Assembly (NCBI GenBank): GCA_015956445.1
Contig: WIUZ02000023.1
Location: forward strand, 372,001-436,000
Length of the DNA stretch: 64,000 nucleotides
Origin: Thelephora terrestris
Lineage: Eukaryota; Basidiomycota; Agaricomycetes; Thelephorales; Thelephoraceae
Reading direction: 5' to 3'
The notes below the pieces were generated by a model. The model made no database searches. It saw only the letters and a program-made list of their open reading frames with translations, and had not been told where the DNA came from. This document shows positions 1 to 64,000 of the stretch, in pieces (positions within the stretch are counted from its first letter, which is position 1; each line of letters begins with the position of its first letter). Position numbers and translations under genes: made by a program.

Positions 1-1698
1 ACCTCCACATCATCTTCAAGGATTAACCCATACGAATGATTCGAGTGTGGGTACCACGATTCCACAACCGCAGGGAGGAGGCCAGCATGGATGACTCTCC
101 TAGCGATGGATACGCTACCGTGTTCCCAGTTCCAATGGTCAACGAGGTCAAGCGTTTCGTAGTCAGCATCTTGTTCGATGTTGATCCGGACGTTCGGCTT
201 ATCCCCGAAGTACCGAGCATTCGACAACGATCGCAGGAGCCGCCGTAGGGAACTCGGTCTGTCATTTGTGATGACAGTAATGTCAACCCTAGGAACGTGC
301 CAGTCTACATCCGTCAGAACGCCTAGGGTGAATCTCAAGAGAGTACAATAAGTGCTCACTTCGTAATTCCCGGATCCCGAGAGAGGTCATCCAATCGCAA
401 TGAGACAGATCGCTGCGAGGTATCTGAATTACCACTCCCCACGCGTTTGATCGGGGTAGAAACTCCAGAGGAATGCGGTACTCCAGTAGCGTTAAGAATA
501 TGCCCTTTGAATGGTCGAAGAGCTGACGAAGCGTAAGGTCTTGTAGATCCTGAATGTGGGTTAAAGCGACACCACAACCCTCGCCTGGGGAGTTGATGTA
601 ATCAGATAGGGATCCATATGCGATAATGTCGACTTCCGTTCCTCTGGATTTGAATTTGCACGCGAGTTGCAACAACGCTGGCAGGTCCCTTCCTTCAGCC
701 ACCAGGACGACGAGCAGGTCATTAGGTTTAGAAGACTCAGAGGATAGGCACTCCACGTCCCCCGCAACCGTCTCCAAAGCATCCAGATCATGACAATTGT
801 TTGCGCTTTCCAGCGCTTCGGGTGGAACTACCCCTCCCACTCCCTCGACTTGTGTGAAGTGCGCCCCTAGTTCTTGCCATGATGTCAGTTCAAAGTAGGA
901 TTGATTTGTTGCCCCAAGACGCGACGGTAGAAGCAACGGAGGTGAAACAAAGCGAGCAGCCAAGAACCCTTGATATTTTGTCTCGCACGATATCTCAGAA
1001 CCACGGAGACCCAGGGGAACAGGTAGCGATGATGGCCCAGATAACATAATCCTTTGAAAGATTGGATCCATCGTGGCGAGAGTGTCTTGAGAGAGAATAA
1101 GGACATCGTTTGAGAGCATAGTCGAAGCCACCCGTAGAGCTGATTCTGCCTCGGACCACTCGTGTCGCCAAATGGTAATGAAGAACTCGATACCGCCAGG
1201 GTTTTGAATGTGAGACAGCGTTTGCCGAAGGCTGTTACGAACGCCACTCGCAATGTCTTCTGGGCAAAGTATGTATACCTCACTAAGGTAGGGAATGGTG
1301 GATAGCCCAGAGAGAGATTCAGATAGATAAGGGAGAGGAGAGGTTGTAACCAGGAGTATTGCTGCGAAGGTTCGGGGGTGAGGGGAGCCGTCGCCGGGGT
1401 CGGGAATTTGTAGATGGGAGTCCCGGCCGGAAGCATACCCTTTCGTGAGTATCGTATACGTTCGCTCTGTGTCATTGGGCATCCTGCTTGACCCGAAATA
1501 CCTCGTCGTTCGACCGATACCGCCATAGATCCAGAGCAAACACAAGGAAACGAGCAAGTATAGTCTGCGCCTGAGACTAAACACCTTCCTCCTGGCCATA
1601 AGCCCCGGTGAGCCGTGTAGATCGAGCGGCCGTCGGAGGGGCGAGCAGTCGGATATGATGGAAGTTCGTGACGAGTTTCTGAATCGGGAAATGTTCAA
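1..1698 (-). CDS. Type II membrane glycosyltransferase-like protein, partial at the window edge
   Basis: A long minus-strand frame (289-1698) starts at the ATG at 1698 and runs about 465 residues. A basic N-terminus is followed by one hydrophobic segment (about residues 44-62, around LYLLVSLCLLWIYG), as in a type II Golgi or ER membrane protein. Near 330 a short GT-AG intron of about 37 bp (gtgagcac...ccctag) leads into a second exon reading to the window edge with a GT-A-like stretch: VDITVITNDRPSSLRRLL, then NIEQDAD, HAGLLPAVVESWY and GLILEDDVE. The acidic EDD is a plausible metal/nucleotide-sugar site. This resembles the glycosyltransferase-like proteins common in Agaricomycetes; donor and acceptor are unknown. 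The 3' end lies outside the window. The intron is short for this genome, so the join is less certain than the two coding blocks. Confidence 0.7.
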
Positions 1699-1991
1699 CT
1701 CTCAATGTCAACCGGGAAACTCGATGCCAAAATAGGCAAACACCTCAGATAACGCGTTCTTCAGGTAGAACGAGGTAGATCCGAATACAGTTTATTATGC
1801 AGTGAGTAATTACAGTGATAAATGCACGCGGGGATCTAGAAAATTCGGTCAGCAATTCATCGTCAAAACTTGAATCAAAGAGTTTCAGCCAATAATATAA
1901 TGATTCCGGATAGACTAATATCCTCATAGAAGCTCTCCGTAGAGGGAGTCTTGCTGTCATCAGCTAGGAAGTGACCAAACACCAGCTCACC
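1699..1991. other. Intergenic, no gene seen
   Basis: AT-richer stretch between the 5' end of the glycosyltransferase-like gene and the 3' end of RPS12. It should hold the glycosyltransferase promoter and the RPS12 terminator. The short open frames here are unconvincing. Confidence 0.5.
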
Positions 1992-2499
1992 TTAACGGTT
2001 TTTGAAGTAATCGACGAGAACGTGGAGACCCTCGCTCTCGGCACCATAATCCTTGACGACGACGCAGGTGCAACCGACGACCTTCCGGGGGTTACCATCC
2101 TTGTCAATCTTGCAGAGACCGGCCCATTGACCGAGAACCTTCCGGTCACCGACCTTGATCAAGTTGATCTTGTGTTCGGCACAGAGGGCCTCAATCAACT
2201 TGACGTACTCGGCCTCGTTACAGGTCTCGACGAGGACACATAAATGGGCTTCGCGCTTATCGAGAGCCTTGGCGACTTCGCGGAGACCGCGGGCGAGACC
2301 ATCGTGAACGAGAGAAGTCTTCAAGACTTGCTACAACATAACGGTATTGTGAGCTCTAGGCTGAGAATGAAAAGCACTTCGAATGTACCTGCAGGGCCTC
2401 CTCAACGGTTAATTTTCCCTTCGGGGCATCGGTCGCAGTAACTTCGACCTGCTCCTCTTGGGTTTCTTCAATTGGGATGTCATCTCCAGCTTCAGACAT
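1992..2499 (-). CDS. RPS12: 40S ribosomal protein eS12
   Basis: Structural protein of the small ribosomal subunit. Exon 1 (2389-2499) encodes an acidic N-terminus beginning [17 protein letters not shown]; a 58 bp GT-AG intron (2331-2388) follows; exon 2 (1992-2330) encodes the conserved L7Ae/eS12 fold, including [37 protein letters not shown] and [19 protein letters not shown]. The protein is about 149 residues, close to the usual eS12 length, and ends YFKNR. The start is the only in-frame ATG before the acidic leader. It is divergently transcribed from SKI8, sharing roughly 230 bp of upstream sequence. The reading is intact and I see nothing unusual. Confidence 0.95.
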
Positions 2500-2733
2500 T
2501 CTAGGAACAGTTCGTGGAGGTCAAAACCAGCGAAAGCCGCACGAAATTTCGAGATACGCACTTGAATGTAGTTTTACAGGTCGGTTACAAGTCTTCAGCT
2601 ATCGTTGATGTGAGGAGAAAATAAAGTTCACGGCACAGGCCGAACTACATCCACAATTTCGAGCTCCGACTCCGCGAATTTTCGTGAACTGTGGCTGAGC
2701 GCTTCGTGATCGGTTCGTATTTCGCTGTGAAAC

Positions 2734-4034
2734 ATGGTAAGCACTCATCCCGTTGGCACTCTTCACGAGACTAAGCAGGGCAACAGAGTCTCGTGTATTT
2801 GAACACGGTCGTATGTCAAGAACGTGAGCGGATGGACGCGTTCGGACCGAATGATTCCAGCTGACCGAAGCAGCCCATAAGGACGCGATCTGGGGTGTGG
2901 CTTGGACTCCTGACGATAGGGTCTTGTCAATATCTGCAGACGGTAGTATCCAACAATGGGATTCAGGTTCTGGACAGATAACGCGGGCGGGACCGCACCA
3001 CCCTCTAGGCCTTACCTCTATCTCGACCTCCCAGGACGGGAGGTACGTGGTGTACAACAGCATCGAAGGGCTGACGCAAATGTGGGATCTTCAAACCGGA
3101 AATATCGTTGGGAAGTTCGAAAGTTACGCCCGGCCTTTATCCGGTCAGCTTGAACCCTGTATGTTGTCATCGATACGCGCCTTGTAATGCCACTGACTGG
3201 TTCGCAACACAGCTTGGTCCGTGTCTTTACACCCCAAAGCCACGACATATGCCTCTTGCGGTGGCTCGGGAAACGTTCTCGTTCATTCCACAGATCCTGA
3301 GACATTTGGCCAACATCGAACTAGCCTCTCAACCGGCCGCGCCAGGTTTGGACTCTGTTGTAGCTATGTACGTCCAACATGACAGTGTATGTCGTCATCG
3401 GGAAACTTGATTGTGGTTCTCATTCGAAAACAGAGTCCCGATGGCAAGAGGATAGCAATGGGGTTGGAAACGGGCCAGATTTTCATTTTCGATCCTCAAG
3501 CACAAGAAAGGATTGTGGCGTATACATCCCATGCGATGTCAGTTCGTACTCTTTCCTGGTCACCAGATTCAACGGTAAGATGAGGGGTCTGATCCTCATC
3601 ATTGCTCATATCATTGATCTTGCTGCACCCAGCTTTTGCTGTCGGGGTCTGAAGACAAGCGCCTGATCCTACATGATGTTCGTGTGTCCCCATCTGGAAG
3701 ATCGGGTTCTGGGGCAGTTGCCTCCATGACAGGTCACTCGTCGTGGGTCCTTAGTACACAAATTTCACCGGATGGAAAGTTGGCTCTCTCAGGGTACGTA
3801 GAGATGAAGACCCATCCCTGCAGCGTCATCTTACGTGTACATAGTTCTGCAGATAAAACCGTGAAGGTTTGGGATATGTCTACTCGCACTGCTGTCTCAA
3901 CTGTACAAGATACTGGTGAAGTGTGGAGTGTATGCTGGCGACCGAACCCCTCGGGAACAAATGCTTCAGGCGCGTTTGTTACCGGGGGTGAGGATGGTCA
4001 TTTGCGTTGGTGGAGAGCTGCAGGGACTGCCTGA
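2734..4034 (+). CDS. SKI8: SKI8/WDR61-type WD40 protein
   Basis: WD40 beta-propeller subunit of the Ski complex (cytoplasmic 3'-5' mRNA decay with the exosome); the family also acts with Paf1 complex or Spo11 in some organisms. The likely first exon is only the ATG at 2734, directly followed by a donor (GTAAGC); exon 2 starts at 2861 reading LTEAAHKDAIWGVAWTP. Later blocks read ISADGSIQQWDSGSGQ, IEGLTQMWDLQTGNIVGKFE, TYASCGGSGNVLVHSTDPE, PDGKRIAMGLETGQIFIFD, SGSEDKRLILHDVR, GHSSWVLSTQISPDGKLALS, SADKTVKVWDMSTRTAVSTV and FVTGGEDGHLRWWR, separated by short GT-AG introns. These match the WD repeats of fungal SKI8 in order and spacing. The 3' end converges on the mitoferrin gene. The first exon is the least certain part. 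Confidence 0.85.
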
Positions 4035-4205
4035 TTTGTAGGTGACCGCGGATAAATTTGTCATCGGCGGGGAGTTTCCCCCCCATCAGGAGGAGAAATC
4101 GAAGCACAAGAGCAGTATCACATTGACGCGAAAACAGCAGCCAGGATATTAAATGGGAGGTGGAATGGGTAGAATTATGGACATGAACCTGTTCTATATT
4201 GCTTG

Positions 4206-5446
4206 TCACCGGTCTCGGATTGCTGCCTCTGTAGGGAAGGGGATTAATCAGTGGACGGTGGGCAACGAACGCGGCAGACGCACTGAAAAACTCGTAGGAC
4301 AACCAGGAAAGTGCATTGCTCGGCACGTGAGTGAGCACCCTGGGTGTCAACCCCCTCGAAAACCCCCGGAGGCCGTCCCGGGTCCAGATGATCCGGAATG
4401 CATGGAGCATCCCTCTACACGACCTGATCTCCGGGTCATGTGAGGTGCCCCTAGTTTGTAACAAAGTCTTAGCGACATCTAACGGCGTCGTTGCAGCAGC
4501 GCCAACGGCACCCGCCGCTCCCCCAGCCACCACGTGCGTAACCGGGGAGTATTCTCCATTGGGGTTCAGTAGCTTCTTTGACCACTCGTACACCGCGAAC
4601 TGACATGCGGCAAACGGGATCGTCATCGTGAGGGTAGTTGGGTATGACACGTAAAACGCAAAGAGCCCTTCGTTCCTGTAAACCGTCCGGGCGCAATCGA
4701 AAACAGAACGGAACTGCGATTGGTGCATTTGCATCCGTTGTTTGATCACTGCAACCGCTGGGTCAGATATGAACTGGCGAGTCGTTGTACAAGCGCACCA
4801 TCGAACGGATTCATCAAGGCGTCACTCGCAATTGTTGCGGAGGCGCCCGCAGTGGCTAATAGGGAGTCATTACGAGATCTGGTGGAGGGATGAAAATTTG
4901 AGCTCACCTGTTGATACCCAACGACTGCCCTCCTCGTTCCCCCCCGTCAGTTCTTTTACAAACTCGTAAGTGCCGAAATGCACGGCGTGGGCGGGTCCCG
5001 CTCCGAGAATGACAGAAGAGACACCCCTCCACAGCGTCCTCAGGCCCTCCGTTGCGGATATCCGACTGAAAGCGTTGCCTATTCCCGTGTACATCGTTGC
5101 CGGTGACGCCGTGAAGACTTGCATCCGTGTCTAAATATACGGGATGAGTATGCGCTCATTTTGGTGGGACGCGTAAAATCATTACTTTGATCACATCCGC
5201 GGGGAACATCACGGAATGTTCTGTTATTCCGGCCTTGAAGAAGGTAGAGGTAAGTTCGTCGTCCGAGGTTCCTCCCGCTCCAGAGTCCCAAAGCCGGTGT
5301 CACTCACCAATGCTCCTGCTAACATGTGAACCTGAGAAACACGGACATAAGCAAACAAGGTACGTCTTTCAGCTTGAGACACGCACTCCGAGTCCAGCAT
5401 TTTGGGAGAGACCTTCATAGTCGTAGTCTTCTTCATCAGAGGACAT
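4206..5446 (-). CDS. Mitoferrin-type mitochondrial iron carrier (MRS3/MRS4 family)
   Basis: Inner-membrane carrier of the SLC25 family importing iron for heme and Fe-S cluster synthesis. The three carrier signatures are visible in separate exons: PADVIK, PFDVIKQRMQMHQSQF and PLDVAKTLLQTRGTS. Mitoferrin-like blocks are WRGVSSVILGAGPAHAVHFG, YRNEGLFAFYVSYPTTLTM and GLTPRVLTHVPSNALSWLSY. The start is MSSDEEDYDYEG at 5446. A final GT-AG intron within 4208-4270 gives the C-terminus EFFKAAIRDR and a stop at 4206, the usual mitoferrin ending; unspliced, the frame would run on with unrelated residues into the SKI8 tail. About seven short introns are needed. Regulation by iron-responsive GATA factors is possible but I did not identify sites. 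Confidence 0.92.
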
Positions 5447-5854
5447 GGGGGGTTAATTACAACCGGAAACGCGGGACAAGTGTCGCGGTATGAAGGTGCT
5501 GCGGGTCGGTGTAATTGACCTCGAGGACGGCAGGGTGTGGCGAACGTCTGAAACTGTACGCTGCCACGTTCAGGTCGGAAAGACGGAGACCGTTGGAGGA
5601 AGAGACGGAGGGGGAAGGGAGGCCGAAGACACTGAGCGATTGGCCGCGATCGATTTTGTCATTTTGATGACGACCGCCAGCGTTCCGCAAATGCCCCCGA
5701 GATATTCGGAGCCTCGTCTGCGAAGGCAAGAAACACGGTCCAGCGACGAATCGAAAGTCTATGTTAAACTTGGACGTAGGTAGACAAAAGGAGACGGTGC
5801 GCGTGTTTGCAACAGAATTGTACAATGCTTATTTCTTCCCTGGTGACTCTAATT
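5447..5854. other. Intergenic, no gene seen
   Basis: Upstream region of the mitoferrin gene and 3' flank of the phosphoribosyltransferase gene. A 122-codon minus-strand frame (5457-5825) overlaps it, but it has no recognisable domain and is probably a chance frame. Confidence 0.4.
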
Positions 5855-6963
5855 TCACTTCTGCGAGGCTGCGAGGCGGTCGTGCTCATCAATATCCCTG
5901 TGTAAACCTGGGTTAACACACGCGAAACATCCGGTGCTGAAACAGACGCTCACTCAATCTCCCATGGGTAGTCGAGCCTATCGGAACTTTGTCATCAGCC
6001 GCCTCATTTTATCAGATAACATGTTAGGGCTATGCTCACCAAAGATCGGGGACTTCCGCTGCGGCGTAGTATCTGATAGCCCGAATGAGCCGCTGAATAT
6101 GACCCCTCTCGGCGGCAACTCACGGGATGGTCGGAGGGAGCTTTCCCTCTTTCTGCTTGATCTTATTGTGGACGACGAATATCGCAAACTTCGGGCGGTT
6201 CCTCTCCCGCTCGGACTCGGGCAGTTGAATCAATTCAGCATCTATGTCTTTTTGAAGCTCGGCGAGGGCATATCTGTTCAAGTCAGCGGCGTCCCCGGTG
6301 CGGATTGCCCGATCACTTACTGAAGCGTCGTTCTGGAATCATCGATTTCGTCCTGGAAGATGCGTTAGTTCAGGGATAGTCCGATGGGTATCAAACCTCG
6401 CGTACGATGACCAGAATCCTCTTTCCGAAAAAAATCTTTGCGGAAGTACTACACACGCACGTCATGCGATGTTCATTATACTCGAGATCTGGGAGGGTGC
6501 TCACGGCCATTGGGTCCGCACGACTTCAATGCCCAACTTCTCGGAGTTAACACCCGGGATCGGCTCGTATAAGGAAAGGCCGATAGCGTGGATGGGAATA
6601 TTCTTTTTAGTTGTGGAATCTTTCAAAAAGGTACGCTTCATTTTTGAACGCATGAGGGGAGAGAATGCAGCTCGAAGGGGTAAGGATCGGACGCACTAGA
6701 ACGCGAGCGGGGAAAAATCCGCTAGTATGGGAATTTGTCGAAACGTGAATGGGACCTATCGAGGGGATGAACGACTAACCCTCCGCCTGTAAGATCTATG
6801 GTTTAGTTCGTCGCACCAAATGCGGATGAAGTCCGGGGATGAATCGATGACCTATCGCAACAAACATGTTGGGTTGGAATTCCGCAATGCGCTTCGCGGA
6901 CTCTCTGATGAGTTTATGGATCTCGTTGTAGGTGGCCTTAAGGTGCGGTGGTCCCTCTGCCAT
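5855..6963 (-). CDS. Hypoxanthine/xanthine-guanine phosphoribosyltransferase (XPT1/HPT1-like)
   Basis: Purine salvage enzyme transferring the phosphoribosyl group of PRPP to hypoxanthine, guanine or xanthine. Translation starts at 6963 with MAEGPPHLKATYNEIHKLI and continues to NMFVAIG. After introns come IHAIGLSLYE, EVVRTQWP, the PRPP-binding motif as ILVI plus DEIDDSRTTLQ (joined across a phase-0 intron ending ttccag), then YALAELQKDIDAELIQLPES, KFAIFVVHNKIKQKEGKLPP and a terminal exon DIDEHDRLAASQK. Order and motifs agree with the fungal XPT1/HPT1 family. Which base is preferred cannot be told from sequence. The gene is divergent from RPC4 with about 170 bp between the starts. Confidence 0.85.
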
Positions 6964-7129
6964 CTTCCTTGTCGCTAGAATCGACGATGAGTGCAGAAGA
7001 TATCGATGAAGATCGAAACTGGAGCTGCTTCAATGACCCTCTCGGACCCTTTCCGCGCACGTGTTCAATCTTCGAAGTCCGAGTCGATCACGCGGGTGCA
7101 CCTTCAAGTCGATCTCCCAGACGGTAAGT

Positions 7130-8698
7130 ATGTCTCAGCCCGGAGGCTCAGGAAAGGCCATCCCGAGTCTGGCGAAAAAGCCAGACCAATCAAAGGGATC
7201 TGGCCAAAAGCTGAAATTCGTCCCAACTCTTCCACCGAGACGAGTGAAACCGTGCGTACACACATCCGAGACACGAGCAAGCAACCAAAAATCATCTGAT
7301 GCCTCATCCCCCAGAGAAACAGACCCCGTACGTGCTTTTTGGTTCGTCACATCTGACGAACCGGGTCGATCGTGGTCGGTTGTAGGAACCCGTCGCCGGT
7401 CCGTCCTCCAGTCAAACGGCTCCCACAAGAGGGGGAACAGGGCGTGGAAGGGGGCGTGGAAGCGCTCCCCGCCCAATTGTCGAGATGAAAGCTAGCGGGC
7501 CATTCGCAATGGGCCCTTCTCTAGTCGGTTCAGGCCGTCGTCCCACCGCTCGTTCCAATTTCACGCCTATCATGCCCTCTGGACCGTCGAAAGGTGGCGC
7601 CCTTGGCTCGGGCCTCACCAAAACGACTGCCCCCACCCTCGGCATAAAAAAGGAGCCCAAGTCCGGAGAAGGCGTGAAAGTCGAGAGCGACGAAGAGGTA
7701 TATTCTGAGCCAGACGAGGGGGTGGAGATCGTGGACATAAACGATGTGCGGAAGATGGATTGGATGGCTCCGGAGACGCTCAAACGCGATCCTGAGCAAA
7801 GGAAAAAAGGAAGGCCGAGGAAGAAGGATAAGAAGCCTCTGGAAGGACGGATGATGTTGGGTGAAGGAGAAGGTTTGTTCAGTGAGTTCGTGGTTTAGCG
7901 CGAGTCTGACACCGACTTTCGAAGACATGGATGTCGACGAACCGCTGATCGACGACGTCAACCTTGCGAACGCTGTGAATCTCAGCGAAAGTGAGGACGA
8001 GGTTGAGGAGGAACAAATCGCCAGTGACTTCTTCGCCATCCCTGACTCAGACTTCGTATGTGTTTGATTTCCCTTCCCTTGGATCGCTTATTCAGTTCCG
8101 GCCAGGACCATGATTCACATCAGGACAAAATATACTTCTTCCAGTTCCCACCGACATTTCCTTCATTTACCTCGCCGTCCTCCATGGTTACCGAACCGCC
8201 GGTTCCTATTGTGGATGAAGGGAAGGGAAAAGCCGTGGATGTACCAAAGAAAGTCACATTTGCTATCCCAGAGGGTCAAGGAAGCGGTGCCGTCACCCCA
8301 ACGACGAAACCAGACGAACCCACAGCAGAAAAAATACCAGGCCCACCTATTGACGGTATTATCGGCCAATTGGAACTGTACCGCAGCGGTGCAGTCAAGA
8401 TGCGTCTCGCCAACGGTATCTTACTTGATGTAAGCCTCCGCCGATTTCCGAGTCATAACTACTGAGCAGATCCATGCCTCACCCCTGTCAGGTATCGGCG
8501 GCAACGCAACCTTCTTTCCTCCAACAAGCGGTTCACATCGACAAGCAGAAAAAGAAGTTCTGCGTGTTAGGGGAGGTCAACAGGCGGTTCATCGTCACTC
8601 CGGAAATCGATGCTCTCCTCGCGGACCTTTCGGCTGAGCGTGAACAAGGGATAACTTGTTTAGATGGGGAAGGTTTGATAACTATGGACACAACTTGA
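7130..8698 (+). CDS. RNA polymerase III subunit RPC4 (RPC53/POLR3D family)
   Basis: Pol III-specific subunit that dimerises with RPC5/RPC37 and works in initiation, termination and reinitiation. The likely start is ATG 7130 (MSQPGGSGKAIPSLAKKP). A Gly/Arg-rich linker (GTGRGRGRGS) leads into MKASGPFAMGPSLVGSGRR, typical of RPC4 N-terminal halves; then come an acidic region, a basic RKKGRPRKKDKK segment and MDVDEPLIDDVNLANAV. The conserved C-terminal domain reads IIGQLELYRSGAVKMRLANG then LLD, and in the next exon SFLQQAVHID, FCVLGEVNRRFIVTPEID and a terminal GLITMDTT. At least four short GT-AG introns are required. Coding blocks are strong; the exact start is moderately certain. Confidence 0.82.
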
Positions 8699-8947
8699 TC
8701 TATATACATTTACGGCGCCACATTTTCAACTTGGAGTCTGAAATCCCTTGCACGAATATATTCGAGCATCTATCGAACGAGGCAGTTGGCAAATGGTCAA
8801 GAGCGGCCGAGACCTGCGACATACGCAGACTTGCGGTATCAGTCGGCTGTTGGCAAGGCCGGGCGTAACTTACAACGAAGCACGTAGTTGTCGGATGTCG
8901 TGTGAACCCTTTCTAAATCACAAGCCCCTACCGTTTCTTTAGCCAAA

Positions 8948-9280
8948 GCCCCCTGGGACTTGAACGATCAAGTCAGTGAGGATTACAACGGCCATTCTCG
9001 TCTCGCGAGACGCTCCCTTCGAACCAAGCGCGGGGAACCAATCTGGCCTCTCCACCAGGCCAAACCCCCGCAGCCCCTCCGCAATCTCGTCGATAACGCA
9101 CAAGAGCTAAAAGTCGCCTGAACGCACAGAATAAGTGAGGATTCTTCACCATCACATTCGTAAATCATTAAACGCACCCTTCGACCCAGACGTGGGGAAC
9201 CAATCTGGCTTTTCCACCAGGCCAAACTTGCGAAGTTCCTTCACAATCGCGTTGATAACGTCCTTGGGTGGCTTCCACCC
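8948..9280 (-). repeat. Tandem duplication of a roughly 120 bp coding segment
   Basis: Two neighbouring stretches (about 8990-9110 and 9160-9275) encode nearly the same peptide on the minus strand: LRKFGLVEKPDWFPTSGSKG in one and LRGFGLVERPDWFPALGSKG in the other. The copies have drifted at the DNA level. The outer copy lies beyond the stop of the gene at 9152 and ends its own open frame at about 8940, so it could be an alternative last exon or a decayed duplicate. Confidence 0.6.
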
Positions 9281-9598
9281 AACCACTCCGATCCTTATGA
9301 GCGGGCAAATTCCGTAATTTTCGTAAGTTGCGCAGGCGACTGTCACAGTCTTGATGTGCCGCCAGTCTGGATTTATCGATTGACAAATACTCGCAATTTC
9401 TTCAGTCGTGGACCGAAATTCCGCATTATAATCCTCGACTTCTCCCCTTTGCTTCAAGGCCTCATACATTTGGTCGAACCGCTGGAAGGAGATGGGGAAA
9501 CCATATACAAGCAGCCTACGAGGACAATGTGCGACTTGGTCGGGAAATGGCTTGATGTCCATGAAAGGGGGTGGAGGGCGAGTATCTTCTGTGGACAT
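9152..9598 (-). CDS. Hypothetical protein, fungal small-gene type
   Basis: An open frame of about 148 residues beginning MSTEDTRPPPPFMDIKPF and ending GAFNDLRM. I do not recognise a domain. The middle section (RRLLVYGFPISFQRFDQMYE, then TTEEIASICQSINPDWRHI) and the C-terminal helix-like segment VINAIVKELRKFGLVEKPDW read like a real folded protein rather than a chance frame, and the last segment is duplicated just downstream, which is unlikely for noise. No signal peptide or membrane segment is visible. It sits between RPC4 and the Helitron and could belong to either the host or the repeat-rich region. Confidence 0.45.
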   Translation of the reverse strand: MSTEDTRPPPPFMDIKPFPDQVAHCPRRLLVYGFPISFQRFDQMYEALKQRGEVEDYNAEFRSTTEEIASICQSINPDWRHIKTVTVACATYENYGICPLIRIGVVGWKPPKDVINAIVKELRKFGLVEKPDWFPTSGSKGAFNDLRM

Positions 9599-9821
9599 AG
9601 CACTAAAACGAGAGGATGCGGAGGATGCTCGATGAGTTGGAAGAATTACCTTGCTTGCAAGGTTTCTTCGACCCCCCTAAATTATAAGCGCCACCTCCGT
9701 ATTACTGAACAATTTGACCGTTGAGATGTCAAGATATATTCAGGTCCGATCACTAACCGGTCCGACGGGTAGGCACGTGAGCGACTGGCTACTAAACAAG
9801 TGGGCGGCGCACCAGAGCACC

Positions 9822-10753
9822 TCAAGAGATATCGATAAGGACAGGGACTGTTGGGGTCTTCGGGGTGACGACAGGAGGGGGGGTGCGACCTTGACTTTTC
9901 TCAACCTTTACAGTCGAGTTGACGACCGATCGGGGAGGAACGTCGAACTTGACGCCACTCATACTGAGCCGCTTCTCTTTATTCACCAACCTCACACTCC
10001 ACACTTTTACCCCCTCCCTTACATCCAGCTCCAACCTCCGTTCACATGGTCTCGTCGTGAGGAGCACGGTCCTGAACGTCCGCAGAGGCACAGGAACCGG
10101 GGACTTTGTCACGACAGGGGCGGCCACCGCATTCACGTTTGCCATTGCATTGTGGGTGGTGCTGGTGTGGACGGAGTGGTGGGGTTGACGTAAGTCGCAT
10201 TCGTGTAGGAAATTCCGTTCATTGTCGAGTAAGGCGTTGTCCCCGTAGCGCCTGGGCTGAACCCCGTCCCTCCATATGCGTATCTGGACCGCCTAAAAAC
10301 ATAGAATATTGATATGCGTGTATACAATAAGTAATCCTATCTCATTCCACCCGCATCTTGTCCCACCACTCCGTGGTCGCCACGTCCATTCGCTCCAGCC
10401 TCTCATCCTCGTCGGTAAGTTTGGGTTCGTGCACCTGCAAGAACATTTCATCGTCAAAGTCACGAAGCAATCGGATCGTGTCACGCCCGGAACTACGAGA
10501 AAGTGAGACGTAGAGGTTGAAGAGTGAGAGTCCGGATGTCGGTGGAGGAGCGATGTCGATAATGACGTAGGGGATCGTTTGACCTTGTGCTCGGTAATCT
10601 GTAAAAGAATCTGCACCTGTGATCGGAAACTGAGTCCTAGTTACTGTACGTGACTTCCCATCCACCCTGATTTGCATATGACAAGAAACTTGTTGAATGG
10701 GAATCACTCCCTCTTCGAGATGCAGGAGGGTCGCGGCGCGCGTGCGGGAGAGC
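9822..10753 (-). pseudogene. Helitron helicase, C-terminal part and tail
   Basis: The frame continues the helicase after the MITE insertion: KLSRTRAATLLHLEEGVIPI, then QFPITGADSFTDYRAQGQTI, the Pif1-like motif that precedes the ATP-binding arginine region in Helitrons, then LSLFNLYVSLSRSSGRDTIR and LLRDFDDEMF. A short intron-like gap near 10330 leads into a low-complexity tail (GGTGFSPGATGTTPYSTMNG, and KTPTVPVLIDIS at the end). The tail has no known domain. Confidence 0.7.
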
Positions 10754-10756
10754 TTC

Positions 10757-11257
10757 CACTGGGGGCAGGGGCACCTGGAATCAGTGATTACATTTTGATT
10801 ACATAGTGAGTTCATGTGCACTTTTCAATGATTGTAATCGCCGATTCCAGGTTGATTACATTTCAAATGTTACCTTGACATGTAATTCAACTGTTGCCAC
10901 CAACTCCATTTGAAATTTCCTCAAAATGTTCCCAAGCAATGTTTCCTGAATGTGCTCACTGGGCACATTGTGAAAACATCTCATGTTTTTGAGCGCATTT
11001 AGATTACATCTCGGACGATTGAAGAACATGCTGATTACATTGCAGTATCATTTTTGCCGACAGGTAAAAAACATCCCAGAAACATTTGTTGAGAACATTT
11101 CAAATGTAATTGGTGGACATTGGCTGGATTAAATGTCAAGGTAACATTTGAAATGTAATCAACCTGGAATCAGCGATTACAATCATTGAAAAGTGCACAT
11201 GAACTCACCATGTAATCAAGATGTAATCACCGATTCCAGGTGCCCCTGCCCCCAGTG
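10757..11257. mobile_element. CACTA-type MITE (501 bp) with 125 bp terminal inverted repeats
   Basis: Starts CACTGGGGGCAGGGGCACC and ends with its reverse complement. The outer 125 bp at each end (10757-10881 and 11133-11257) are an inverted repeat with few differences, rich in the motif TGATTACA. A 3 bp duplication TTC flanks it (10754-10756 and 11258-11260). Deleting the element plus one TTC restores the Helitron helicase frame as LPECVLVKLSRTR, the expected family sequence. Terminal CACTG and a 3 bp duplication point to the CACTA/EnSpm superfamily. No coding capacity. The first eight bases equal those of the giant element at 18624; the rest of the terminus differs. Confidence 0.88.
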
Positions 11258-11260
11258 TTC

Positions 11261-11794
11261 ACCAAAACGCATTCGGGCAGGAACTTCAGCTGGGCGATGG
11301 ATCCGGCCTCTAAGGGAGGTTCGCCTTGATTGAGAATGATGCCTGTGATGACGCCTTGTGCGCCGTTCGTGATATCCAGGTCGGTTTGCAAGTTGTTTGT
11401 AACCATGACCTTCATTCCAATCGCGAGGAGAATTGATTCCGGAAGATCTTTGTTGCGCCTCCTCCTCGTGTTCTTGTAACGACTCGCGAGGGCGTACCGC
11501 TCTTTGAGGGTTAATGGTTCACCCTTGATCACATCGAGCGCTGGGCAGACGAACAGGGTATGCCCTGTATCAGAACACTGTTTATGAGACGCCGCCTCGT
11601 TCCACTGAGTGCGGACAGCATGCCGCGGAGTAATCAAAGCCGCGTCGGCCCATGGTTTCGTGGAAAAGTCGACTGCGGATACCGGGGTACAGGTCGTGGA
11701 CTGGGTATGGGAATTGGTGTGTGAAAGAGAGGGTCCGCTAACCGGGACTGCGCGTGTGAGAAGGAGGGATCTCAGCATCTTCAGATGAGATGCT
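11261..11794 (-). pseudogene. Helitron helicase, middle part
   Basis: Minus-strand continuation between the MITE and the foldback element. It reads EASHLKMLRSLLLTR, then LKERYALASRYKN, ILLAIGMKVMVTNNLQTDLD and ITNGAQGVITGIILNQGE, the region after helicase motif III in Helitron and Pif1 proteins, where GMKVMVTxN and NGAxGxI are conserved. Open throughout; the whole gene is disrupted only by the insertions at either end and the truncation of Rep. Confidence 0.8.
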
Positions 11795-12454
11795 TCCACT
11801 CCAGTAGTCCTTACTCAAAAAGTAATACCCTGGTTGACTTACTCAAGGTGTGGGGGAATAAAACTCACTTGACCAGGGTAAAACCCCTTCAGCCTGTGCT
11901 ATGGTGGGGTATTACCCTTCAAGGGGCCACTGGGTAGCTGGGTGGGTTTCTGCTTTAGGAAATACCTTTTTAGGAAGAATTTGATGGATATCCAAAAATG
12001 GTAATATGCAAAATTGGCAATATCCGAAAATAGGAATTTCCCAAAATGGTAATTTCCTAAAATGGTAATTTCCTAAAATGGTAATTTTTGAAATATGTTT
12101 TTTGACATGTTTTTTGACATGTTTTTTTGACATAGGTTTTTTGACATGTTTTTTGACATGTTTTTTGACATATGTTTTTTTTGACATATTTTTCAAATAT
12201 GTTTTTTTTTTCAAATGTTTTTTTTTTCAAATATGTTTTTTTTTTTTCAAATATGTTTTTTTTTTTCCAATTATGTTTTTTTTTTCCAAATATGTTTTTT
12301 TATGTGTTTTTTTTTTCAAATATGTTTCTGTTTGTAGTCATTACCAAATGTAGTCTTTGTGATGTGACTTAACCAAACCCAACCTAACCCAATCCTAATC
12401 CTAATCTAAAAACCCTACCCAAGCCTTATCTTATATAATCTGATCTACCTAGCT

Positions 12455-12720
12455 TAAACCTAAGCCTAACCTAACCTAACCTAACCTAACCTAACCTAAC
12501 CTAGACCTAACCTAACCTAACCTAACCTAACCTAGGCCTAACCTAACCTAACCCAGGCCTAACCTAACCTAACCCAGGCCTAACCTAACCTAACCCAGGC
12601 CTAACCTAACCTAACCCAGGCCTAACCTAACCTAACCTAAACCTAACCTAACCTAAACCTAACCTAACCTAAACCTAACCTAACTTAACCTAAACCTAAT
12701 CTAACCTAACCTAACCCAGT
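12455..12720. repeat. CCTAA pentamer repeat block in the left foldback arm
   Basis: Mostly tandem cctaa units with occasional aggcctaac, taaacctaac and aatctaac variants. The mirror-image TTAGG block lies in the other arm at about 14095-14335. It resembles a 5 bp telomere-like satellite but is internal and inverted. Confidence 0.9.
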
Positions 12721-14094
12721 TTTATTTTATCTTATCCTAACATAGTCCACCTAACATGGTCCACCCAAGCTGGCATTATCTTATCTGACCTTATCTAATC
12801 TTATCTAATCTCATCCAATCCACCTAATCTAACCTAACCCAACGTGAAGTAGTCTACTCAATTTGGCCTAACGTAGACTACCTAACCTAACCCAATATAA
12901 CCCCGCCCAAGCTTATCTTATCTAATCTTACTTTATCTTATTTAATCTTCCTAACCTAACCTTGACCAACCCAAACCTAACCCAACGTAAACCAGCTAGC
13001 TTAACGTAGCCCAACATAGCTCACCTAACCCAACCTAACATCAACCTCACCTAATCTTACCTACCAACCTTATCTTATCTCAAAAAGAACCTAACCTATA
13101 CTGGCCAAACCTAGTCTCACCTAGTATACTGGTACATTACTTGGGCTGTGGGAACACAACACCAACTGTACCCCCACATTTTCTACATCCAACTGTTGCT
13201 CAGAAATACCTACTCTGCTGGATCTACACATGGGTGGATCTACAAGCCCACAGACCCACACCTGTGGACCCATAACTCAGTGGATTGTGTCACACAAGAC
13301 TGCTCACAAACTGCCCTCACCCCAGCTTCACTGCAAGAGGCCAACTGGACATCATTCATGCTCATCTGGTTTGCTGGACCCATAAGCTAGATAGATGTAT
13401 ATTAGTCATTTGTAGGTCTACACTTAAAGTTCATGGGTCCAGCAAACCAGATGAGCATGAATGATGTCCAGTTGGCCTCTTGCAGTGAAGCTGGGGTGAG
13501 GGCAGTTTGTGAGCAGTCTTGTGTGACACAATCCACTGAGTTATGGGTCCACAGGTGTGGGTCTGTGGGCTTGTAGATCCACCCATGTGTAGATCCAGCA
13601 GAGTAGGTATTTCTGAGCAACAGTTGGATGTAGAAAATGTGGGGGTACAGTTGGTGTTGTGTTCCCACAGCCCAAGTAATGTACCAGTATACTAGGTGAG
13701 ACTAGGTTTGGCCAGTATAGGTTAGGTTCTTTTTGAGATAAGATAAGGTTGGTAGGTAAGATTAGGTGAGGTTGATGTTAGGTTGGGTTAGGTGAGCTAT
13801 GTTGGGCTACGTTAAGCTAGCTGGTTTACGTTGGGTTAGGTTTGGGTTGGTCAAGGTTAGGTTAGGAAGATTAAATAAGATAAAGTAAGATTAGATAAGA
13901 TAAGCTTGGGCGGGGTTATATTGGGTTAGGTTAGGTAGTCTACGTTAGGCCAAATTGAGTAGACTACTTCACGTTGGGTTAGGTTAGATTAGGTGGATTG
14001 GATGAGATTAGATAAGATTAGATAAGGTCAGATAAGATAATGCCAGCTTGGGTGGACCATGTTAGGTGGACTATGTTAGGATAAGATAAAATAA

Positions 14095-14335
14095 ACTGGG
14101 TTAGGTTAGGTTAGATTAGGTTTAGGTTAAGTTAGGTTAGGTTTAGGTTAGGTTAGGTTTAGGTTAGGTTAGGTTTAGGTTAGGTTAGGTTAGGCCTGGG
14201 TTAGGTTAGGTTAGGCCTGGGTTAGGTTAGGTTAGGCCTGGGTTAGGTTAGGTTAGGCCTAGGTTAGGTTAGGTTAGGTTAGGTTAGGTCTAGGTTAGGT
14301 TAGGTTAGGTTAGGTTAGGTTAGGTTAGGTTAGGC
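14095..14335. repeat. TTAGG pentamer repeat block in the right foldback arm
   Basis: Reverse-complement counterpart of the CCTAA block of the left arm, with the same variant units in reverse order, so it arose by arm duplication rather than independently. Confidence 0.9.
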
Positions 14336-15004
14336 TTAGGTTTAAGCTAGGTAGATCAGATTATATAAGATAAGGCTTGGGTAGGGTTTTTAGATTAGGA
14401 TTAGGATTGGGTTAGGTTGGGTTTGGTTAAGTCACATCACAAAGACTACATTTGGTAATGACTACAAACAGAAACATATTTGAAAAAAAAACACATAAAA
14501 AAACATAATTGGAAAAAAAAACATAATTGGAAAAAAAACATATTTGAAAAAAAAAACATATTTGAAAAAAAAAACATATTTGAAAAAAAAAACATATTTG
14601 AAAAAAAAACATTTGAAAAAAAAACATATTTGAAAAAATATGTCAAAAAAAACATATGTCAAAAAACATGTCAAAAACATGTCAAAAAACATATCAAAAA
14701 ACATATTTCAAAAATTACCATTTTAGGAAATTACCATTTTAGGAAATTACCATTTTGGGAAATTCCTATTTTCGGATATTGCCAATTTTGCATATTACCA
14801 TTTTTGGATATCCATCAAATTCTTCCTAAAAAGGTATTTCCTAAAGCAGAAACCCACCCAGCTACCCAGTGGCCCCTTGAAGGGTAATACCCCACCATAG
14901 CACAGGCTGAAGGGGTTTTACCCTGGTCAAGTGAGTTTTATTCCCCCACACCTTGAGTAAGTCAACCAGGGTATTACTTTTTGAGTAAGGACTACTGTCC
15001 ACTC

Positions 15005-16683
15005 TGCCGTACCGAAGGTGCACGAGGAAATCCCTCCATGTAGGATCCGAGACACGCATCTGCTCTTTCAAGATGACGACTGTGCTGAAATCCTCATAGG
15101 TTTGCCGGCCGACTTGTGCGTCCATAGGATCCTTTGAGCAGAGCGGGTAATATAACGCCTCCCTCTTACTACATGCGACAGGTGGAAACTGGTGCAGGTC
15201 GCCACAGAGAACGACGTTGAGGCCGCCGAACGAGTGCCCTGTTCGAAACCCCTCAGTACCCTCCATCCCGATGGAGATATTCCGGGAGAGCGTGGCCAAG
15301 AACGTCTTCGAGAGCATTGAATATTCGTCGATGATGAGGTATTGGACTTCTCTCCAGAAATCTTGGAGCTTCTTCTTTGATGCGTCAGTGACTGCACTGC
15401 CTCTGGACCCCAACGATAGGCTGGCGATGACGTGAGTCGTTTTTCCATTCACTAGTGAAGCGGCGACCCCAGTATATGCCGCTTTCACAAGCATGTGGCT
15501 AACTCCACGAGCTGCGAAAGATTCTGTGATCGTCTGGATGACGCGTGACTTTTCTGTCCCCCCTTCGCCGTACAGTATCATTCGAAGGGGAGGCGGGGAT
15601 GTGCCACGCAACGTTTCGGCAAGGTGCCAGTTGATGATTTGATATGCACGGAGTTGATCGGTTTTCAACGATCCGACGTCCACAGCTGGTAGGGCCTGCT
15701 CGGATCCAGTTGGCTGGAGGATGACTGCGGGGAGAGACGACTGGGGTGAGCTATCCAGGGGGTGAGATTGCTCAATCGTTGCGGTGGTTCCAGCCGTGGG
15801 GGAGGGATTGGACCTGGGTGTGTTATGTGTCCCTTCAACAGCAGCCTGGAGGAGGTTCGACCACGTTGCGATGCGTAATAGGTCCTCGTCTGTAGCGTTT
15901 GCAGGCGTATTCCGTCGTTCGATTGGCCAGGCGGTCTGATTGTTTTGAAAGATCCCAAGATGTTTGGCGATCTCAATCGCCATCCGTCCGTGTTGTTTTT
16001 CGCGAAGGGATACGGCTTCTGCCTTGAGAAGTGCCAGCCCCTCTTCAGAGAGTCCTTGAGCAGTTGAGATGTGATCCACACTGCTCTCGTCGTCCAGAAT
16101 TCGGTCTGTGGGGGAGGTATGGGGGTAGGGTTGGTTGTTGTCTGTATGGGCCGCAGACGCGCACTCATGGAAGTACTGGATCCCGGACAAGACCCTTCGT
16201 ACTTTTGGCGGTGCAGAGGCACAGAAGTCTTCAAAAGACGATGCCCACGTATCGGTGTTTGATTTAAGGTCGCTCGAGAGGTCGCGCCAGGGCTTTAACA
16301 GGACGAGCATGCACGCGCAGTAAAAGTCATAGGCTACTGGGTCGTCTTTGCGAGGAAACCATCTTCCCAGGAAGTTGGGAAGGTTACGATGTCCGGAGGA
16401 ACGGATGATTCGGTGAACAGATCCTGACTTCGGGTGAGTGGTCAGGTAGCAAACACGTGTGTTGCGAGGACGTCCAGGACCGCGGTGGGCGTCTTCACCA
16501 ATCAGATCGGCTTCGTGGTCAGCCTTCGTGATCTCTGCCTCGTATGTGCCCATAAAAAATTCAACCAAGTTATACCCTTGCAGCTCGGTCCCACGGCATC
16601 GATAATTGGTCACTTGGGACTTGGCAAACATTTGGCCCGAACTCGATACATCGAGGGTGACTGTCTCATTGGCCTGCAAAATT
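15005..16683 (-). pseudogene. Helitron helicase, N-terminal part with Walker motifs
   Basis: Starts after an intron-like gap (ends ttttgcag at about 16684) with ANETVTLDVSSSGQMFAKSQ and YRCRGTELQGYNLVEFFMGT, the linker conserved in fungal Helitrons, then FLGRWFPRKDDP. The helicase core shows QLRAYQIINWHL, a Walker A-like GEGGTEKSRVIQTI, LVKAAYTGVAASLVNGKTTH, the Walker B/DEAD-like IIDEYSML, and VVLCGDLHQFPPV. The usual Walker A sequence in this family is GxGGTGKS; here the second-last Gly is Glu, which would be expected to abolish ATP binding. The foldback element cuts the frame at 15004. Confidence 0.8.
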
Positions 16684-16898
16684 GTTTAGTAAGTGCCAAC
16701 CGCCCAGTAAAATGCAAAAATTTAGCGGGCTGGACTACATACCGTGAGACCACTCTTCTGAGAGTCCGTTGAATCTGGGGGATGATCGGTCTTTGCGGCG
16801 TCACAAGATTCTTCTGTGCCGTTGCTGGTCTCCTCGGTGGGATGTGAAGGAGATTTCCTGCGCGTTTGGAACCGATCAATGCAGGGCCCAGGCTCATG

Positions 16899-17809
16899 TC
16901 AAAATGCTACGTACTTCGTGGTTCTCTCTGAAAATTCAGGGAAGTCCGTGTAGATGGCGTTCACAAAGGACCCCCAATAGACGGGTGAATAAGTGTGGGA
17001 ACGATATACATCCCCCCACCCCATCAAATATGACATAACCATAGGTCCTGCAAGTTCTTGCTCCCGGTTGATGGAATGGACCAGTCGAAACAATAGGAGG
17101 CGTTGTTGGTCACGGATGCTGTCAATGTATTCGGGTTTAGGGTGGTCGAGGTGGTATGCGTATCCATCGGCCATGACTGTGGACACATTATAGTTCCGGC
17201 CCTGTTTCTTGGCAGCATACGAAGTGACATAAAAAGTTATGTTTTTTGTGTCCGCACCACTTGTCAGGAATTTCCCGTCGTTGTTGCAACGCGCATTGAC
17301 AAGGATAGACGAGACCCAGGTGTTCACATACCCATGAAGTCGCTTTGGTCCACACAGGCCAGTCTCGGTAACGAAGTCTTCGTCTGATAGCTGGAATGGA
17401 GCACGGCGTTTACACACGAGTTGATTGTGCCGATCGTAGATGAGACAACGCCGCGGCTTGCAGGCGTGGATTTGCTCCATTCGGGCAAGTGAAAGTTCCA
17501 ATCGTTGAAGTTCGTCGTCGTAGTTTTCAATGTCCGGGTTCGGGGGCCGGCTGTATGCGATTTCGTTGTTGTGAGGGATTTTTGCAATAGACTCGGCAGA
17601 CTCCAACCCTGGTATGTAGGCCCTGAAGTTTGTACGAATGAAGGCGGCAATGCGTTCACGGAAGGCTTCGGTCTTGAGAAGTGCCAAAATTTCCTCAGGA
17701 GATGGAACGTGCTTAAGCCAGACGAGGAGATGAAGGTGGAGCGTCCCTCGGCCCTGGGATTCAACGGTGCCAAAGTAGGCCGTAACACGACCAAACACGC
17801 CGACCTTGG

Positions 17810-17811
<2 letters not shown>
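16899..17811 (-). pseudogene. Helitron Rep domain (HUH endonuclease), truncated
   Basis: The frame reads KVGVFGRVTAYFGTVESQGR then GTLHLHLLVWLKHV; HLH is the HUH metal-binding motif. Further on YVTSYAAKKQGRNYNVSTVM carries the catalytic tyrosine region with the KK pair, followed by RLVHSINREQELAGPMVMSY and SYLMGWGDVY. This is the nicking and joining domain for rolling-circle-like transposition. Its N-terminal portion is absent, cut by the LINE poly(A) junction at 17812, so the copy cannot act as it stands. Confidence 0.82.
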
Positions 17812-17846
<35 letters not shown>

Positions 17847-18623
17847 GTGTAGTGGTTCGCACTTTGTGTACGGGATTTCACCCGTGGCGTTACTTTGATC
17901 CGAGATGGGTCACCTGGGGGAAATGCCTTACGCACTCGTCGCTTGGTGACGTTGTGTGGGGCTCCTGCGATCTTCAACTCACCTTACCTTACCTTGTTCG
18001 TCCTGGCGGACGCGTCGCTAGTATACCCACTAAAACCCCCTTTAGTTTTGGCCAGTCGGCCGGTAGGTCTTCTTCGTTAGCTAGGCAGTTTGACCACGTT
18101 GCCTTGACTAGCTTTTCTTTGATCGCTCTCTTGCCGAATCTACCGGTGTTCGTCAGTGCGCGGTCAATCGTTAGTCTTTTGTTTATCGCGTGGGTCCATC
18201 TGTTGAAGGTTTCTTCAGCCGACTGTTCGTCTTCGGGTGCGTCGTCTTTCCCGATCCTCCTTTCGTTCCTCATTTTCCATATCAGGAAGGCCGTCTCCGA
18301 TACCAGTATTTGGTAGAGTCTGTTCTTTCCTTTGTCGGGTTTGTCTCCCCTTTTGAACGATGCGAGTCCACATCCCAGTATATCCCCCACTTTGTCGGGG
18401 AGTTGTGTGGTGTTTCGTCTCATCCACAGGTCGTTGGCCAATTTCCACGCCGTGATTCTCGATTTCGCTTTGCATTTCGAGAGGATGTGGTCCATGTCTT
18501 CTCTTTCGTCGCAGATCGGGCATATTTCTCTCGCCTTGTAGCCTGGTATGTTGCTCCAGTATTCGCCGATCTTGTACGCGTTCTGTGTGCTTTTCCACAT
18601 AAAATCCCTTGTCTTCCTTGTGA
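17812..18623 (-). mobile_element. LINE, 3' segment with poly(A) tail (left of the giant element)
   Basis: Minus-strand orientation. A 34 bp T-run (17812-17845) is the poly(A) tail, then about 140 bp of 3' UTR, then the C-terminal end of ORF2 up to 18623. The rest of the same LINE resumes at 58266. The tail abuts the Helitron Rep frame, so the LINE inserted into the Helitron. Confidence 0.88.
17989..18623 (-). CDS. LINE ORF2, C-terminal zinc-binding end
   Basis: Reads RKTRDFMWKSTQNAYKIGEY, then the Cys-His cluster CPICDEREDMDHILSKC (CX2C...HX4C), the reverse-transcriptase zinc-binding end (zf-RVT) typical of Tad-like fungal LINEs with an RNase H domain. Joined directly to codons ending at 58269 it gives KHKDFT followed by RKTRDFMW, the expected family sequence, with one TGA copy of the target duplication used. 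The frame is open to about 17989. Confidence 0.85.
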
Positions 18624-18699
18624 CACTGGGGACAAAGGTTGGTTTGCTGATCAGGTAAACGTTGAGTAAACCGCAAGCAAATGGAAAATTAACCTAACA

Positions 18700-19410
18700 A
18701 CAAACCTAGCCAGTTTTTGCTGAGTATTTTTCAAATTTACCCAGCACGTTTGCCTACACTTTACTGACCCTGTTTTCTATCAGTTTTTCTTCAAATTTCC
18801 TTGTGGTTTACTCTATGTAGTATATCTCAAGTAATTTTAATATTTACCGGACACTTACTAACTCAGTAAACCGCGATCAAATTTGTTCGGTAAATTCAAA
18901 ACATACCCGATCACGGTTTACAGAACCCGTTTACCCAACTGGTAAATTGTGGGTTTTATCACAATTTACTGACCGGTTTGCATGGCACTTACCGGTGTCA
19001 GTTTACTTCAAGTTAAATTTCTAGTTTACTTTGTGGTTTACCCGCGAGTGACCGAACCGGTTTATTCGGAGTTTACCGAAAATTTACCGAAGCCACCGAT
19101 CACGGTTTACCGAGTCCAGTAAACCGTGGGTTTCTTTGAGGATTTACCGACGCGGTATACTCGCGGTTTACCGATTCGGCCTCTTCTGATTTTACCGTGC
19201 AGTTTACCGAGTTCAGCAAACCGCGAGTTTTTTTTAGGATTTACCGACAAGGTAAGCTCGCGGTTTACCGATTCGGCCCTTTTCGAGTTTACCGTATGGT
19301 TTACCGATTCGGTTTTTACCTCCCGTTTCTTTCAGGTTTACCTGGTTCGGTTAACCGTGAGTTAACCATTCGGTTTCTTTCTTAATTTACCGAAGTTTTA
19401 CTGACCCGGG
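18700..19410. repeat. Subterminal motif array, left end
   Basis: By eye about 29 copies of a TTTAC core (often GGTTTACCG, some inverted as CGGTAAACC) in roughly 700 bp directly inside the terminus. CACTA elements of plants carry comparable subterminal repeats bound by the TnpA accessory protein. Similar role is inferred here. Confidence 0.85.
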
Positions 19411-22400
19411 AAACCACCAGCATATCGCAACAGGATCTCGACATCCAGACACATTCTTCGGGGCGACATCGTCTCCCCTATTAGGTCGCGGTCTCCATCG
19501 GTGTTGGGTGTAGCCGACGTCAGGGGTCGGTCGTGATCAACGTGGCCGTCGTACTCGCTGTCATTGTCTTTGTGGGGATCGCGCCCGGTCCAGGTACGTG
19601 TCGTGGTCTTCACGTTTTTCGTATAGTACTCGGTACTCGTATTAGCACAAAAACAATAAATATAATTTTATGCTATGGATATACGGTCCTGCGCCGACGC
19701 GCGTCGGTGGATGACACAAATGGTCAACAATACAGACGTTTTGGACTACGGAACATGTTAGAGTACAAGCTACATACATAGGAAAATGGATAGGGCTGAA
19801 AAGCGAGCCCGATGGGTGTGAGTCGACGATGGTGGAGAAGTGGGGTGTGTGGAGGTTGGTGAGGGTCGGATAGCAAAGGGACGAAGGGCTTGGACTTGAA
19901 CTTGACGGCGTCGAGGTCTGCGTCTACAAGAGGAATACCGACGGAGTTACACCGACGCTAGTCATGCGAAAAGGGGCCCTCGGACGGTAATCGTCGAGCG
20001 CGAAGTCCGTAGGAGCTGCGGCGCCGTCCTCGACCCGCAAGGGGACGGGAGCTGAGGGAGTGGTGCCAAGCAGCGCACATAAATCCCCTTGTGGTGCTGG
20101 GAAGTGGTTTATCGGCGGTCGGTTGAGCGTAGGTGAAGCGAGGCATCCATCGGGGAGGGGTTGAACTGGAGCGGGAGGAACATAGAACTCCCAAAATCGG
20201 ACGGCGATGGGAGAGACGACGGCAATGGGAAAGACGACGGCGATGGGAAAGACGAAGGCGTTGGGGAAGACGACGGCACAGAGTGAGATGATGTGGAGGA
20301 TGGAGGATGGTGTATAGGATATTAGAGGGTCGTATGATGAAGGGCTTGAAGTGGGATTCAACGGCGTCGGCGTTTGAGGTATTTGCGAAGCTGCGCCTGT
20401 GGATGACTGGAACGAACATAGGCCGTCGTTCGTCAGATCGGAGACTACCGGATATGATGTTGGAATCGTGAGGATCTTGGGGATGCTAGCATGTCTGGCT
20501 TCCTTGCGGGGGGAGGGAACGATCTTGGAGGAGTGCGGCCCCAAAATCGGACGGTGATGGGAAAGACGACGGCACAGAGTGAGATGGTGTGGATAGTGTG
20601 GAGGATAGTGTGTAGGATAATAGAGGGTTGTATGATGAAGGGCTTGAACTGGCAATCAACGGCATCGGCGTTTGAGGTGTCAAAGGGGATAACGACTGTC
20701 AGAGTGGTGCAGCCAAAAACGATGGATGACCTAACCTCTAGTAAACGACAGACCTCCTTTTGGTCGACCTCATTCATCGTCGAGTATTGTTGGCGGAGTG
20801 CCCACTAAACAAGTTACATGTGAGTGGGATCGAGATCGAGAAAAGAAATAGAAACGAAGGGCGGAGATGGGGAAGGTGCTGCATCACGGGTAAGGGACGT
20901 TCGAAAGAGACAAGCAGCTCGGACACATACCCGGTGTCGAGAGCAAGTGAGGGACCCTTCAAGTTGAAAGTGGAAGCGATTCGGTCAGCGCGAACGCCTA
21001 CACATTTTCCGGCATGGCTATTGTCGTCGACTTCCTGACGGACACCCTGCAACTCGGCAACGGACGTGAGGAGTTGGCCGCCGGTGTTTGGGCTACGGCA
21101 GCCAAACCGGAGTCGTCAAAACCAAGAGCCGGGCCTCGCTATTCACGCCAAGCGGACACAAGGTGCACACGATGGGAACCTGCGTTGTGACGTCAGTAAC
21201 GTGTCTCCGATTCAGACAGAGGGAGCACGACGAAACACAGACAAGTCGCCAGCTTGATATCGGCGAGCCGAGGACCCGTCCACTAGACTACCTCCTGAGA
21301 TCGTTGCGCGGCGATGCAGAACATTTGGCAGCAGCGCAAGATAAGGAATCCGTAAACTAAGAGTGGATGAGCATCACGACGGCGGACCTAAAAAATGTTC
21401 GAGATAGTCCCGTCCTCGAGCGTCAGGGGCGACGCGAGTAGGTGTGGATTGATAAGCTATCTCCTATGGATTCCTGGCGTAGGAAAGGTTCAGAGTAGGA
21501 TCAATCGGCCATGCAACGAGCGAACGCACCTGGACTTGTGTCGATACACGTCCACGAACTCGATTCTCGTCGCGAAGCAAGGTTAGTCGGGCAGCGGGTA
21601 GTGCGAATGGACCAGATCGCGGGCTAGATAAGCACGCAACACGTCGGGATGTGTTTGCTGTCCATGTCTTGTGGCGGAATCTGGCGTCGATGGTGGAGGA
21701 AAGAGAAAGGCGATGGGAGGGAGCGAGTCGGGTACGAGCGCAACTTGCGGGTAACGATTTTCTCACGACGACTTGTTCGTGAAGGAGGGGACGAACCTTT
21801 GATTTGTCAAAAGATGTACTTGACTATCGCGGTTCAGACAAAAGACCTAGGCGTGGTTAGAGATACGCACCAGTCAGGAGCCACAAACTTCGAGATGGAA
21901 CTCCCCATCGTACTTCCTATCGTAGCAGATCGTCAACGTTGAGAGTGCGGATGGTGACGAGGTATACGATGTTCGCAGCAGCGATGGTGGAGAGTGGAGA
22001 GGTTTGTTGTGCGTTTCGGTTGTGCGTTTTGTCCCTGCGTTATTCCCACGCTTACTCCGCCGAAACATCAATAAATAAAATTTTCGAGTGCAACGGATAT
22101 CCAAATATGGATCAAACTCCTATACGGATAGACATGGAGTACAAGAAACATCTGATCTAGGTGTCGACACACGGAGCGATAGCGATGACTCTACCAGTTG
22201 CATTGCATGGACGTACGCTACCCCACGATAAGCAAAACGATGTCCGAAAACCAGACAAAGCCAGAGCTACGCAGCGGTTGCGTGAGCTCGCACAAGCCGA
22301 GAGTAAACGCCAGATATGCACCAGGATAGCACGACGAAGGGAAGGATTGGCACGCAATGGACCCGCGATAACCCCCCGATTGAGGGTAACGTTGACGCCA

Positions 22401-22857
22401 GCGGTGCGAACAGACGCTCTCGGACGAGAGGGTGACGGCGTTGGTGATTGTCGAGTGGCCGTGCGATACCGGGATGAGTACCGACAGGACCGACGCTAGC
22501 GCGGAAGCGTTCTTGAGCTTTTGCAGAGTCCAGGAGGAGCGCCAGCACCGTCTTCGGCCCGGAAGGGGGAGGAATGGGTCGCCAGTCGCAGTGGGAGGGT
22601 GGTTTGCCACAGGAGGTTGGACCGAACGGCGTCACTGCTGACGGAAGCCTTAGGTTTCAATCAAACGAGCGGGATCGCTCACCAGCTTGAAATCGGGGGC
22701 CAATCGCCAAGGGCGAGTCGAGGCCGCTGGACTACCTCCTGGAATCGTTGCGCGGCGATGCAGAACATTTGGCAGCAGCGCAAGATAGGGGATCCGTAAA
22801 CTAAGAGCGGACGAGAATCACGGCGGACCTAAAAGATATTCGAGATAGTCCCGTCCT
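19411..22857. other. Body of the left outer arm, no recognised gene
   Basis: GC-rich sequence with many overlapping open frames on both strands, the longest a 243-codon Ser/Pro-rich minus-strand frame at 19924-20655. None shows a domain. Internal duplications are clear: 20190-20400 resembles 20540-20700, and 21265-21830 resembles the segment beginning at 22715. A GT-AG intron-like gap at about 20815-20938 on the minus strand hints at a spliced transcript, but I cannot assemble a convincing protein. Confidence 0.5.
21265..21830. repeat. Direct repeat within the arm, copy A
   Basis: About 565 bp repeated in the same orientation as copy B, which starts at about 22715, is split by the SF3B1 fragment at 22897/25091 and resumes to about 25400. 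Shared landmarks include cggcgatgcagaacatttgg, gattcctggcgtagga and gtcttgtggcggaatct. The same pair exists in the right arm. Confidence 0.85.
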
Positions 22858-22897
22858 TGAGCGTCAGGGGCAACGTGGGTAGGTGTGGATCGATAAG

Positions 22898-25090
22898 ACG
22901 AACCTTCGCGCTCTTGTTGTTGAGACGCCAGAGAATCGTGGAAACAATCTGGGTAAGATAAGGTTTGACACGAATACCTGGAGTCAAATGTGAATGGTGG
23001 ATAGATCAGGAGAAATACCACGAGCTTACCGAGAGCATTAACGACGGTTCCGAAACCGTCCAACATGACCTGGTCCTCCGTCGTCTGCTCCTGGAATGAA
23101 TAGATGATACCGTCCACGAGCTGGACCTCCAATCGCTCATTGATGTCGGAAGCGCCTAGTGAGGAGATGACCTTGGTGATTGTCTCCATAATCATCTTCC
23201 TGTACGGTTCCGCCTCGTCCTTCAGGTCGTTCACGACCCTCCCGACGATCACCGCAACGCCAGTCTTCTGCGCCAGCTCAACGGTAGTGTCAACTACCTG
23301 TCGGTAATTCCTCCTGTCCAAAGCCATCCTCCTGACCCAGAAGCTCTTAAAGAAGTCCGGGAGAATATCCTGCTTGATGTATTGAGGGCAAGGGCAGCGA
23401 TAGCCAAAGCAGTCATCGTCTTGACTTTCTGCTGTTCGTCCTGAAGACCGTGAGCGATAGTCAACAAGATTCCTGAGGTGGGGTAGGACGGCGCATCCCA
23501 TCATGATGGCGATTTGTTGGATAATCCGGACGCCAGTATGTCGAGCCTGCCAGGATTTTTTGCTCCGGCACACGGCTTTGAGGAAAGGTAGGAGAGAAGG
23601 GATACCGAGAGCAGAGGCTACAACAGAGAAGGCACGAGCTGTTGTGTTCCTAACGTACTCGTCGGCGTGGTCGATATCGGGTCGCATGGTAGAGATCATG
23701 TGGGCAAGGCCTGCAGCTTTTGAAAGGTTGGAGATAATTTCACGGCCTTCAACACGAGCGTAGGAGGCTTCGTCGATAAGGAGGGGTTCGATGACAACGA
23801 GAATTCTGTGAACGTAAGGTCGGACGAGATCGTCAAGTTTGTAAAGGACACGGTCAATGACCTTAACAAGCAAATGACGCTCCTGGTCTTCGAGAGTACG
23901 TTCCATGAGTAGAGGGAGGATCTTGTCAAAAAGAGGACCGGCTCCAAACTTTCGAGCCTTATCAGTGATCTGTCGAAGCGCGGTTTTACGGACGGGAGGG
24001 GTGCCGTTCTTGATTTTGAGAAGGAGCCGCATAATCTTGCGTTCCTTCATTTCGTAGATGGATAACTCCGTCTCGTCCTCCTCCTTGGGGATTTTGGCGA
24101 AGTATTGAGCATCCTCCGCCTTGAAAAACGCGAGGTTCCCGACACCGGGAATCTCGGTGGGGAGTTCAGGCTAGACCTGCGGCGGCTGCCATAGCAGCAG
24201 CATCGGAGCCTTCTTTAATTTCAAAACCCCCAATGGTCGTGACGGGAGTAGCCTGGAGTTTACGAGGGGCAACGGCAGGGGCATAGCCAGGTGGTGGAGC
24301 CACAATCAAGTAGCCGGAGGTCGGGAGGAGAGCGTCGAGTTCCTCGTCAGTGAGATAACAGTTATGTTTATCGTCCTGCATGAAACCAGGCGCGTTCATG
24401 ATGATTTGGACCATGGGTGTGTCGTTGGGGATTTGGTGGGGAGTCTGATCCCATCTAGAACGTTTGGGAGCATCGTTGGCATCAGTCATAGGGGCAGCAT
24501 CCCATCGGGAACGACGCTTTTTGGGAGCAGCATCGGCAGGGGGTTCGTTTTCCTCCATCTTGACATCTGTAGTTTCCCCAGCACCGTTCCCAACATCCCA
24601 TCTCCGCTTCTTCTTTCCAGAACTCGCAGCTGCAGCAGCGACCTCAACCAAGATCTTCTCAGCCTCATCAAGCTCTGCCCTGGGAGGAGTCCTGGCGAGA
24701 TCCATCTTGTCGCCACCTTCCTCTCTATCCTGCTTCTCCTTGTCCTCAATAGGTTTCCTCACCCTCGCCTCTTCTTTCTCCAACCTTTGCAACCTCATCG
24801 CGTCTTTGTAGCCTCCTTCGACCTCCGTGCCATCTTGTTGGGCGGCAAAAGCGTCAGTGCTGTCGTGAGCGGAATGGTCGAACCTCCTGAGGTGGTAATC
24901 GGATTGGCGTGCCGCGATTTGTCGTGTTTTGGCAGTTTCGGCAAAAGGGTCGATGTCGTCTTCTTCAGCGAGGTCCGCGAACTCTCGCAGGACCTCTTTC
25001 GGTGCAGTGAAAGAGTCGACGGAACGGGGAGATGAAGGAGCGGACATGGCCTCTTGTGAGTCTTGGGCGAAGAGGGTGGGTTTACTTGGT
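22898..25090 (-). pseudogene. Captured 5' fragment of the splicing factor gene SF3B1 (SF3b155)
   Basis: Minus strand starts about 45 bp before ATG 25047 (MSAPSSPRSVDSFTAPKEVL), reads the N-terminal region with RWD/SRWD-type U2AF-binding repeats and YLTDEELDALLP, then [19 protein letters not shown] and HEAT repeats ([20 protein letters not shown] in part, [20 protein letters not shown]), and ends at NNKSAKVR. The full protein is about 1,300 residues, so over half the HEAT domain is missing. A frameshift lies near 24165 (after AAAAGLA) and about 90 codons are deleted inside the HEAT region near 23400, where [10 protein letters not shown] jumps to [10 protein letters not shown]. One intact intron (gtaagctc...gactccag, about 23025-22975) remains, so the source was genomic DNA. 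Direct ATAAG copies flank it (22893-22897, 25091-25095). A functional copy must exist elsewhere. Confidence 0.9.
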
Positions 25091-25737
25091 ATAAGCCGTC
25101 TCCTATGGATTCCTGGCGTAGGAATGGTTCAGAGTAGGGTCAATCGGCCTATGCAACGAGCGAACGCACCTCGACTTGTGTCCACGAACCCGGTTCTCGT
25201 CGCAAGGTGAGGTCAGTCGGATAGTGCGGATGGACCAAATCGTGGGCTAGATAAGCAAGCAACACGTCGGGGTGTGTTTGCTGCCCATGTCTTGTGGCGG
25301 AATCTAGCGTCGATGGTGGAGGAAAGAGAAAGGCGTTCAACTTGCGGGTGACGATTTTCTCATGGCAACTCGTTCGCGAAGAAAATTTTATTCAGAAATG
25401 TACTTAAGAAACAAGTTAGAAGCTGCCATTCTCCTATGATTTCCTGGTGTGGGAATGGTTCAGAGAATTGGCCGACACAGATAATATTTTCAGCTTCAAT
25501 GGTCGTGACGTCGACGATAAGTACGACGCCGAAGATCGATACAGTCTTCGACCGCTGATCATCAATCATCGCTCCAAGCGTACCAAATTACCAATTGAGA
25601 GAGGCCAGGCGAGAGGAAGAAGCTGTGATGTGGGACGGAAACTGGGGCAATAACAAACAGCAAGACATTACAATCACAGTACTCCCAGTAGATACAGAGA
25701 CTAAGATCATACAGCCTAGGGTACAGGTACTTTAGGT

Positions 25738-26785
25738 CTATTCGCGTTTCCTGCGTTTGGGAAGACGCTGCTCTGCAGGAGTCGACCCGTCTGACCCGTC
25801 GGGGTTACGCACTTCGTTCGAGCGCCTCTTCCCTGAAGATTCTGGGGGTGACGGAACGATGGTGACAGGTCGTGCAGGTTGAGAGTGTAGTTGGTGGGTG
25901 GGCGCTGGCCCGTTGTCGTGGGCGGCGCGAATAATCTGGAAGTTGGTCAGTAAATCGCGAGCGATTTGAAGACTAAAAAACAAAACAAACATCGTCCAAC
26001 CCAATAATTGGTGTCTCGTCAGTATCCTCTACACAATGAAGGAAGGGGTGGGTTTGAGAGCCAGCAAAATTGGCGGATTGGCGTGTGAGGCGTTTGACAT
26101 CGTCTTTGAGGAGGGCCTTTTCCCTGAGAACATTCCGGTACGCGGCAAGAAGTGAACCATAGTCGTATTTCAATCGACCAAGAATCCCAGCTGTCACGTC
26201 CAAACCCGAGGAACCGCGTCGTGAGAGATCTTCAAACTGAGACTCGAGTATCCGACCCTCTTCCCTACAGACGATAACTGTGCACCAGTCAGGGGCCGGA
26301 GGCGACCCCGACTCAGGATGCTCTTGCATCAGTTTGTTGATTATTTGGTGGTATTGAGTCCTCAACTGGGCGTTCTCGGCTTCAAGTCTTGAGAGTGTAT
26401 GGTGGTTGGATGAACAATGCGCAATAGCAGTTGCAAGGGTAATCGGATGGCGCAGTGGGGCCCTAGATGATAGTGAGTTCAGGAAAAGAGGAGGGTAAGC
26501 AGAACAGACCCGAAAGAAATTGATCGCCCTGGGACCGCGGTTACGACTCCGGTACCAGTTGAAGCCGTCTGCGAGGATTGTCCGGGATACCCACCAGACA
26601 CCGTTTGGTGGAAGGGGTCGGGGACCCCGCGCAGGATTGTATGAGTGGCGTTGATGTTGGTAGCGCTGATAAAACTCAGTTGGCTCTCCCACAGGCGAAT
26701 TTCTCGCACGTTACCTGTCCGTGTCCGAATCAGTCCGGGAATATCCACAACGCTGAGTGTTCTGCGATCCGTTGTTCGACGCCAT
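25738..26785 (-). CDS. Cargo gene A1: coiled-coil protein with C-terminal nuclear-localisation-like signal
   Basis: Starts MASNNGSQNTQRCGYSRTDS at 26785, then a GT-AG intron. The second exon is open in two frames; one reads YNPARGPRPLPPNGVWW and RTILADGFNWYRSRNRGP. A further exon holds a coiled coil (LSRLEAENAQLRTQYHQIIN) and YDYGSLLAAYRNVLREKALL; after a last intron come LQIARDLLTNFQIIRAAHD and a Pro/Ser-rich tail ending in the basic PKRRKRE. I recognise no enzyme domain. The coiled coil and basic end suggest a nuclear, DNA- or protein-binding role; that is inference. Paralogue A2 lies at 38508-39413, and promoter, start codon, first intron and exon 2 are all alignable between the two. Confidence 0.55.
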
Positions 26786-27234
26786 TGTTGTTCCTTGATT
26801 GCGATCGTGAAAGGCAAGTCAGCGGCGAAGCCAAGCCAAAGAACAGGGGGACAGACGCACTTTGAATATGGAGATGGACTTGTGGGCGGAGATCCTTGAA
26901 AATTGGAGGGAGTAGACGTTGGAAGTAGAGTGGTAGAGAGGAATAGAGGAAGAGAGGGTGAAAGAAACCGCAAAGAGATCCAACACGTGAGGCAACACGC
27001 CCCCGATATGTTTTCGCGACAGACGATACTGCCGGTGCGCCGTCTGCGTACAGCGATAGGAGTAGCCCACGTACTGGTCGGTGCAACTCTCTGGATATGA
27101 CCGGACTGCCTCGGAAAAGCGAGATCTGGGTCGTCAAGTTCTGAGGTACGGTGCAGATTGATTTATTTGGAAGGGAAAAGTACAAGAAAATTTTATACAA
27201 ATGGCGCCCCAGGCATTCAAATCAGCGTCGACCC
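26786..27234. other. Upstream region of cargo gene A1, duplicated upstream of A2
   Basis: Contains segments closely matching 39414-39780, for example ggcaacacgcccccgat, so the A1/A2 duplication included the promoter. No gene seen. Confidence 0.6.
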
Positions 27235-30200
27235 CTACGATTTGATGTGCCTGATCAAAAAGAGTGCATCAGAAGTCGATGTCAAGTGGTGCAAATGGAA
27301 CGTGCCCTGACCCTGAGACTTCTTTCGTGAGTCTTCCATTAGCTGGACGTAAGAAGCCAAGCTTTCGAAGGAGACTGAGCTTTTAGTTATTGGCCTGCCT
27401 GTGGAACTGTAAGGGATGAATGAAGATACTCCCCACAAAACTCACTGGGTGGAGTCGACGCCCCATCATTCTGACTTGAGGACTGGCTGGGGAGAGGGAC
27501 AGAGAATTGGCTCGTGGCCAGAGTGGGAACCTGGTGTTGAACAGGGGTAGAGGATCGGGTTAGGACCGGAGTGGAGGATCGGTTTGAGGCCGGAGTAAAG
27601 GATCGGTTTAGAGCCGGAGTAAAGGATCGGTTTAGGGCCGGAGTGGAGGATCGGTTTATGGACGGAGTAAAGGATCGGCTCAGGCCCGTAGTGAAGACTG
27701 GAATAGAGGACTGGCTATAAACTGGAGTTGAGGAATGGCCGAATGAATGCTCCCTGGCCAAGGTGGTAGAACGTCGGTTGCGCTGGGGAAAAAGGCGGCC
27801 AACCAGACGAGGATCCCTCTTGGCAGTGCTCACACCCGTGGTACTCGTAGGCAACGTGAGATTTATAGGTTTTCCCCCCCGGAGAGGCAAGTTGTCCGCC
27901 CCAAGCTTTGTGTGGGGTAGGAGTGACTCCTGCGTAGATGGTCGGCCGTGATCTGTTTCTTCCGGGAAATTATCGCGCACTGGGTCGGGCACATAGGCCT
28001 GAAGGAGCTCCTCCCAGGTCGAGCGATACTCAGATTGCGTCTTCCCGTTCTGCTGAGGCCGCAATTGGAGTGAGTAAGCAATCCGGTTGTGGAGAAAACA
28101 AAGAGCACCTCTCCTTCGTCCACATCCGCGTCTGGGTCAAAGTATGTTAACGGGCGGTGGAGAGGGCTTGAAGAACGGTGTTCCTAAAAGAGCTATCAGG
28201 CTGTATTTGAGCCAGAGACGAAAAAAGGTACCAGTCTTGGTGATCCTGGGCCCTGGGTAGGCATGCCTGGAAAGCATGACTGGGATCCTGAGGCAGTGTT
28301 ACTCTCAAAGACCTTCTGGCCTTTGCCGCGTTCTGTGGCCGTTCCCGTGATAACAGAAAGCCTGGGGTGCTTTCGTGGATTTGAGGAATCTGCTTGAGGG
28401 CTAAGAGAGCGCTTTCGAGGGGTTGATCCCACAGCTTCTTCCTCGCGGCTGAGAAAACTGGTCTGTGAGGTTGGCGCTTCAGAACCCTCGTGGAGGTTGG
28501 AAGAGCGTTTCCAGGAAGGATGACGCTGGGGCCGTTTTCCCTTGGAAACCGCAGAAGTCGAGGGAGCGGTTGAGTCCAACGATCCAGCGGGCTCATCCTA
28601 GTTAGATGTATCAGTGCTTGAGAGAGATCCGAAAAGCTACGAAAAAGCTTACGGCTATGGCATCGTAAAACCCTGCAAACAAAGCATGATTTATTGGCGT
28701 AGCTGAGAAATTCGACGCAAAGTATACAAGACGATCAGCAAGAGGAGCAGGGGACCCAGTTCGGATCATTTCCTTGGTCCACGCATAACCCTCAGTGTAG
28801 GAATCCCTCCTTAGCTGGTGGAGGGAATGCCACATTTTACTGCTGTCGTCAGAGAGTCGGGTTAACAGCGCTCCAGACGAGTGGGTGTTGTATGTAGAAA
28901 GTATGTGCTTGTAACAACGATTGGCATGACACGATTTGCAATTGATAAGGGAGAGTTCGGGAACGCGGTGGGAGGATTGAATCCGTGGCGTACATGTCCT
29001 AGAATCTCCCTGGTGACAGAAATAGGGATGAGGAGGACGAGTTAAGATTGGAGTGAGATGAACCTAAGTACGAACCGTGGTTTTTGATCGTTTGGAACAC
29101 AGAGCAATCCCCGCTCTGAATATCGAAAATTCCCCACTATGATTGATAAGCCCTAAGGGTTAGGTCACTTCTTTCCGTAGATCATAACACTTACTCGCTC
29201 AAGAGATCTTCTTCCACGTTCTCCGGTAGATCACGCAAGACTTCAATGACGTTATTCCTAAAGTCGAGGAGGTCCGATAGAGCCCCGGTCCGAGAAGGCG
29301 CCATATTGCCGCAACGACACACGCGACCATCAATGTAACAGGAAGCGCAGACGATGATCGCCGATTCATGGTTCGGTTGGTCATCCCGAATGCATGAACC
29401 TGTACAGCAAAAGACAGACCGGAAGAGCTCCCCGCCACAGAATGCACAAAATGAAGATGGGCCCAGATCAACCAGGGGCAGATTGTCATCGTCTTCGCAG
29501 TAGGTCGGCCTCACAACCTCGTCGAAGAGTCTTAGCCATTGTTGGAGAACTTGGGCCTTGTCCGATACCCATGAGGGATCACAAGCTCCGGCTGCTTGCA
29601 TATCCTTGAACGCGGAGAGGCGTCGGGAAATGGTATCGCAGACGGCCTTTTTGATGTGGTACGGTGAACCGATACATAACCTGAACAAGTAAGATGGAGA
29701 AAAGTAAAAGCTGCGGGAACAGAAGGTAACCCATACCGTTGCCTAATGATCTGGTCGTGGTAGACGAATGACTCCAAACCTTTCATCGTCACGCGTTGCC
29801 ATGAAAGGCTCGCGCTTGTTCCACAGTGAACCTTTTGAGAAAAACTTCACGAAGTTGAGAACAAGCGGAAACACCCACGGCACAACAAAACAACGTACCA
29901 CCTTGATGGGATAACAACAAGATCTCCTAGCTTCTGTTCATGAACGTAGACTGTGAAAGGGGCAGATTGCAGTTCCGCCGACGAGAGATTGCGTAATCGA
30001 ACAGTATTCGATCCATCCTTGGCGCGGAGGTGATCCCAGACATCGAGGTAGCTCCCAGCGGCGGTAATAAACCAGGATTTGGATGCGTCGGTACCACCAA
30101 TGCACAGCAGGTCGTGAACGACAGTTGCGCACGATTTATCCTGGAACGGGGTATCTGGTGCGCGTCAGTCGACCTCCTGAGGTTTCTGGTTGACAGACTC

Positions 30201-30725
30201 ACCAAACTCCCTCTTTCCGAGCTGGAGTATGGCGCCCCCCTGGCCATGAGGCAAGGTCATACAATCCGACCCAGGGGGTGTGAGGTGGCTTGGAATGATG
30301 CGCGCGTCAATCAACCAATTAGACCACTCAATCGGGCATGGAAGGTCAGATGCTGCCGGCGGTGACACAGGCAATCAAATCAGCAAAAGTCGAAGTGTCT
30401 GACGCAAGGGCGCTGGGACATACATGGCCCTTCGTGGCTCTCGGGTTGTGTCACAGAACTCACTAGTCACGAGAGATAAGAAAAATCGGCCTCCCAATCC
30501 GGCAAGGTACGCACCACGGAGTTGACTGAGACGATCTAACCATTCGATAGACGCGTCGGAAGCTACATGAGCGGCGTCGGTAGGGACCCCGGTGATGACA
30601 AAAGGCATCCCAATATCTTCGTATTTTCGCGTCATTGCTGAGATCCTTTCTAGCGAGAGGGTGTAGCTGATAGTGGGGACCACGCCAAGAACTTCGTCCG
30701 TTGGCTCAACGTCGTTGTCGGGCAT
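27235..30725 (-). CDS. Cargo gene: JmjC-domain protein with C-terminal Cys cluster and low-complexity tail
   Basis: Starts MPDNDVEPTDEVLGVVP at 30725. After RISAMTRKYEDIGMPFVITG come SNWLIDARIIPSHLTPPGSD, then across a 48 bp intron LQLGKREF-DTPFQDKSCATV, HDLLCIGGTDASKSWFITAA, VWDHLRAKDG and APFTVYVHEQKLGDLVVIPS, the core of the fungal JmjC family (Fe/2-oxoglutarate dioxygenase fold). SLSWQRVTMKGLESFVYHD follows. Next is a Cys-rich module: FCAFCGGELFRSVFCC, CASCYIDGRVCRCGNM and CKSCHANRCYKHIL. About ten short introns are needed. The tail after 28600 is Ser/Pro-rich with 8-residue repeats. A histone or other protein hydroxylase/demethylase role is possible; I could not confirm every metal ligand, so it may be a catalytically dead JmjC. 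Exact last exons are uncertain. Confidence 0.7.
27549..27690. repeat. 24 bp coding minisatellite
   Basis: About six or seven tandem copies of a 24 bp unit like aggatcggtttagagccgg plus five bases, encoding repeats of the type NRSFTPAL or NRSSTPVL in the tail of the JmjC gene. In-frame length (8 codons) means copy changes would not break the protein. Confidence 0.85.
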
Positions 30726-30928
30726 GGTGGCTCAGGTTTGCGCGGCTGAAAGGCCACCGATCATCGACATCGATCAACGTTGGCGGCCGATGCCCAATCT
30801 TTCAATCGTGAGAAAAAATGCTTGTCGCTCATGTGGAATGATGTTTATCAGGAGGTTTTCTGTGCTTATTATCAAGGAAAGGCATTCCGCTCAGCAAATC
30901 CTCCATCTTGGATGTATTCTACTCTAGT

Positions 30929-31799
30929 TCATTCTTCTATATACCGATTAATTGTTTCCGTTGCCTTCTCAATGAATTCGTCGAAAATTTGTTTCATCTC
31001 GGACCGAAACCTTTGTATCTCCGCTGCGGAATCGCGAGGGGCCTGACGAGCGGTAATGAAGTACTTAGATTTCTGGACGTGAGACGTACCAACATGCAAA
31101 CATACCTGCCCGGGATTCTTGGGAGGTCTTGGGCCGGCCTGCGGCAGGGTCGCCACGGAAGACACTAGTAATGGACCTTTTCCGGGACTCGATTCAGGTT
31201 GGGGCAAACCACGCCCACCCATGTGCACGGATTTCCTCGGGGAGCCGGAAGAGGATGGAAGTCGGTTGTTGCTCGAGAGAATGCTCATGTCAGGCTGTTT
31301 CGTTTTTAGTGTTACTTGTCTGTAGAATGAAAGGCTGACGTACCCCTTCAGCAATTCTTTGTGCGGCCTCCATCAATGTATCTCCATCACTCGCGAAATC
31401 CAGCCTGGCATTAAGTGGGTCTAGGTCTGTCCCGGCCTCTGGGTCGGAAAATGAGACCTCCATCGTCACTTGATTGTACCAGATGGAAGTCTTCTGTCCT
31501 GAAGAAGAAGAAAGCATTACCCATTTCCCGTCCTTCTAGGGTCAGCGAGAAACAAAGATGAAACTGCCGGTGTTGGAGAGCCTCACATTGTTCTTTGCAG
31601 GCGATCCAAGTGCTGTACTAAGAGTGGAAGATCCTGAGGGATCCTCAAGATCCTCAAGATCCTGCCCCGCCACTCCAACGCCTATACGGTGAACTGGTAC
31701 GTCACGTTTATAAGGATGGAACTTGCGTGTCGTGTTAGGCGTGTTGCGAATCGTGTTAGTCGTGTTGCGAATCGTCGACATTGTCCACGGTGAAACCAA
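30929..31799 (-). CDS. Cargo gene: small protein with degenerate WW-like domain
   Basis: ATG at 31799 or 31781 (MSTIRNTTNTIRNTPNTTRK). A 51 bp phase-0 intron (gtgaggctc...gaccctag) joins GSPAKNN to KDGKWVMLSSSSGQK, then TSIWYNQVTMEVSFSDPEAG. Spacing W...YNxxTxxxxFxxP fits a WW fold in which the second Trp is Phe. Further exons give GDTLMEAAQRIAEG, a Pro/Ser linker and a C-terminal amphipathic helix AAEIQRFRSEMKQIFDEFIE ending INRYIEE. About 200 residues in total. WW domains bind proline-rich ligands; neighbouring cargo proteins have Pro-rich tails, but a link is speculative. The JmjC gene follows on the same strand about 200 bp downstream. Confidence 0.55.
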
Positions 31800-32008
31800 A
31801 GATGTTAAGAGTTAAGGCGATGGAGTGGAGTGGGCCCGGACGTGCTTGCTTTATCTGGGCGTTTGCGGCAACCGCCGATTCGCAGACGGCGGGAACGACA
31901 GGCCGATGCCAAATTCCTCGATCAAATTCCTCGGAAGTCATGTAAAAGGCATCAAAATAGACTCAAACAGTACGGAGTTGGGTACAAATTCAAAATAAGC
32001 TGTTAGAA

Positions 32009-32823
32009 CTAGTGAAAGAAGTCTGTACTTAAAACACGGCTCAGTATCACCGGGTCGTATTGGTATGTGAGGCATGGGACGAAAGGCAAGATACCTTCTG
32101 GATCCTGACGGAAGTGGAACCAGGTCTCTAGAGAACGATAAGTTGGGGAATATAACGTCAAAATGGTTGGCTCACCTGCAGCCAAGTGTGGGGGGTATAT
32201 GTTGGTTAACTTGCAAACGTAAGCCGCGAGCGCATCAACGGGATCGTCAGCGCGAAGTATATCGCTCCCCCAGGGAGGAATCGGAAACACGATGGGGAGG
32301 AGAGACAAAAATCTTGGGTCGGTCTTAAGGTTTAGGAGAACCGTCCCGCGATATGCTAGGTCATTTTTGTACGCATTCGCAAACGTAGGGCTGAAGAGAG
32401 GCGGTGGGTTGGTAAAGTACCGACGGCAATGGGAAAGGTCGCGAGTGACATCGGGACAGTAAGCCAGATGCGAAACAAGCTAGTGGACAGCCATTCCGCT
32501 GTGAGTGCGCACCGCCATAAAAGGAGAGCAGAAGGGCTTAACATACAGGGAGAATGTGCGGTGGCCCTTCACCGGGAGGGATAGAATGGCTCGCCTCATC
32601 ACCTGTGCTGTGATCCCCAGCAACAGTCTGGTCACGACACGTGAGCCTTGATGCGCGCGGCATTTCGGAATCGGAAGCGGACACTCACATCCAGAAATGA
32701 GGGGGATAAGAAATTGAAGAATCTCCGAGGGTGACAAGCCAGTTGCATCTGCGATCGGCAACTCGACGAGAAGCTAACTGGATTGGACTGAAGTTCGGTG
32801 GAACTGGCGAAAGATTGGCTCAT
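32009..32823 (-). CDS. Cargo gene B1: unknown family, shorter paralogue
   Basis: Exons read MSQSFASSTELQSNPVSFSS with HPRRFFNFLSPSFLDV, and downstream LLPIVFPIPPWGSDILRADD, ALAAYVCKLTNIYPPHLAAG and EGILPFVPCLTYQYDPVILS before a stop at 32009. No known domain. The paralogue B2 (35226-36384) has matching blocks PRRIYNFITPSFMDV, FLPVVFPIPPSPH and GIMPFIPYITEANYDPRDLS, so these are genuine exons under selection. B1 ends about 30 residues after the last shared block, whereas B2 continues about 100 residues. Predicted soluble, no signal peptide. Confidence 0.5.
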
Positions 32824-33414
32824 GTTATGGAGGCGACGACGTAAGCACAGAGTACTGGAATTAGCGGGAGTGCGTAGGAGAATGCCATACCGGGGGTGCT
32901 CTTTTATCTAGGTGGGTTGTCTTTCAGACTGTAGTGTTGTCCACTGTCCACGCCGACGGACTGTGGTCAAAGACTTGTCAGGCGCGGCGCCCATAAATCG
33001 AGACCGAATCCTTTGAGCGCAAAGGGACAAAGTTTGGGTAACCAATGAACATATCAACGCTTTGCCACGCCGACGGCCCGGGTATCGGGAGCAACTAAAG
33101 TTGGAATCGACGAGTCCAGACATCACGGTCCCGACTGTGGTGGCCGAACTTACCGGGAAACCGCAGTTGAACGTTCTGAACGTTCAAGTCGGGAGTGCTA
33201 GTGAGGGCGCGACACTTCTTTCTGCATGGCCTTGGCCGCACGCCGGGTGGAAAATTTGTCTGCCACTGGATTTCCGATCATCGGGGGTCGAGAGGCGAGA
33301 AGCCGTGGGTTTCATTTCAAGATCTGGAGTCGATTCGATGGGATGCAGGCTCAGAGCTGAATTATTTCGAGGCTACAGACGAGTCTTAGACATACAGATA
33401 TGAAGTTACGGCTT
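32824..33414. other. Between B1 and C1; unresolved open frames
   Basis: A plus-strand frame from 33062 (MPRRRPGYREQLKLESTSPD) and an overlapping one ending LNYFEATDES at 33387 might be exons of a small gene, but no domain or paralogue supports them. The segment ends in a purine-rich run (33418-33460). Confidence 0.3.
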
Positions 33415-34442
33415 TCAGAAGGAAAAAAGAAAAAAAGAAAAAAAGAAGAAAGAAAAATAAAACAGAATCGCTGGTCTCTCGTCCTCGACATCTCTGTCAT
33501 CAGGGTCTTGAATACCATCTCTAGCTTGAGGACGAAGGCCCTGAACAATTGCTTCTACCATCTCTCTCTGGCCAGCCCTGATAGATTCACCCATGTTGAG
33601 AATGTCGTCCATGGTAGCAGGGCGATCCTACCAGCCAGTAGAATCATTAGTAACGCATCTATCAGTCGTAGTGGACCACCCACATGAGCAGGACGACGTG
33701 TTACTCTCTCCCTCACAGGACGTTTTCCTTTTTCGGCCGCCGAAAACCGTGGCCGAGAATCCGTATCGCTGTCAGAGTCAGGGAGGTCAGGAGGGCCTAT
33801 TCCGGTGTCTGGCACAGGCTGGGGAGTGGTCCAGGTCTGTGATGTTGGATTGAGATGTGGAGTAACCATTGAATATGACGCATTGGTGTGAGAGGAGATG
33901 TCGGGTTGGTGTAAAAAATGGATTGCAGGGGCATCGGGCTGGAGCATTCGAGTTGGCGCTGACCATTCAATATTCAACAGTTGTTTGGAGACATACCATC
34001 CTTGCAATTCGGGCTGCCATTTCGATACCGTCATCACCGGGGTCCTCTCCCAAACGTTCGTGTGTTGCGGGGCCGTCGAACTGAAAAAACTGGGTTTGTA
34101 ATGAGCTTTTAATAACTGGTTGGAGACTTACCATCCCCGCGATTCGGGCCGCCATCTCGATATCGCCATCCTCGATATCGCCATCGCTGGGATTTTCTCC
34201 CATGGGGTCTCGCCAAATTGTAGGACTCGACCTTGAAGCCACACCCAGGCGACCGATATTTCTCTGAGAGTGTACTATCGAAAGAAATTGGTGACTTAGC
34301 AACTGGAGGGCCCCGAACGTAACCAGCAAAAGGATCTACCTATTGCAGAGATATTCGGAGTGGAAAACGAAAGGTCTGAACGACGGTTCATGCTGCTATT
34401 CGGAGCCGAGGTGGAAAACGAAGGGTCTGAACGACGGTTCAT
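33415..34442 (-). pseudogene. Cargo gene C1: shortened copy of the transposon accessory gene
   Basis: Starts at 34442 with MNRRSDPSFSTSAP (the first exon holds a small tandem duplication of MNRRSD). The next exon ends GDIEMAARIAGM at a donor, as C2 ends DIEIASRIANG. After a Ser/Asp region come RFSAAEKGKRPV and, in the next exon, TMDDILNMGESIRAGQREMV then EAIVQGLRPQ, matching C2 RVSQFTAAQKGKG and TVKDIIHLGEVIQRGQQQMA. Reading stops in a purine-rich run near 33415, so the C-terminal two thirds present in C2 are absent. It could be a dead duplicate or could encode a short N-terminal protein; both are inference. Confidence 0.6.
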
Positions 34443-35225
34443 GCTGCGTGTACTGATGTTTGTTTGGGCACATCCACGCCTTAAATACACACCCGGCGAA
34501 CAGGGCCACATTACGATCCAACCGTCACAGAGGGACGTGTGACTGATGGATTCTGCTCCCATTGTCGAGTCTTTGGAGATCCGAGCTTGAAGTTCCTTTC
34601 GGTCCTTTGTCGTGTGATGGGAGTAGGTGCGAGATTTGACCACCGCACGTTGGGACAAAGATCTTTATCTTTTTGATGAGAAATCGTGTGAAGGTGTGAA
34701 GGTGTGAAGGTTGTGAAAACCTAGAAGAGATGCACTACGGCCGGACCGATGTCCGGGAATTTGGGCAGAAAGAAAAGTTGCCCAATCTGGAAGCGGTTGC
34801 GATGTCGATGCAACGGGCGTATCCGACGGGCGTACGGAACAACAGATTATTCAACGGATTCAACGGATTATTCATACAGGCCTAATATTCGTAGACATAG
34901 AAGTTTGTATCACAGAATCAAAAAGGACAAACGAAGAAGAGCGCAGTCGAGAAAGGGGTAGACAAGAAGAGGGACGCCAATGGTGGTATGCCCAATGCAT
35001 ATAGAATCAGGAAGGAAAACGCGCCCAAAAGGAACGCAAGGCAGAGCGAGCTGATGATTACTTTTGAAAATATCAACTCTATCTGATACATCCCGTCTCC
35101 TGACTGGAACTGGAAGGGTGTCGATCAGGACGGCAGAGAAGGAGCAGTCATTGCCCGCTTACGTACATTGATATAATAGATCTGCCATGCTTTGCTATAC
35201 TCCGTAAAGCGACGAGAGCCCTGGA
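34443..35225. other. No recognised gene
   Basis: Holds the C1 upstream region and a short plus-strand basic frame (34749-34961, ending RIKKDKRRRAQSRKG) without support. A small direct repeat (caacggatta/ttcaacggat) occurs near 34855. Confidence 0.4.
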
Positions 35226-36384
35226 TCATCTATTCGGGGAAGGATTAGGGTGATTCTCGAGGTATGGAGAGACTCGTACGCGAGAAAGTAAGGAAGGCAA
35301 TTGGCCCCCTTCCTTGTATCCATCCTCGGATGATTCGTCGACCTCGGTCGAAGAGGCGGAGATATCATTGGCCGCTGCGTTCCTCCGTCCACGAGAGGAG
35401 GTCCTTGAGGTTTCTTCGGATTTCCCGAAACCGCCAGGCTCATTGCGGAAGAAACTCCCATCGAGAGGTTGAAGGGGCGCTAGTTGGTCGCGAGTGCCGC
35501 TAGATTCGATATCATTGTCCACCTACAAATTTGGTGAATGCTAAATCAACGAAATTGTGAGAGACGAGCTTACACCAAGTATATCGGGACTTAGGCGGCA
35601 ACTGAGGTCGCGCGGATCGTAATTGGCTTCTGTTATATAGGGGATAAAAGGCATTATACCCGCCAGATTGAAGCGGAGGTGTCCCTGTATAACTGCAGCC
35701 GCTGAGGTGTCAGATCGCGGGAATACGAGGAATGTGGGGGATGTGGCTCACTGCTTGTAGGATGCCCAGCATACAGTGCTGCGAGCTGCTTCGTGCAAAA
35801 GGCCAACGCGGCTGCTGAATCTTCGGGTTGTGGTACGCAGTGAGGGGACGGCGGGATAGGAAAAACTACCGGCAAGAATGAGAGGAATCGAGGGTCGTTT
35901 TTGACGTCGAGAAGGAAGGTGGCACGGCGGTACAGAGCTGCCCTGCGCGCTTTCATCCAAGGGGACTGGGCGAACCAAGGAGGGGGAGGTCCTTGATCCT
36001 GTGCGAAACTTGAGGACAGAGGAGGCTGTGGGGAGTCAGAATTACTTGAGCCGACCCTCACGGCATCCGGATCCTGCGCGAAGACATCAGGGGAAGCCAA
36101 GAGGGAAGACAATCAGGCTACATACAGTATGATCATCCCGAGGGTCACGGGGAGCGTTCTCCTCAACGCCTTCATAAACCTGAATATAAGGCGGTGTTAG
36201 TTCTACTGAGCGAGGCAAAACTGTTTGTTGCGGTGAAAGTACACACATCCATGAATGATGGTGTGATGAAGTTGTAGATCCTGCGCGGAGTCTCAGACCC
36301 CAGGACAAGATCGCTCGACATAGAGGTTGGTCCAGCTCGGCGGACGATACGCTGTTCAAGCAAAGCAGATTCGTTAGATGCCAT
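35226..36384 (-). CDS. Cargo gene B2: unknown family, longer paralogue
   Basis: Start at 36384 (MASNESALLEQRIVRRAGPT), first shared block PRRIYNFITPSFMDV, intron, then an exon with Gln/Pro-rich sequence, WMKARRAALYRRATFLLDVK, FLSFLPVVFPIPPSPH and AAALAFCTKQLAALYAGHP. The next exon reads GIMPFIPYITEANYDPRDLS, and after a GT-AG intron a Ser/Glu-rich tail (VDNDIESSGTRDQLAPLQPL) ends at 35226. About 330 residues. No recognised domain; see B1. Conservation of exon boundaries between two clearly diverged copies argues for function at least until recently. Confidence 0.55.
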
Positions 36385-36907
36385 TGGTGCAGAGGTGATG
36401 AGGCGAGGAACAAGAAGACAGAGAGATTTGGTGATGTAAAGCTCGAGGAGGAACAGAGGACGATGGGGGGAGACTTACATTAGGCACCCGTATTTATATT
36501 GTTGAGGACCATTTTGGCCTCTTCTGCTTTGTTCTTTGAGGTTTAGGGACCAACGACATGAACATTTTGGCGTCTATGCGTCGAAAGAGCTGGGAAATGA
36601 AATCGAATTTCCAGGCTTACCGCCACCAGTTGCCAGATCGCACATTCATTCTCCACGCTTAGACAGAGACACGGGTAGGGCGATGGACTTGGGCTTTTCG
36701 ACTCGTTGATCACGGCACAGACCTCTTGTCTTGAAAAGTGGTTGGCCCATCGAGTCGTTTCCCAAGGACACGTTTGTCACACGGTGGTCACTTGTGACAA
36801 GCATGACTACTGGTGGTCCCTCTCACCCTCTGACAATGGGCACGGCCGCAACAAAACAGGTACATAAGAGTCCGTCCGTTCGAAGCTGGAGACTCACCAA
36901 ACATTGA
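36385..36907. promoter_or_regulatory. Divergent upstream region between B2 and D1
   Basis: About 520 bp separating two divergently transcribed cargo genes. No convincing open frame; it presumably contains both promoters. No specific site recognised. Confidence 0.35.
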
Positions 36908-38073
36908 ATGTCTAACAAACGTCCCCCGACAGTGATTTATCTGCCTTCGTCCGGTGGTTACACAGGTTCCAGGATCGTTTCTGAGGTGAGAGACTTCTTC
37001 GCGTTTCAGTAGGGCGACATGTATGACGTGCCGATTCTGCAGTCTGAAGATCGTAGGAGATTTCCATTCCGTCGATACAGCTTTGACGAAGACGGTGGCT
37101 TGGTGGTGAGGACGCGAAATGTGAGCCGTGACAAGTGCGTCTCGTCCGACCTCGCGTCCGATGATCTTATCTAACTATCAGACAGCCGTACCCGTCCTTA
37201 CGTGAGACACACAGTGAGGTTCTCCACCCCCGTGTCTCGTAGTGGGTCCCTGTCGGAACCTCCGGAGGCTGAATCACCCCAATCACCCTCAAGCCCGAGG
37301 CAGGATGACAGGGCAGACCTTTTGAAGACTCTGGTCCCTGCGCTCATCCGGGACCCTGCCATGTACAAAGAGTCAATCTCCTCGATTTGTACCTCGCACA
37401 ACATCGATCCTTCTGTCGTTTCCGCCATCAAGTCAGCTGTTGAACAGGGTTCTTCAAGTCGTCCGCTCGAACGGTGTGTATCGCGCATGGTGTTTGGACT
37501 TCCGCAGCCACATCCTAACATACCCCCTCACTGACGTTCAGGACTACATCTGGCATTGCCGCCATCAAGCATCCTGTTGGGCAGGGTTCTTCAAGTCGTC
37601 CGCTTGAACGGTACGTACCTCATTTCGGTATTCGAATCTTGCGCGAAAGTGCTGATGAATTGGTTTCAAGTCGCCGGACGCCCGATCTCCCAGCCGCATC
37701 CTCACATATTCCAATATCGAAATCTGGTATGGTTACCATCAAACAGGACCGACCATTTCCGTCTGGATCTCCCGGGGTCACTACCTGGTATAGCTCCTAC
37801 TCCGTCGACAACATCGATTCCCCCCCTTCCAACCTCAACCCTAATGTTGGGGATCTCTACATCCACACAAACCGCGCTGAAGATTTCCACCATATCTGGC
37901 TTTTTGGCCTCGATACAAGCTGGAGTAAAGTCGCGGTTTCCGACAAGGTGTATCACCCCGTTATTGCGGACAGGGTTTTGAGCCTGCGAGCGAATGGCAC
38001 ACCAAGTTGGATTACTGCGGCTAGTTACACAACCATCAAGGGGCGTAAGGATAAAGCAAGAGCACACTCTTGA
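36908..38073 (+). CDS. Cargo gene D1: unknown family
   Basis: Exon 1 is MSNKRPPTVIYLPSSGGYTG then SRIVSE; intron; exon 2 SEDRRRFPFRRYSFDEDGGL; intron ending cagacag; exon 3 RTRPYVRHTVRFSTPVSRSG and DLLKTLVPALIRDPAMYKES, SICTSHNIDPSVVSAIKSAV. The last exons read SGMVTIKQDRPFPSGSPGVT, NVGDLYIHTN, WLFGLDTSWSKVAVSDKV and HPVIADRVLSLRANGTPSWI, ending RKDKARAHS at 38073. No known domain. The paralogue D2 (44380-45428, opposite strand) shares every exon and several splice sites. The repeat QGSSSRPLER occurs twice (37440-37470 and 37577-37610), so one exon may be duplicated. Confidence 0.6.
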
Positions 38074-38507
38074 ATGAATCGGATACGACCATCCGGAATG
38101 TTCGTGTCAGGTTATACTTCCATACTTCCTTGCCTTTTCACTTGTATCACGACGTCGCTTGTATCACGTGATCAGTGCGGTCTCGACTTTTTCAATTTTG
38201 TAAATTGTAAACATCATGGAACACCGGGCCGAATGATCAGAGTCGCAGTAAATTTATGGCATTTGCAATAAGGGGTAATTATCGTGAAGAGAACATTTCA
38301 ACATTTCAACAAAACACAGTCCTAAAACTATATCGTCTCGGGGGGATGACGCGTGTCGCGAACAAAGCTGATCGGAAACGTCTGGCGGGCATCGGTGACC
38401 ACTTCTTCGGGCGGGTAGAAGAGGTCGGGTGGGGAAGTCCCGGTGGCGTTGCCGGCGTCCAACTGTTCCGGAGGCGGGGATTGGGGAGGACAGGCCGGTG
38501 TGTGCAC
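38074..38507. other. Between D1 and A2
   Basis: May include a last exon of A2 on the minus strand: HTPACPPQSPPPEQLDAGNA followed by FYPPEEVVTDARQTF, ending at about 38320, after an acceptor at ctacgactag. No other gene seen. Confidence 0.4.
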
Positions 38508-39413
38508 CTAGTCGTAGACAGGGTCAATGAAGTCAACAGTGAAGGGAGGACAAGATTCGACGCACGACATGAGTTGCGCAAATGGGCGGAGTCTGGAAGG
38601 GGACGTATTAGCCTGATTCAGTTGCAGAGTGAAATCAAATACTGATGTTGATGGAGGGTAGTAGACACGGCCAGCTTTTATAACTAGTCGTTGTGCGTGA
38701 TATCGGGTCACGACAGTGCGGGCAAGAGCGAGGCGATACAGCTTCTGGAGAAGGGCATATTCGAAAAAGAGTTCGTAGTAGTTCTCGGCGAACTCTCCAT
38801 GGACAGAATTGCAATGGGCCATAACCAAGTCCAGATACGCTTTGCCGCGGAGGGACAAGCCCTCGCGAGCACTTGCTGCTTGCTCCGACATGTGGCGTTG
38901 GGAAGAAGGAATGAAACTACAGTAATCGTCATGAACGATGCTGTGGGAAGTAAGGGAGTTGATCTTCCGCCTCAGATACTGTTGTTCCACCCGCAGGTTA
39001 GCGATCGTGGCCCGAGTTGCCCAGTATCGCGACATCAACATTGGCAGTGGGTCGGGAGTTCGATTAAGCGAGAAAGTAATGACGGGACTATAAAATTATG
39101 AGATTCAATCCAAACGAGGAAGGCGGAACGAACCCGAGGGATACTGATTGACTTGGGACCTCGATTCCAACGACAGGACCATCCGAAGTGGGCTGCGAGA
39201 ATTGTCCGTGGTCCCCAATGGACGTTGTGCGATGGAAGGGGTTGGGAACCCCGCCCATAGTTGTACGAGTGGCGTTGACAGTGGTAGCACTTTTGATGAA
39301 AGTCAGTTTGACTCTCTCGCAGGCAAAACTATTGAACATTACCTTACTACGCCCGAATCAATGTGAGCATGTGCACGGCGCTGAATGTCTCGCGATTCGG
39401 TGTTCGACGCCAT
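38508..39413 (-). CDS. Cargo gene A2: paralogue of A1
   Basis: Starts MASNTESRDIQRRAHAHIDS at 39413, with a first intron at the same place as A1. Exon 2 aligns with A1 in both open frames (for example QRHSYNYGRGSQPLP and RTILAAHFGW). The next exon reads IANLRVEQQYLRRKINSLTS, then GEFAENYYELFFEYALLQKL, parallel to the A1 coiled coil and YDYGSLLAAY segment but strongly diverged. The frame ends at 38508, or continues by splicing to about 38320. Function unknown; a structural or regulatory role is a guess. Confidence 0.5.
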
Positions 39414-40026
39414 TGCTGTTCCTAGATCGCGATCACGAAACACAAGTCAGGGGCGTAGCCAAGCCAGAAAGGAAGACGGCCAACGCACTCGAAAAATAGC
39501 CAACAGGGGGAAGACTTGTGGGTGAAGGTTTTGGTTCTTGACAAGAGTAGATGCAGAGAGTATATAGAGGAGGAGCGGTGAAAGAAATACCAAAGAGTAT
39601 CCAACACCAACACGTGGGGCAACACGCCCCCGATCTATTTGGACAAAATCTTGGGCATTCGGCTCAAACATACCTACCGGTGTGTCGTCTGCGCACGGCG
39701 ATAGAAGTAGGGCACCTACGGGTTGGCGCAGCTCTTTGGGTCCGATACGGTTCCGCATCCCTCAGCCCCAACTTCGCAGGATACCCGAGGATATCTCGGA
39801 AAAGCGAGATTTGGGACTCAGAATGTCGGACTGGCAGCTAGGGCCCACGATAGAAATCAACATTAGTGATTGTCTACTAGGCCATGGGGGACGAGGGTCA
39901 TGATGTTGGGGGATGGTGAAATCAAAATTTCGGGCAACGCCGGTATGCCTCCTGTCGGACGGACGGACGGACGGGCAATTCCTCAATAACAATTGTTGAA
40001 TTGTTCTCTCACCGTGTCTTTCACCC
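39414..40026. promoter_or_regulatory. Divergent upstream region between A2 and the WD40 gene
   Basis: The left part duplicates the A1 upstream region (26786-27130). The right part near 39955 has a short ggacggac run and leads to the WD40 start at 40027. No gene seen. Confidence 0.45.
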
Positions 40027-41554
40027 ATGCCTTATGAGCCCACAGCAACCCTCTCCGGACACACCGACTCTGTCAGAGTCCTCCGTTTCTCACCCCACGG
40101 GAATTATCTCGCCAGCGGTGGGGACGATGGACTCATTCTTGTGTTTTCAACCGACACCTGGAGGATGGTGGCGAAGATCGTGAACGTCTCTCCGGTCACC
40201 GCGCTACTGTGGCATTCGGCGTTCCCAAAGACGATCATGTGCGGGTTTCATAGCGGCGCAGTGGTCACAATCTGTCTTGATAGCGGGGATCGGGTGCGAT
40301 ACTGTTCCACTGCCCCGTACCTTGTCTTACCGATTTACTCCTCTCCTAGGATGTGGCCGGCAGGAAAATATGGACGGATACATTTAATGGACCGATCAAG
40401 TGTGTCACTTCCCACCCCTTTGGCAAGACTTTCGCAATCGCCCATGGTGGAGATGTGACGCTTCTGGACCAGACTACAATTTGTCGGTCATTCATTGTTA
40501 TGTTGATATTGACATTAACGACCTACAGCCACTTGGGAGAACTTACGAAAGCTTCCCGACCCCCCCGAATTCTCGCGAAATCTGCCATCCCCCAGCGTGC
40601 GGGCGACGCACTTTACCCGAAATGATCGAATTATTGTCTGCTACCTAGATCATGGCATTGTGTGAGTGCAATTCGTTCTATCAATTTCCCCTCTCATCAC
40701 ATTTACAGTTGCTGGGACTTGGCTACGTTGGGTGTCCTATGGCGTATCAGGCCAAGGACATGTAACATGTGTGTGTCGGCGTGTCCATTCATGCTGCGCC
40801 CTTTGTCACTGACCCGTTTAGTGGATACTCGGCAATATCGCCAGACGAGAAACATCTGGCCGTTTCCAACTTGTTTGACGGCCTCGACTGGTATTCAATT
40901 ACCGAACACAAACTCAGCCACTCTGTACCCTGCCCAATCAACCTCCAGAATAATGTGCCTATCCCAGTTCGCTTTGGTGCTGATGGAGGTATCATTATCG
41001 TGGGGGGGTCCTCAGGGAATGCGAGGATCTTAGATTCGATGACAGCCGAGACTATGCAAACACTGTCACACGATGGTACTTGAGTCTGCTATTCATTTCC
41101 ACGATTACAACTCATTGGGCGCACAGGCGACTTCATTCAAGCACTGGTTCGGATCCACGACTGACTCACACTTCCCTCTCCTGCTCAATCTTGTATTAGG
41201 ATTATTACACAGCTGAGGATGTGAGCACGATAGCAACAGGGGTTTCGGAACTTGGTACCAAAACGACAGTGAAGATATGGAAGTCTGTCGAGGAGGCAGT
41301 CCCGCAGGAATTCCCGCCTCCAGGAAGCCGAGAAGTGGAAACCAAGGTGATGATTGTTTACCTTCTACGCTCGTACTTATTTATGTTACCACCAGCATCG
41401 CTCCTACCTACAGGTGGTTATCCCCATCCTGACAGTTCTCCTCGCAACCGTCTACCACCTGTCTGTGACTGGGTCACAGGTGGCCTTGCAGGAGAAATTC
41501 GGTGCGCGACTTAGTGCCTGGAGGGGCGGAGAAAGCGGACCGGAAGTTGCATGA
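40027..41554 (+). CDS. Cargo gene: WD40-repeat protein with C-terminal membrane segment
   Basis: Starts MPYEPTATLSGHTDSVRVLR, then FSPHGNYLASGGDDGLILVF, the first WD repeat, and LLWHSAFPKTIMCGFHSGAV. Later exons give GRKIWTDTFNGPIKCVTSHP, FGKTFAIAHGGDVTLLDQTT, CWDLATLGVLWRI, SGYSAISPDEKHLAVSNLFD, RFGADGGIIIVGGSSGNARI, then VSELGTKTTVKIWKSVEEA. The last exon encodes a hydrophobic helix (VVIPILTVLLATVYHL) and a short tail ending at 41554. At least seven introns. Fungal WD40 proteins with a single C-terminal anchor are common in Agaricomycetes but their role is unknown. It is different from SKI8 and shows no nearby paralogue. Confidence 0.7.
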
Positions 41555-41777
41555 CAGGAATCATTTTTTGCGATCATTTATTTGTATTAGATTTCGAATC
41601 GACAATGATGCTGGACCTCTCGTCTTATCCTTCCAATAAATCGCGCGAATTTTTAACTATTCAGATTATCTCTACAAGTAAAGTGCCCTCGTTGACATCG
41701 ATGACGGCAGTTCTGGAGGCGGGTCGTTGCTGTGCTCTTCATAGGCGGCTGAGCTCGTCTTGGACATCATACCGCTC

Positions 41778-42526
41778 TCATTCCTCTTTCTCGGCATAGA
41801 TTTTAGCGAAGAGTGAGGGATCGAAGTTTTCAGAGAGGTTGGTTGGCGCATTACGTCCCTGGGCTTCGTACACCATAGAGAGAATGCCGCTAAGCGCGAA
41901 ATCGCGTTGGGGTTGCCCGATGCTTTCGGCACGGCATCCAGGGCAGTTTGTATTGCCCTGGGAGGTGAACCACTCGATTAAGCACGGGCCGCACCAGACA
42001 TGACGGCAATCCAGGCTACAACAACGGCTTAGCCTCTGAATACGGATGGCATGTTCCGGGATGGGCGTACCTATACGGGAGGGCATATACATCCAAGCAA
42101 ATCATGCATTTCAACTTCTCGCAAACCTCGTCCATAACCTGAAAGACGTGTCAGACGACAGTGAGAGACGACAGTGAGATCGTAGATCCAGGCAGTGGAG
42201 TGTACCTCCTGAAGACACGTCAGGAAATAGATCCATAGGTAATGAGGGAAACAGACTTTGCGTAACGCGTGATCAACGTAGTTGGTGACCACAGCCCGAT
42301 CCCGTAGTTGCTGGCAATCGTCGCGACAGCCGTTGAGCTCTTTGCGACAGCCGTCGAGTTCTTTATCCAGAGCCGCGACCCTCGCAGTGGATTCAGCATA
42401 CTTCTCGTGGAGCTGGATGAACCCCTTCTTCAGGGTCTTATGATCCTGGGGCACGGTCAGCACAACTTCTCAAGGATTATGCGTGCCCACCTCTTGGAGT
42501 TGTTTGATGTAAGCCTGATTCTGCAT
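41778..42526 (-). CDS. Cargo gene E1: coiled-coil RING-finger protein
   Basis: First exon MQNQAYIKQLQE, then DHKTLKKGFIQLHEKYAEST and a coiled coil rich in Cys-Arg (AALDKELDGCRKELNGCRDD). After introns, EKLKCMICLDVYALPYR joins LDCRHVWCGPCLIEWF and CPGCRAES, giving the C3HC4 ligands CX2C, CXHX2CX2C and CX2C of a RING domain. The C-terminal SGILSMVYEAQGRNAPTNLS and FDPSLFAKIYAEKEE follow. RING domains recruit E2 ubiquitin-conjugating enzymes; an E3 ligase role is inferred. The neighbour E2 on the same strand is a paralogue, so a tandem duplication. Confidence 0.78.
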
Positions 42527-42852
42527 GGGGGAGGGCGGCACTGGGGGATGATGTGAAAGGATGATGTGAAAGTGGGGGGTAGGGAAGGTACATCTCGGCC
42601 CCAAGGCGACCCCAGGGGTTTAAAAACGTGTCGAGATGTGGCGACGTGGTCACGAGTCGCGACGCGACACGATAAAGAGCCCTTTGACCAGGCGCGAACC
42701 GGAGCTCAGAGATTGCGGCGATCGCCGAAATCGATGGCTGACATCGATTTGGCGGAACGTGGGTTGGGAACGATCACGCTTAAATTGGCGACGAAGTCTG
42801 TGGGGCTGAACACTTGTCATTAAATTCAATTAAAGATGTATGTATCTAGAAT

Positions 42853-43999
42853 TCACAGTTCCTCGTCCGACTCTTCATCACCTGCTTGAGGTCCCCAATC
42901 CGACTCATCGCTCTCCAAGCCCATTTGGATATCCATGTCATTCTCCATGTCGTCCTCAACGACAATAGGCAGGTCAACTGCGCCGAGAAGCTGATCCTGA
43001 TCTGCCACCAGTATCTCCAGCCGCCTATTCCTACGTTCTTCGCGCGCCATCAACCACATTTGTGCGAACACGTCAGTATCGAAGGTTTCAGATGCGGGGG
43101 TCGGCTCTGCCCGGTTCTGGGCTTGGAAAATGAGGGAGAGGACACTTTGCAAGACGAATTCGCGCTTTGGCTCGTGTCTGCAAGCAGCGCGGCATTCTGG
43201 ACACGACCTAGCAGGACTATCGTTAAAGAATTGTAGGAGGCATGGTCCACAAAACATGTGTCTGCAATCAAGACTTGAAAGACATCAGTATGACCCAACT
43301 GCAGCGCAGGCGTATGTGCTTACCTGTACGGAATCGTGTACAAGTCGAGACAAACCCCACATTTGAAGCCCTCGGCAAGCCCTCTCAACAACTAGGAGAG
43401 CGTTAGATGGGCTGACTCTGATTGTCATGGGAACAATAGACCTACATTATGCGCGGCGTCAGCAACTCGCTGATCTGCGTCGTGAGCCCGACGTTCTGAT
43501 TCCTGGAGACGAGCTTCCACCTCGCGAGCCCGGTGTTCGGATTCTCTTAGCTGAATTTCTGTCTCTTCCGACTTTTGCTCGGCAGCTTGGACACGGGCCT
43601 GAGAATCTTGGAACCGTTGCTCCACTAGTTGAATCTGACCGTCTAGATCTTGATCTTTGGCAACCAGTAGGGCGTGGTCTTCTTGAAGTGACTTGAGGCG
43701 CGCCTCCGTGGCGGTAGCCGTGGCGATTGCTTCCAGGTGCTGTTCCCTAAGTTTTATGAAACCCTTCTTCAGCAAACGGTGATCCTGTGAAATTCTTAAG
43801 CTCATGGGTCGGCTAGGGTGAACGACGTTCACTCTACCTCTTCCAACTGCGTTATTCTTGAGTCCTCACCACGATAAAACGCGGGGTGGGACGGCCCAGA
43901 TATGGCGGCGCCTCTTCCACAGGAGCCAGAGGAACTACCAGAGTTGGTGGCACTAACAGCAGCTTCAAATCCCTTCACTAACCGAGCCCGCCTAGACAT
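42853..43999 (-). CDS. Cargo gene E2: coiled-coil RING-finger protein with acidic tail
   Basis: Start at 43999 (MSRRARLVKGFEAAVSATNS). An intron ends at ttcacag, then DHRLLKKGFIKLREQHLEAI opens a long coiled coil (ESEHRAREVEARLQESERRA). Next GFKCGVCLDLYTIPYR, then LDCRHMFCGPCLLQFF and CPECRAAC form the RING domain with all eight ligands. The block VLSLIFQAQNRAEPTPASET matches E1, and an acidic tail (ESDESDWGPQAGDEESDEEL) is extra. Like E1 it is a candidate E3 ligase; the two have different N-termini and tails, which suggests divergence of role. Splice sites are clear. Confidence 0.8.
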
Positions 44000-44379
44000 G
44001 TCAACGGTGAGTGACGATAGAAGTAATGGTAGGAAGATGCGAGCGATAGGATCGAGGACAATCGAGGGGGTCAGATTTTAGAGCTTTGCTGGAAGCCGGA
44101 GCCTTTAAATCATGGATTTGGGATCATGGTCGGAGCGCAATTGGGTGGACACCGTGGGGGTGGACACCTCGCCTTTGGTCCTTTGGATGTCACAATCACG
44201 ATATCACACACGTGACATATGCTGTATCGGTGTATCGGCGGGGCTGGGAGAGTGGAGAGTGTCGATAATCATTATAGTATAGCACGGACCACGGTGGTTG
44301 TGAGGAGGAAAAAACAAAAACAAACACGACTTGATATATGACGAGTTATCGACACACAACCAACTGCATATTTATGTAA
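44000..44379. other. No gene seen
   Basis: Upstream region of E2 and 3' flank of D2. A TATA-like tatagtatag occurs near 44275. Nothing else supported. Confidence 0.35.
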
Positions 44380-45428
44380 CTAAGCACGAAAGCTATGCGA
44401 TTTGGCGCGACCTCGTCGGTGTTGTATTGAAGTAAAGCCGGAGGGAGTAATCCAATTGGGGGTCCCATCTGACCGGATGTTCAGCACACGATCCGAAAGG
44501 GTTGGGTGGACAGTCTTCGCTTGGTCTGTGACCGCAACCCAGCAAGCGTTTGCGTCGTAGAACCAAACTTGGCGAACCATGGTCGACATATTCGTGTGGA
44601 TGTATATGTGTCCTGCAGTTGCGGGAACAGCTGGTGGCTTCACCATGTCTGCATAGGATTCAGTGGAATACCAAACAGTCGATCCGCGGGGCCCGGAGAG
44701 AAACGCTCGCTCGTGCCGATGGGGAGTGAGGCGGACAACGGGCACAGTACTAGAGGATGCGGGATTGTGCAAAGATGAGGTCGGGAGGTCTAGCGTACGT
44801 TGTCTTTGGAAGCTACGCGTCAGCGCCTTATAAAACAGAAAGCCCACAATGCTCGTACCGCTCGAGAGGACGGCTTGGCGAGCCCTGCTCAACTGCGTAT
44901 CTGAGGGCGAGTACGACGGAAGGATCCACATTGTGCGCAGCACAAATTGATGATAGGGACTCCTCGTACGTGGTGGGGTCGTGGATGAGCGCGGGAAGCA
45001 GGGCTTTCAAGAGTTCCGCCGTGCCGCCCTGCCTTAAGCTGGAAGAAAGTTGGGGAGATTCAACATCTAAGGGCGCTGAAATGGATCCATTGCGAGGTAA
45101 GGGTGTCGACAACATCGTGGGGTGTTTCTCATAAGGATGCGTGCGGCTGACCAGAGTTCAGTGTTAGATAAGACAATCGGAAGCGAAGGTCGAACGAGAC
45201 GCACTTGTCACGGCTCACATTTCGCGTCCTCACCACCAAGCCACCGTCCTCGTCAAAGCTATACCGACGAAATCGGAATCTTCTGCGATCTTCGGACTAC
45301 GATCGGGATGGCATGCAATCACCTTGTCAAAACGCAAAGGAGTCACCCACCTCGGAAACGATCCTGGAACTTGTGTGACCACCAGAAGAGGGTAGATAGA
45401 TCACTGTCGGGGGGCGTTTGTCAGACAT
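44380..45428 (-). CDS. Cargo gene D2: paralogue of D1
   Basis: Exon 1 MSDKRPPTVIYLPSSGGHTS (start 45428); exon 2 SEDRRRFRFRRYSFDEDGGL; exon 3 RTHPYEKHPTMLSTPLPRNG, ELLKALLPALIHDPTTYEES and SICAAHNVDPSVVLALRYAV; last exon RGSTVWYSTESYADMVKPPA, GHIYIHTN, VWFYDANACWVAVTDQAK and HPTLSDRVLNIRSDGTPNWI, ending AKSHSFRA at 44380. The 5' part is very close to D1 at the DNA level (for example gaggacgcgaaatgtgagcc), while the 3' part is more diverged, which suggests partial gene conversion or selection. Family unknown; no signal peptide, and a hydrophobic stretch of about 15 residues precedes the last conserved block. Confidence 0.6.
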
Positions 45429-45567
45429 TCGACATTGGGCGAGAGTTCGGGCTTCGAACGGACTCTGGACTCTTATACGCCCGTTTCGCCGTGGCCACCA
45501 AGTTCATCGAATGATCGATACAAGGGTCATTGGGGTCACGTGAATCGCACCCAAAGGTTCTTTCAGG

Positions 45568-46253
45568 ATGACCGCCAATTCCTCGTCGGTGAGTGAATAA
45601 AAGCAAATCAACAAGGGATGCTCTGCCAGCCACTCTTTCCTTTATCTCACCAACTCAACCGTCTGATCGCCTCTGCACTATGCGCCTACGACAGAAACCA
45701 AACGGACGTACGGTGCGTAGAAACTAGTCTCGTAGAAGATTGTTCTCTCCTGACGTGCGCTCACAGAAACGCGGAAGCATCAAGGGCTACCTCTTCACGC
45801 CGTTGCTTATCCGCAGAGCCTTGATTTCTTTTGAATCCATGGTTCCTCGTAACGAGGGTTACAAGAACCCTCAGTATTTGAAGATCGAGGCTGCTTTTGC
45901 GAAGACCGTGGAGCCTGAAGACGTCCACGACTGCATGGTGTCCGTTGGCAAGGACCGGTTCCTTGTCACTGCCTATTGGGCCGGAACAGAAGATCCGAAT
46001 CCCGCGGTCGAAATGGTGTGCGGCGGATTAGAGTGGCGTGGCGAAATTGCCGTCGTTCAAGTTGGTCGAGTTGTCACGTTCTACAAGCGGGTTCGCCGTA
46101 CCACCGCAGTCAAGAAAGTCGTTGCTAAGTAAGTCGTCCACTCCCTCTCGCTCACCGACCCCCTGCCCAACCCCGTCCTTTAGATTCGTCACAGAGTTCA
46201 TGAGATGCATGGTAGTTGGGGATCCGTTCCCCACCTCTCTCGTTGCGGGCTAG
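45568..46253 (+). CDS. Cargo gene H: four-exon orphan protein
   Basis: MTANSSS joins, across three introns with good GT-AG sites, PLFPLSHQLNRLIASALCAY then DRNQTD, KRGSIKGYLFTPLLIRRALI, FESMVPRNEGYKNPQYLKIE, AFAKTVEPEDVHDCMVSVGK, YWAGTEDPNPAVEMVCGGLE, WRGEIAVVQVGRVVTFYKRV, and a last exon FVTEFMRCMVVGDPFPTSLV. All joins are in frame, giving about 170 residues. I recognise no family. The regular alternation of short strands in the second half looks like a beta-rich fold. No paralogue in the element. After the stop a 21 bp unit with gttgcgggctagggccatgg is repeated twice. Confidence 0.55.
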
Positions 46254-47233
46254 GGCCATGGTGTTGCGGGCTAGGGCCATGGTATCGAACTCGAAACACC
46301 CATGCTCTTGCAATTCCCGTTGTCGTATTTACTCTGTTTTGCGATTACTATCTCTCTGTAATAACAACTTTGGTTGTGTCGAATGTACTATTGTGGAACT
46401 CGTTGTGCATGCGAACACCTTCTCGTTAACCCGACCTGCGAGGAAATAAGAAGTCGAGTTGCAAGACTAATTATCGATATCGATATCCTTCATGCTAAAT
46501 ACTTATCTCCGGTCCGATTGAGACATCTGACGTTACGTTCAACTAGAACCGACGGTCGTTCCCAGACGGTCACGCTCTCGGATCCGCCGTGTGAGCTTTG
46601 ACCGCCGTCCGTTGTGACGAAAATTCTTCGATGTGAAGGAGCATGTGACGAGATGCACCATGACCGGAATCGGAACCACCCAGATGTCTGGGTGGTCAAC
46701 AAAATTAACAGCGCCAGCGATTTCGGTGAACGAGTAGATCCAACTACAACTGGATTATTAGCACAACAAAAGCACAACTCTTCTCTCGTTCGAATTATCT
46801 GGTCGATGTCGATCATCGATCATCTTCTCTTGGCTTATGACCCCATCCCTGCTAGGCGTAACATCCCATAACCTAGATGCGGTGAACGGCCTCTGCGCTC
46901 GACGACGTTCAGCCGTGGTGAGTGTTTTAGGAGTGTGTTCTGGATATGTCGATTTTTTGCTCATCCTAGGTAGGTGATGGATCGGCGTTTCATCTTTTAC
47001 TCCGTTTCTTTCGGGATTCCAATTTTACAATCTGCTTGAGCCAGCCCTACTTTGTGCCGGTGCCATTGAAACGACGTGGCCCCCGATGTGGCCTCATCCA
47101 ACCCCTTATAATGGACTGGATTCTGTTCATGTTCACGTCAACACAGCTCGCGTCTCGAAACTCGCCTTCCTCTTATCCCCTCCCTACTCTTACCACACCT
47201 ACTCTTACCACACCTACTCTTACCACACCTCCT
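46254..47233. other. No recognised gene
   Basis: About 980 bp between gene H and the accessory gene, presumably including the promoter for the transposition genes. Short frames on both strands are unsupported. A small 14 bp tandem repeat (tcttaccacaccta) occurs at 47188-47230; an alternative accessory-gene start at 47111 would translate it as LTTPTLTTPTLTTP. Confidence 0.4.
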
Positions 47234-49298
47234 ATGTCCTTCAGCGCAATGAACTCAATGATTCCCGAGGGCTCAAATCAGGGATCTCGGTTCAACGTCT
47301 CTAATGTGAGCAGTCAGCTCTTACCTCTCGCTCGATTTTTTTTTCACTCCTTGTTTAGGTAAACGGTACGGATGACCCACAGAATGTAAGGCGCTCTTGT
47401 GCTGCCCCGTGACCGATTGATGCTCAGTCATCTTGCAGCGCTCTCATTGGATACCCCTTCATTCTGAGGACGGAGCTATCACCCTCTATCTCGATCAACA
47501 AACCCAGTGCATTTGGCGTTTAGATTCTGATGAAGAAATCGGAATCGAAGAGGACGCCGAAATAGCGGTGCAGGAAGATGCACCTCCACTGGAGGACCAC
47601 GTCATGGGCGACGGTGACAACTTATACGATGAAGATATCGAGATCGCGTCTCGCATCGCGAACGGGGTGAGTATTGACTAAAATTTCCGTTGTAGTCCTG
47701 CACCTAACCCGCACGACCCCACGCGCTCCTGCTCAGTGCAACACAACCAGCGCAAATGATAACAACGCACAAGCTTACGCCCCCGCCAACTCGCTCCGTG
47801 ATACTACGCGCCCCGACGGTCCAAGTCGAACACAGGGTCAGAATTCGACCCCGTCCCTGTCTCGTGGACCTTCAATTGAGCCTGACCCCAACCGGAGAGT
47901 CTCTCAATTCACCGCTGCTCAAAAGGGTAAAGGACACGTTGCCTTAGGTGTTAGTGACGAGGAGATGGACGACCTCGACGACGCGGGTGGCGTGGCTCCG
48001 ACGCCTCAAGTTGAAGTGAGTTTTGGTTGGTTGCCCTTGTTGAGGCGTCGCTCATGTATAACCTTGCACACTCAGGACCGTCCAGCAACAGTTAAGGATA
48101 TAATTCACCTTGGCGAAGTGATTCAACGCGGCCAGCAGCAGATGGCCCATTATATTGTCGAGGGGCTTCGTCCGAATCACACAAACACACGATCAAATGC
48201 CAATGCTGACCGCGATACCGGCGACGATGGAGATATTGAGGACGAGGGTGAATGGGACGGCGAGCGTACGGGAAGGGAACGACGTAGGAAGGCTCGCAAA
48301 CCTTGGGAAAATACTCTTTCGGTATGTTCCCATCTGCCTACTTCCACTTGCATCTTCCTACCAGTTGTTCAGGAGAGGATCCGGGACCATCTGAAGGATC
48401 TGACGAAAGGGCGCACTGCTACCGATGCAGATATAACGTACTTTGACCCCACCTTTGGACCGTGCTGCGACGTTGAGGACTTTCGGTTACACCTCGCAGG
48501 GACGCCTTGCAATCTCTGGAACAAATCAGCAACTGAGGTTTTCATGGAAAGTTTCCTCGAGAAGTATAAGCTTGATTACCCTCCAGAGTACGACGGGGTG
48601 GTCCGCATGGTCGGGTTCAAAGTCCATTCGACGATCGCCGCTCTCATCAAGAGGTATCGCAGTACAGGACCGGACGGGACCGTTGACCCAGAAACGAGGA
48701 AGCAGCAGAACCGTCAAGAGAGGAAGAGGAAGGTGCGTTCATATTCCCCAATATCTCGGCTCCGGGATCGTGGCTTATTCATGTTCTAGCTCTTCCATCG
48801 TCGCCACAACATGACTTGGTTCTACCCACTTCTTCAAAATCAGCGACCGTTACTGGAAGAGCTCGGTCCTGATGGCATGTCCAGTGACGAGGAAAGAACG
48901 GTAGGAGCGACCAGGGAGTACGACATATTTGTCCCCGCCTGGAGAGCCCCCGTCGTCACTGCATGGCTTCGTGTCTTTGATATCCTCTACGTGAGGGCAA
49001 GACGCGATGGAGTATTCAAAGACCACCGTGGCTCATATCCTCGCACTCGGGTGATCGAAGAAAACGCCCAGGTTTCGACTTCCATCAAGTTTGTCTCGGG
49101 GCTTCCGCTCAATGCCTATAACGAGGACTGGCTGCGCAGGCGAGTCAACGTCACTAATAGCGTTCGTCCCCGTCCCCCGGTGGAGTACTACCATGACCCT
49201 AGGGTTATTGAGTGAGTGAGACCCCCCAATTCAATCCGAGATACCCTCTAATATGTATGAACAGATTGGCACACCAGACTGCACGGCCATCCCATTAA
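47234..49298 (+). CDS. CACTA accessory protein (TnpA-like candidate)
   Basis: Likely start MSFSAMNSMIPEGSNQG at 47234. Exons read RSHWIPLHSEDGAITLYLDQ, DEDIEIASRIANG, a Thr/Pro-rich part, RRVSQFTAAQKGKGHVALGV, TVKDIIHLGEVIQRGQQQMA, ERIRDHLKDLTKGRTATDAD, FMESFLEKYKLDYPPEYDGV, WFYPLLQNQRPLLEELGPDG then MSSDEERT, AWRAPVVTAWLRVFDILYVR, and FVSGLPLNAYNEDWLRRRVN; the end is HDPRVIE plus LAHQTARPSH. The MSSDEE and SGLPxNAY blocks are characteristic of the protein encoded next to TNP2 transposases in basidiomycetes. By analogy with plant TnpA it may bind the subterminal motifs; this is inferred. All introns have GT-AG ends, so it looks intact. Confidence 0.72.
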
Positions 49299-49528
49299 CG
49301 AGAAGGGGCACTGTTTCGTCGAAATTAACTGCATCTGTGTTTCCCCTCCTTTTTTCTTTTTTTGTATTATGCTCTCTGAAGTTTATGAACCTCTGTAATT
49401 TCCTTTAACAAATTAATAAAAAACCGATCTCGTCGTCGAAAAAAAATAAAGGAACCCCCTTTTTTGTACCCTCATCGATCAAATCATCCATCGTCTCACT
49501 GTCGCCCAACGCTCACCCTCCCCCCGGT

Positions 49529-52500
49529 ATGAAAAAACTGGTGCGATGCGTTTGCAAATCGCACTGCCGTCCGTTCAATCCCGACACTCTCTCCTTCGAA
49601 GGCGACGGAGCTCTGGTTCACAAGTCCACCGCCTATAACCACCGGCTCGATGATCAGATGGCAGAAAGTCTGGATACCTTCGCTGGGAATGTCGCCGCTA
49701 GGGTCCTCGGACCCCCTCCCCCCATAGATTTGTCAGATCCCGAACTAGTGGAGGGTGTCTCGGATGAAGAAACTCTCCTCGAAATGGAGCTCGCGTACCG
49801 GTGCTCATGGACGCCAACTGAGCAAGCTCTCATTTTCGTTTCCACCCCTTCTCCCCATTGCAAGTACCAATTTCCTTCCATCAATGAGCTCCACCTTTGC
49901 AATCGTGGAACTTATGCCCTGAAACCCGGTCACCGTGCGAATGAAGTGTATCTGGAGAACGAAAGTAGGCTCTGCGAAATACTGATTCGTCTGCGGGAGC
50001 TTCCGTCCACGGGAACACGGGAGTTGGAACCCAAGGTTCAAGAGGGCTTGCTTCGGATGCGAAGACATAAGGAGGTCGAATGGAATAAACAACGAACATA
50101 TTCTATTGCCCGACAGAACGGCTATACGGTCGTTGATGCAAGTACGTCCTCCCCCATATCTTGCGCTGCTTCCCTGAGTGTTAACTATCACTTCACTAAG
50201 GTCCTTACTTCTGCGCGTCACTGCCTACCGATCCAATCCTTTCGGCTTCTTTGCTCACAATTCTCCTTCTCCACCTGTTTTTCCGAACATCAAGACGAGC
50301 AACTACAGTCATGATCGCTGGTATTCACTGCGTCTTGTTGGCCTCGCAAGTATCCAAACAAATACTCAACCAACTTCCCAAGGACCCCAGGACCATCGTG
50401 CACAAGTTGGACTTGGACCCCCGAACCACCTCCTATCTACAATGCCCCGCTTGCTACGCACTCTACTCGTATCCAGGAACGGGAAGTTTCATCCGCTCTG
50501 ATGATCAAATCCAGCATTGCACCCACCGCCCAACACCAGAAAGCAATCCCTGTGGCTCGCCCTTATGGAGGGAGCGTAGGATTGGCAACGAGACGGTGAA
50601 GACTCCCTGCCGGAAATACGTTCATCAAAGCTTAAAGGAATGGGTGGCTCGACTTCTTTCCAGACCCGGAGTTGAGGAGGTCCTTGACGCTGCTACCAAC
50701 TCTCCCACCTCGGATCAAATTTCAGACGTATGGGGCTCCCCTGTCTTCAGGGGGTTTCTTGACAAGGACAAGACCCGTTTCTTCGCAAAACACGGGAACG
50801 ATGCACGCTTTGCATTCAGTCTCGGTGCAGATAGCTTTCACCCTCTGGGATCTCTGGAGGCCAAACAGGTTCTGTCAGCGACAGCGATCTTCATGGTGCT
50901 TCTTAATTTCCCCAAGGACCAGCGGTTCAAGTATAAGAACATGTACCTCGTCGGCGTTATTCCTGGACCTGCAAAACCCTCCTTGGACCAGATCAACCAC
51001 GCTCTGGCACTATTGGTCAAGGAGCTTTTGGAATTTTGGGAAGGAATCTACTTCACGCGTACCGCTCGGTACCGCAACGGACGCTTCGCCAAAGGAGCGA
51101 TGATTCCGCTTGTATGTGACATGCTTGCGGCACGGCAGGTGGCAGGATTTGGGAGTGTCACTTCAATGTTCTTCTGCACGTTCTGCCTGTTAACAATCCA
51201 GGACATCGAAAATTTGCAGAAAGAAACGTGGCCGGAGCGGACGATTTATCACCACCTGGAGTGCGCTCGATCGTGGAAGCGATGTAGGAGCGAGCGGGAC
51301 CGTGAACGCCTCTTCCGATTGCACGGAATCCGTTGGTCAGCCTTATTGGACCTTCCGTACTGGAATCCGGTTTTATTCACCGTCCTCGACTCGATGCACG
51401 CCGCCTTTCTGGGACTCTTTCAAACTCATTGTCGCAAGGTCTGGGGAATTGATGTCTCGGTCGAAGGAGGCGACGGAACCTTGCTTCATCCGAAGAAAGT
51501 TGTCCCTCGTCCGTCCGATTCCACATTGAGGGACTGTCTCCTCCTGGTTCGCGCAAATCCTCCTTCCCTTCTAGAGCAACTCACAGCAGCAAATATGCCC
51601 AAGAACGTGCTCTGGCATGTTTGTGCTGACCATGGATTGCGTCACGCAGGAGCGAAGCGTGCACTCGCAAAGGGGATCGTGGAATGGGTGAGCCCGTCGT
51701 GACTGTTTCCCCACCCTCCAATTGATATGTTATCAGAGGTCTCGAATCCCCCCGGAGCAGGTCATCCTCCCTGACGAAGCCGAAGATATGGACGTAGACT
51801 CAGTCAACCCTCCAGGAGATGCCGCAGATTCTAACAATTTCCGCCAGAAGGTCCTCACTGCAGAAAAGACTTTCCTCGAATATGGCGATGGACAGTCTTT
51901 CCCTCGGCGATATAACAAGGAGGTTTTTCGAAAACTATGTGAAGATCGTGGGCTGGACGCTCAGGGACGAAAGAAGGAATTGTACGCGCGGCTTCTAGCT
52001 TGGGTGTGTCATTGCTCTCCTGTTTACTCGAGGAGTTGGCTTAATCACGACCAGCGCGATTCCTTCCATCCTCGTGAGCAAGTGGAACAACAAGCCCGAC
52101 CAATCGGACAATCCAGGGACGTCCTTGGGAAGGATGTCCTCCAGGAAGTCTGGGAAGACATGAAACATACCGAGCTGCCGTCATGGATGAGTCCCGCCCC
52201 ACCAAATTGGGGAACCGCCGCCCGTGGCAAACTTACTGCAGACCAGTGGATGGTTGTCTGCACGGTCCATCTACCTATCACGCTCATCAGGATTTGGGGG
52301 CATTTGGAAGACCGACGCTTCTCCCTCCTCTGCAACTTCATGGACCTCACTTCCTCTGTTCAACTTTCTGATCAACGTGTCATCAATGAGCACATCATCG
52401 CAGACTCCGAAGTATTGATGTCTCGGTATCTCAACACGATGAAGGTCTTGTTCAAAGATGCAAAGATTCAACCAATCCATCACGCCGCTCTTCATGCCGG

Positions 52501-53438
52501 CGACTTCCTTCGACTCTTTGGACCCAACCATTCTGTGCGGGCGTTTGGAGGGGAGAGATATCTTGAGGTCCTGGGGCTACAAAATGTAAACAACAAGTCA
52601 GGTTTGTCGTGTCCCCCACACGTTGCATCTCACAGAAGCTGAAGCTACTTCAGGGGAGTTAGAGACGACGTTCATGGTGTCTGTTTGCCGAAGCTCGAAC
52701 CTCCAGGCGTTGTTAGATCGTCAGGATCTACCCTCAGAAGTTCAGCCTTTGCGATCTGCTTACGAGGCGGTGGCGAATGAAGACCATAGGGGAACCCGAC
52801 TTGCGGATGAATCCCATCACCCACGGACACGTCCGCCATCATCACTGGTATTAAGGAACGAAGTGTATCAACTCCTGCTTTCTGCCCTTGATCGGAAGTT
52901 CAATACCACCGCGTATACCCGGAACTGGTCTCCTGTACCAAGAGAAGTGCAGGAGCTCTCTAAACTTTCCATTCGAGGCGTCGTTTTTGCTACCACCAAA
53001 TCATTTCCCCGAGACAGTAACGTTCTGTTCCTAAGCCAGGGTGGAAGTTCACGTCCGCGCGTTGGCAACATAGAATCTATCTTCCAGTTCAAGCTCCAGG
53101 ACCGAGAAAGCACGATGACTTATCTTCTTGTGCAGCAGCACTCACCACTGGCCAACGAAATCATGCAAAGAGTTTACACTCAGTTCGGGTTCGCTGGTGG
53201 CTTCCTGTGTCACATTGGCGAACCGATCGGATCTCATCTCATCGAGCCGGCCGATATTATCTGTCACTTCGCAAAGACCCCACTCCCGAATTGCGATGGG
53301 GTCATGCATGTCTTACCGCTGAACAAGGTGAGGGACATACCCATGCCGTAAGAACACAACTAAACCCACAACAAGATGATGGAATCTTACGAACTCCCCT
53401 CTGCAACGGCGCAGGATCGGGGAGGTGACATCAACTAG
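49529..53438 (+). CDS. TNP2-type CACTA transposase
   Basis: Start MKKLVRCVCKSHCRPFNPD at 49529. A zinc-ribbon-like region reads CPACYALY, CTHRPTPESNPCG. The DDE-type core (Transposase_21 family) shows FSLGADSFHPLG (Asp at 50830), NMYLVGVIPGPAKPSLDQIN, KGAMIPLVCDMLAARQVAGF (Asp at 51118), FCTFCLLTIQDIENL, LPYWNPVLFTVLDSMHAAFL (Asp at 51388). After an intron, VFRKLCEDRGLDAQGRKKEL resembles a SAP DNA-binding motif; then TADQWMVVCTVHLPITLIRI and KIQPIHHAALHAGDFLRLFG. A 34 bp intron-like gap (52601-52634) restores frame into EATSGELETTFMVSVCRSSN, and a last intron adds MMESYELPSATAQDRGGDIN. No internal stop was found once introns are removed, so it could be active. It moves the element by cut-and-paste, making 3 bp duplications. 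Confidence 0.9.
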
Positions 53439-53589
53439 TATTTTCTACTTGTGATTAGATGAGTAGATCGGTGTTCCTGCTATATCCTCGCACCCCTCGG
53501 TATTTATTTCTACTTGCTGACTCAATGCACACTTCCGACATTATTTTCGTGCTCCCTACACGAAGGACAGTGAACTCAGGCTGACATCC

Positions 53590-56500
53590 TTCAATTGGTA
53601 ATTTGGTACGCTTGGCTACGACTAGCGATGATTGATGATCAGCGGTCGAAGACTTACATTTCTGAATAAAAATTTCTTCACGAACGAGTTGTCGTGAGAA
53701 AATCGTGACCCGCATTGAAGTTGCGCTCGTACCCAACTTCCTCCCTCCCAACGCCTTTCTCTTTCCTCCACCATCGACGCCAGATTCCGCCACAAGACAT
53801 GGGCAGCAAACACATCCCGACGTGTTGCGTGCTTATCTAGCCCGCGATTTGGTCCATCCGCACTACCCGACTGACCTCACCTCGCGACGAGAACCGGATT
53901 CGTGGACACAAGTCGAGGTGCGTTCGCTCGTTGCATAGGCCGATTGACCCTACTCTGAACCATTCCTACGCCAGGAATCCATAGGAGACGGCTTATCGAT
54001 CCACACCTACCCGCGTTGCCCCTGACGCTCGAGGACGGGACTATCTCGAATATCTTTTAGGTCCGCCGTGATTCTCGTCCGCTCTTAGTTTACGGATCCC
54101 CTATCTTGCGCTGCTGCCAAATGTTCTGCATCGCCGCGCAACGATTCCAGGAGGTAGTCCAGCGGCCTCGACTCGCCCTTGGCGATTGGCCCCCGATTTC
54201 AAGCTGGTGAGCGATCCCGCTCGTTTGATTGAAACCTAAGGCTTCCGTCAGCAGTGACGCCGTTCGGTCCAACCTCCTGTGGCAAACCACCCTCCCACTG
54301 CGACTGGCGACCCATTCCTCCCCCTTCCGGGCCGAAGACGGTGCTGGCGCTCCTCCTGGACTCTGCAAAAGCTCAAGAACGCTTCCGCGCTAGCGTCGGT
54401 CCTGTCGGTACTCATCCCGGTATCGCACGGCCACTCGACAATCACCAACGCCGTCACCCTCTCGTCCGAGAGCGTCTGTTCGCACCGCTGGCGTCAACGT
54501 TACCCTCAATCGGGGGGTTATCGCGGGTCCATTGCGTGCCAATCCTTCCCTTCGTCGTGCTATCCTGGTGCATATCTGGCGTTTACTCTCGGCTTGTGCG
54601 AGCTCACGCAACCGCTGCGTAGCTCTGGCTTTGTCTGGTTTTCGGACATCGTTTTGCTTATCGTGGGGTAGCGTACGTCCATGCAATGCAACTGGTAGAG
54701 TCATCGCTATCGCTCCGTGTGTCGACACCTAGATCAGATGTTTCTTGTACTCCATGTCTATCCGTATAGGAGTTTGATCCATATTTGGATATCCGTTGCA
54801 CTCGAAAATTTTATTTATTGATGTTTCGGCGGAGTAAGCGTGGGAATAACGCAGGGACAAAACGCACAACCGAAACGCACAACAAACCTCTCCACTCTCC
54901 ACCATCGCTGCTGCGAACATCGTATACCTCGTCACCATCCGCACTCTCAACGTTGACGATCTGCTACGATAGGAAGTACGATGGGGAGTTCCATCTCGAA
55001 GTTTGTGGCTCCTGACTGGTGCGTATCTCTAACCACGCCTAGGTCTTTTGTCTGAACCGCGATAGTCAAGTACATCTTTTGACAAATCAAAGGTTCGTCC
55101 CCTCCTTCACGAACAAGTCGTCGTGAGAAAATCGTTACCCGCAAGTTGCGCTCGTACCCGACTCGCTCCCTCCCATCGCCTTTCTCTTTCCTCCACCATC
55201 GACGCCAGATTCCGCCACAAGACATGGACAGCAAACACATCCCGACGTGTTGCGTGCTTATCTAGCCCGCGATCTGGTCCATTCGCACTACCCGCTGCCC
55301 GACTAACCTTGCTTCGCGACGAGAATCGAGTTCGTGGACGTGTATCGACACAAGTCCAGGTGCGTTCGCTCGTTGCATGGCCGATTGATCCTACTCTGAA
55401 CCTTTCCTACGCCAGGAATCCATAGGAGATAGCTTATCAATCCACACCTACTCGCGTCGCCCCTGACGCTCGAGGACGGGACTATCTCGAACATTTTTTA
55501 GGTCCGCCGTCGTGATGCTCATCCACTCTTAGTTTACGGATTCCTTATCTTGCGCTGCTGCCAAATGTTCTGCATCGCCGCGCAACGATCTCAGGAGGTA
55601 GTCTAGTGGACGGGTCCTCGGCTCGCCGATATCAAGCTGGCGACTTGTCTGTGTTTCGTCGTGCTCCCTCTGTCTGAATCGGAGACACGTTACTGACGTC
55701 ACAACGCAGGTTCCCATCGTGTGCACCTTGTGTCCGCTTGGCGTGAATAGCGAGGCCCGGCTCTTGGTTTTGACGACTCCGGTTTGGCTGCCGTAGCCCA
55801 AACACCGGCGGCCAACTCCTCACGTCCGTTGCCGAGTTGCAGGGTGTCCGTCAGGAAGTCGACGACAATAGCCATGCCGGAAAATGTGTAGGCGTTCGCG
55901 CTGACCGAATCGCTTCCACTTTCAACTTGAAGGGTCCCTCACTTGCTCTCGACACCGGGTATGTGTCCGAGCTGCTTGTCTCTTTCGAACGTCCCTTACC
56001 CGTGATGCAGCACCTTCCCCATCTCCGCCCTTCGTTTCTATTTCTTTTCTCGATCTCGATCCCACTCACATGTAACTTGTTTAGTGGGCACTCCGCCAAC
56101 AATACTCGACGATGAATGAGGTCGACCAAAAGGAGGTCTGTCGTTTACTAGAGGTTAGGTCATCCATCGTTTTTGGCTGCACCACTCTGACAGTCGTTAT
56201 CCCCTTTGACACCTCAAACGCCGATGCCGTTGATTGCCAGTTCAAGCCCTTCATCATACAACCCTCTATTATCCTACACACTATCCTCCACACTATCCAC
56301 ACCATCTCACTCTGTGCCGTCGTCTTTCCCATCACCGTCCGATTTTGGGGCCGCACTCCTCCAAGATCGTTCCCTCCCCCCGCAAGGAAGCCAGACATGC
56401 TAGCATCCCCAAGATCCTCACGATTCCAACATCATATCCGGTAGTCTCCGATCTGACGAACGACGGCCTATGTTCGTTCCAGTCATCCACAGGCGCAGCT

Positions 56501-58265
56501 TCGCAAATACCTCAAACGCCGACGCCGTTGAATCCCACTTCAAGCCCTTCATCATACGACCCTCTAATATCCTATACACCATCCTCCATCCTCCACATCA
56601 TCTCACTCTGTGCCGTCGTCTTCCCCAACGCCTTCGTCTTTCCCATCGCCGTCGTCTTTCCCATTGCCGTCGTCTCTCCCATCGCCGTCCGATTTTGGGA
56701 GTTCTATGTTCCTCCCGCTCCAGTTCAACCCCTCCCCGATGGATGCCTCGCTTCACCTACGCTCAACCGACCGCCGATAAACCACTTCCCAGCACCACAA
56801 GGGGATTTATGTGCGCTGCTTGGCACCACTCCCTCAGCTCCCGTCCCCTTGCGGGTCGAGGACGGCGCCGCAGCTCCTACGGACTTCGCGCTCGACGATT
56901 ACCGTCCGAGGGCCCCTTTTCGCATGACTAGCGTCGGTGTAACTCCGTCGGTATTCCTCTTGTAGACGCAGACCTCGACGCCGTCAAGTTCAAGTCCAAG
57001 CCCTTCGTCCCTTTGCTATCCGACCCTCACCAACCTCCACACACCCCACTTCTCCACCATCGTCGACTCACACCCATCGGGCTCGCTTTTCAGCCCTATC
57101 CATTTTCCTATGTATGTAGCTTGTACTCTAACATGTTCCGTAGTCCAAAACGTCTGTATTGTTGACCATTTGTGTCATCCACCGACGCGCGTCGGCGCAG
57201 GACCGTATATCCATAGCATAAAATTATATTTATTGTTTTTGTGCTAATACGAGTACCGAGTACTATACGAAAAACGTGAAGACCACGACACGTACCTGGA
57301 CCGGGCGCGATCCCCACAAAGACAATGACAGCGAGTACGACGGCCACGTTGATCACGACCGACCCCTGACGTCGGCTACACCCAACACCGATGGAGACCG
57401 CGACCTAATAGGGGAGACGATGTCGCCCCGAAGAATGTGTCTGGATGTCGAGATCCTGTTGCGATATGCTGGTGGTTTCCCGGGTCAGTAAAACTTCGGT
57501 AAATTAAGAAAGAAACCGAATGGTTAACTCACGGTTAACCGAACCAGGTAAACCTGAAAGAAACGGGAGGTAAAAACCGAATCGGTAAACCATACGGTAA
57601 ACTCGAAAAGGGCCGAATCGGTAAACCGCGAGCTTACCTTGTCGGTAAATCCTAAAAAAAACTCGCGGTTTGCTGAACTCGGTAAACTGCACGGTAAAAT
57701 CAGAAGAGGCCGAATCGGTAAACCGCGAGTATACCGCGTCGGTAAATCCTCAAAGAAACCCACGGTTTACTGGACTCGGTAAACCGTGATCGGTGGCTTC
57801 GGTAAATTTTCGGTAAACTCCGAATAAACCGGTTCGGTCACTCGCGGGTAAACCACAAAGTAAACTAGAAATTTAACTTGAAGTAAACTGACACCGGTAA
57901 GTGCCATGCAAACCGGTCAGTAAATTGTGATAAAACCCACAATTTACCAGTTGGGTAAACGGGTTCTGTAAACCGTGATCGGGTATGTTTTGAATTTACC
58001 GAACAAATTTGATCGCGGTTTACTGAGTTAGTAAGTGTCCGGTAAATATTAAAATTACTTGAGATATACTACATAGAGTAAACCACAAGGAAATTTGAAG
58101 AAAAACTGATAGAAAACAGGGTCAGTAAAGTGTAGGCAAACGTGCTGGGTAAATTTGAAAAATACTCAGCAAAAACTGGCTAGGTTTGTTGTTAGGTTAA
58201 TTTTCCATTTGCTTGCGGTTTACTCAACGTTTACCTGATCAGCAAACCAACCTTTGTCCCCAGTG
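53590..58265. repeat. Right inverted arm of the giant CACTA element
   Basis: Reverse complement of 18624-25600 without the SF3B1 fragment. Positions 54032-58265 mirror 18624-22857 exactly as far as I compared; inward of that the two arms differ mostly by C/T and G/A transitions. The uninterrupted site corresponding to the SF3B1 insertion is at 53991-53996 (gcttat). The arm begins about 150 bp after the transposase stop. Confidence 0.93.
57479..58189. repeat. Subterminal motif array, right end
   Basis: Mirror image of 18700-19410; the same CGGTAAACC/GGTTTACCG motifs in both orientations, about 29 by eye. Confidence 0.85.
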
Positions 58266-58268
58266 TGA

Positions 58269-61200
58269 AGTCTTTGTGTTTGGACGCGATCCAGACGCTT
58301 TCCTGTGTCGGGGCCTTGTCGAATGAGTCTTGGGCGCACGCTTGGATTATTCCTAGGTTTCTTTCCGTTTTGGCTCGTTTTGGTATTTGTTTTTTGTCTA
58401 GTATTTCTCTATAGAACTCCTTTTGTGTGAGTCTTGATAGCGTGGCTCCGCAGCCTACTTGGTTTGGCGGGTATGTCAGATCGAGTGCTTCTGTCGGCAA
58501 CGGTTTGCTTGCTCCTTCTTTGGCCAGTTTGTCGGCCTCCTCGTTTCCTTCGTCGCCGTTGTGGCCTTTGGTCCACTTCAGGGAGGTGCGTCCAATCCTC
58601 CATCTCATCCACGCCGTGATGCATTTGAACAGGTCTCCGTTTCGTATTCCGGACCAGTCTTGGTCTTCCCATTTTTGGGCATGCTTGGTAAGTCCATCGA
58701 TTGCGTACCTGGAGTCGGTTATGATTCTTAGGTCCTGGTTTCGGGGTTGGCGTTTAACCGCGAGTAGGATAGCCGTTAGTTCCCCTGTCTGGTTGGACTG
58801 GTTCTTGTGGTTGAGCCTCACGCTGTGGTTTCGCGGATCGTTGTGTCCGTACCACATTCCACTTCCCGCGGCTGTGGTTTCCTCCCCGTTGTTGTTGCAG
58901 GCGCCGTCTGTGTACACTGTAGTGGTGGTTTCCTGGGCGTTCGTGTGCTGGGGTGGAGGCGTTCGGGGTTCGTTCGTTTTGTTTTCATTTGTACCAAAGA
59001 TCTTAATGGTGTCCTTAAGTTCTGTGGTCTTGTTGTTTTTGTCGAAGATCCGTTCCTCTTCGTCTTCGGTGCGCCTGTCTTCACCAGTTGCGTTTGGCGG
59101 TTGGGTTACTGTCTCCGTGTTGGGGTTCCACTTGGGCTCTATCTTGTAGATCAGCGAGGCGAGTGTTGTGATGCACTCGTGGGGGTGTGGGCATTTCTCT
59201 CCCATTCTAAGCTTCTTGCACGTCTCACATGTGCATCCGGCGATTGGCTGGTGGTTCTCACTCACACTACCCAGTAGGTTGGTGGCATCCTCTACCAGTT
59301 TGACATGGTGTTTCTTCCTTAGGCATTTGGCTGGCCTCGTCTTGTAAAGCTTCTTCGCGGATTGGTCCGACTTGACGTGGTACCACAGTGGCAGCGTCTC
59401 TCTTACTCGCTTGGACGGGTTGGCCGCGTTCAGTTTGACGTTGAACTCTTTGGCCGTTTTGAGCATCATCTTGAGATCCTCGGGGAGGGTGGAGTTCCTG
59501 CTTCTCGTTTCCCAGGTTTGTATAATCGGCATGACGCGGGCCTCTGGGTCTGCATCTATCTTTTGTGATGGGGCAGCGTCTCTGCATATGAGGGCGTCGG
59601 CGAAGAATGCCCATGTCGGTCTTCTGTCGTCCAGGTTGAGGTATGCCTTGAGCCAGGTCAGGTGTATCGCCTTGTTTCTTGCTGCAATATCGAGCATTTT
59701 CTTCCCTCCCTTGCAGTGCAGGGCGGCCATCTGGGTTTGGTTAACCGTGTCCATTTTTTGATTGTTCCACATGAAGCGTCTTATCATCTTGTTTAGGTCT
59801 TCTTCGACGTGACAAGGCATGCCTTGTACCTTTGTAAGGTATTGGGTGACGCCCGCTACCTGCATCTGCAGTATCAGCCTTCATCCTTCGAGGGAGTGCT
59901 TGGTTGCGCACCATCTCGTGAGTCGTTTTTGGACGTTTTCCATTATCGGGGCCCAGGTCGTTGATTGGTCGATTTGGTTCCCCAGCCAGGCTCCCAGTAT
60001 TCTTACTGGTTCCCCATCCTTAGCGACGTGGACGTTCTCCGGTAGCGCGTCGTTCGCCTCGTTTAGGCGTCTTGAGGAGATTATTTCCTCCCTCTGGTCC
60101 GCGTTTCCGAGCGGGATAATCTCGGTCTTCTCAATGTTGAATTTGGCTCCGGAGGTCTTGCACCAGCCGTCAAGGATCCCTTGGAGGTCCGTGATTGAGT
60201 CTGTGCCGGACAGGAATACTGTTGTGTCGTCGGCGAAGAGCTTTATCTTCAGGGATTCCCTCTTGGTCGGGATCGGTATTCCGGCGATGAGGTTGGATTT
60301 CCTGATGTTTTGCGCAAGGGGTTCTATAGCAATGTCGAAGAGGAGGCACGATAGTGCGTCCCCCTGTCTGACGCCTCGTCTCACTATGAAGGGCTCGCTT
60401 AATTCGCCGTTGATGAGGACCGTGGTGGCGGCTTCGTCATATAGGGCTTTCACAATGTTGATGAAGTGGCTCGGGAACTCGAACTTCTCCAGGACCTTCC
60501 AGAGGTAGTTATGTAGGATCTTGTCGTAGGCCTTTTCTTGGTCTAGCGCCACTATGGCGCCTTTTCTGTCGGTTTGGCTCATATAGTCTATTATCAGCTT
60601 CGTCGTTTTGACTTGATCAAAGATGCTTCTGTTTTTAATAAATCCCGCCTGGTCTTCATTTATTATCTCGTGTACTACGTCTGCCAGTTTTTTTGACAGG
60701 GCTTTGGTATATATCTTGTAGTCGGTGTTGAGTAGAGTGATTGGGCGGTAATTTGCTATCTCATTCGGGTTTTTTTTCTTGTATATTGGGTTGATACATC
60801 CCTCATTGAGCCTCGCGATGCTGTCCATGCCGTTGGTTTCGATGTCGAGGTACACTTGTGTGAGGATCCAAACAATGTTGCATTTTTTCGTTGAGTTCTC
60901 CTCCTTCTCTGCTGATAGGAATTGGTCGTCCATTGACTTCCAGAGTTCGATCGGAATTCCGTCAAGTCCTGGGGCTTTTTCGTTGTTGGTCGCTCTAATG
61001 GCTCCCCTCACGTCTTCTTCGGTGGTTTCCTCACTGAGCTTCGCTTTGCTCCTTGGTGAGAGTTTGCGGTCTAATGCTGTGAGAGTCGTGTTTGTGGCAT
61101 CTCTGTCTATTTCGGCTTCAGGGTTATGTTCGGTGTACTGGATGTTGTTGTGGTACGTCGCTGCTATTCTTGCCATCTCGCGCGAGTCGCTTGTGCTCTC

Positions 61201-62445
61201 GCCCGACTCTGGGTTGATCAGGCTTTTGATGGTGTCGCGCGGTTTGTTTTCTTTGTGTCGGTTTGACCAGGTTTTCCCAATCTTCTCACCTTCTGCGGCG
61301 TCCACAGCTGCCACTGTGTTGCGGTTGCCGTGGTGTAGGTCCCTCGTGAGTGATTGTATCTCCTTCTTTATTTGCGTGGCTGCTATCTTTATTTCGTCTG
61401 TCTGTAGGTTTGGGTCGTTGAATACTTTTAGTAATTTCTCCGACAGGTTATTAATGCGTGTTTTGATCATTGGTTGGATCTTTTTCTCGTGGGCGCGGAT
61501 CATATCCCGTACCTTTGTCTTGAATTCCTTGAGCAGGCGTTGTGGTCTGTAGCCAGTCGCTCTGCGTTGTGATCGTTCCATGTCTTCTTGGAGTTTGAGG
61601 CCGAGCATTTGGATCTCCTTCTTTATTGTTTTGTTCTTGATCAGTCTGGTTGGGATCGCCCATCGGCCTCTCCCAATTTTTGGCGATGTTGGGGTGGATA
61701 TCCTGGCCGTGATTAGGTCATGGTCCGATGGGATCGGGGATGGGGCAGTTTCCCAGTTGGAACATTCGTTGAAGATGTCGTCTCGGACGTATATTCTGTC
61801 GATCCTGGATTGTGTGCCGTCCGACTCTCTGGACCACGTGTAGGTTTTATTTGTGGGATTCGCTTTCCTCCAGCCATCTACCAGGTTAAATTTGATTTTG
61901 AACTCTCGCAGGGCTTCCATTGCTTGCGGGTCGTCTATTTTGCTCGGGATTCGGTCGATCGCGTCTTCGACCAGGTTGAAGTCTCCTAGCGTGACATCCG
62001 GTTGTGTCCCATTCAGTTTCCGGGTGATTGTCTTCCAGAATTCCTTGATCTCCCTTGGGGAGTTGGGGGCGTATATTGCCAGAATGTTGATTCTTTGGGT
62101 GTCCTGCCAGGGAAGGTTCACCATAATGGCTCTCCCCGGAACGATCACAGTCTCTCTGACATCGTCTGTTTTCAGGTATTTTTTGTTCAGGACTATCGCC
62201 ACTCCCCTCGCGTTCCTGGTCTGGGGGTCTGGTGAGTAGTGGATAGTGAGCCGTGTGCCGAATAGGCCTTGGAATTGGTTGGCCAGGTCATCTGTGAGGT
62301 GGGTCTCTTGGACCGCCATGGCTGCGATGTTGTTCTCGCGTATCACCTGTGGTATGTGCATCCATTTTTCTATCTCGCCGGATTTTCTGCCTTTGATGTT
62401 TAGTGAGGCGATCTTAAAGCTCGCTTTTGCAGCCCGTTGGTGCAT
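58269..62445 (-). pseudogene. LINE ORF2: endonuclease, reverse transcriptase and RNase H
   Basis: From 62445: APE-type endonuclease (ASLNIKGRKSGEIEKWMHIP, VQETHLTDDLANQF, LGDFNLVEDAIDR, SRIDRIYV, SDHDLITARI); reverse transcriptase (NYRPITLLNTDYKIYTKALS, EDQAGFIKNRSIFDQV, GVRQGDALSCLLFDIAIEPL, the catalytic FADDTTVFLSG); then the thumb; RNase H with YTDGACNNNGE, TGELTAILLA, ITDSRYAIDGL and GNEEADKLAKEG. One in-frame TGA (59881-59883) separates RT from the downstream part where KHSLEG would be followed by an Arg in the family (CGA to TGA). The giant element interrupts after KHKDFT. Otherwise the frame is open, so this is a young copy. Confidence 0.88.
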
Positions 62446-63178
62446 CGCGTGGTTTCGCGGTGCAGGAGGACTTAGCCCCCTACCCCTGGTTGTGGGGTTG
62501 TGGTGGTGTCTGATGTGACCGTCTGCCCGGGCTGGGTATTGGCTTTGTTCGGCCGCCCAGGAACCGTTGCCTACTCTTGCGGCTCGATCATCAGGGGGCG
62601 TAGGACCGGCAACGGCTGGCCCCCCCCCTCCTGAGCGCGAAGATAATCCGAAGGAGGAGGAGGAGGTACTGGAAGTGCCGTGCTGAGTGGTCGCTAGAAT
62701 TCCCCTGTGGTCGGCAACCGCGACGGAGGGAGGAAGGTGTAGGGGACTACTACGCCGCAGGGCCTGGGGTCCTGGGGCTTTTCATCCTCTACTTCAGTGG
62801 GATTGCCACACGGGATCTTCCAGGCCTAAATAGGCCCCCGTTTCGGTGTTTACGAAGCAGTGCTTCCCCTAAGGCTTTCCTGTCCTGGGCTCCATTCGCC
62901 CAGCCAGTATATTTGGGCCTTCGGGTTTCGAGGTTTTGTTTTCCATGGCTCCGCGACCGCGCTCCTCTCCCTTGTCTCGGCAAGGGGCATCTGCCATCCC
63001 AGGATGGCAGTATTGCGGATGTCTTATCAGGTCACTTGTGTAATCGTGAGGTGGGGTGTTTATTCAAAAGGTGGTACGGTAGTACGGTCTAATACGAGCT
63101 ATGCTAGCGGATTGGGGGATGTATAGATCTTGCTTGTTTGTCGTGTCGGGCGTGTGGTATTCGGGTTGGGGCGCCTCG
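62446..63178. other. LINE region between ORF1 and ORF2
   Basis: About 730 bp without a supported frame. It contains a GC-rich, C-run-bearing part near 62615 and an imperfect inverted repeat around 62985-63005 (ggcatctgccatcccaggatggca). Confidence 0.5.
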
Positions 63179-64000
63179 TTAGGCCCTGGTGGAACTTCTC
63201 CCTCTCGCGTTGGTGCCTCTGCCGCGTGGGTAGGCGGATGCAACTTGTTTTCTAATGACTGGGCGCGTGGCCTGGGCAGTCTGGGTGGCGTTGATAAGGC
63301 TCTCGAGGGCTGGGGAGTTGGCTGGAGCGGGGTTGATCCATCCCGGGGCTTTGGTGAACTCGCACATCCCTCCAGGGTGTCCTTCGGAGTGGCAGATCGA
63401 GCAGGTGTAGATCCTCTTGGAGGTTCCGGCGCCGTTAGCCTCGGTGGCGAAGGTGACTTGTCTAACTTTGGCGATCCAGTCCTTCAGTGCGGTGTGGTCG
63501 TTTGTCGCGGGGGCTATGAAGACATTCCACGCGGGGTGACCTTCTTCTCCCGTGCCAATGTCCTCCTTTTTGACGAGTTCAAAGCGTTTGATGACAACAG
63601 AGGCGTTGATGAACCTGAGGGCCTCGTGGACTGAGCTGTTCATGGGGTGGGGTATGTTGTCCCGGAAGTAAGCAAGGAGGCGTTTAGACTCCATCGTGGG
63701 GCCGAGGTCTTCTCCGCCGAAGAGGGTGCGCTGAACCACGTGCTTGACTAGGGCTTCCGTCTTGCGTTCCGATTCGTCGAGGAATATGAAGCCTTTCAGG
63801 GTGGTGACGAACATGGTCGGGGCTGGGTTGAAGGGTATGAAGATGACCGTGATCTCCGCCGTCGAGATGAATTTCTAAGACGGGGGCGGTGTTAGTTGTT
63901 AAAATATGGTGGGGTGGGGTAGGTTCTTACCCTGTTGATTAGGCTGTCGGCGTTGGCCTGTGAGATGTTCTTGATTAAGGCACACAGTGGGGGGCCTTCT
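63179..64000 (-). CDS. LINE ORF1 (CCHC zinc-knuckle protein), partial
   Basis: Reads from the window edge CALIKNISQANADSLINR, a 56 bp intron-like gap (gtaagaac...cgtcttag), KFISTAEITVIFIPFNPAPT, MFVTTLKGFIFLDESERKTE, LLAYFRDNIPHPMNSSVHEA, ending in the zinc knuckle CSICHSEGHPGGMC (CX2CX4HX4C) and a basic Arg/Gly tail. This is a nucleic-acid-binding ORF1 protein as in Tad-type LINEs. The gap holds a stop in frame and has GT...AG ends with phase 0, so it behaves as an intron, which is unusual for a retrotransposed copy. The N-terminus is outside the window. Confidence 0.75.

Follow-up and report, generated by a model that had tools for sequence, protein, structure and literature searches.

A 39.6-kb gene-carrying CACTA/EnSpm element with kilobase-long inverted arms in the basidiomycete Thelephora terrestris

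CACTA elements occur widely in both plants and fungi and have mostly been described as small. In the account of PMC12810828, the proven mobile CACTA element of Cryptococcus neoformans, CNIRT6, is ~7.5 kb long, with CACTG ends, 24-bp TIRs and 3-bp duplications. The element described here, from Thelephora terrestris, has in common with CNIRT6 the CACTG start of the TIRs, the 3-bp duplications, a CACTA-type transposase and a basidiomycete host, but at 39.6 kb it is several times the usual size, its arms exceed 4 kb and it carries many other genes. Fungal EnSpm elements that carry TET/JBP, as characterized in PMC12730594, likewise have CAC...GTG ends, 3-bp duplications and an extra gene beside the transposase, whereas Pfam scans of 22.8-52.8 kb found no TET/JBP family in this case. 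Enlargement of a CACTA element by extra ORFs is also described for EnSpm of the red alga Chondrus, where the elements reach 16-20 kb with 4-5 ORFs according to the review PMC6431247. Finally, Starships are the large gene-carrying elements of fungi, with those of Tremella given as 41,942-605,797 bp (PMC13066641); they use a tyrosine-recombinase captain, while the Thelephora element has CACTA ends and tnp2. The likeness to Starships that the first-pass annotation had drawn thus holds as an analogy only, and membership was rejected: Pfam found no tyrosine-recombinase captain family in any of the 12 reading-frame stretches of 22.8-52.8 kb.

The window analysed is a stretch of 64,000 nt (assembly GCA_015956445.1, contig WIUZ02000023.1, 372,001-436,000 of the forward strand), in which one copy of the element was seen. 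It occupies 18624-58265 (39,642 bp), starts with CACTGGGG and ends with CCCCAGTG, inverted termini of the CACTA/CACTG type; the outer end sequence is CACTGGGGACAAAGG at 18624, with the reverse complement of CACTGGGGACAAAGG at 58265. The trinucleotide TGA stands directly outside both ends, at 18621-18623 and 58266-58268, as read from the sequence, giving a 3-bp target-site duplication from one insertion. The element lies within a minus-strand LINE, whose 3′ part with its tail occupies 17812-18623 (poly-T at 17812-17845 on the plus strand) and whose RNase H, reverse transcriptase and endonuclease portions occupy 58269-62781, the latter two within 59884-62781. When the element is taken out together with one TGA, a continuous minus-strand ORF of 748 aa closes across the gap in the RNase H part (KHKD|FTRKTRDFMW). 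Because the duplication is 3 bp long, the LINE frame by itself fits one or two TGA copies equally well, and the duplication is therefore claimed from the TGA on both sides of the CACTG...CAGTG termini and not from the frame. The earlier proposal of a 39.6-kb CACTA element mapped to the base by an empty site in a LINE is borne out in its ends, its TGA duplication, its empty site and the exact restoration of the LINE frame.

Mirrored repeats lie just inside these ends. The heptamer TTTACCG occurs 14 times in each arm, at 18624-19420 on the left (plus orientation) and in mirror image at 57470-58265 on the right (minus orientation), with 13 in one orientation to 1 in the other; all 28 of its 28 occurrences in the window fall in these two zones, which provide the dense subterminal repeats of CACTA/EnSpm elements. 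The zones form part of much longer inverted arms, in which 18623-22900 pairs with 53989-58266 over 4,278 nt with 3 mismatches, all within the innermost 43 nt. The outer part of the left arm (18624-22897, plus), which is the inverted repeat of 53992-58265, holds mismatches only at 22858 and 22876, and the outer part of the right arm (53989-58265, minus) is its counterpart. Long inverted arms had been recognized before; the left one has turned out to be longer than first read and split by a fragment of SF3B1. Past this insert it continues at 25091-25408 (plus), which aligns with 53656-53996 and so with the inner part of the right arm (53656-53988, minus) over 311 positions with 12 mismatches and 2 gaps, a difference of 4%. 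The original arm length is about 4.6 kb or more. Outside the insert, the arms are identical until the last 40 nt before it, as if arm-to-arm conversion stopped at the insert.

The splitting of the left arm by a decayed SF3B1 fragment is new here. The fragment, a 2.19-kb piece of a host splicing gene (22898-25090, minus strand), was identified by PDB and Pfam matches, tblastn and its junctions; it is flanked by a 5-bp duplication, ATAAG, at 22893-22897 and 25091-25095, and arm sequence continues on both sides. It has kept an intron and has decayed through a frameshift and a deletion. Non-functional host gene fragments inside an element are also a feature of plant CACTA and Pack-CACTA elements as portrayed in PMC8978399 and PMC13317346, and in both settings a captured piece lies between CACTA ends; Pack-type elements are, however, non-autonomous and lack a transposase, whereas here the fragment sits in a terminal arm and the element has a transposase gene of its own, with a stop-free model.

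This tnp2 gene, which had been proposed from the outset, lies at 49529-53438 (plus strand) as a 6-exon model of 1,216 aa without internal stops, with a SAP-like stretch in its C-terminal half and a visible CxxC. It matches Pfam Transposase_21 (tnp2) at 35.1 bits, above the cut-off of 28.6, over profile positions 23-155 of 213; a single-sequence fold prediction of the core gave a mean pLDDT of 35.6. A further gene upstream (47111-49398, plus strand; 7 exons, 642 aa) is present in the models where an accessory gene had been claimed; no Pfam family was found for it, and its assignment as accessory is weak. A small relic at 33517-34203 (minus strand) resembles parts of it, with 33517-33627 matching the 47111-49398 protein at E 2e-7. 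A separate 26% match of the C-terminal part of the transposase in a piece of the left arm (E 0.015, with a stop) was taken as chance.

The remaining interior was read with a simple gene finder. A first run, trained with LINE codons, called little there besides SF3B1; the run used omitted LINE codons and had lower penalties, and it gave 22 models with scores >2.5 and starts in the 18-58.3 kb interval. These include spurious models (antisense to SF3B1, antisense to the transposase, and a pair located in the arms), one that is the LINE and two that are halves of the transposase, so that "about a dozen other genes" in the first-pass annotation was a fair count. Cargo is present; several of the supposed genes, on the other hand, are paralogous pairs or relics. 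In 25.7-47 kb there are 9 stop-to-stop ORFs of at least 180 aa, whereas 50 dinucleotide-matched resampled sequences averaged 1.4 and never had more than 4; the excess is real but moderate, and the interior is partly not clearly coding.

A WD40 repeat (44.0 bits, cut-off 27) is present in a gene at 40000-41400 (plus strand; exons past 40625 read by eye). JmjC and RING assignments are weak. The JmjC name is a tentative one for 28849-30725 (minus strand; two models, possibly one gene, with a cysteine-rich C-terminal part), which scored 20.4 bits in one model and 12.5 bits in a hand-joined model against a cut-off of 24, and a PDB search gave nothing convincing. A coiled coil with a RING-like finger is seen in a 278-aa model at 42853-43805 (minus strand), where RING stays below the cut-off, and its tandem paralogue at 41796-42526 (minus strand) has RING above it. 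Other sub-threshold Pfam matches were set aside; they included chance hits, some from the coiled coil to families unrelated to it and some from other ORFs. Among genes with no named function, those at 37119-38073 (plus) and 44380-45220 (minus) are inverted paralogues, and that at 35125-36384 (minus) has a paralogue at 32012-32766 (minus) by sequence comparison. A gene or relic at 38508-39758 (minus) has a paralogous stretch at 26495-27092, and the gene finder and Pfam leave a 173-aa model without a family at 45618-46253 (plus). Five of the six alignments of duplicated cargo genes show a pattern that fits purifying selection; the exception is the 26/39 kb pair, whose ratio is 0.70, and a non-coding control came as low as 0.59. 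To judge by their divergence, the cargo paralogues are old: in five of the six alignments dS is either 1.3 or saturated.

With only one copy known, and with internal paralogous pairs and the SF3B1 fragment as signs that DNA was taken up and duplicated, one could suppose that a CACTA element of normal size inserted into the LINE and then grew there by segmental insertion and duplication, without the 39.6 kb ever having moved as a unit. We consider this unlikely, since it is at odds with the ages of the parts: the cargo paralogues are old and the inner arms have diverged by 4%, whereas the LINE, over 1,715 codons, contains a single stop and no frameshift, for which reason it is probably younger than the divergence of the inner arms (dating on stops alone is weak, with P 0.10 under one assumption and 0.004 under the other). 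Moreover, in none of the 12 reading-frame stretches scanned across 22.8-52.8 kb did Pfam show a transposon family besides tnp2, and hence no inserted one. Mis-joined reads could also produce inverted arms, and both the identity of the outer arms over >4 kb and a second near-perfect palindrome nearby (11802-14997) would suit such an assembly artefact; yet each outer end connects to a half of the same LINE ORF, TGA flanks both ends, and the arms run into different sequence on the inside and differ there, which makes an artefact very improbable. Kilobase-long inverted arms around unrelated genes might, in turn, recall a composite transposon, in which a pair of complete, oppositely oriented CACTA copies mobilizes the intervening DNA. 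This is hardly credible, as CACTGGGG is absent from the inner arm borders (its only positions in the window are 10757, 11250, 18624, 42539 and 58258), the one transposase lies outside the arms and, apart from the weak left-arm match mentioned above, no second copy turned up when all models served as tblastn queries.

Other identities were considered and rejected. A Helitron reading was among them, as was KDZ (Zisupton, Kyakuja, Dileera): the duplication is 3 bp and not 8 bp, and Pfam found no KDZ family in 22.8-52.8 kb. A 501-bp element at 10757-11257 is not a deletion copy, since it has the first 8 terminal bases in common and the sequence behind them differs. Rfam and tRNA searches of the window gave no match. 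Collections of non-fungal sequence, which carry little weight here, yielded no relatives of the transposase core in viral contigs and phages, none of the LINE in viral contigs and none of the 24-nt element end in viral contigs; 41 pattern matches of the C-terminal part of the transposase in genome contigs and 11 of one cargo protein in viral contigs included 0 that were confirmed.

The element belongs, by the features of its sequence, to fungal CACTA/EnSpm. Termini, 3-bp duplication, empty site, mirrored repeats, stop-free tnp2 model, kilobase-long arms and the SF3B1 fragment are all there, and the claim of a single element with transposase, accessory gene and cargo finds its support in the ends, duplication, empty site, subterminal repeats and transposase profile. 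Very probably, then, all 39.6 kb moved together, as a giant CACTA/EnSpm transposon that is apparently autonomous. Its transposase, possibly aided by the accessory protein, would bind the mirrored TTTACCG arrays, pair and cut the ends, and join them to the target with a 3-bp stagger. Either arm-to-arm conversion or gap repair may keep the arms identical. With its 5-bp duplication, the SF3B1 fragment could have entered a break in the left arm as a copy of genomic DNA, and it would now be the heterology at which conversion stops. Most of the other genes would be resident families, duplicated inside the element and long evolved as protein-coding, and they may serve the element (e.g., against silencing) rather than the host.

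An SF3B1 insert in one arm amounts to a natural experiment on the means by which long terminal repeats stay alike, and identity ends at the heterology. More broadly, the locus suggests that CACTA transposons, a common class, are able to carry large cargo. It is conceivable, though we would lean somewhat against it, that the element represents a lineage of giant autonomous basidiomycete CACTA elements with selected resident cargo, kilobase arms kept by conversion and uptake of host DNA, a DDE counterpart of Starships. If these readings are true, a DDE cut-and-paste system moves tens of kilobases in nature, and gene-rich autonomous CACTA elements could shuttle genes as Starships do.

The first-pass annotation had proposed that positions 18624-58265 form one cargo-bearing CACTA transposon lodged in a LINE, and this finding is real: by the features tested, the interval is a CACTA element. 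Its exact bounds were confirmed, with CACTA-type ends and TGA copies at 18621-18623 and 58266-58268, and so was the claimed restoration of the LINE frame, as deletion of the element and one TGA yields a 748-aa minus-strand ORF with an RNase H domain. This ORF is the C-terminal part of the LINE; the LINE's endonuclease and reverse transcriptase domains map to 59884-62781. The two LINE ORFs share one frame, with only one stop, a TGA, among 1,715 codons, and the tail of the LINE is recognisable by a 34-T run at 17812-17845. CNIRT6, a mobile fungal CACTA element of Cryptococcus neoformans (PMC12810828), likewise has CACTG ends and 3-bp duplications.

The terminal arms, kilobase-long inverted repeats, carry all 28 copies of TTTACCG in the 64-kb window; these are confined to the outer 800 bp, 14 per arm, with none elsewhere in the window, and 13 of 14 in each arm point the same way, in mirror image between arms. 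Subterminal repeats of this kind are a CACTA trait in plants, where the ends are bound by transposase (PMC8978399). The element also appears, as annotated, to encode its own TNP2 transposase: the predicted six-exon, 1,216-aa model lacks internal stops and matches Pfam Transposase_21 at 35.1 bits (cut-off 28.6), while a SAP domain falls just below its cut-off in the model (23.8 against 23.9 bits) and just above it in the single-ORF scan.

The left arm is interrupted at 22898-25090 by a fragment of SF3B1. The minus-strand ORF 22821-24170 matches SF3B1 in the PDB (chain 6en4_C, E 1e-174, over positions 9-237 and 344-473). ORF 24169-25128 (minus strand) weakly matches the N-terminal part of SF3B1, and it also hits Pfam SF3b1 at 4.8e-23. 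The copy, which has one frameshift and one deletion and ends at 22898, is of DNA rather than mRNA origin because an additional exon (22978-22898) is still preceded by an intron (GTAAGC...CAG). Past the fragment the left arm resumes at 25091-25408, where 311 positions align to right-arm 53656-53996 with 12 mismatches and two gaps; further inward, similarity is fainter and gapped. Since arm sequence and ATAAG (22893-22897 and 25091-25095) occur on both flanks, a 2.19-kb host gene piece was inserted within the terminal arm. Intron size, the resemblance to SF3B1 and the types of LINE and tnp2 point to a fungal host, probably a basidiomycete.

Over 4,278 nt the arms, spaced 31 kb apart, are 99.93% identical, with no mismatch in eight consecutive 500-nt blocks or anywhere outward of position 22858; two mismatches fall in the final 40 nt before the SF3B1 insert, and the third, at 22898, is already inside it. 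Merging of the arms by the assembler would also produce outer identity, but both arms lead into distinct sequence. The simplest reading, we infer, is recent arm-to-arm conversion, the spread of which would be blocked by the heterology of the SF3B1 insert.

Pfam scans of all 12 reading-frame stretches in 22.8-52.8 kb (E up to 0.01) returned only WD40-type families besides SF3b1, tnp2 and SAP. Spliced models added a weak JmjC-like match and a coiled-coil gene whose RING-like finger is below cut-off, the RING of its tandem paralogue being above it. Compared with resampled sequence, ORFs are in moderate excess. Inside the element lie five pairs of genes or relics, named by window position: 37/44 (inverted), 42/43, 32/35, 26/39 and 33/48 kb. 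Among six NG86 alignments of such pairs, one gave a ratio of 0.17 and one 0.70 (26/39 kb), and dS was saturated in four, with third positions most changed; the ratios were 1.18, 1.81 and 0.59 in three controls presumed to be non-coding. Most pairs thus evolved over a long time as protein-coding genes and do not represent recent copies. Upstream of the 37/44 kb paralogues, 36915-37153 and 45186-45421 are locally more similar than the coding part (37 of 37 codons aligned in one frame, 95%), which may reflect a shared promoter or conversion.

Several other features lie elsewhere in the window. At 10757-11257, a 501-bp element is a second, short CACTA-type insertion: its inverted ends span 133 nt (95%), its termini are CACTGGGGGCAGGG, and TTC flanks it on each side; behind the first 8 bases its sequence differs from that of the large element. 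A 3.2-kb foldback (11802-14997) has identical central 668-nt arms around a 39-nt loop, TTAGG-type arrays at 12457-12716 and 14099-14342, and, by eye, a possible terminal 7-bp duplication, TCCACTC. A probably ordinary host gene for a mitochondrial carrier lies at 3982-4821 (minus strand). Helitron remains (14865-17909, minus strand) comprise a PIF1 helicase and Helitron_like_N; because the latter match starts near the end of the LINE tail, the CACTA element may sit in a LINE that itself sits in a Helitron.

The LINE has one stop against 3.9 or 7.8 expected (P 0.10 or 0.004, respectively), depending on how divergence is split between the arms. Over its 5.1 kb it is free of frameshifts, compared with two gaps among 311 inner-arm positions. 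It thus looks younger than the inner-arm divergence, which favours, without proving, an element that was already a large composite when it landed. A literature search of open-licence papers returned no fungal CACTA of such size; the largest CACTA found there, from a red alga, measures 16-20 kb (PMC6431247), against 39,642 bp here. The element is new as a variant in size, arms and cargo.
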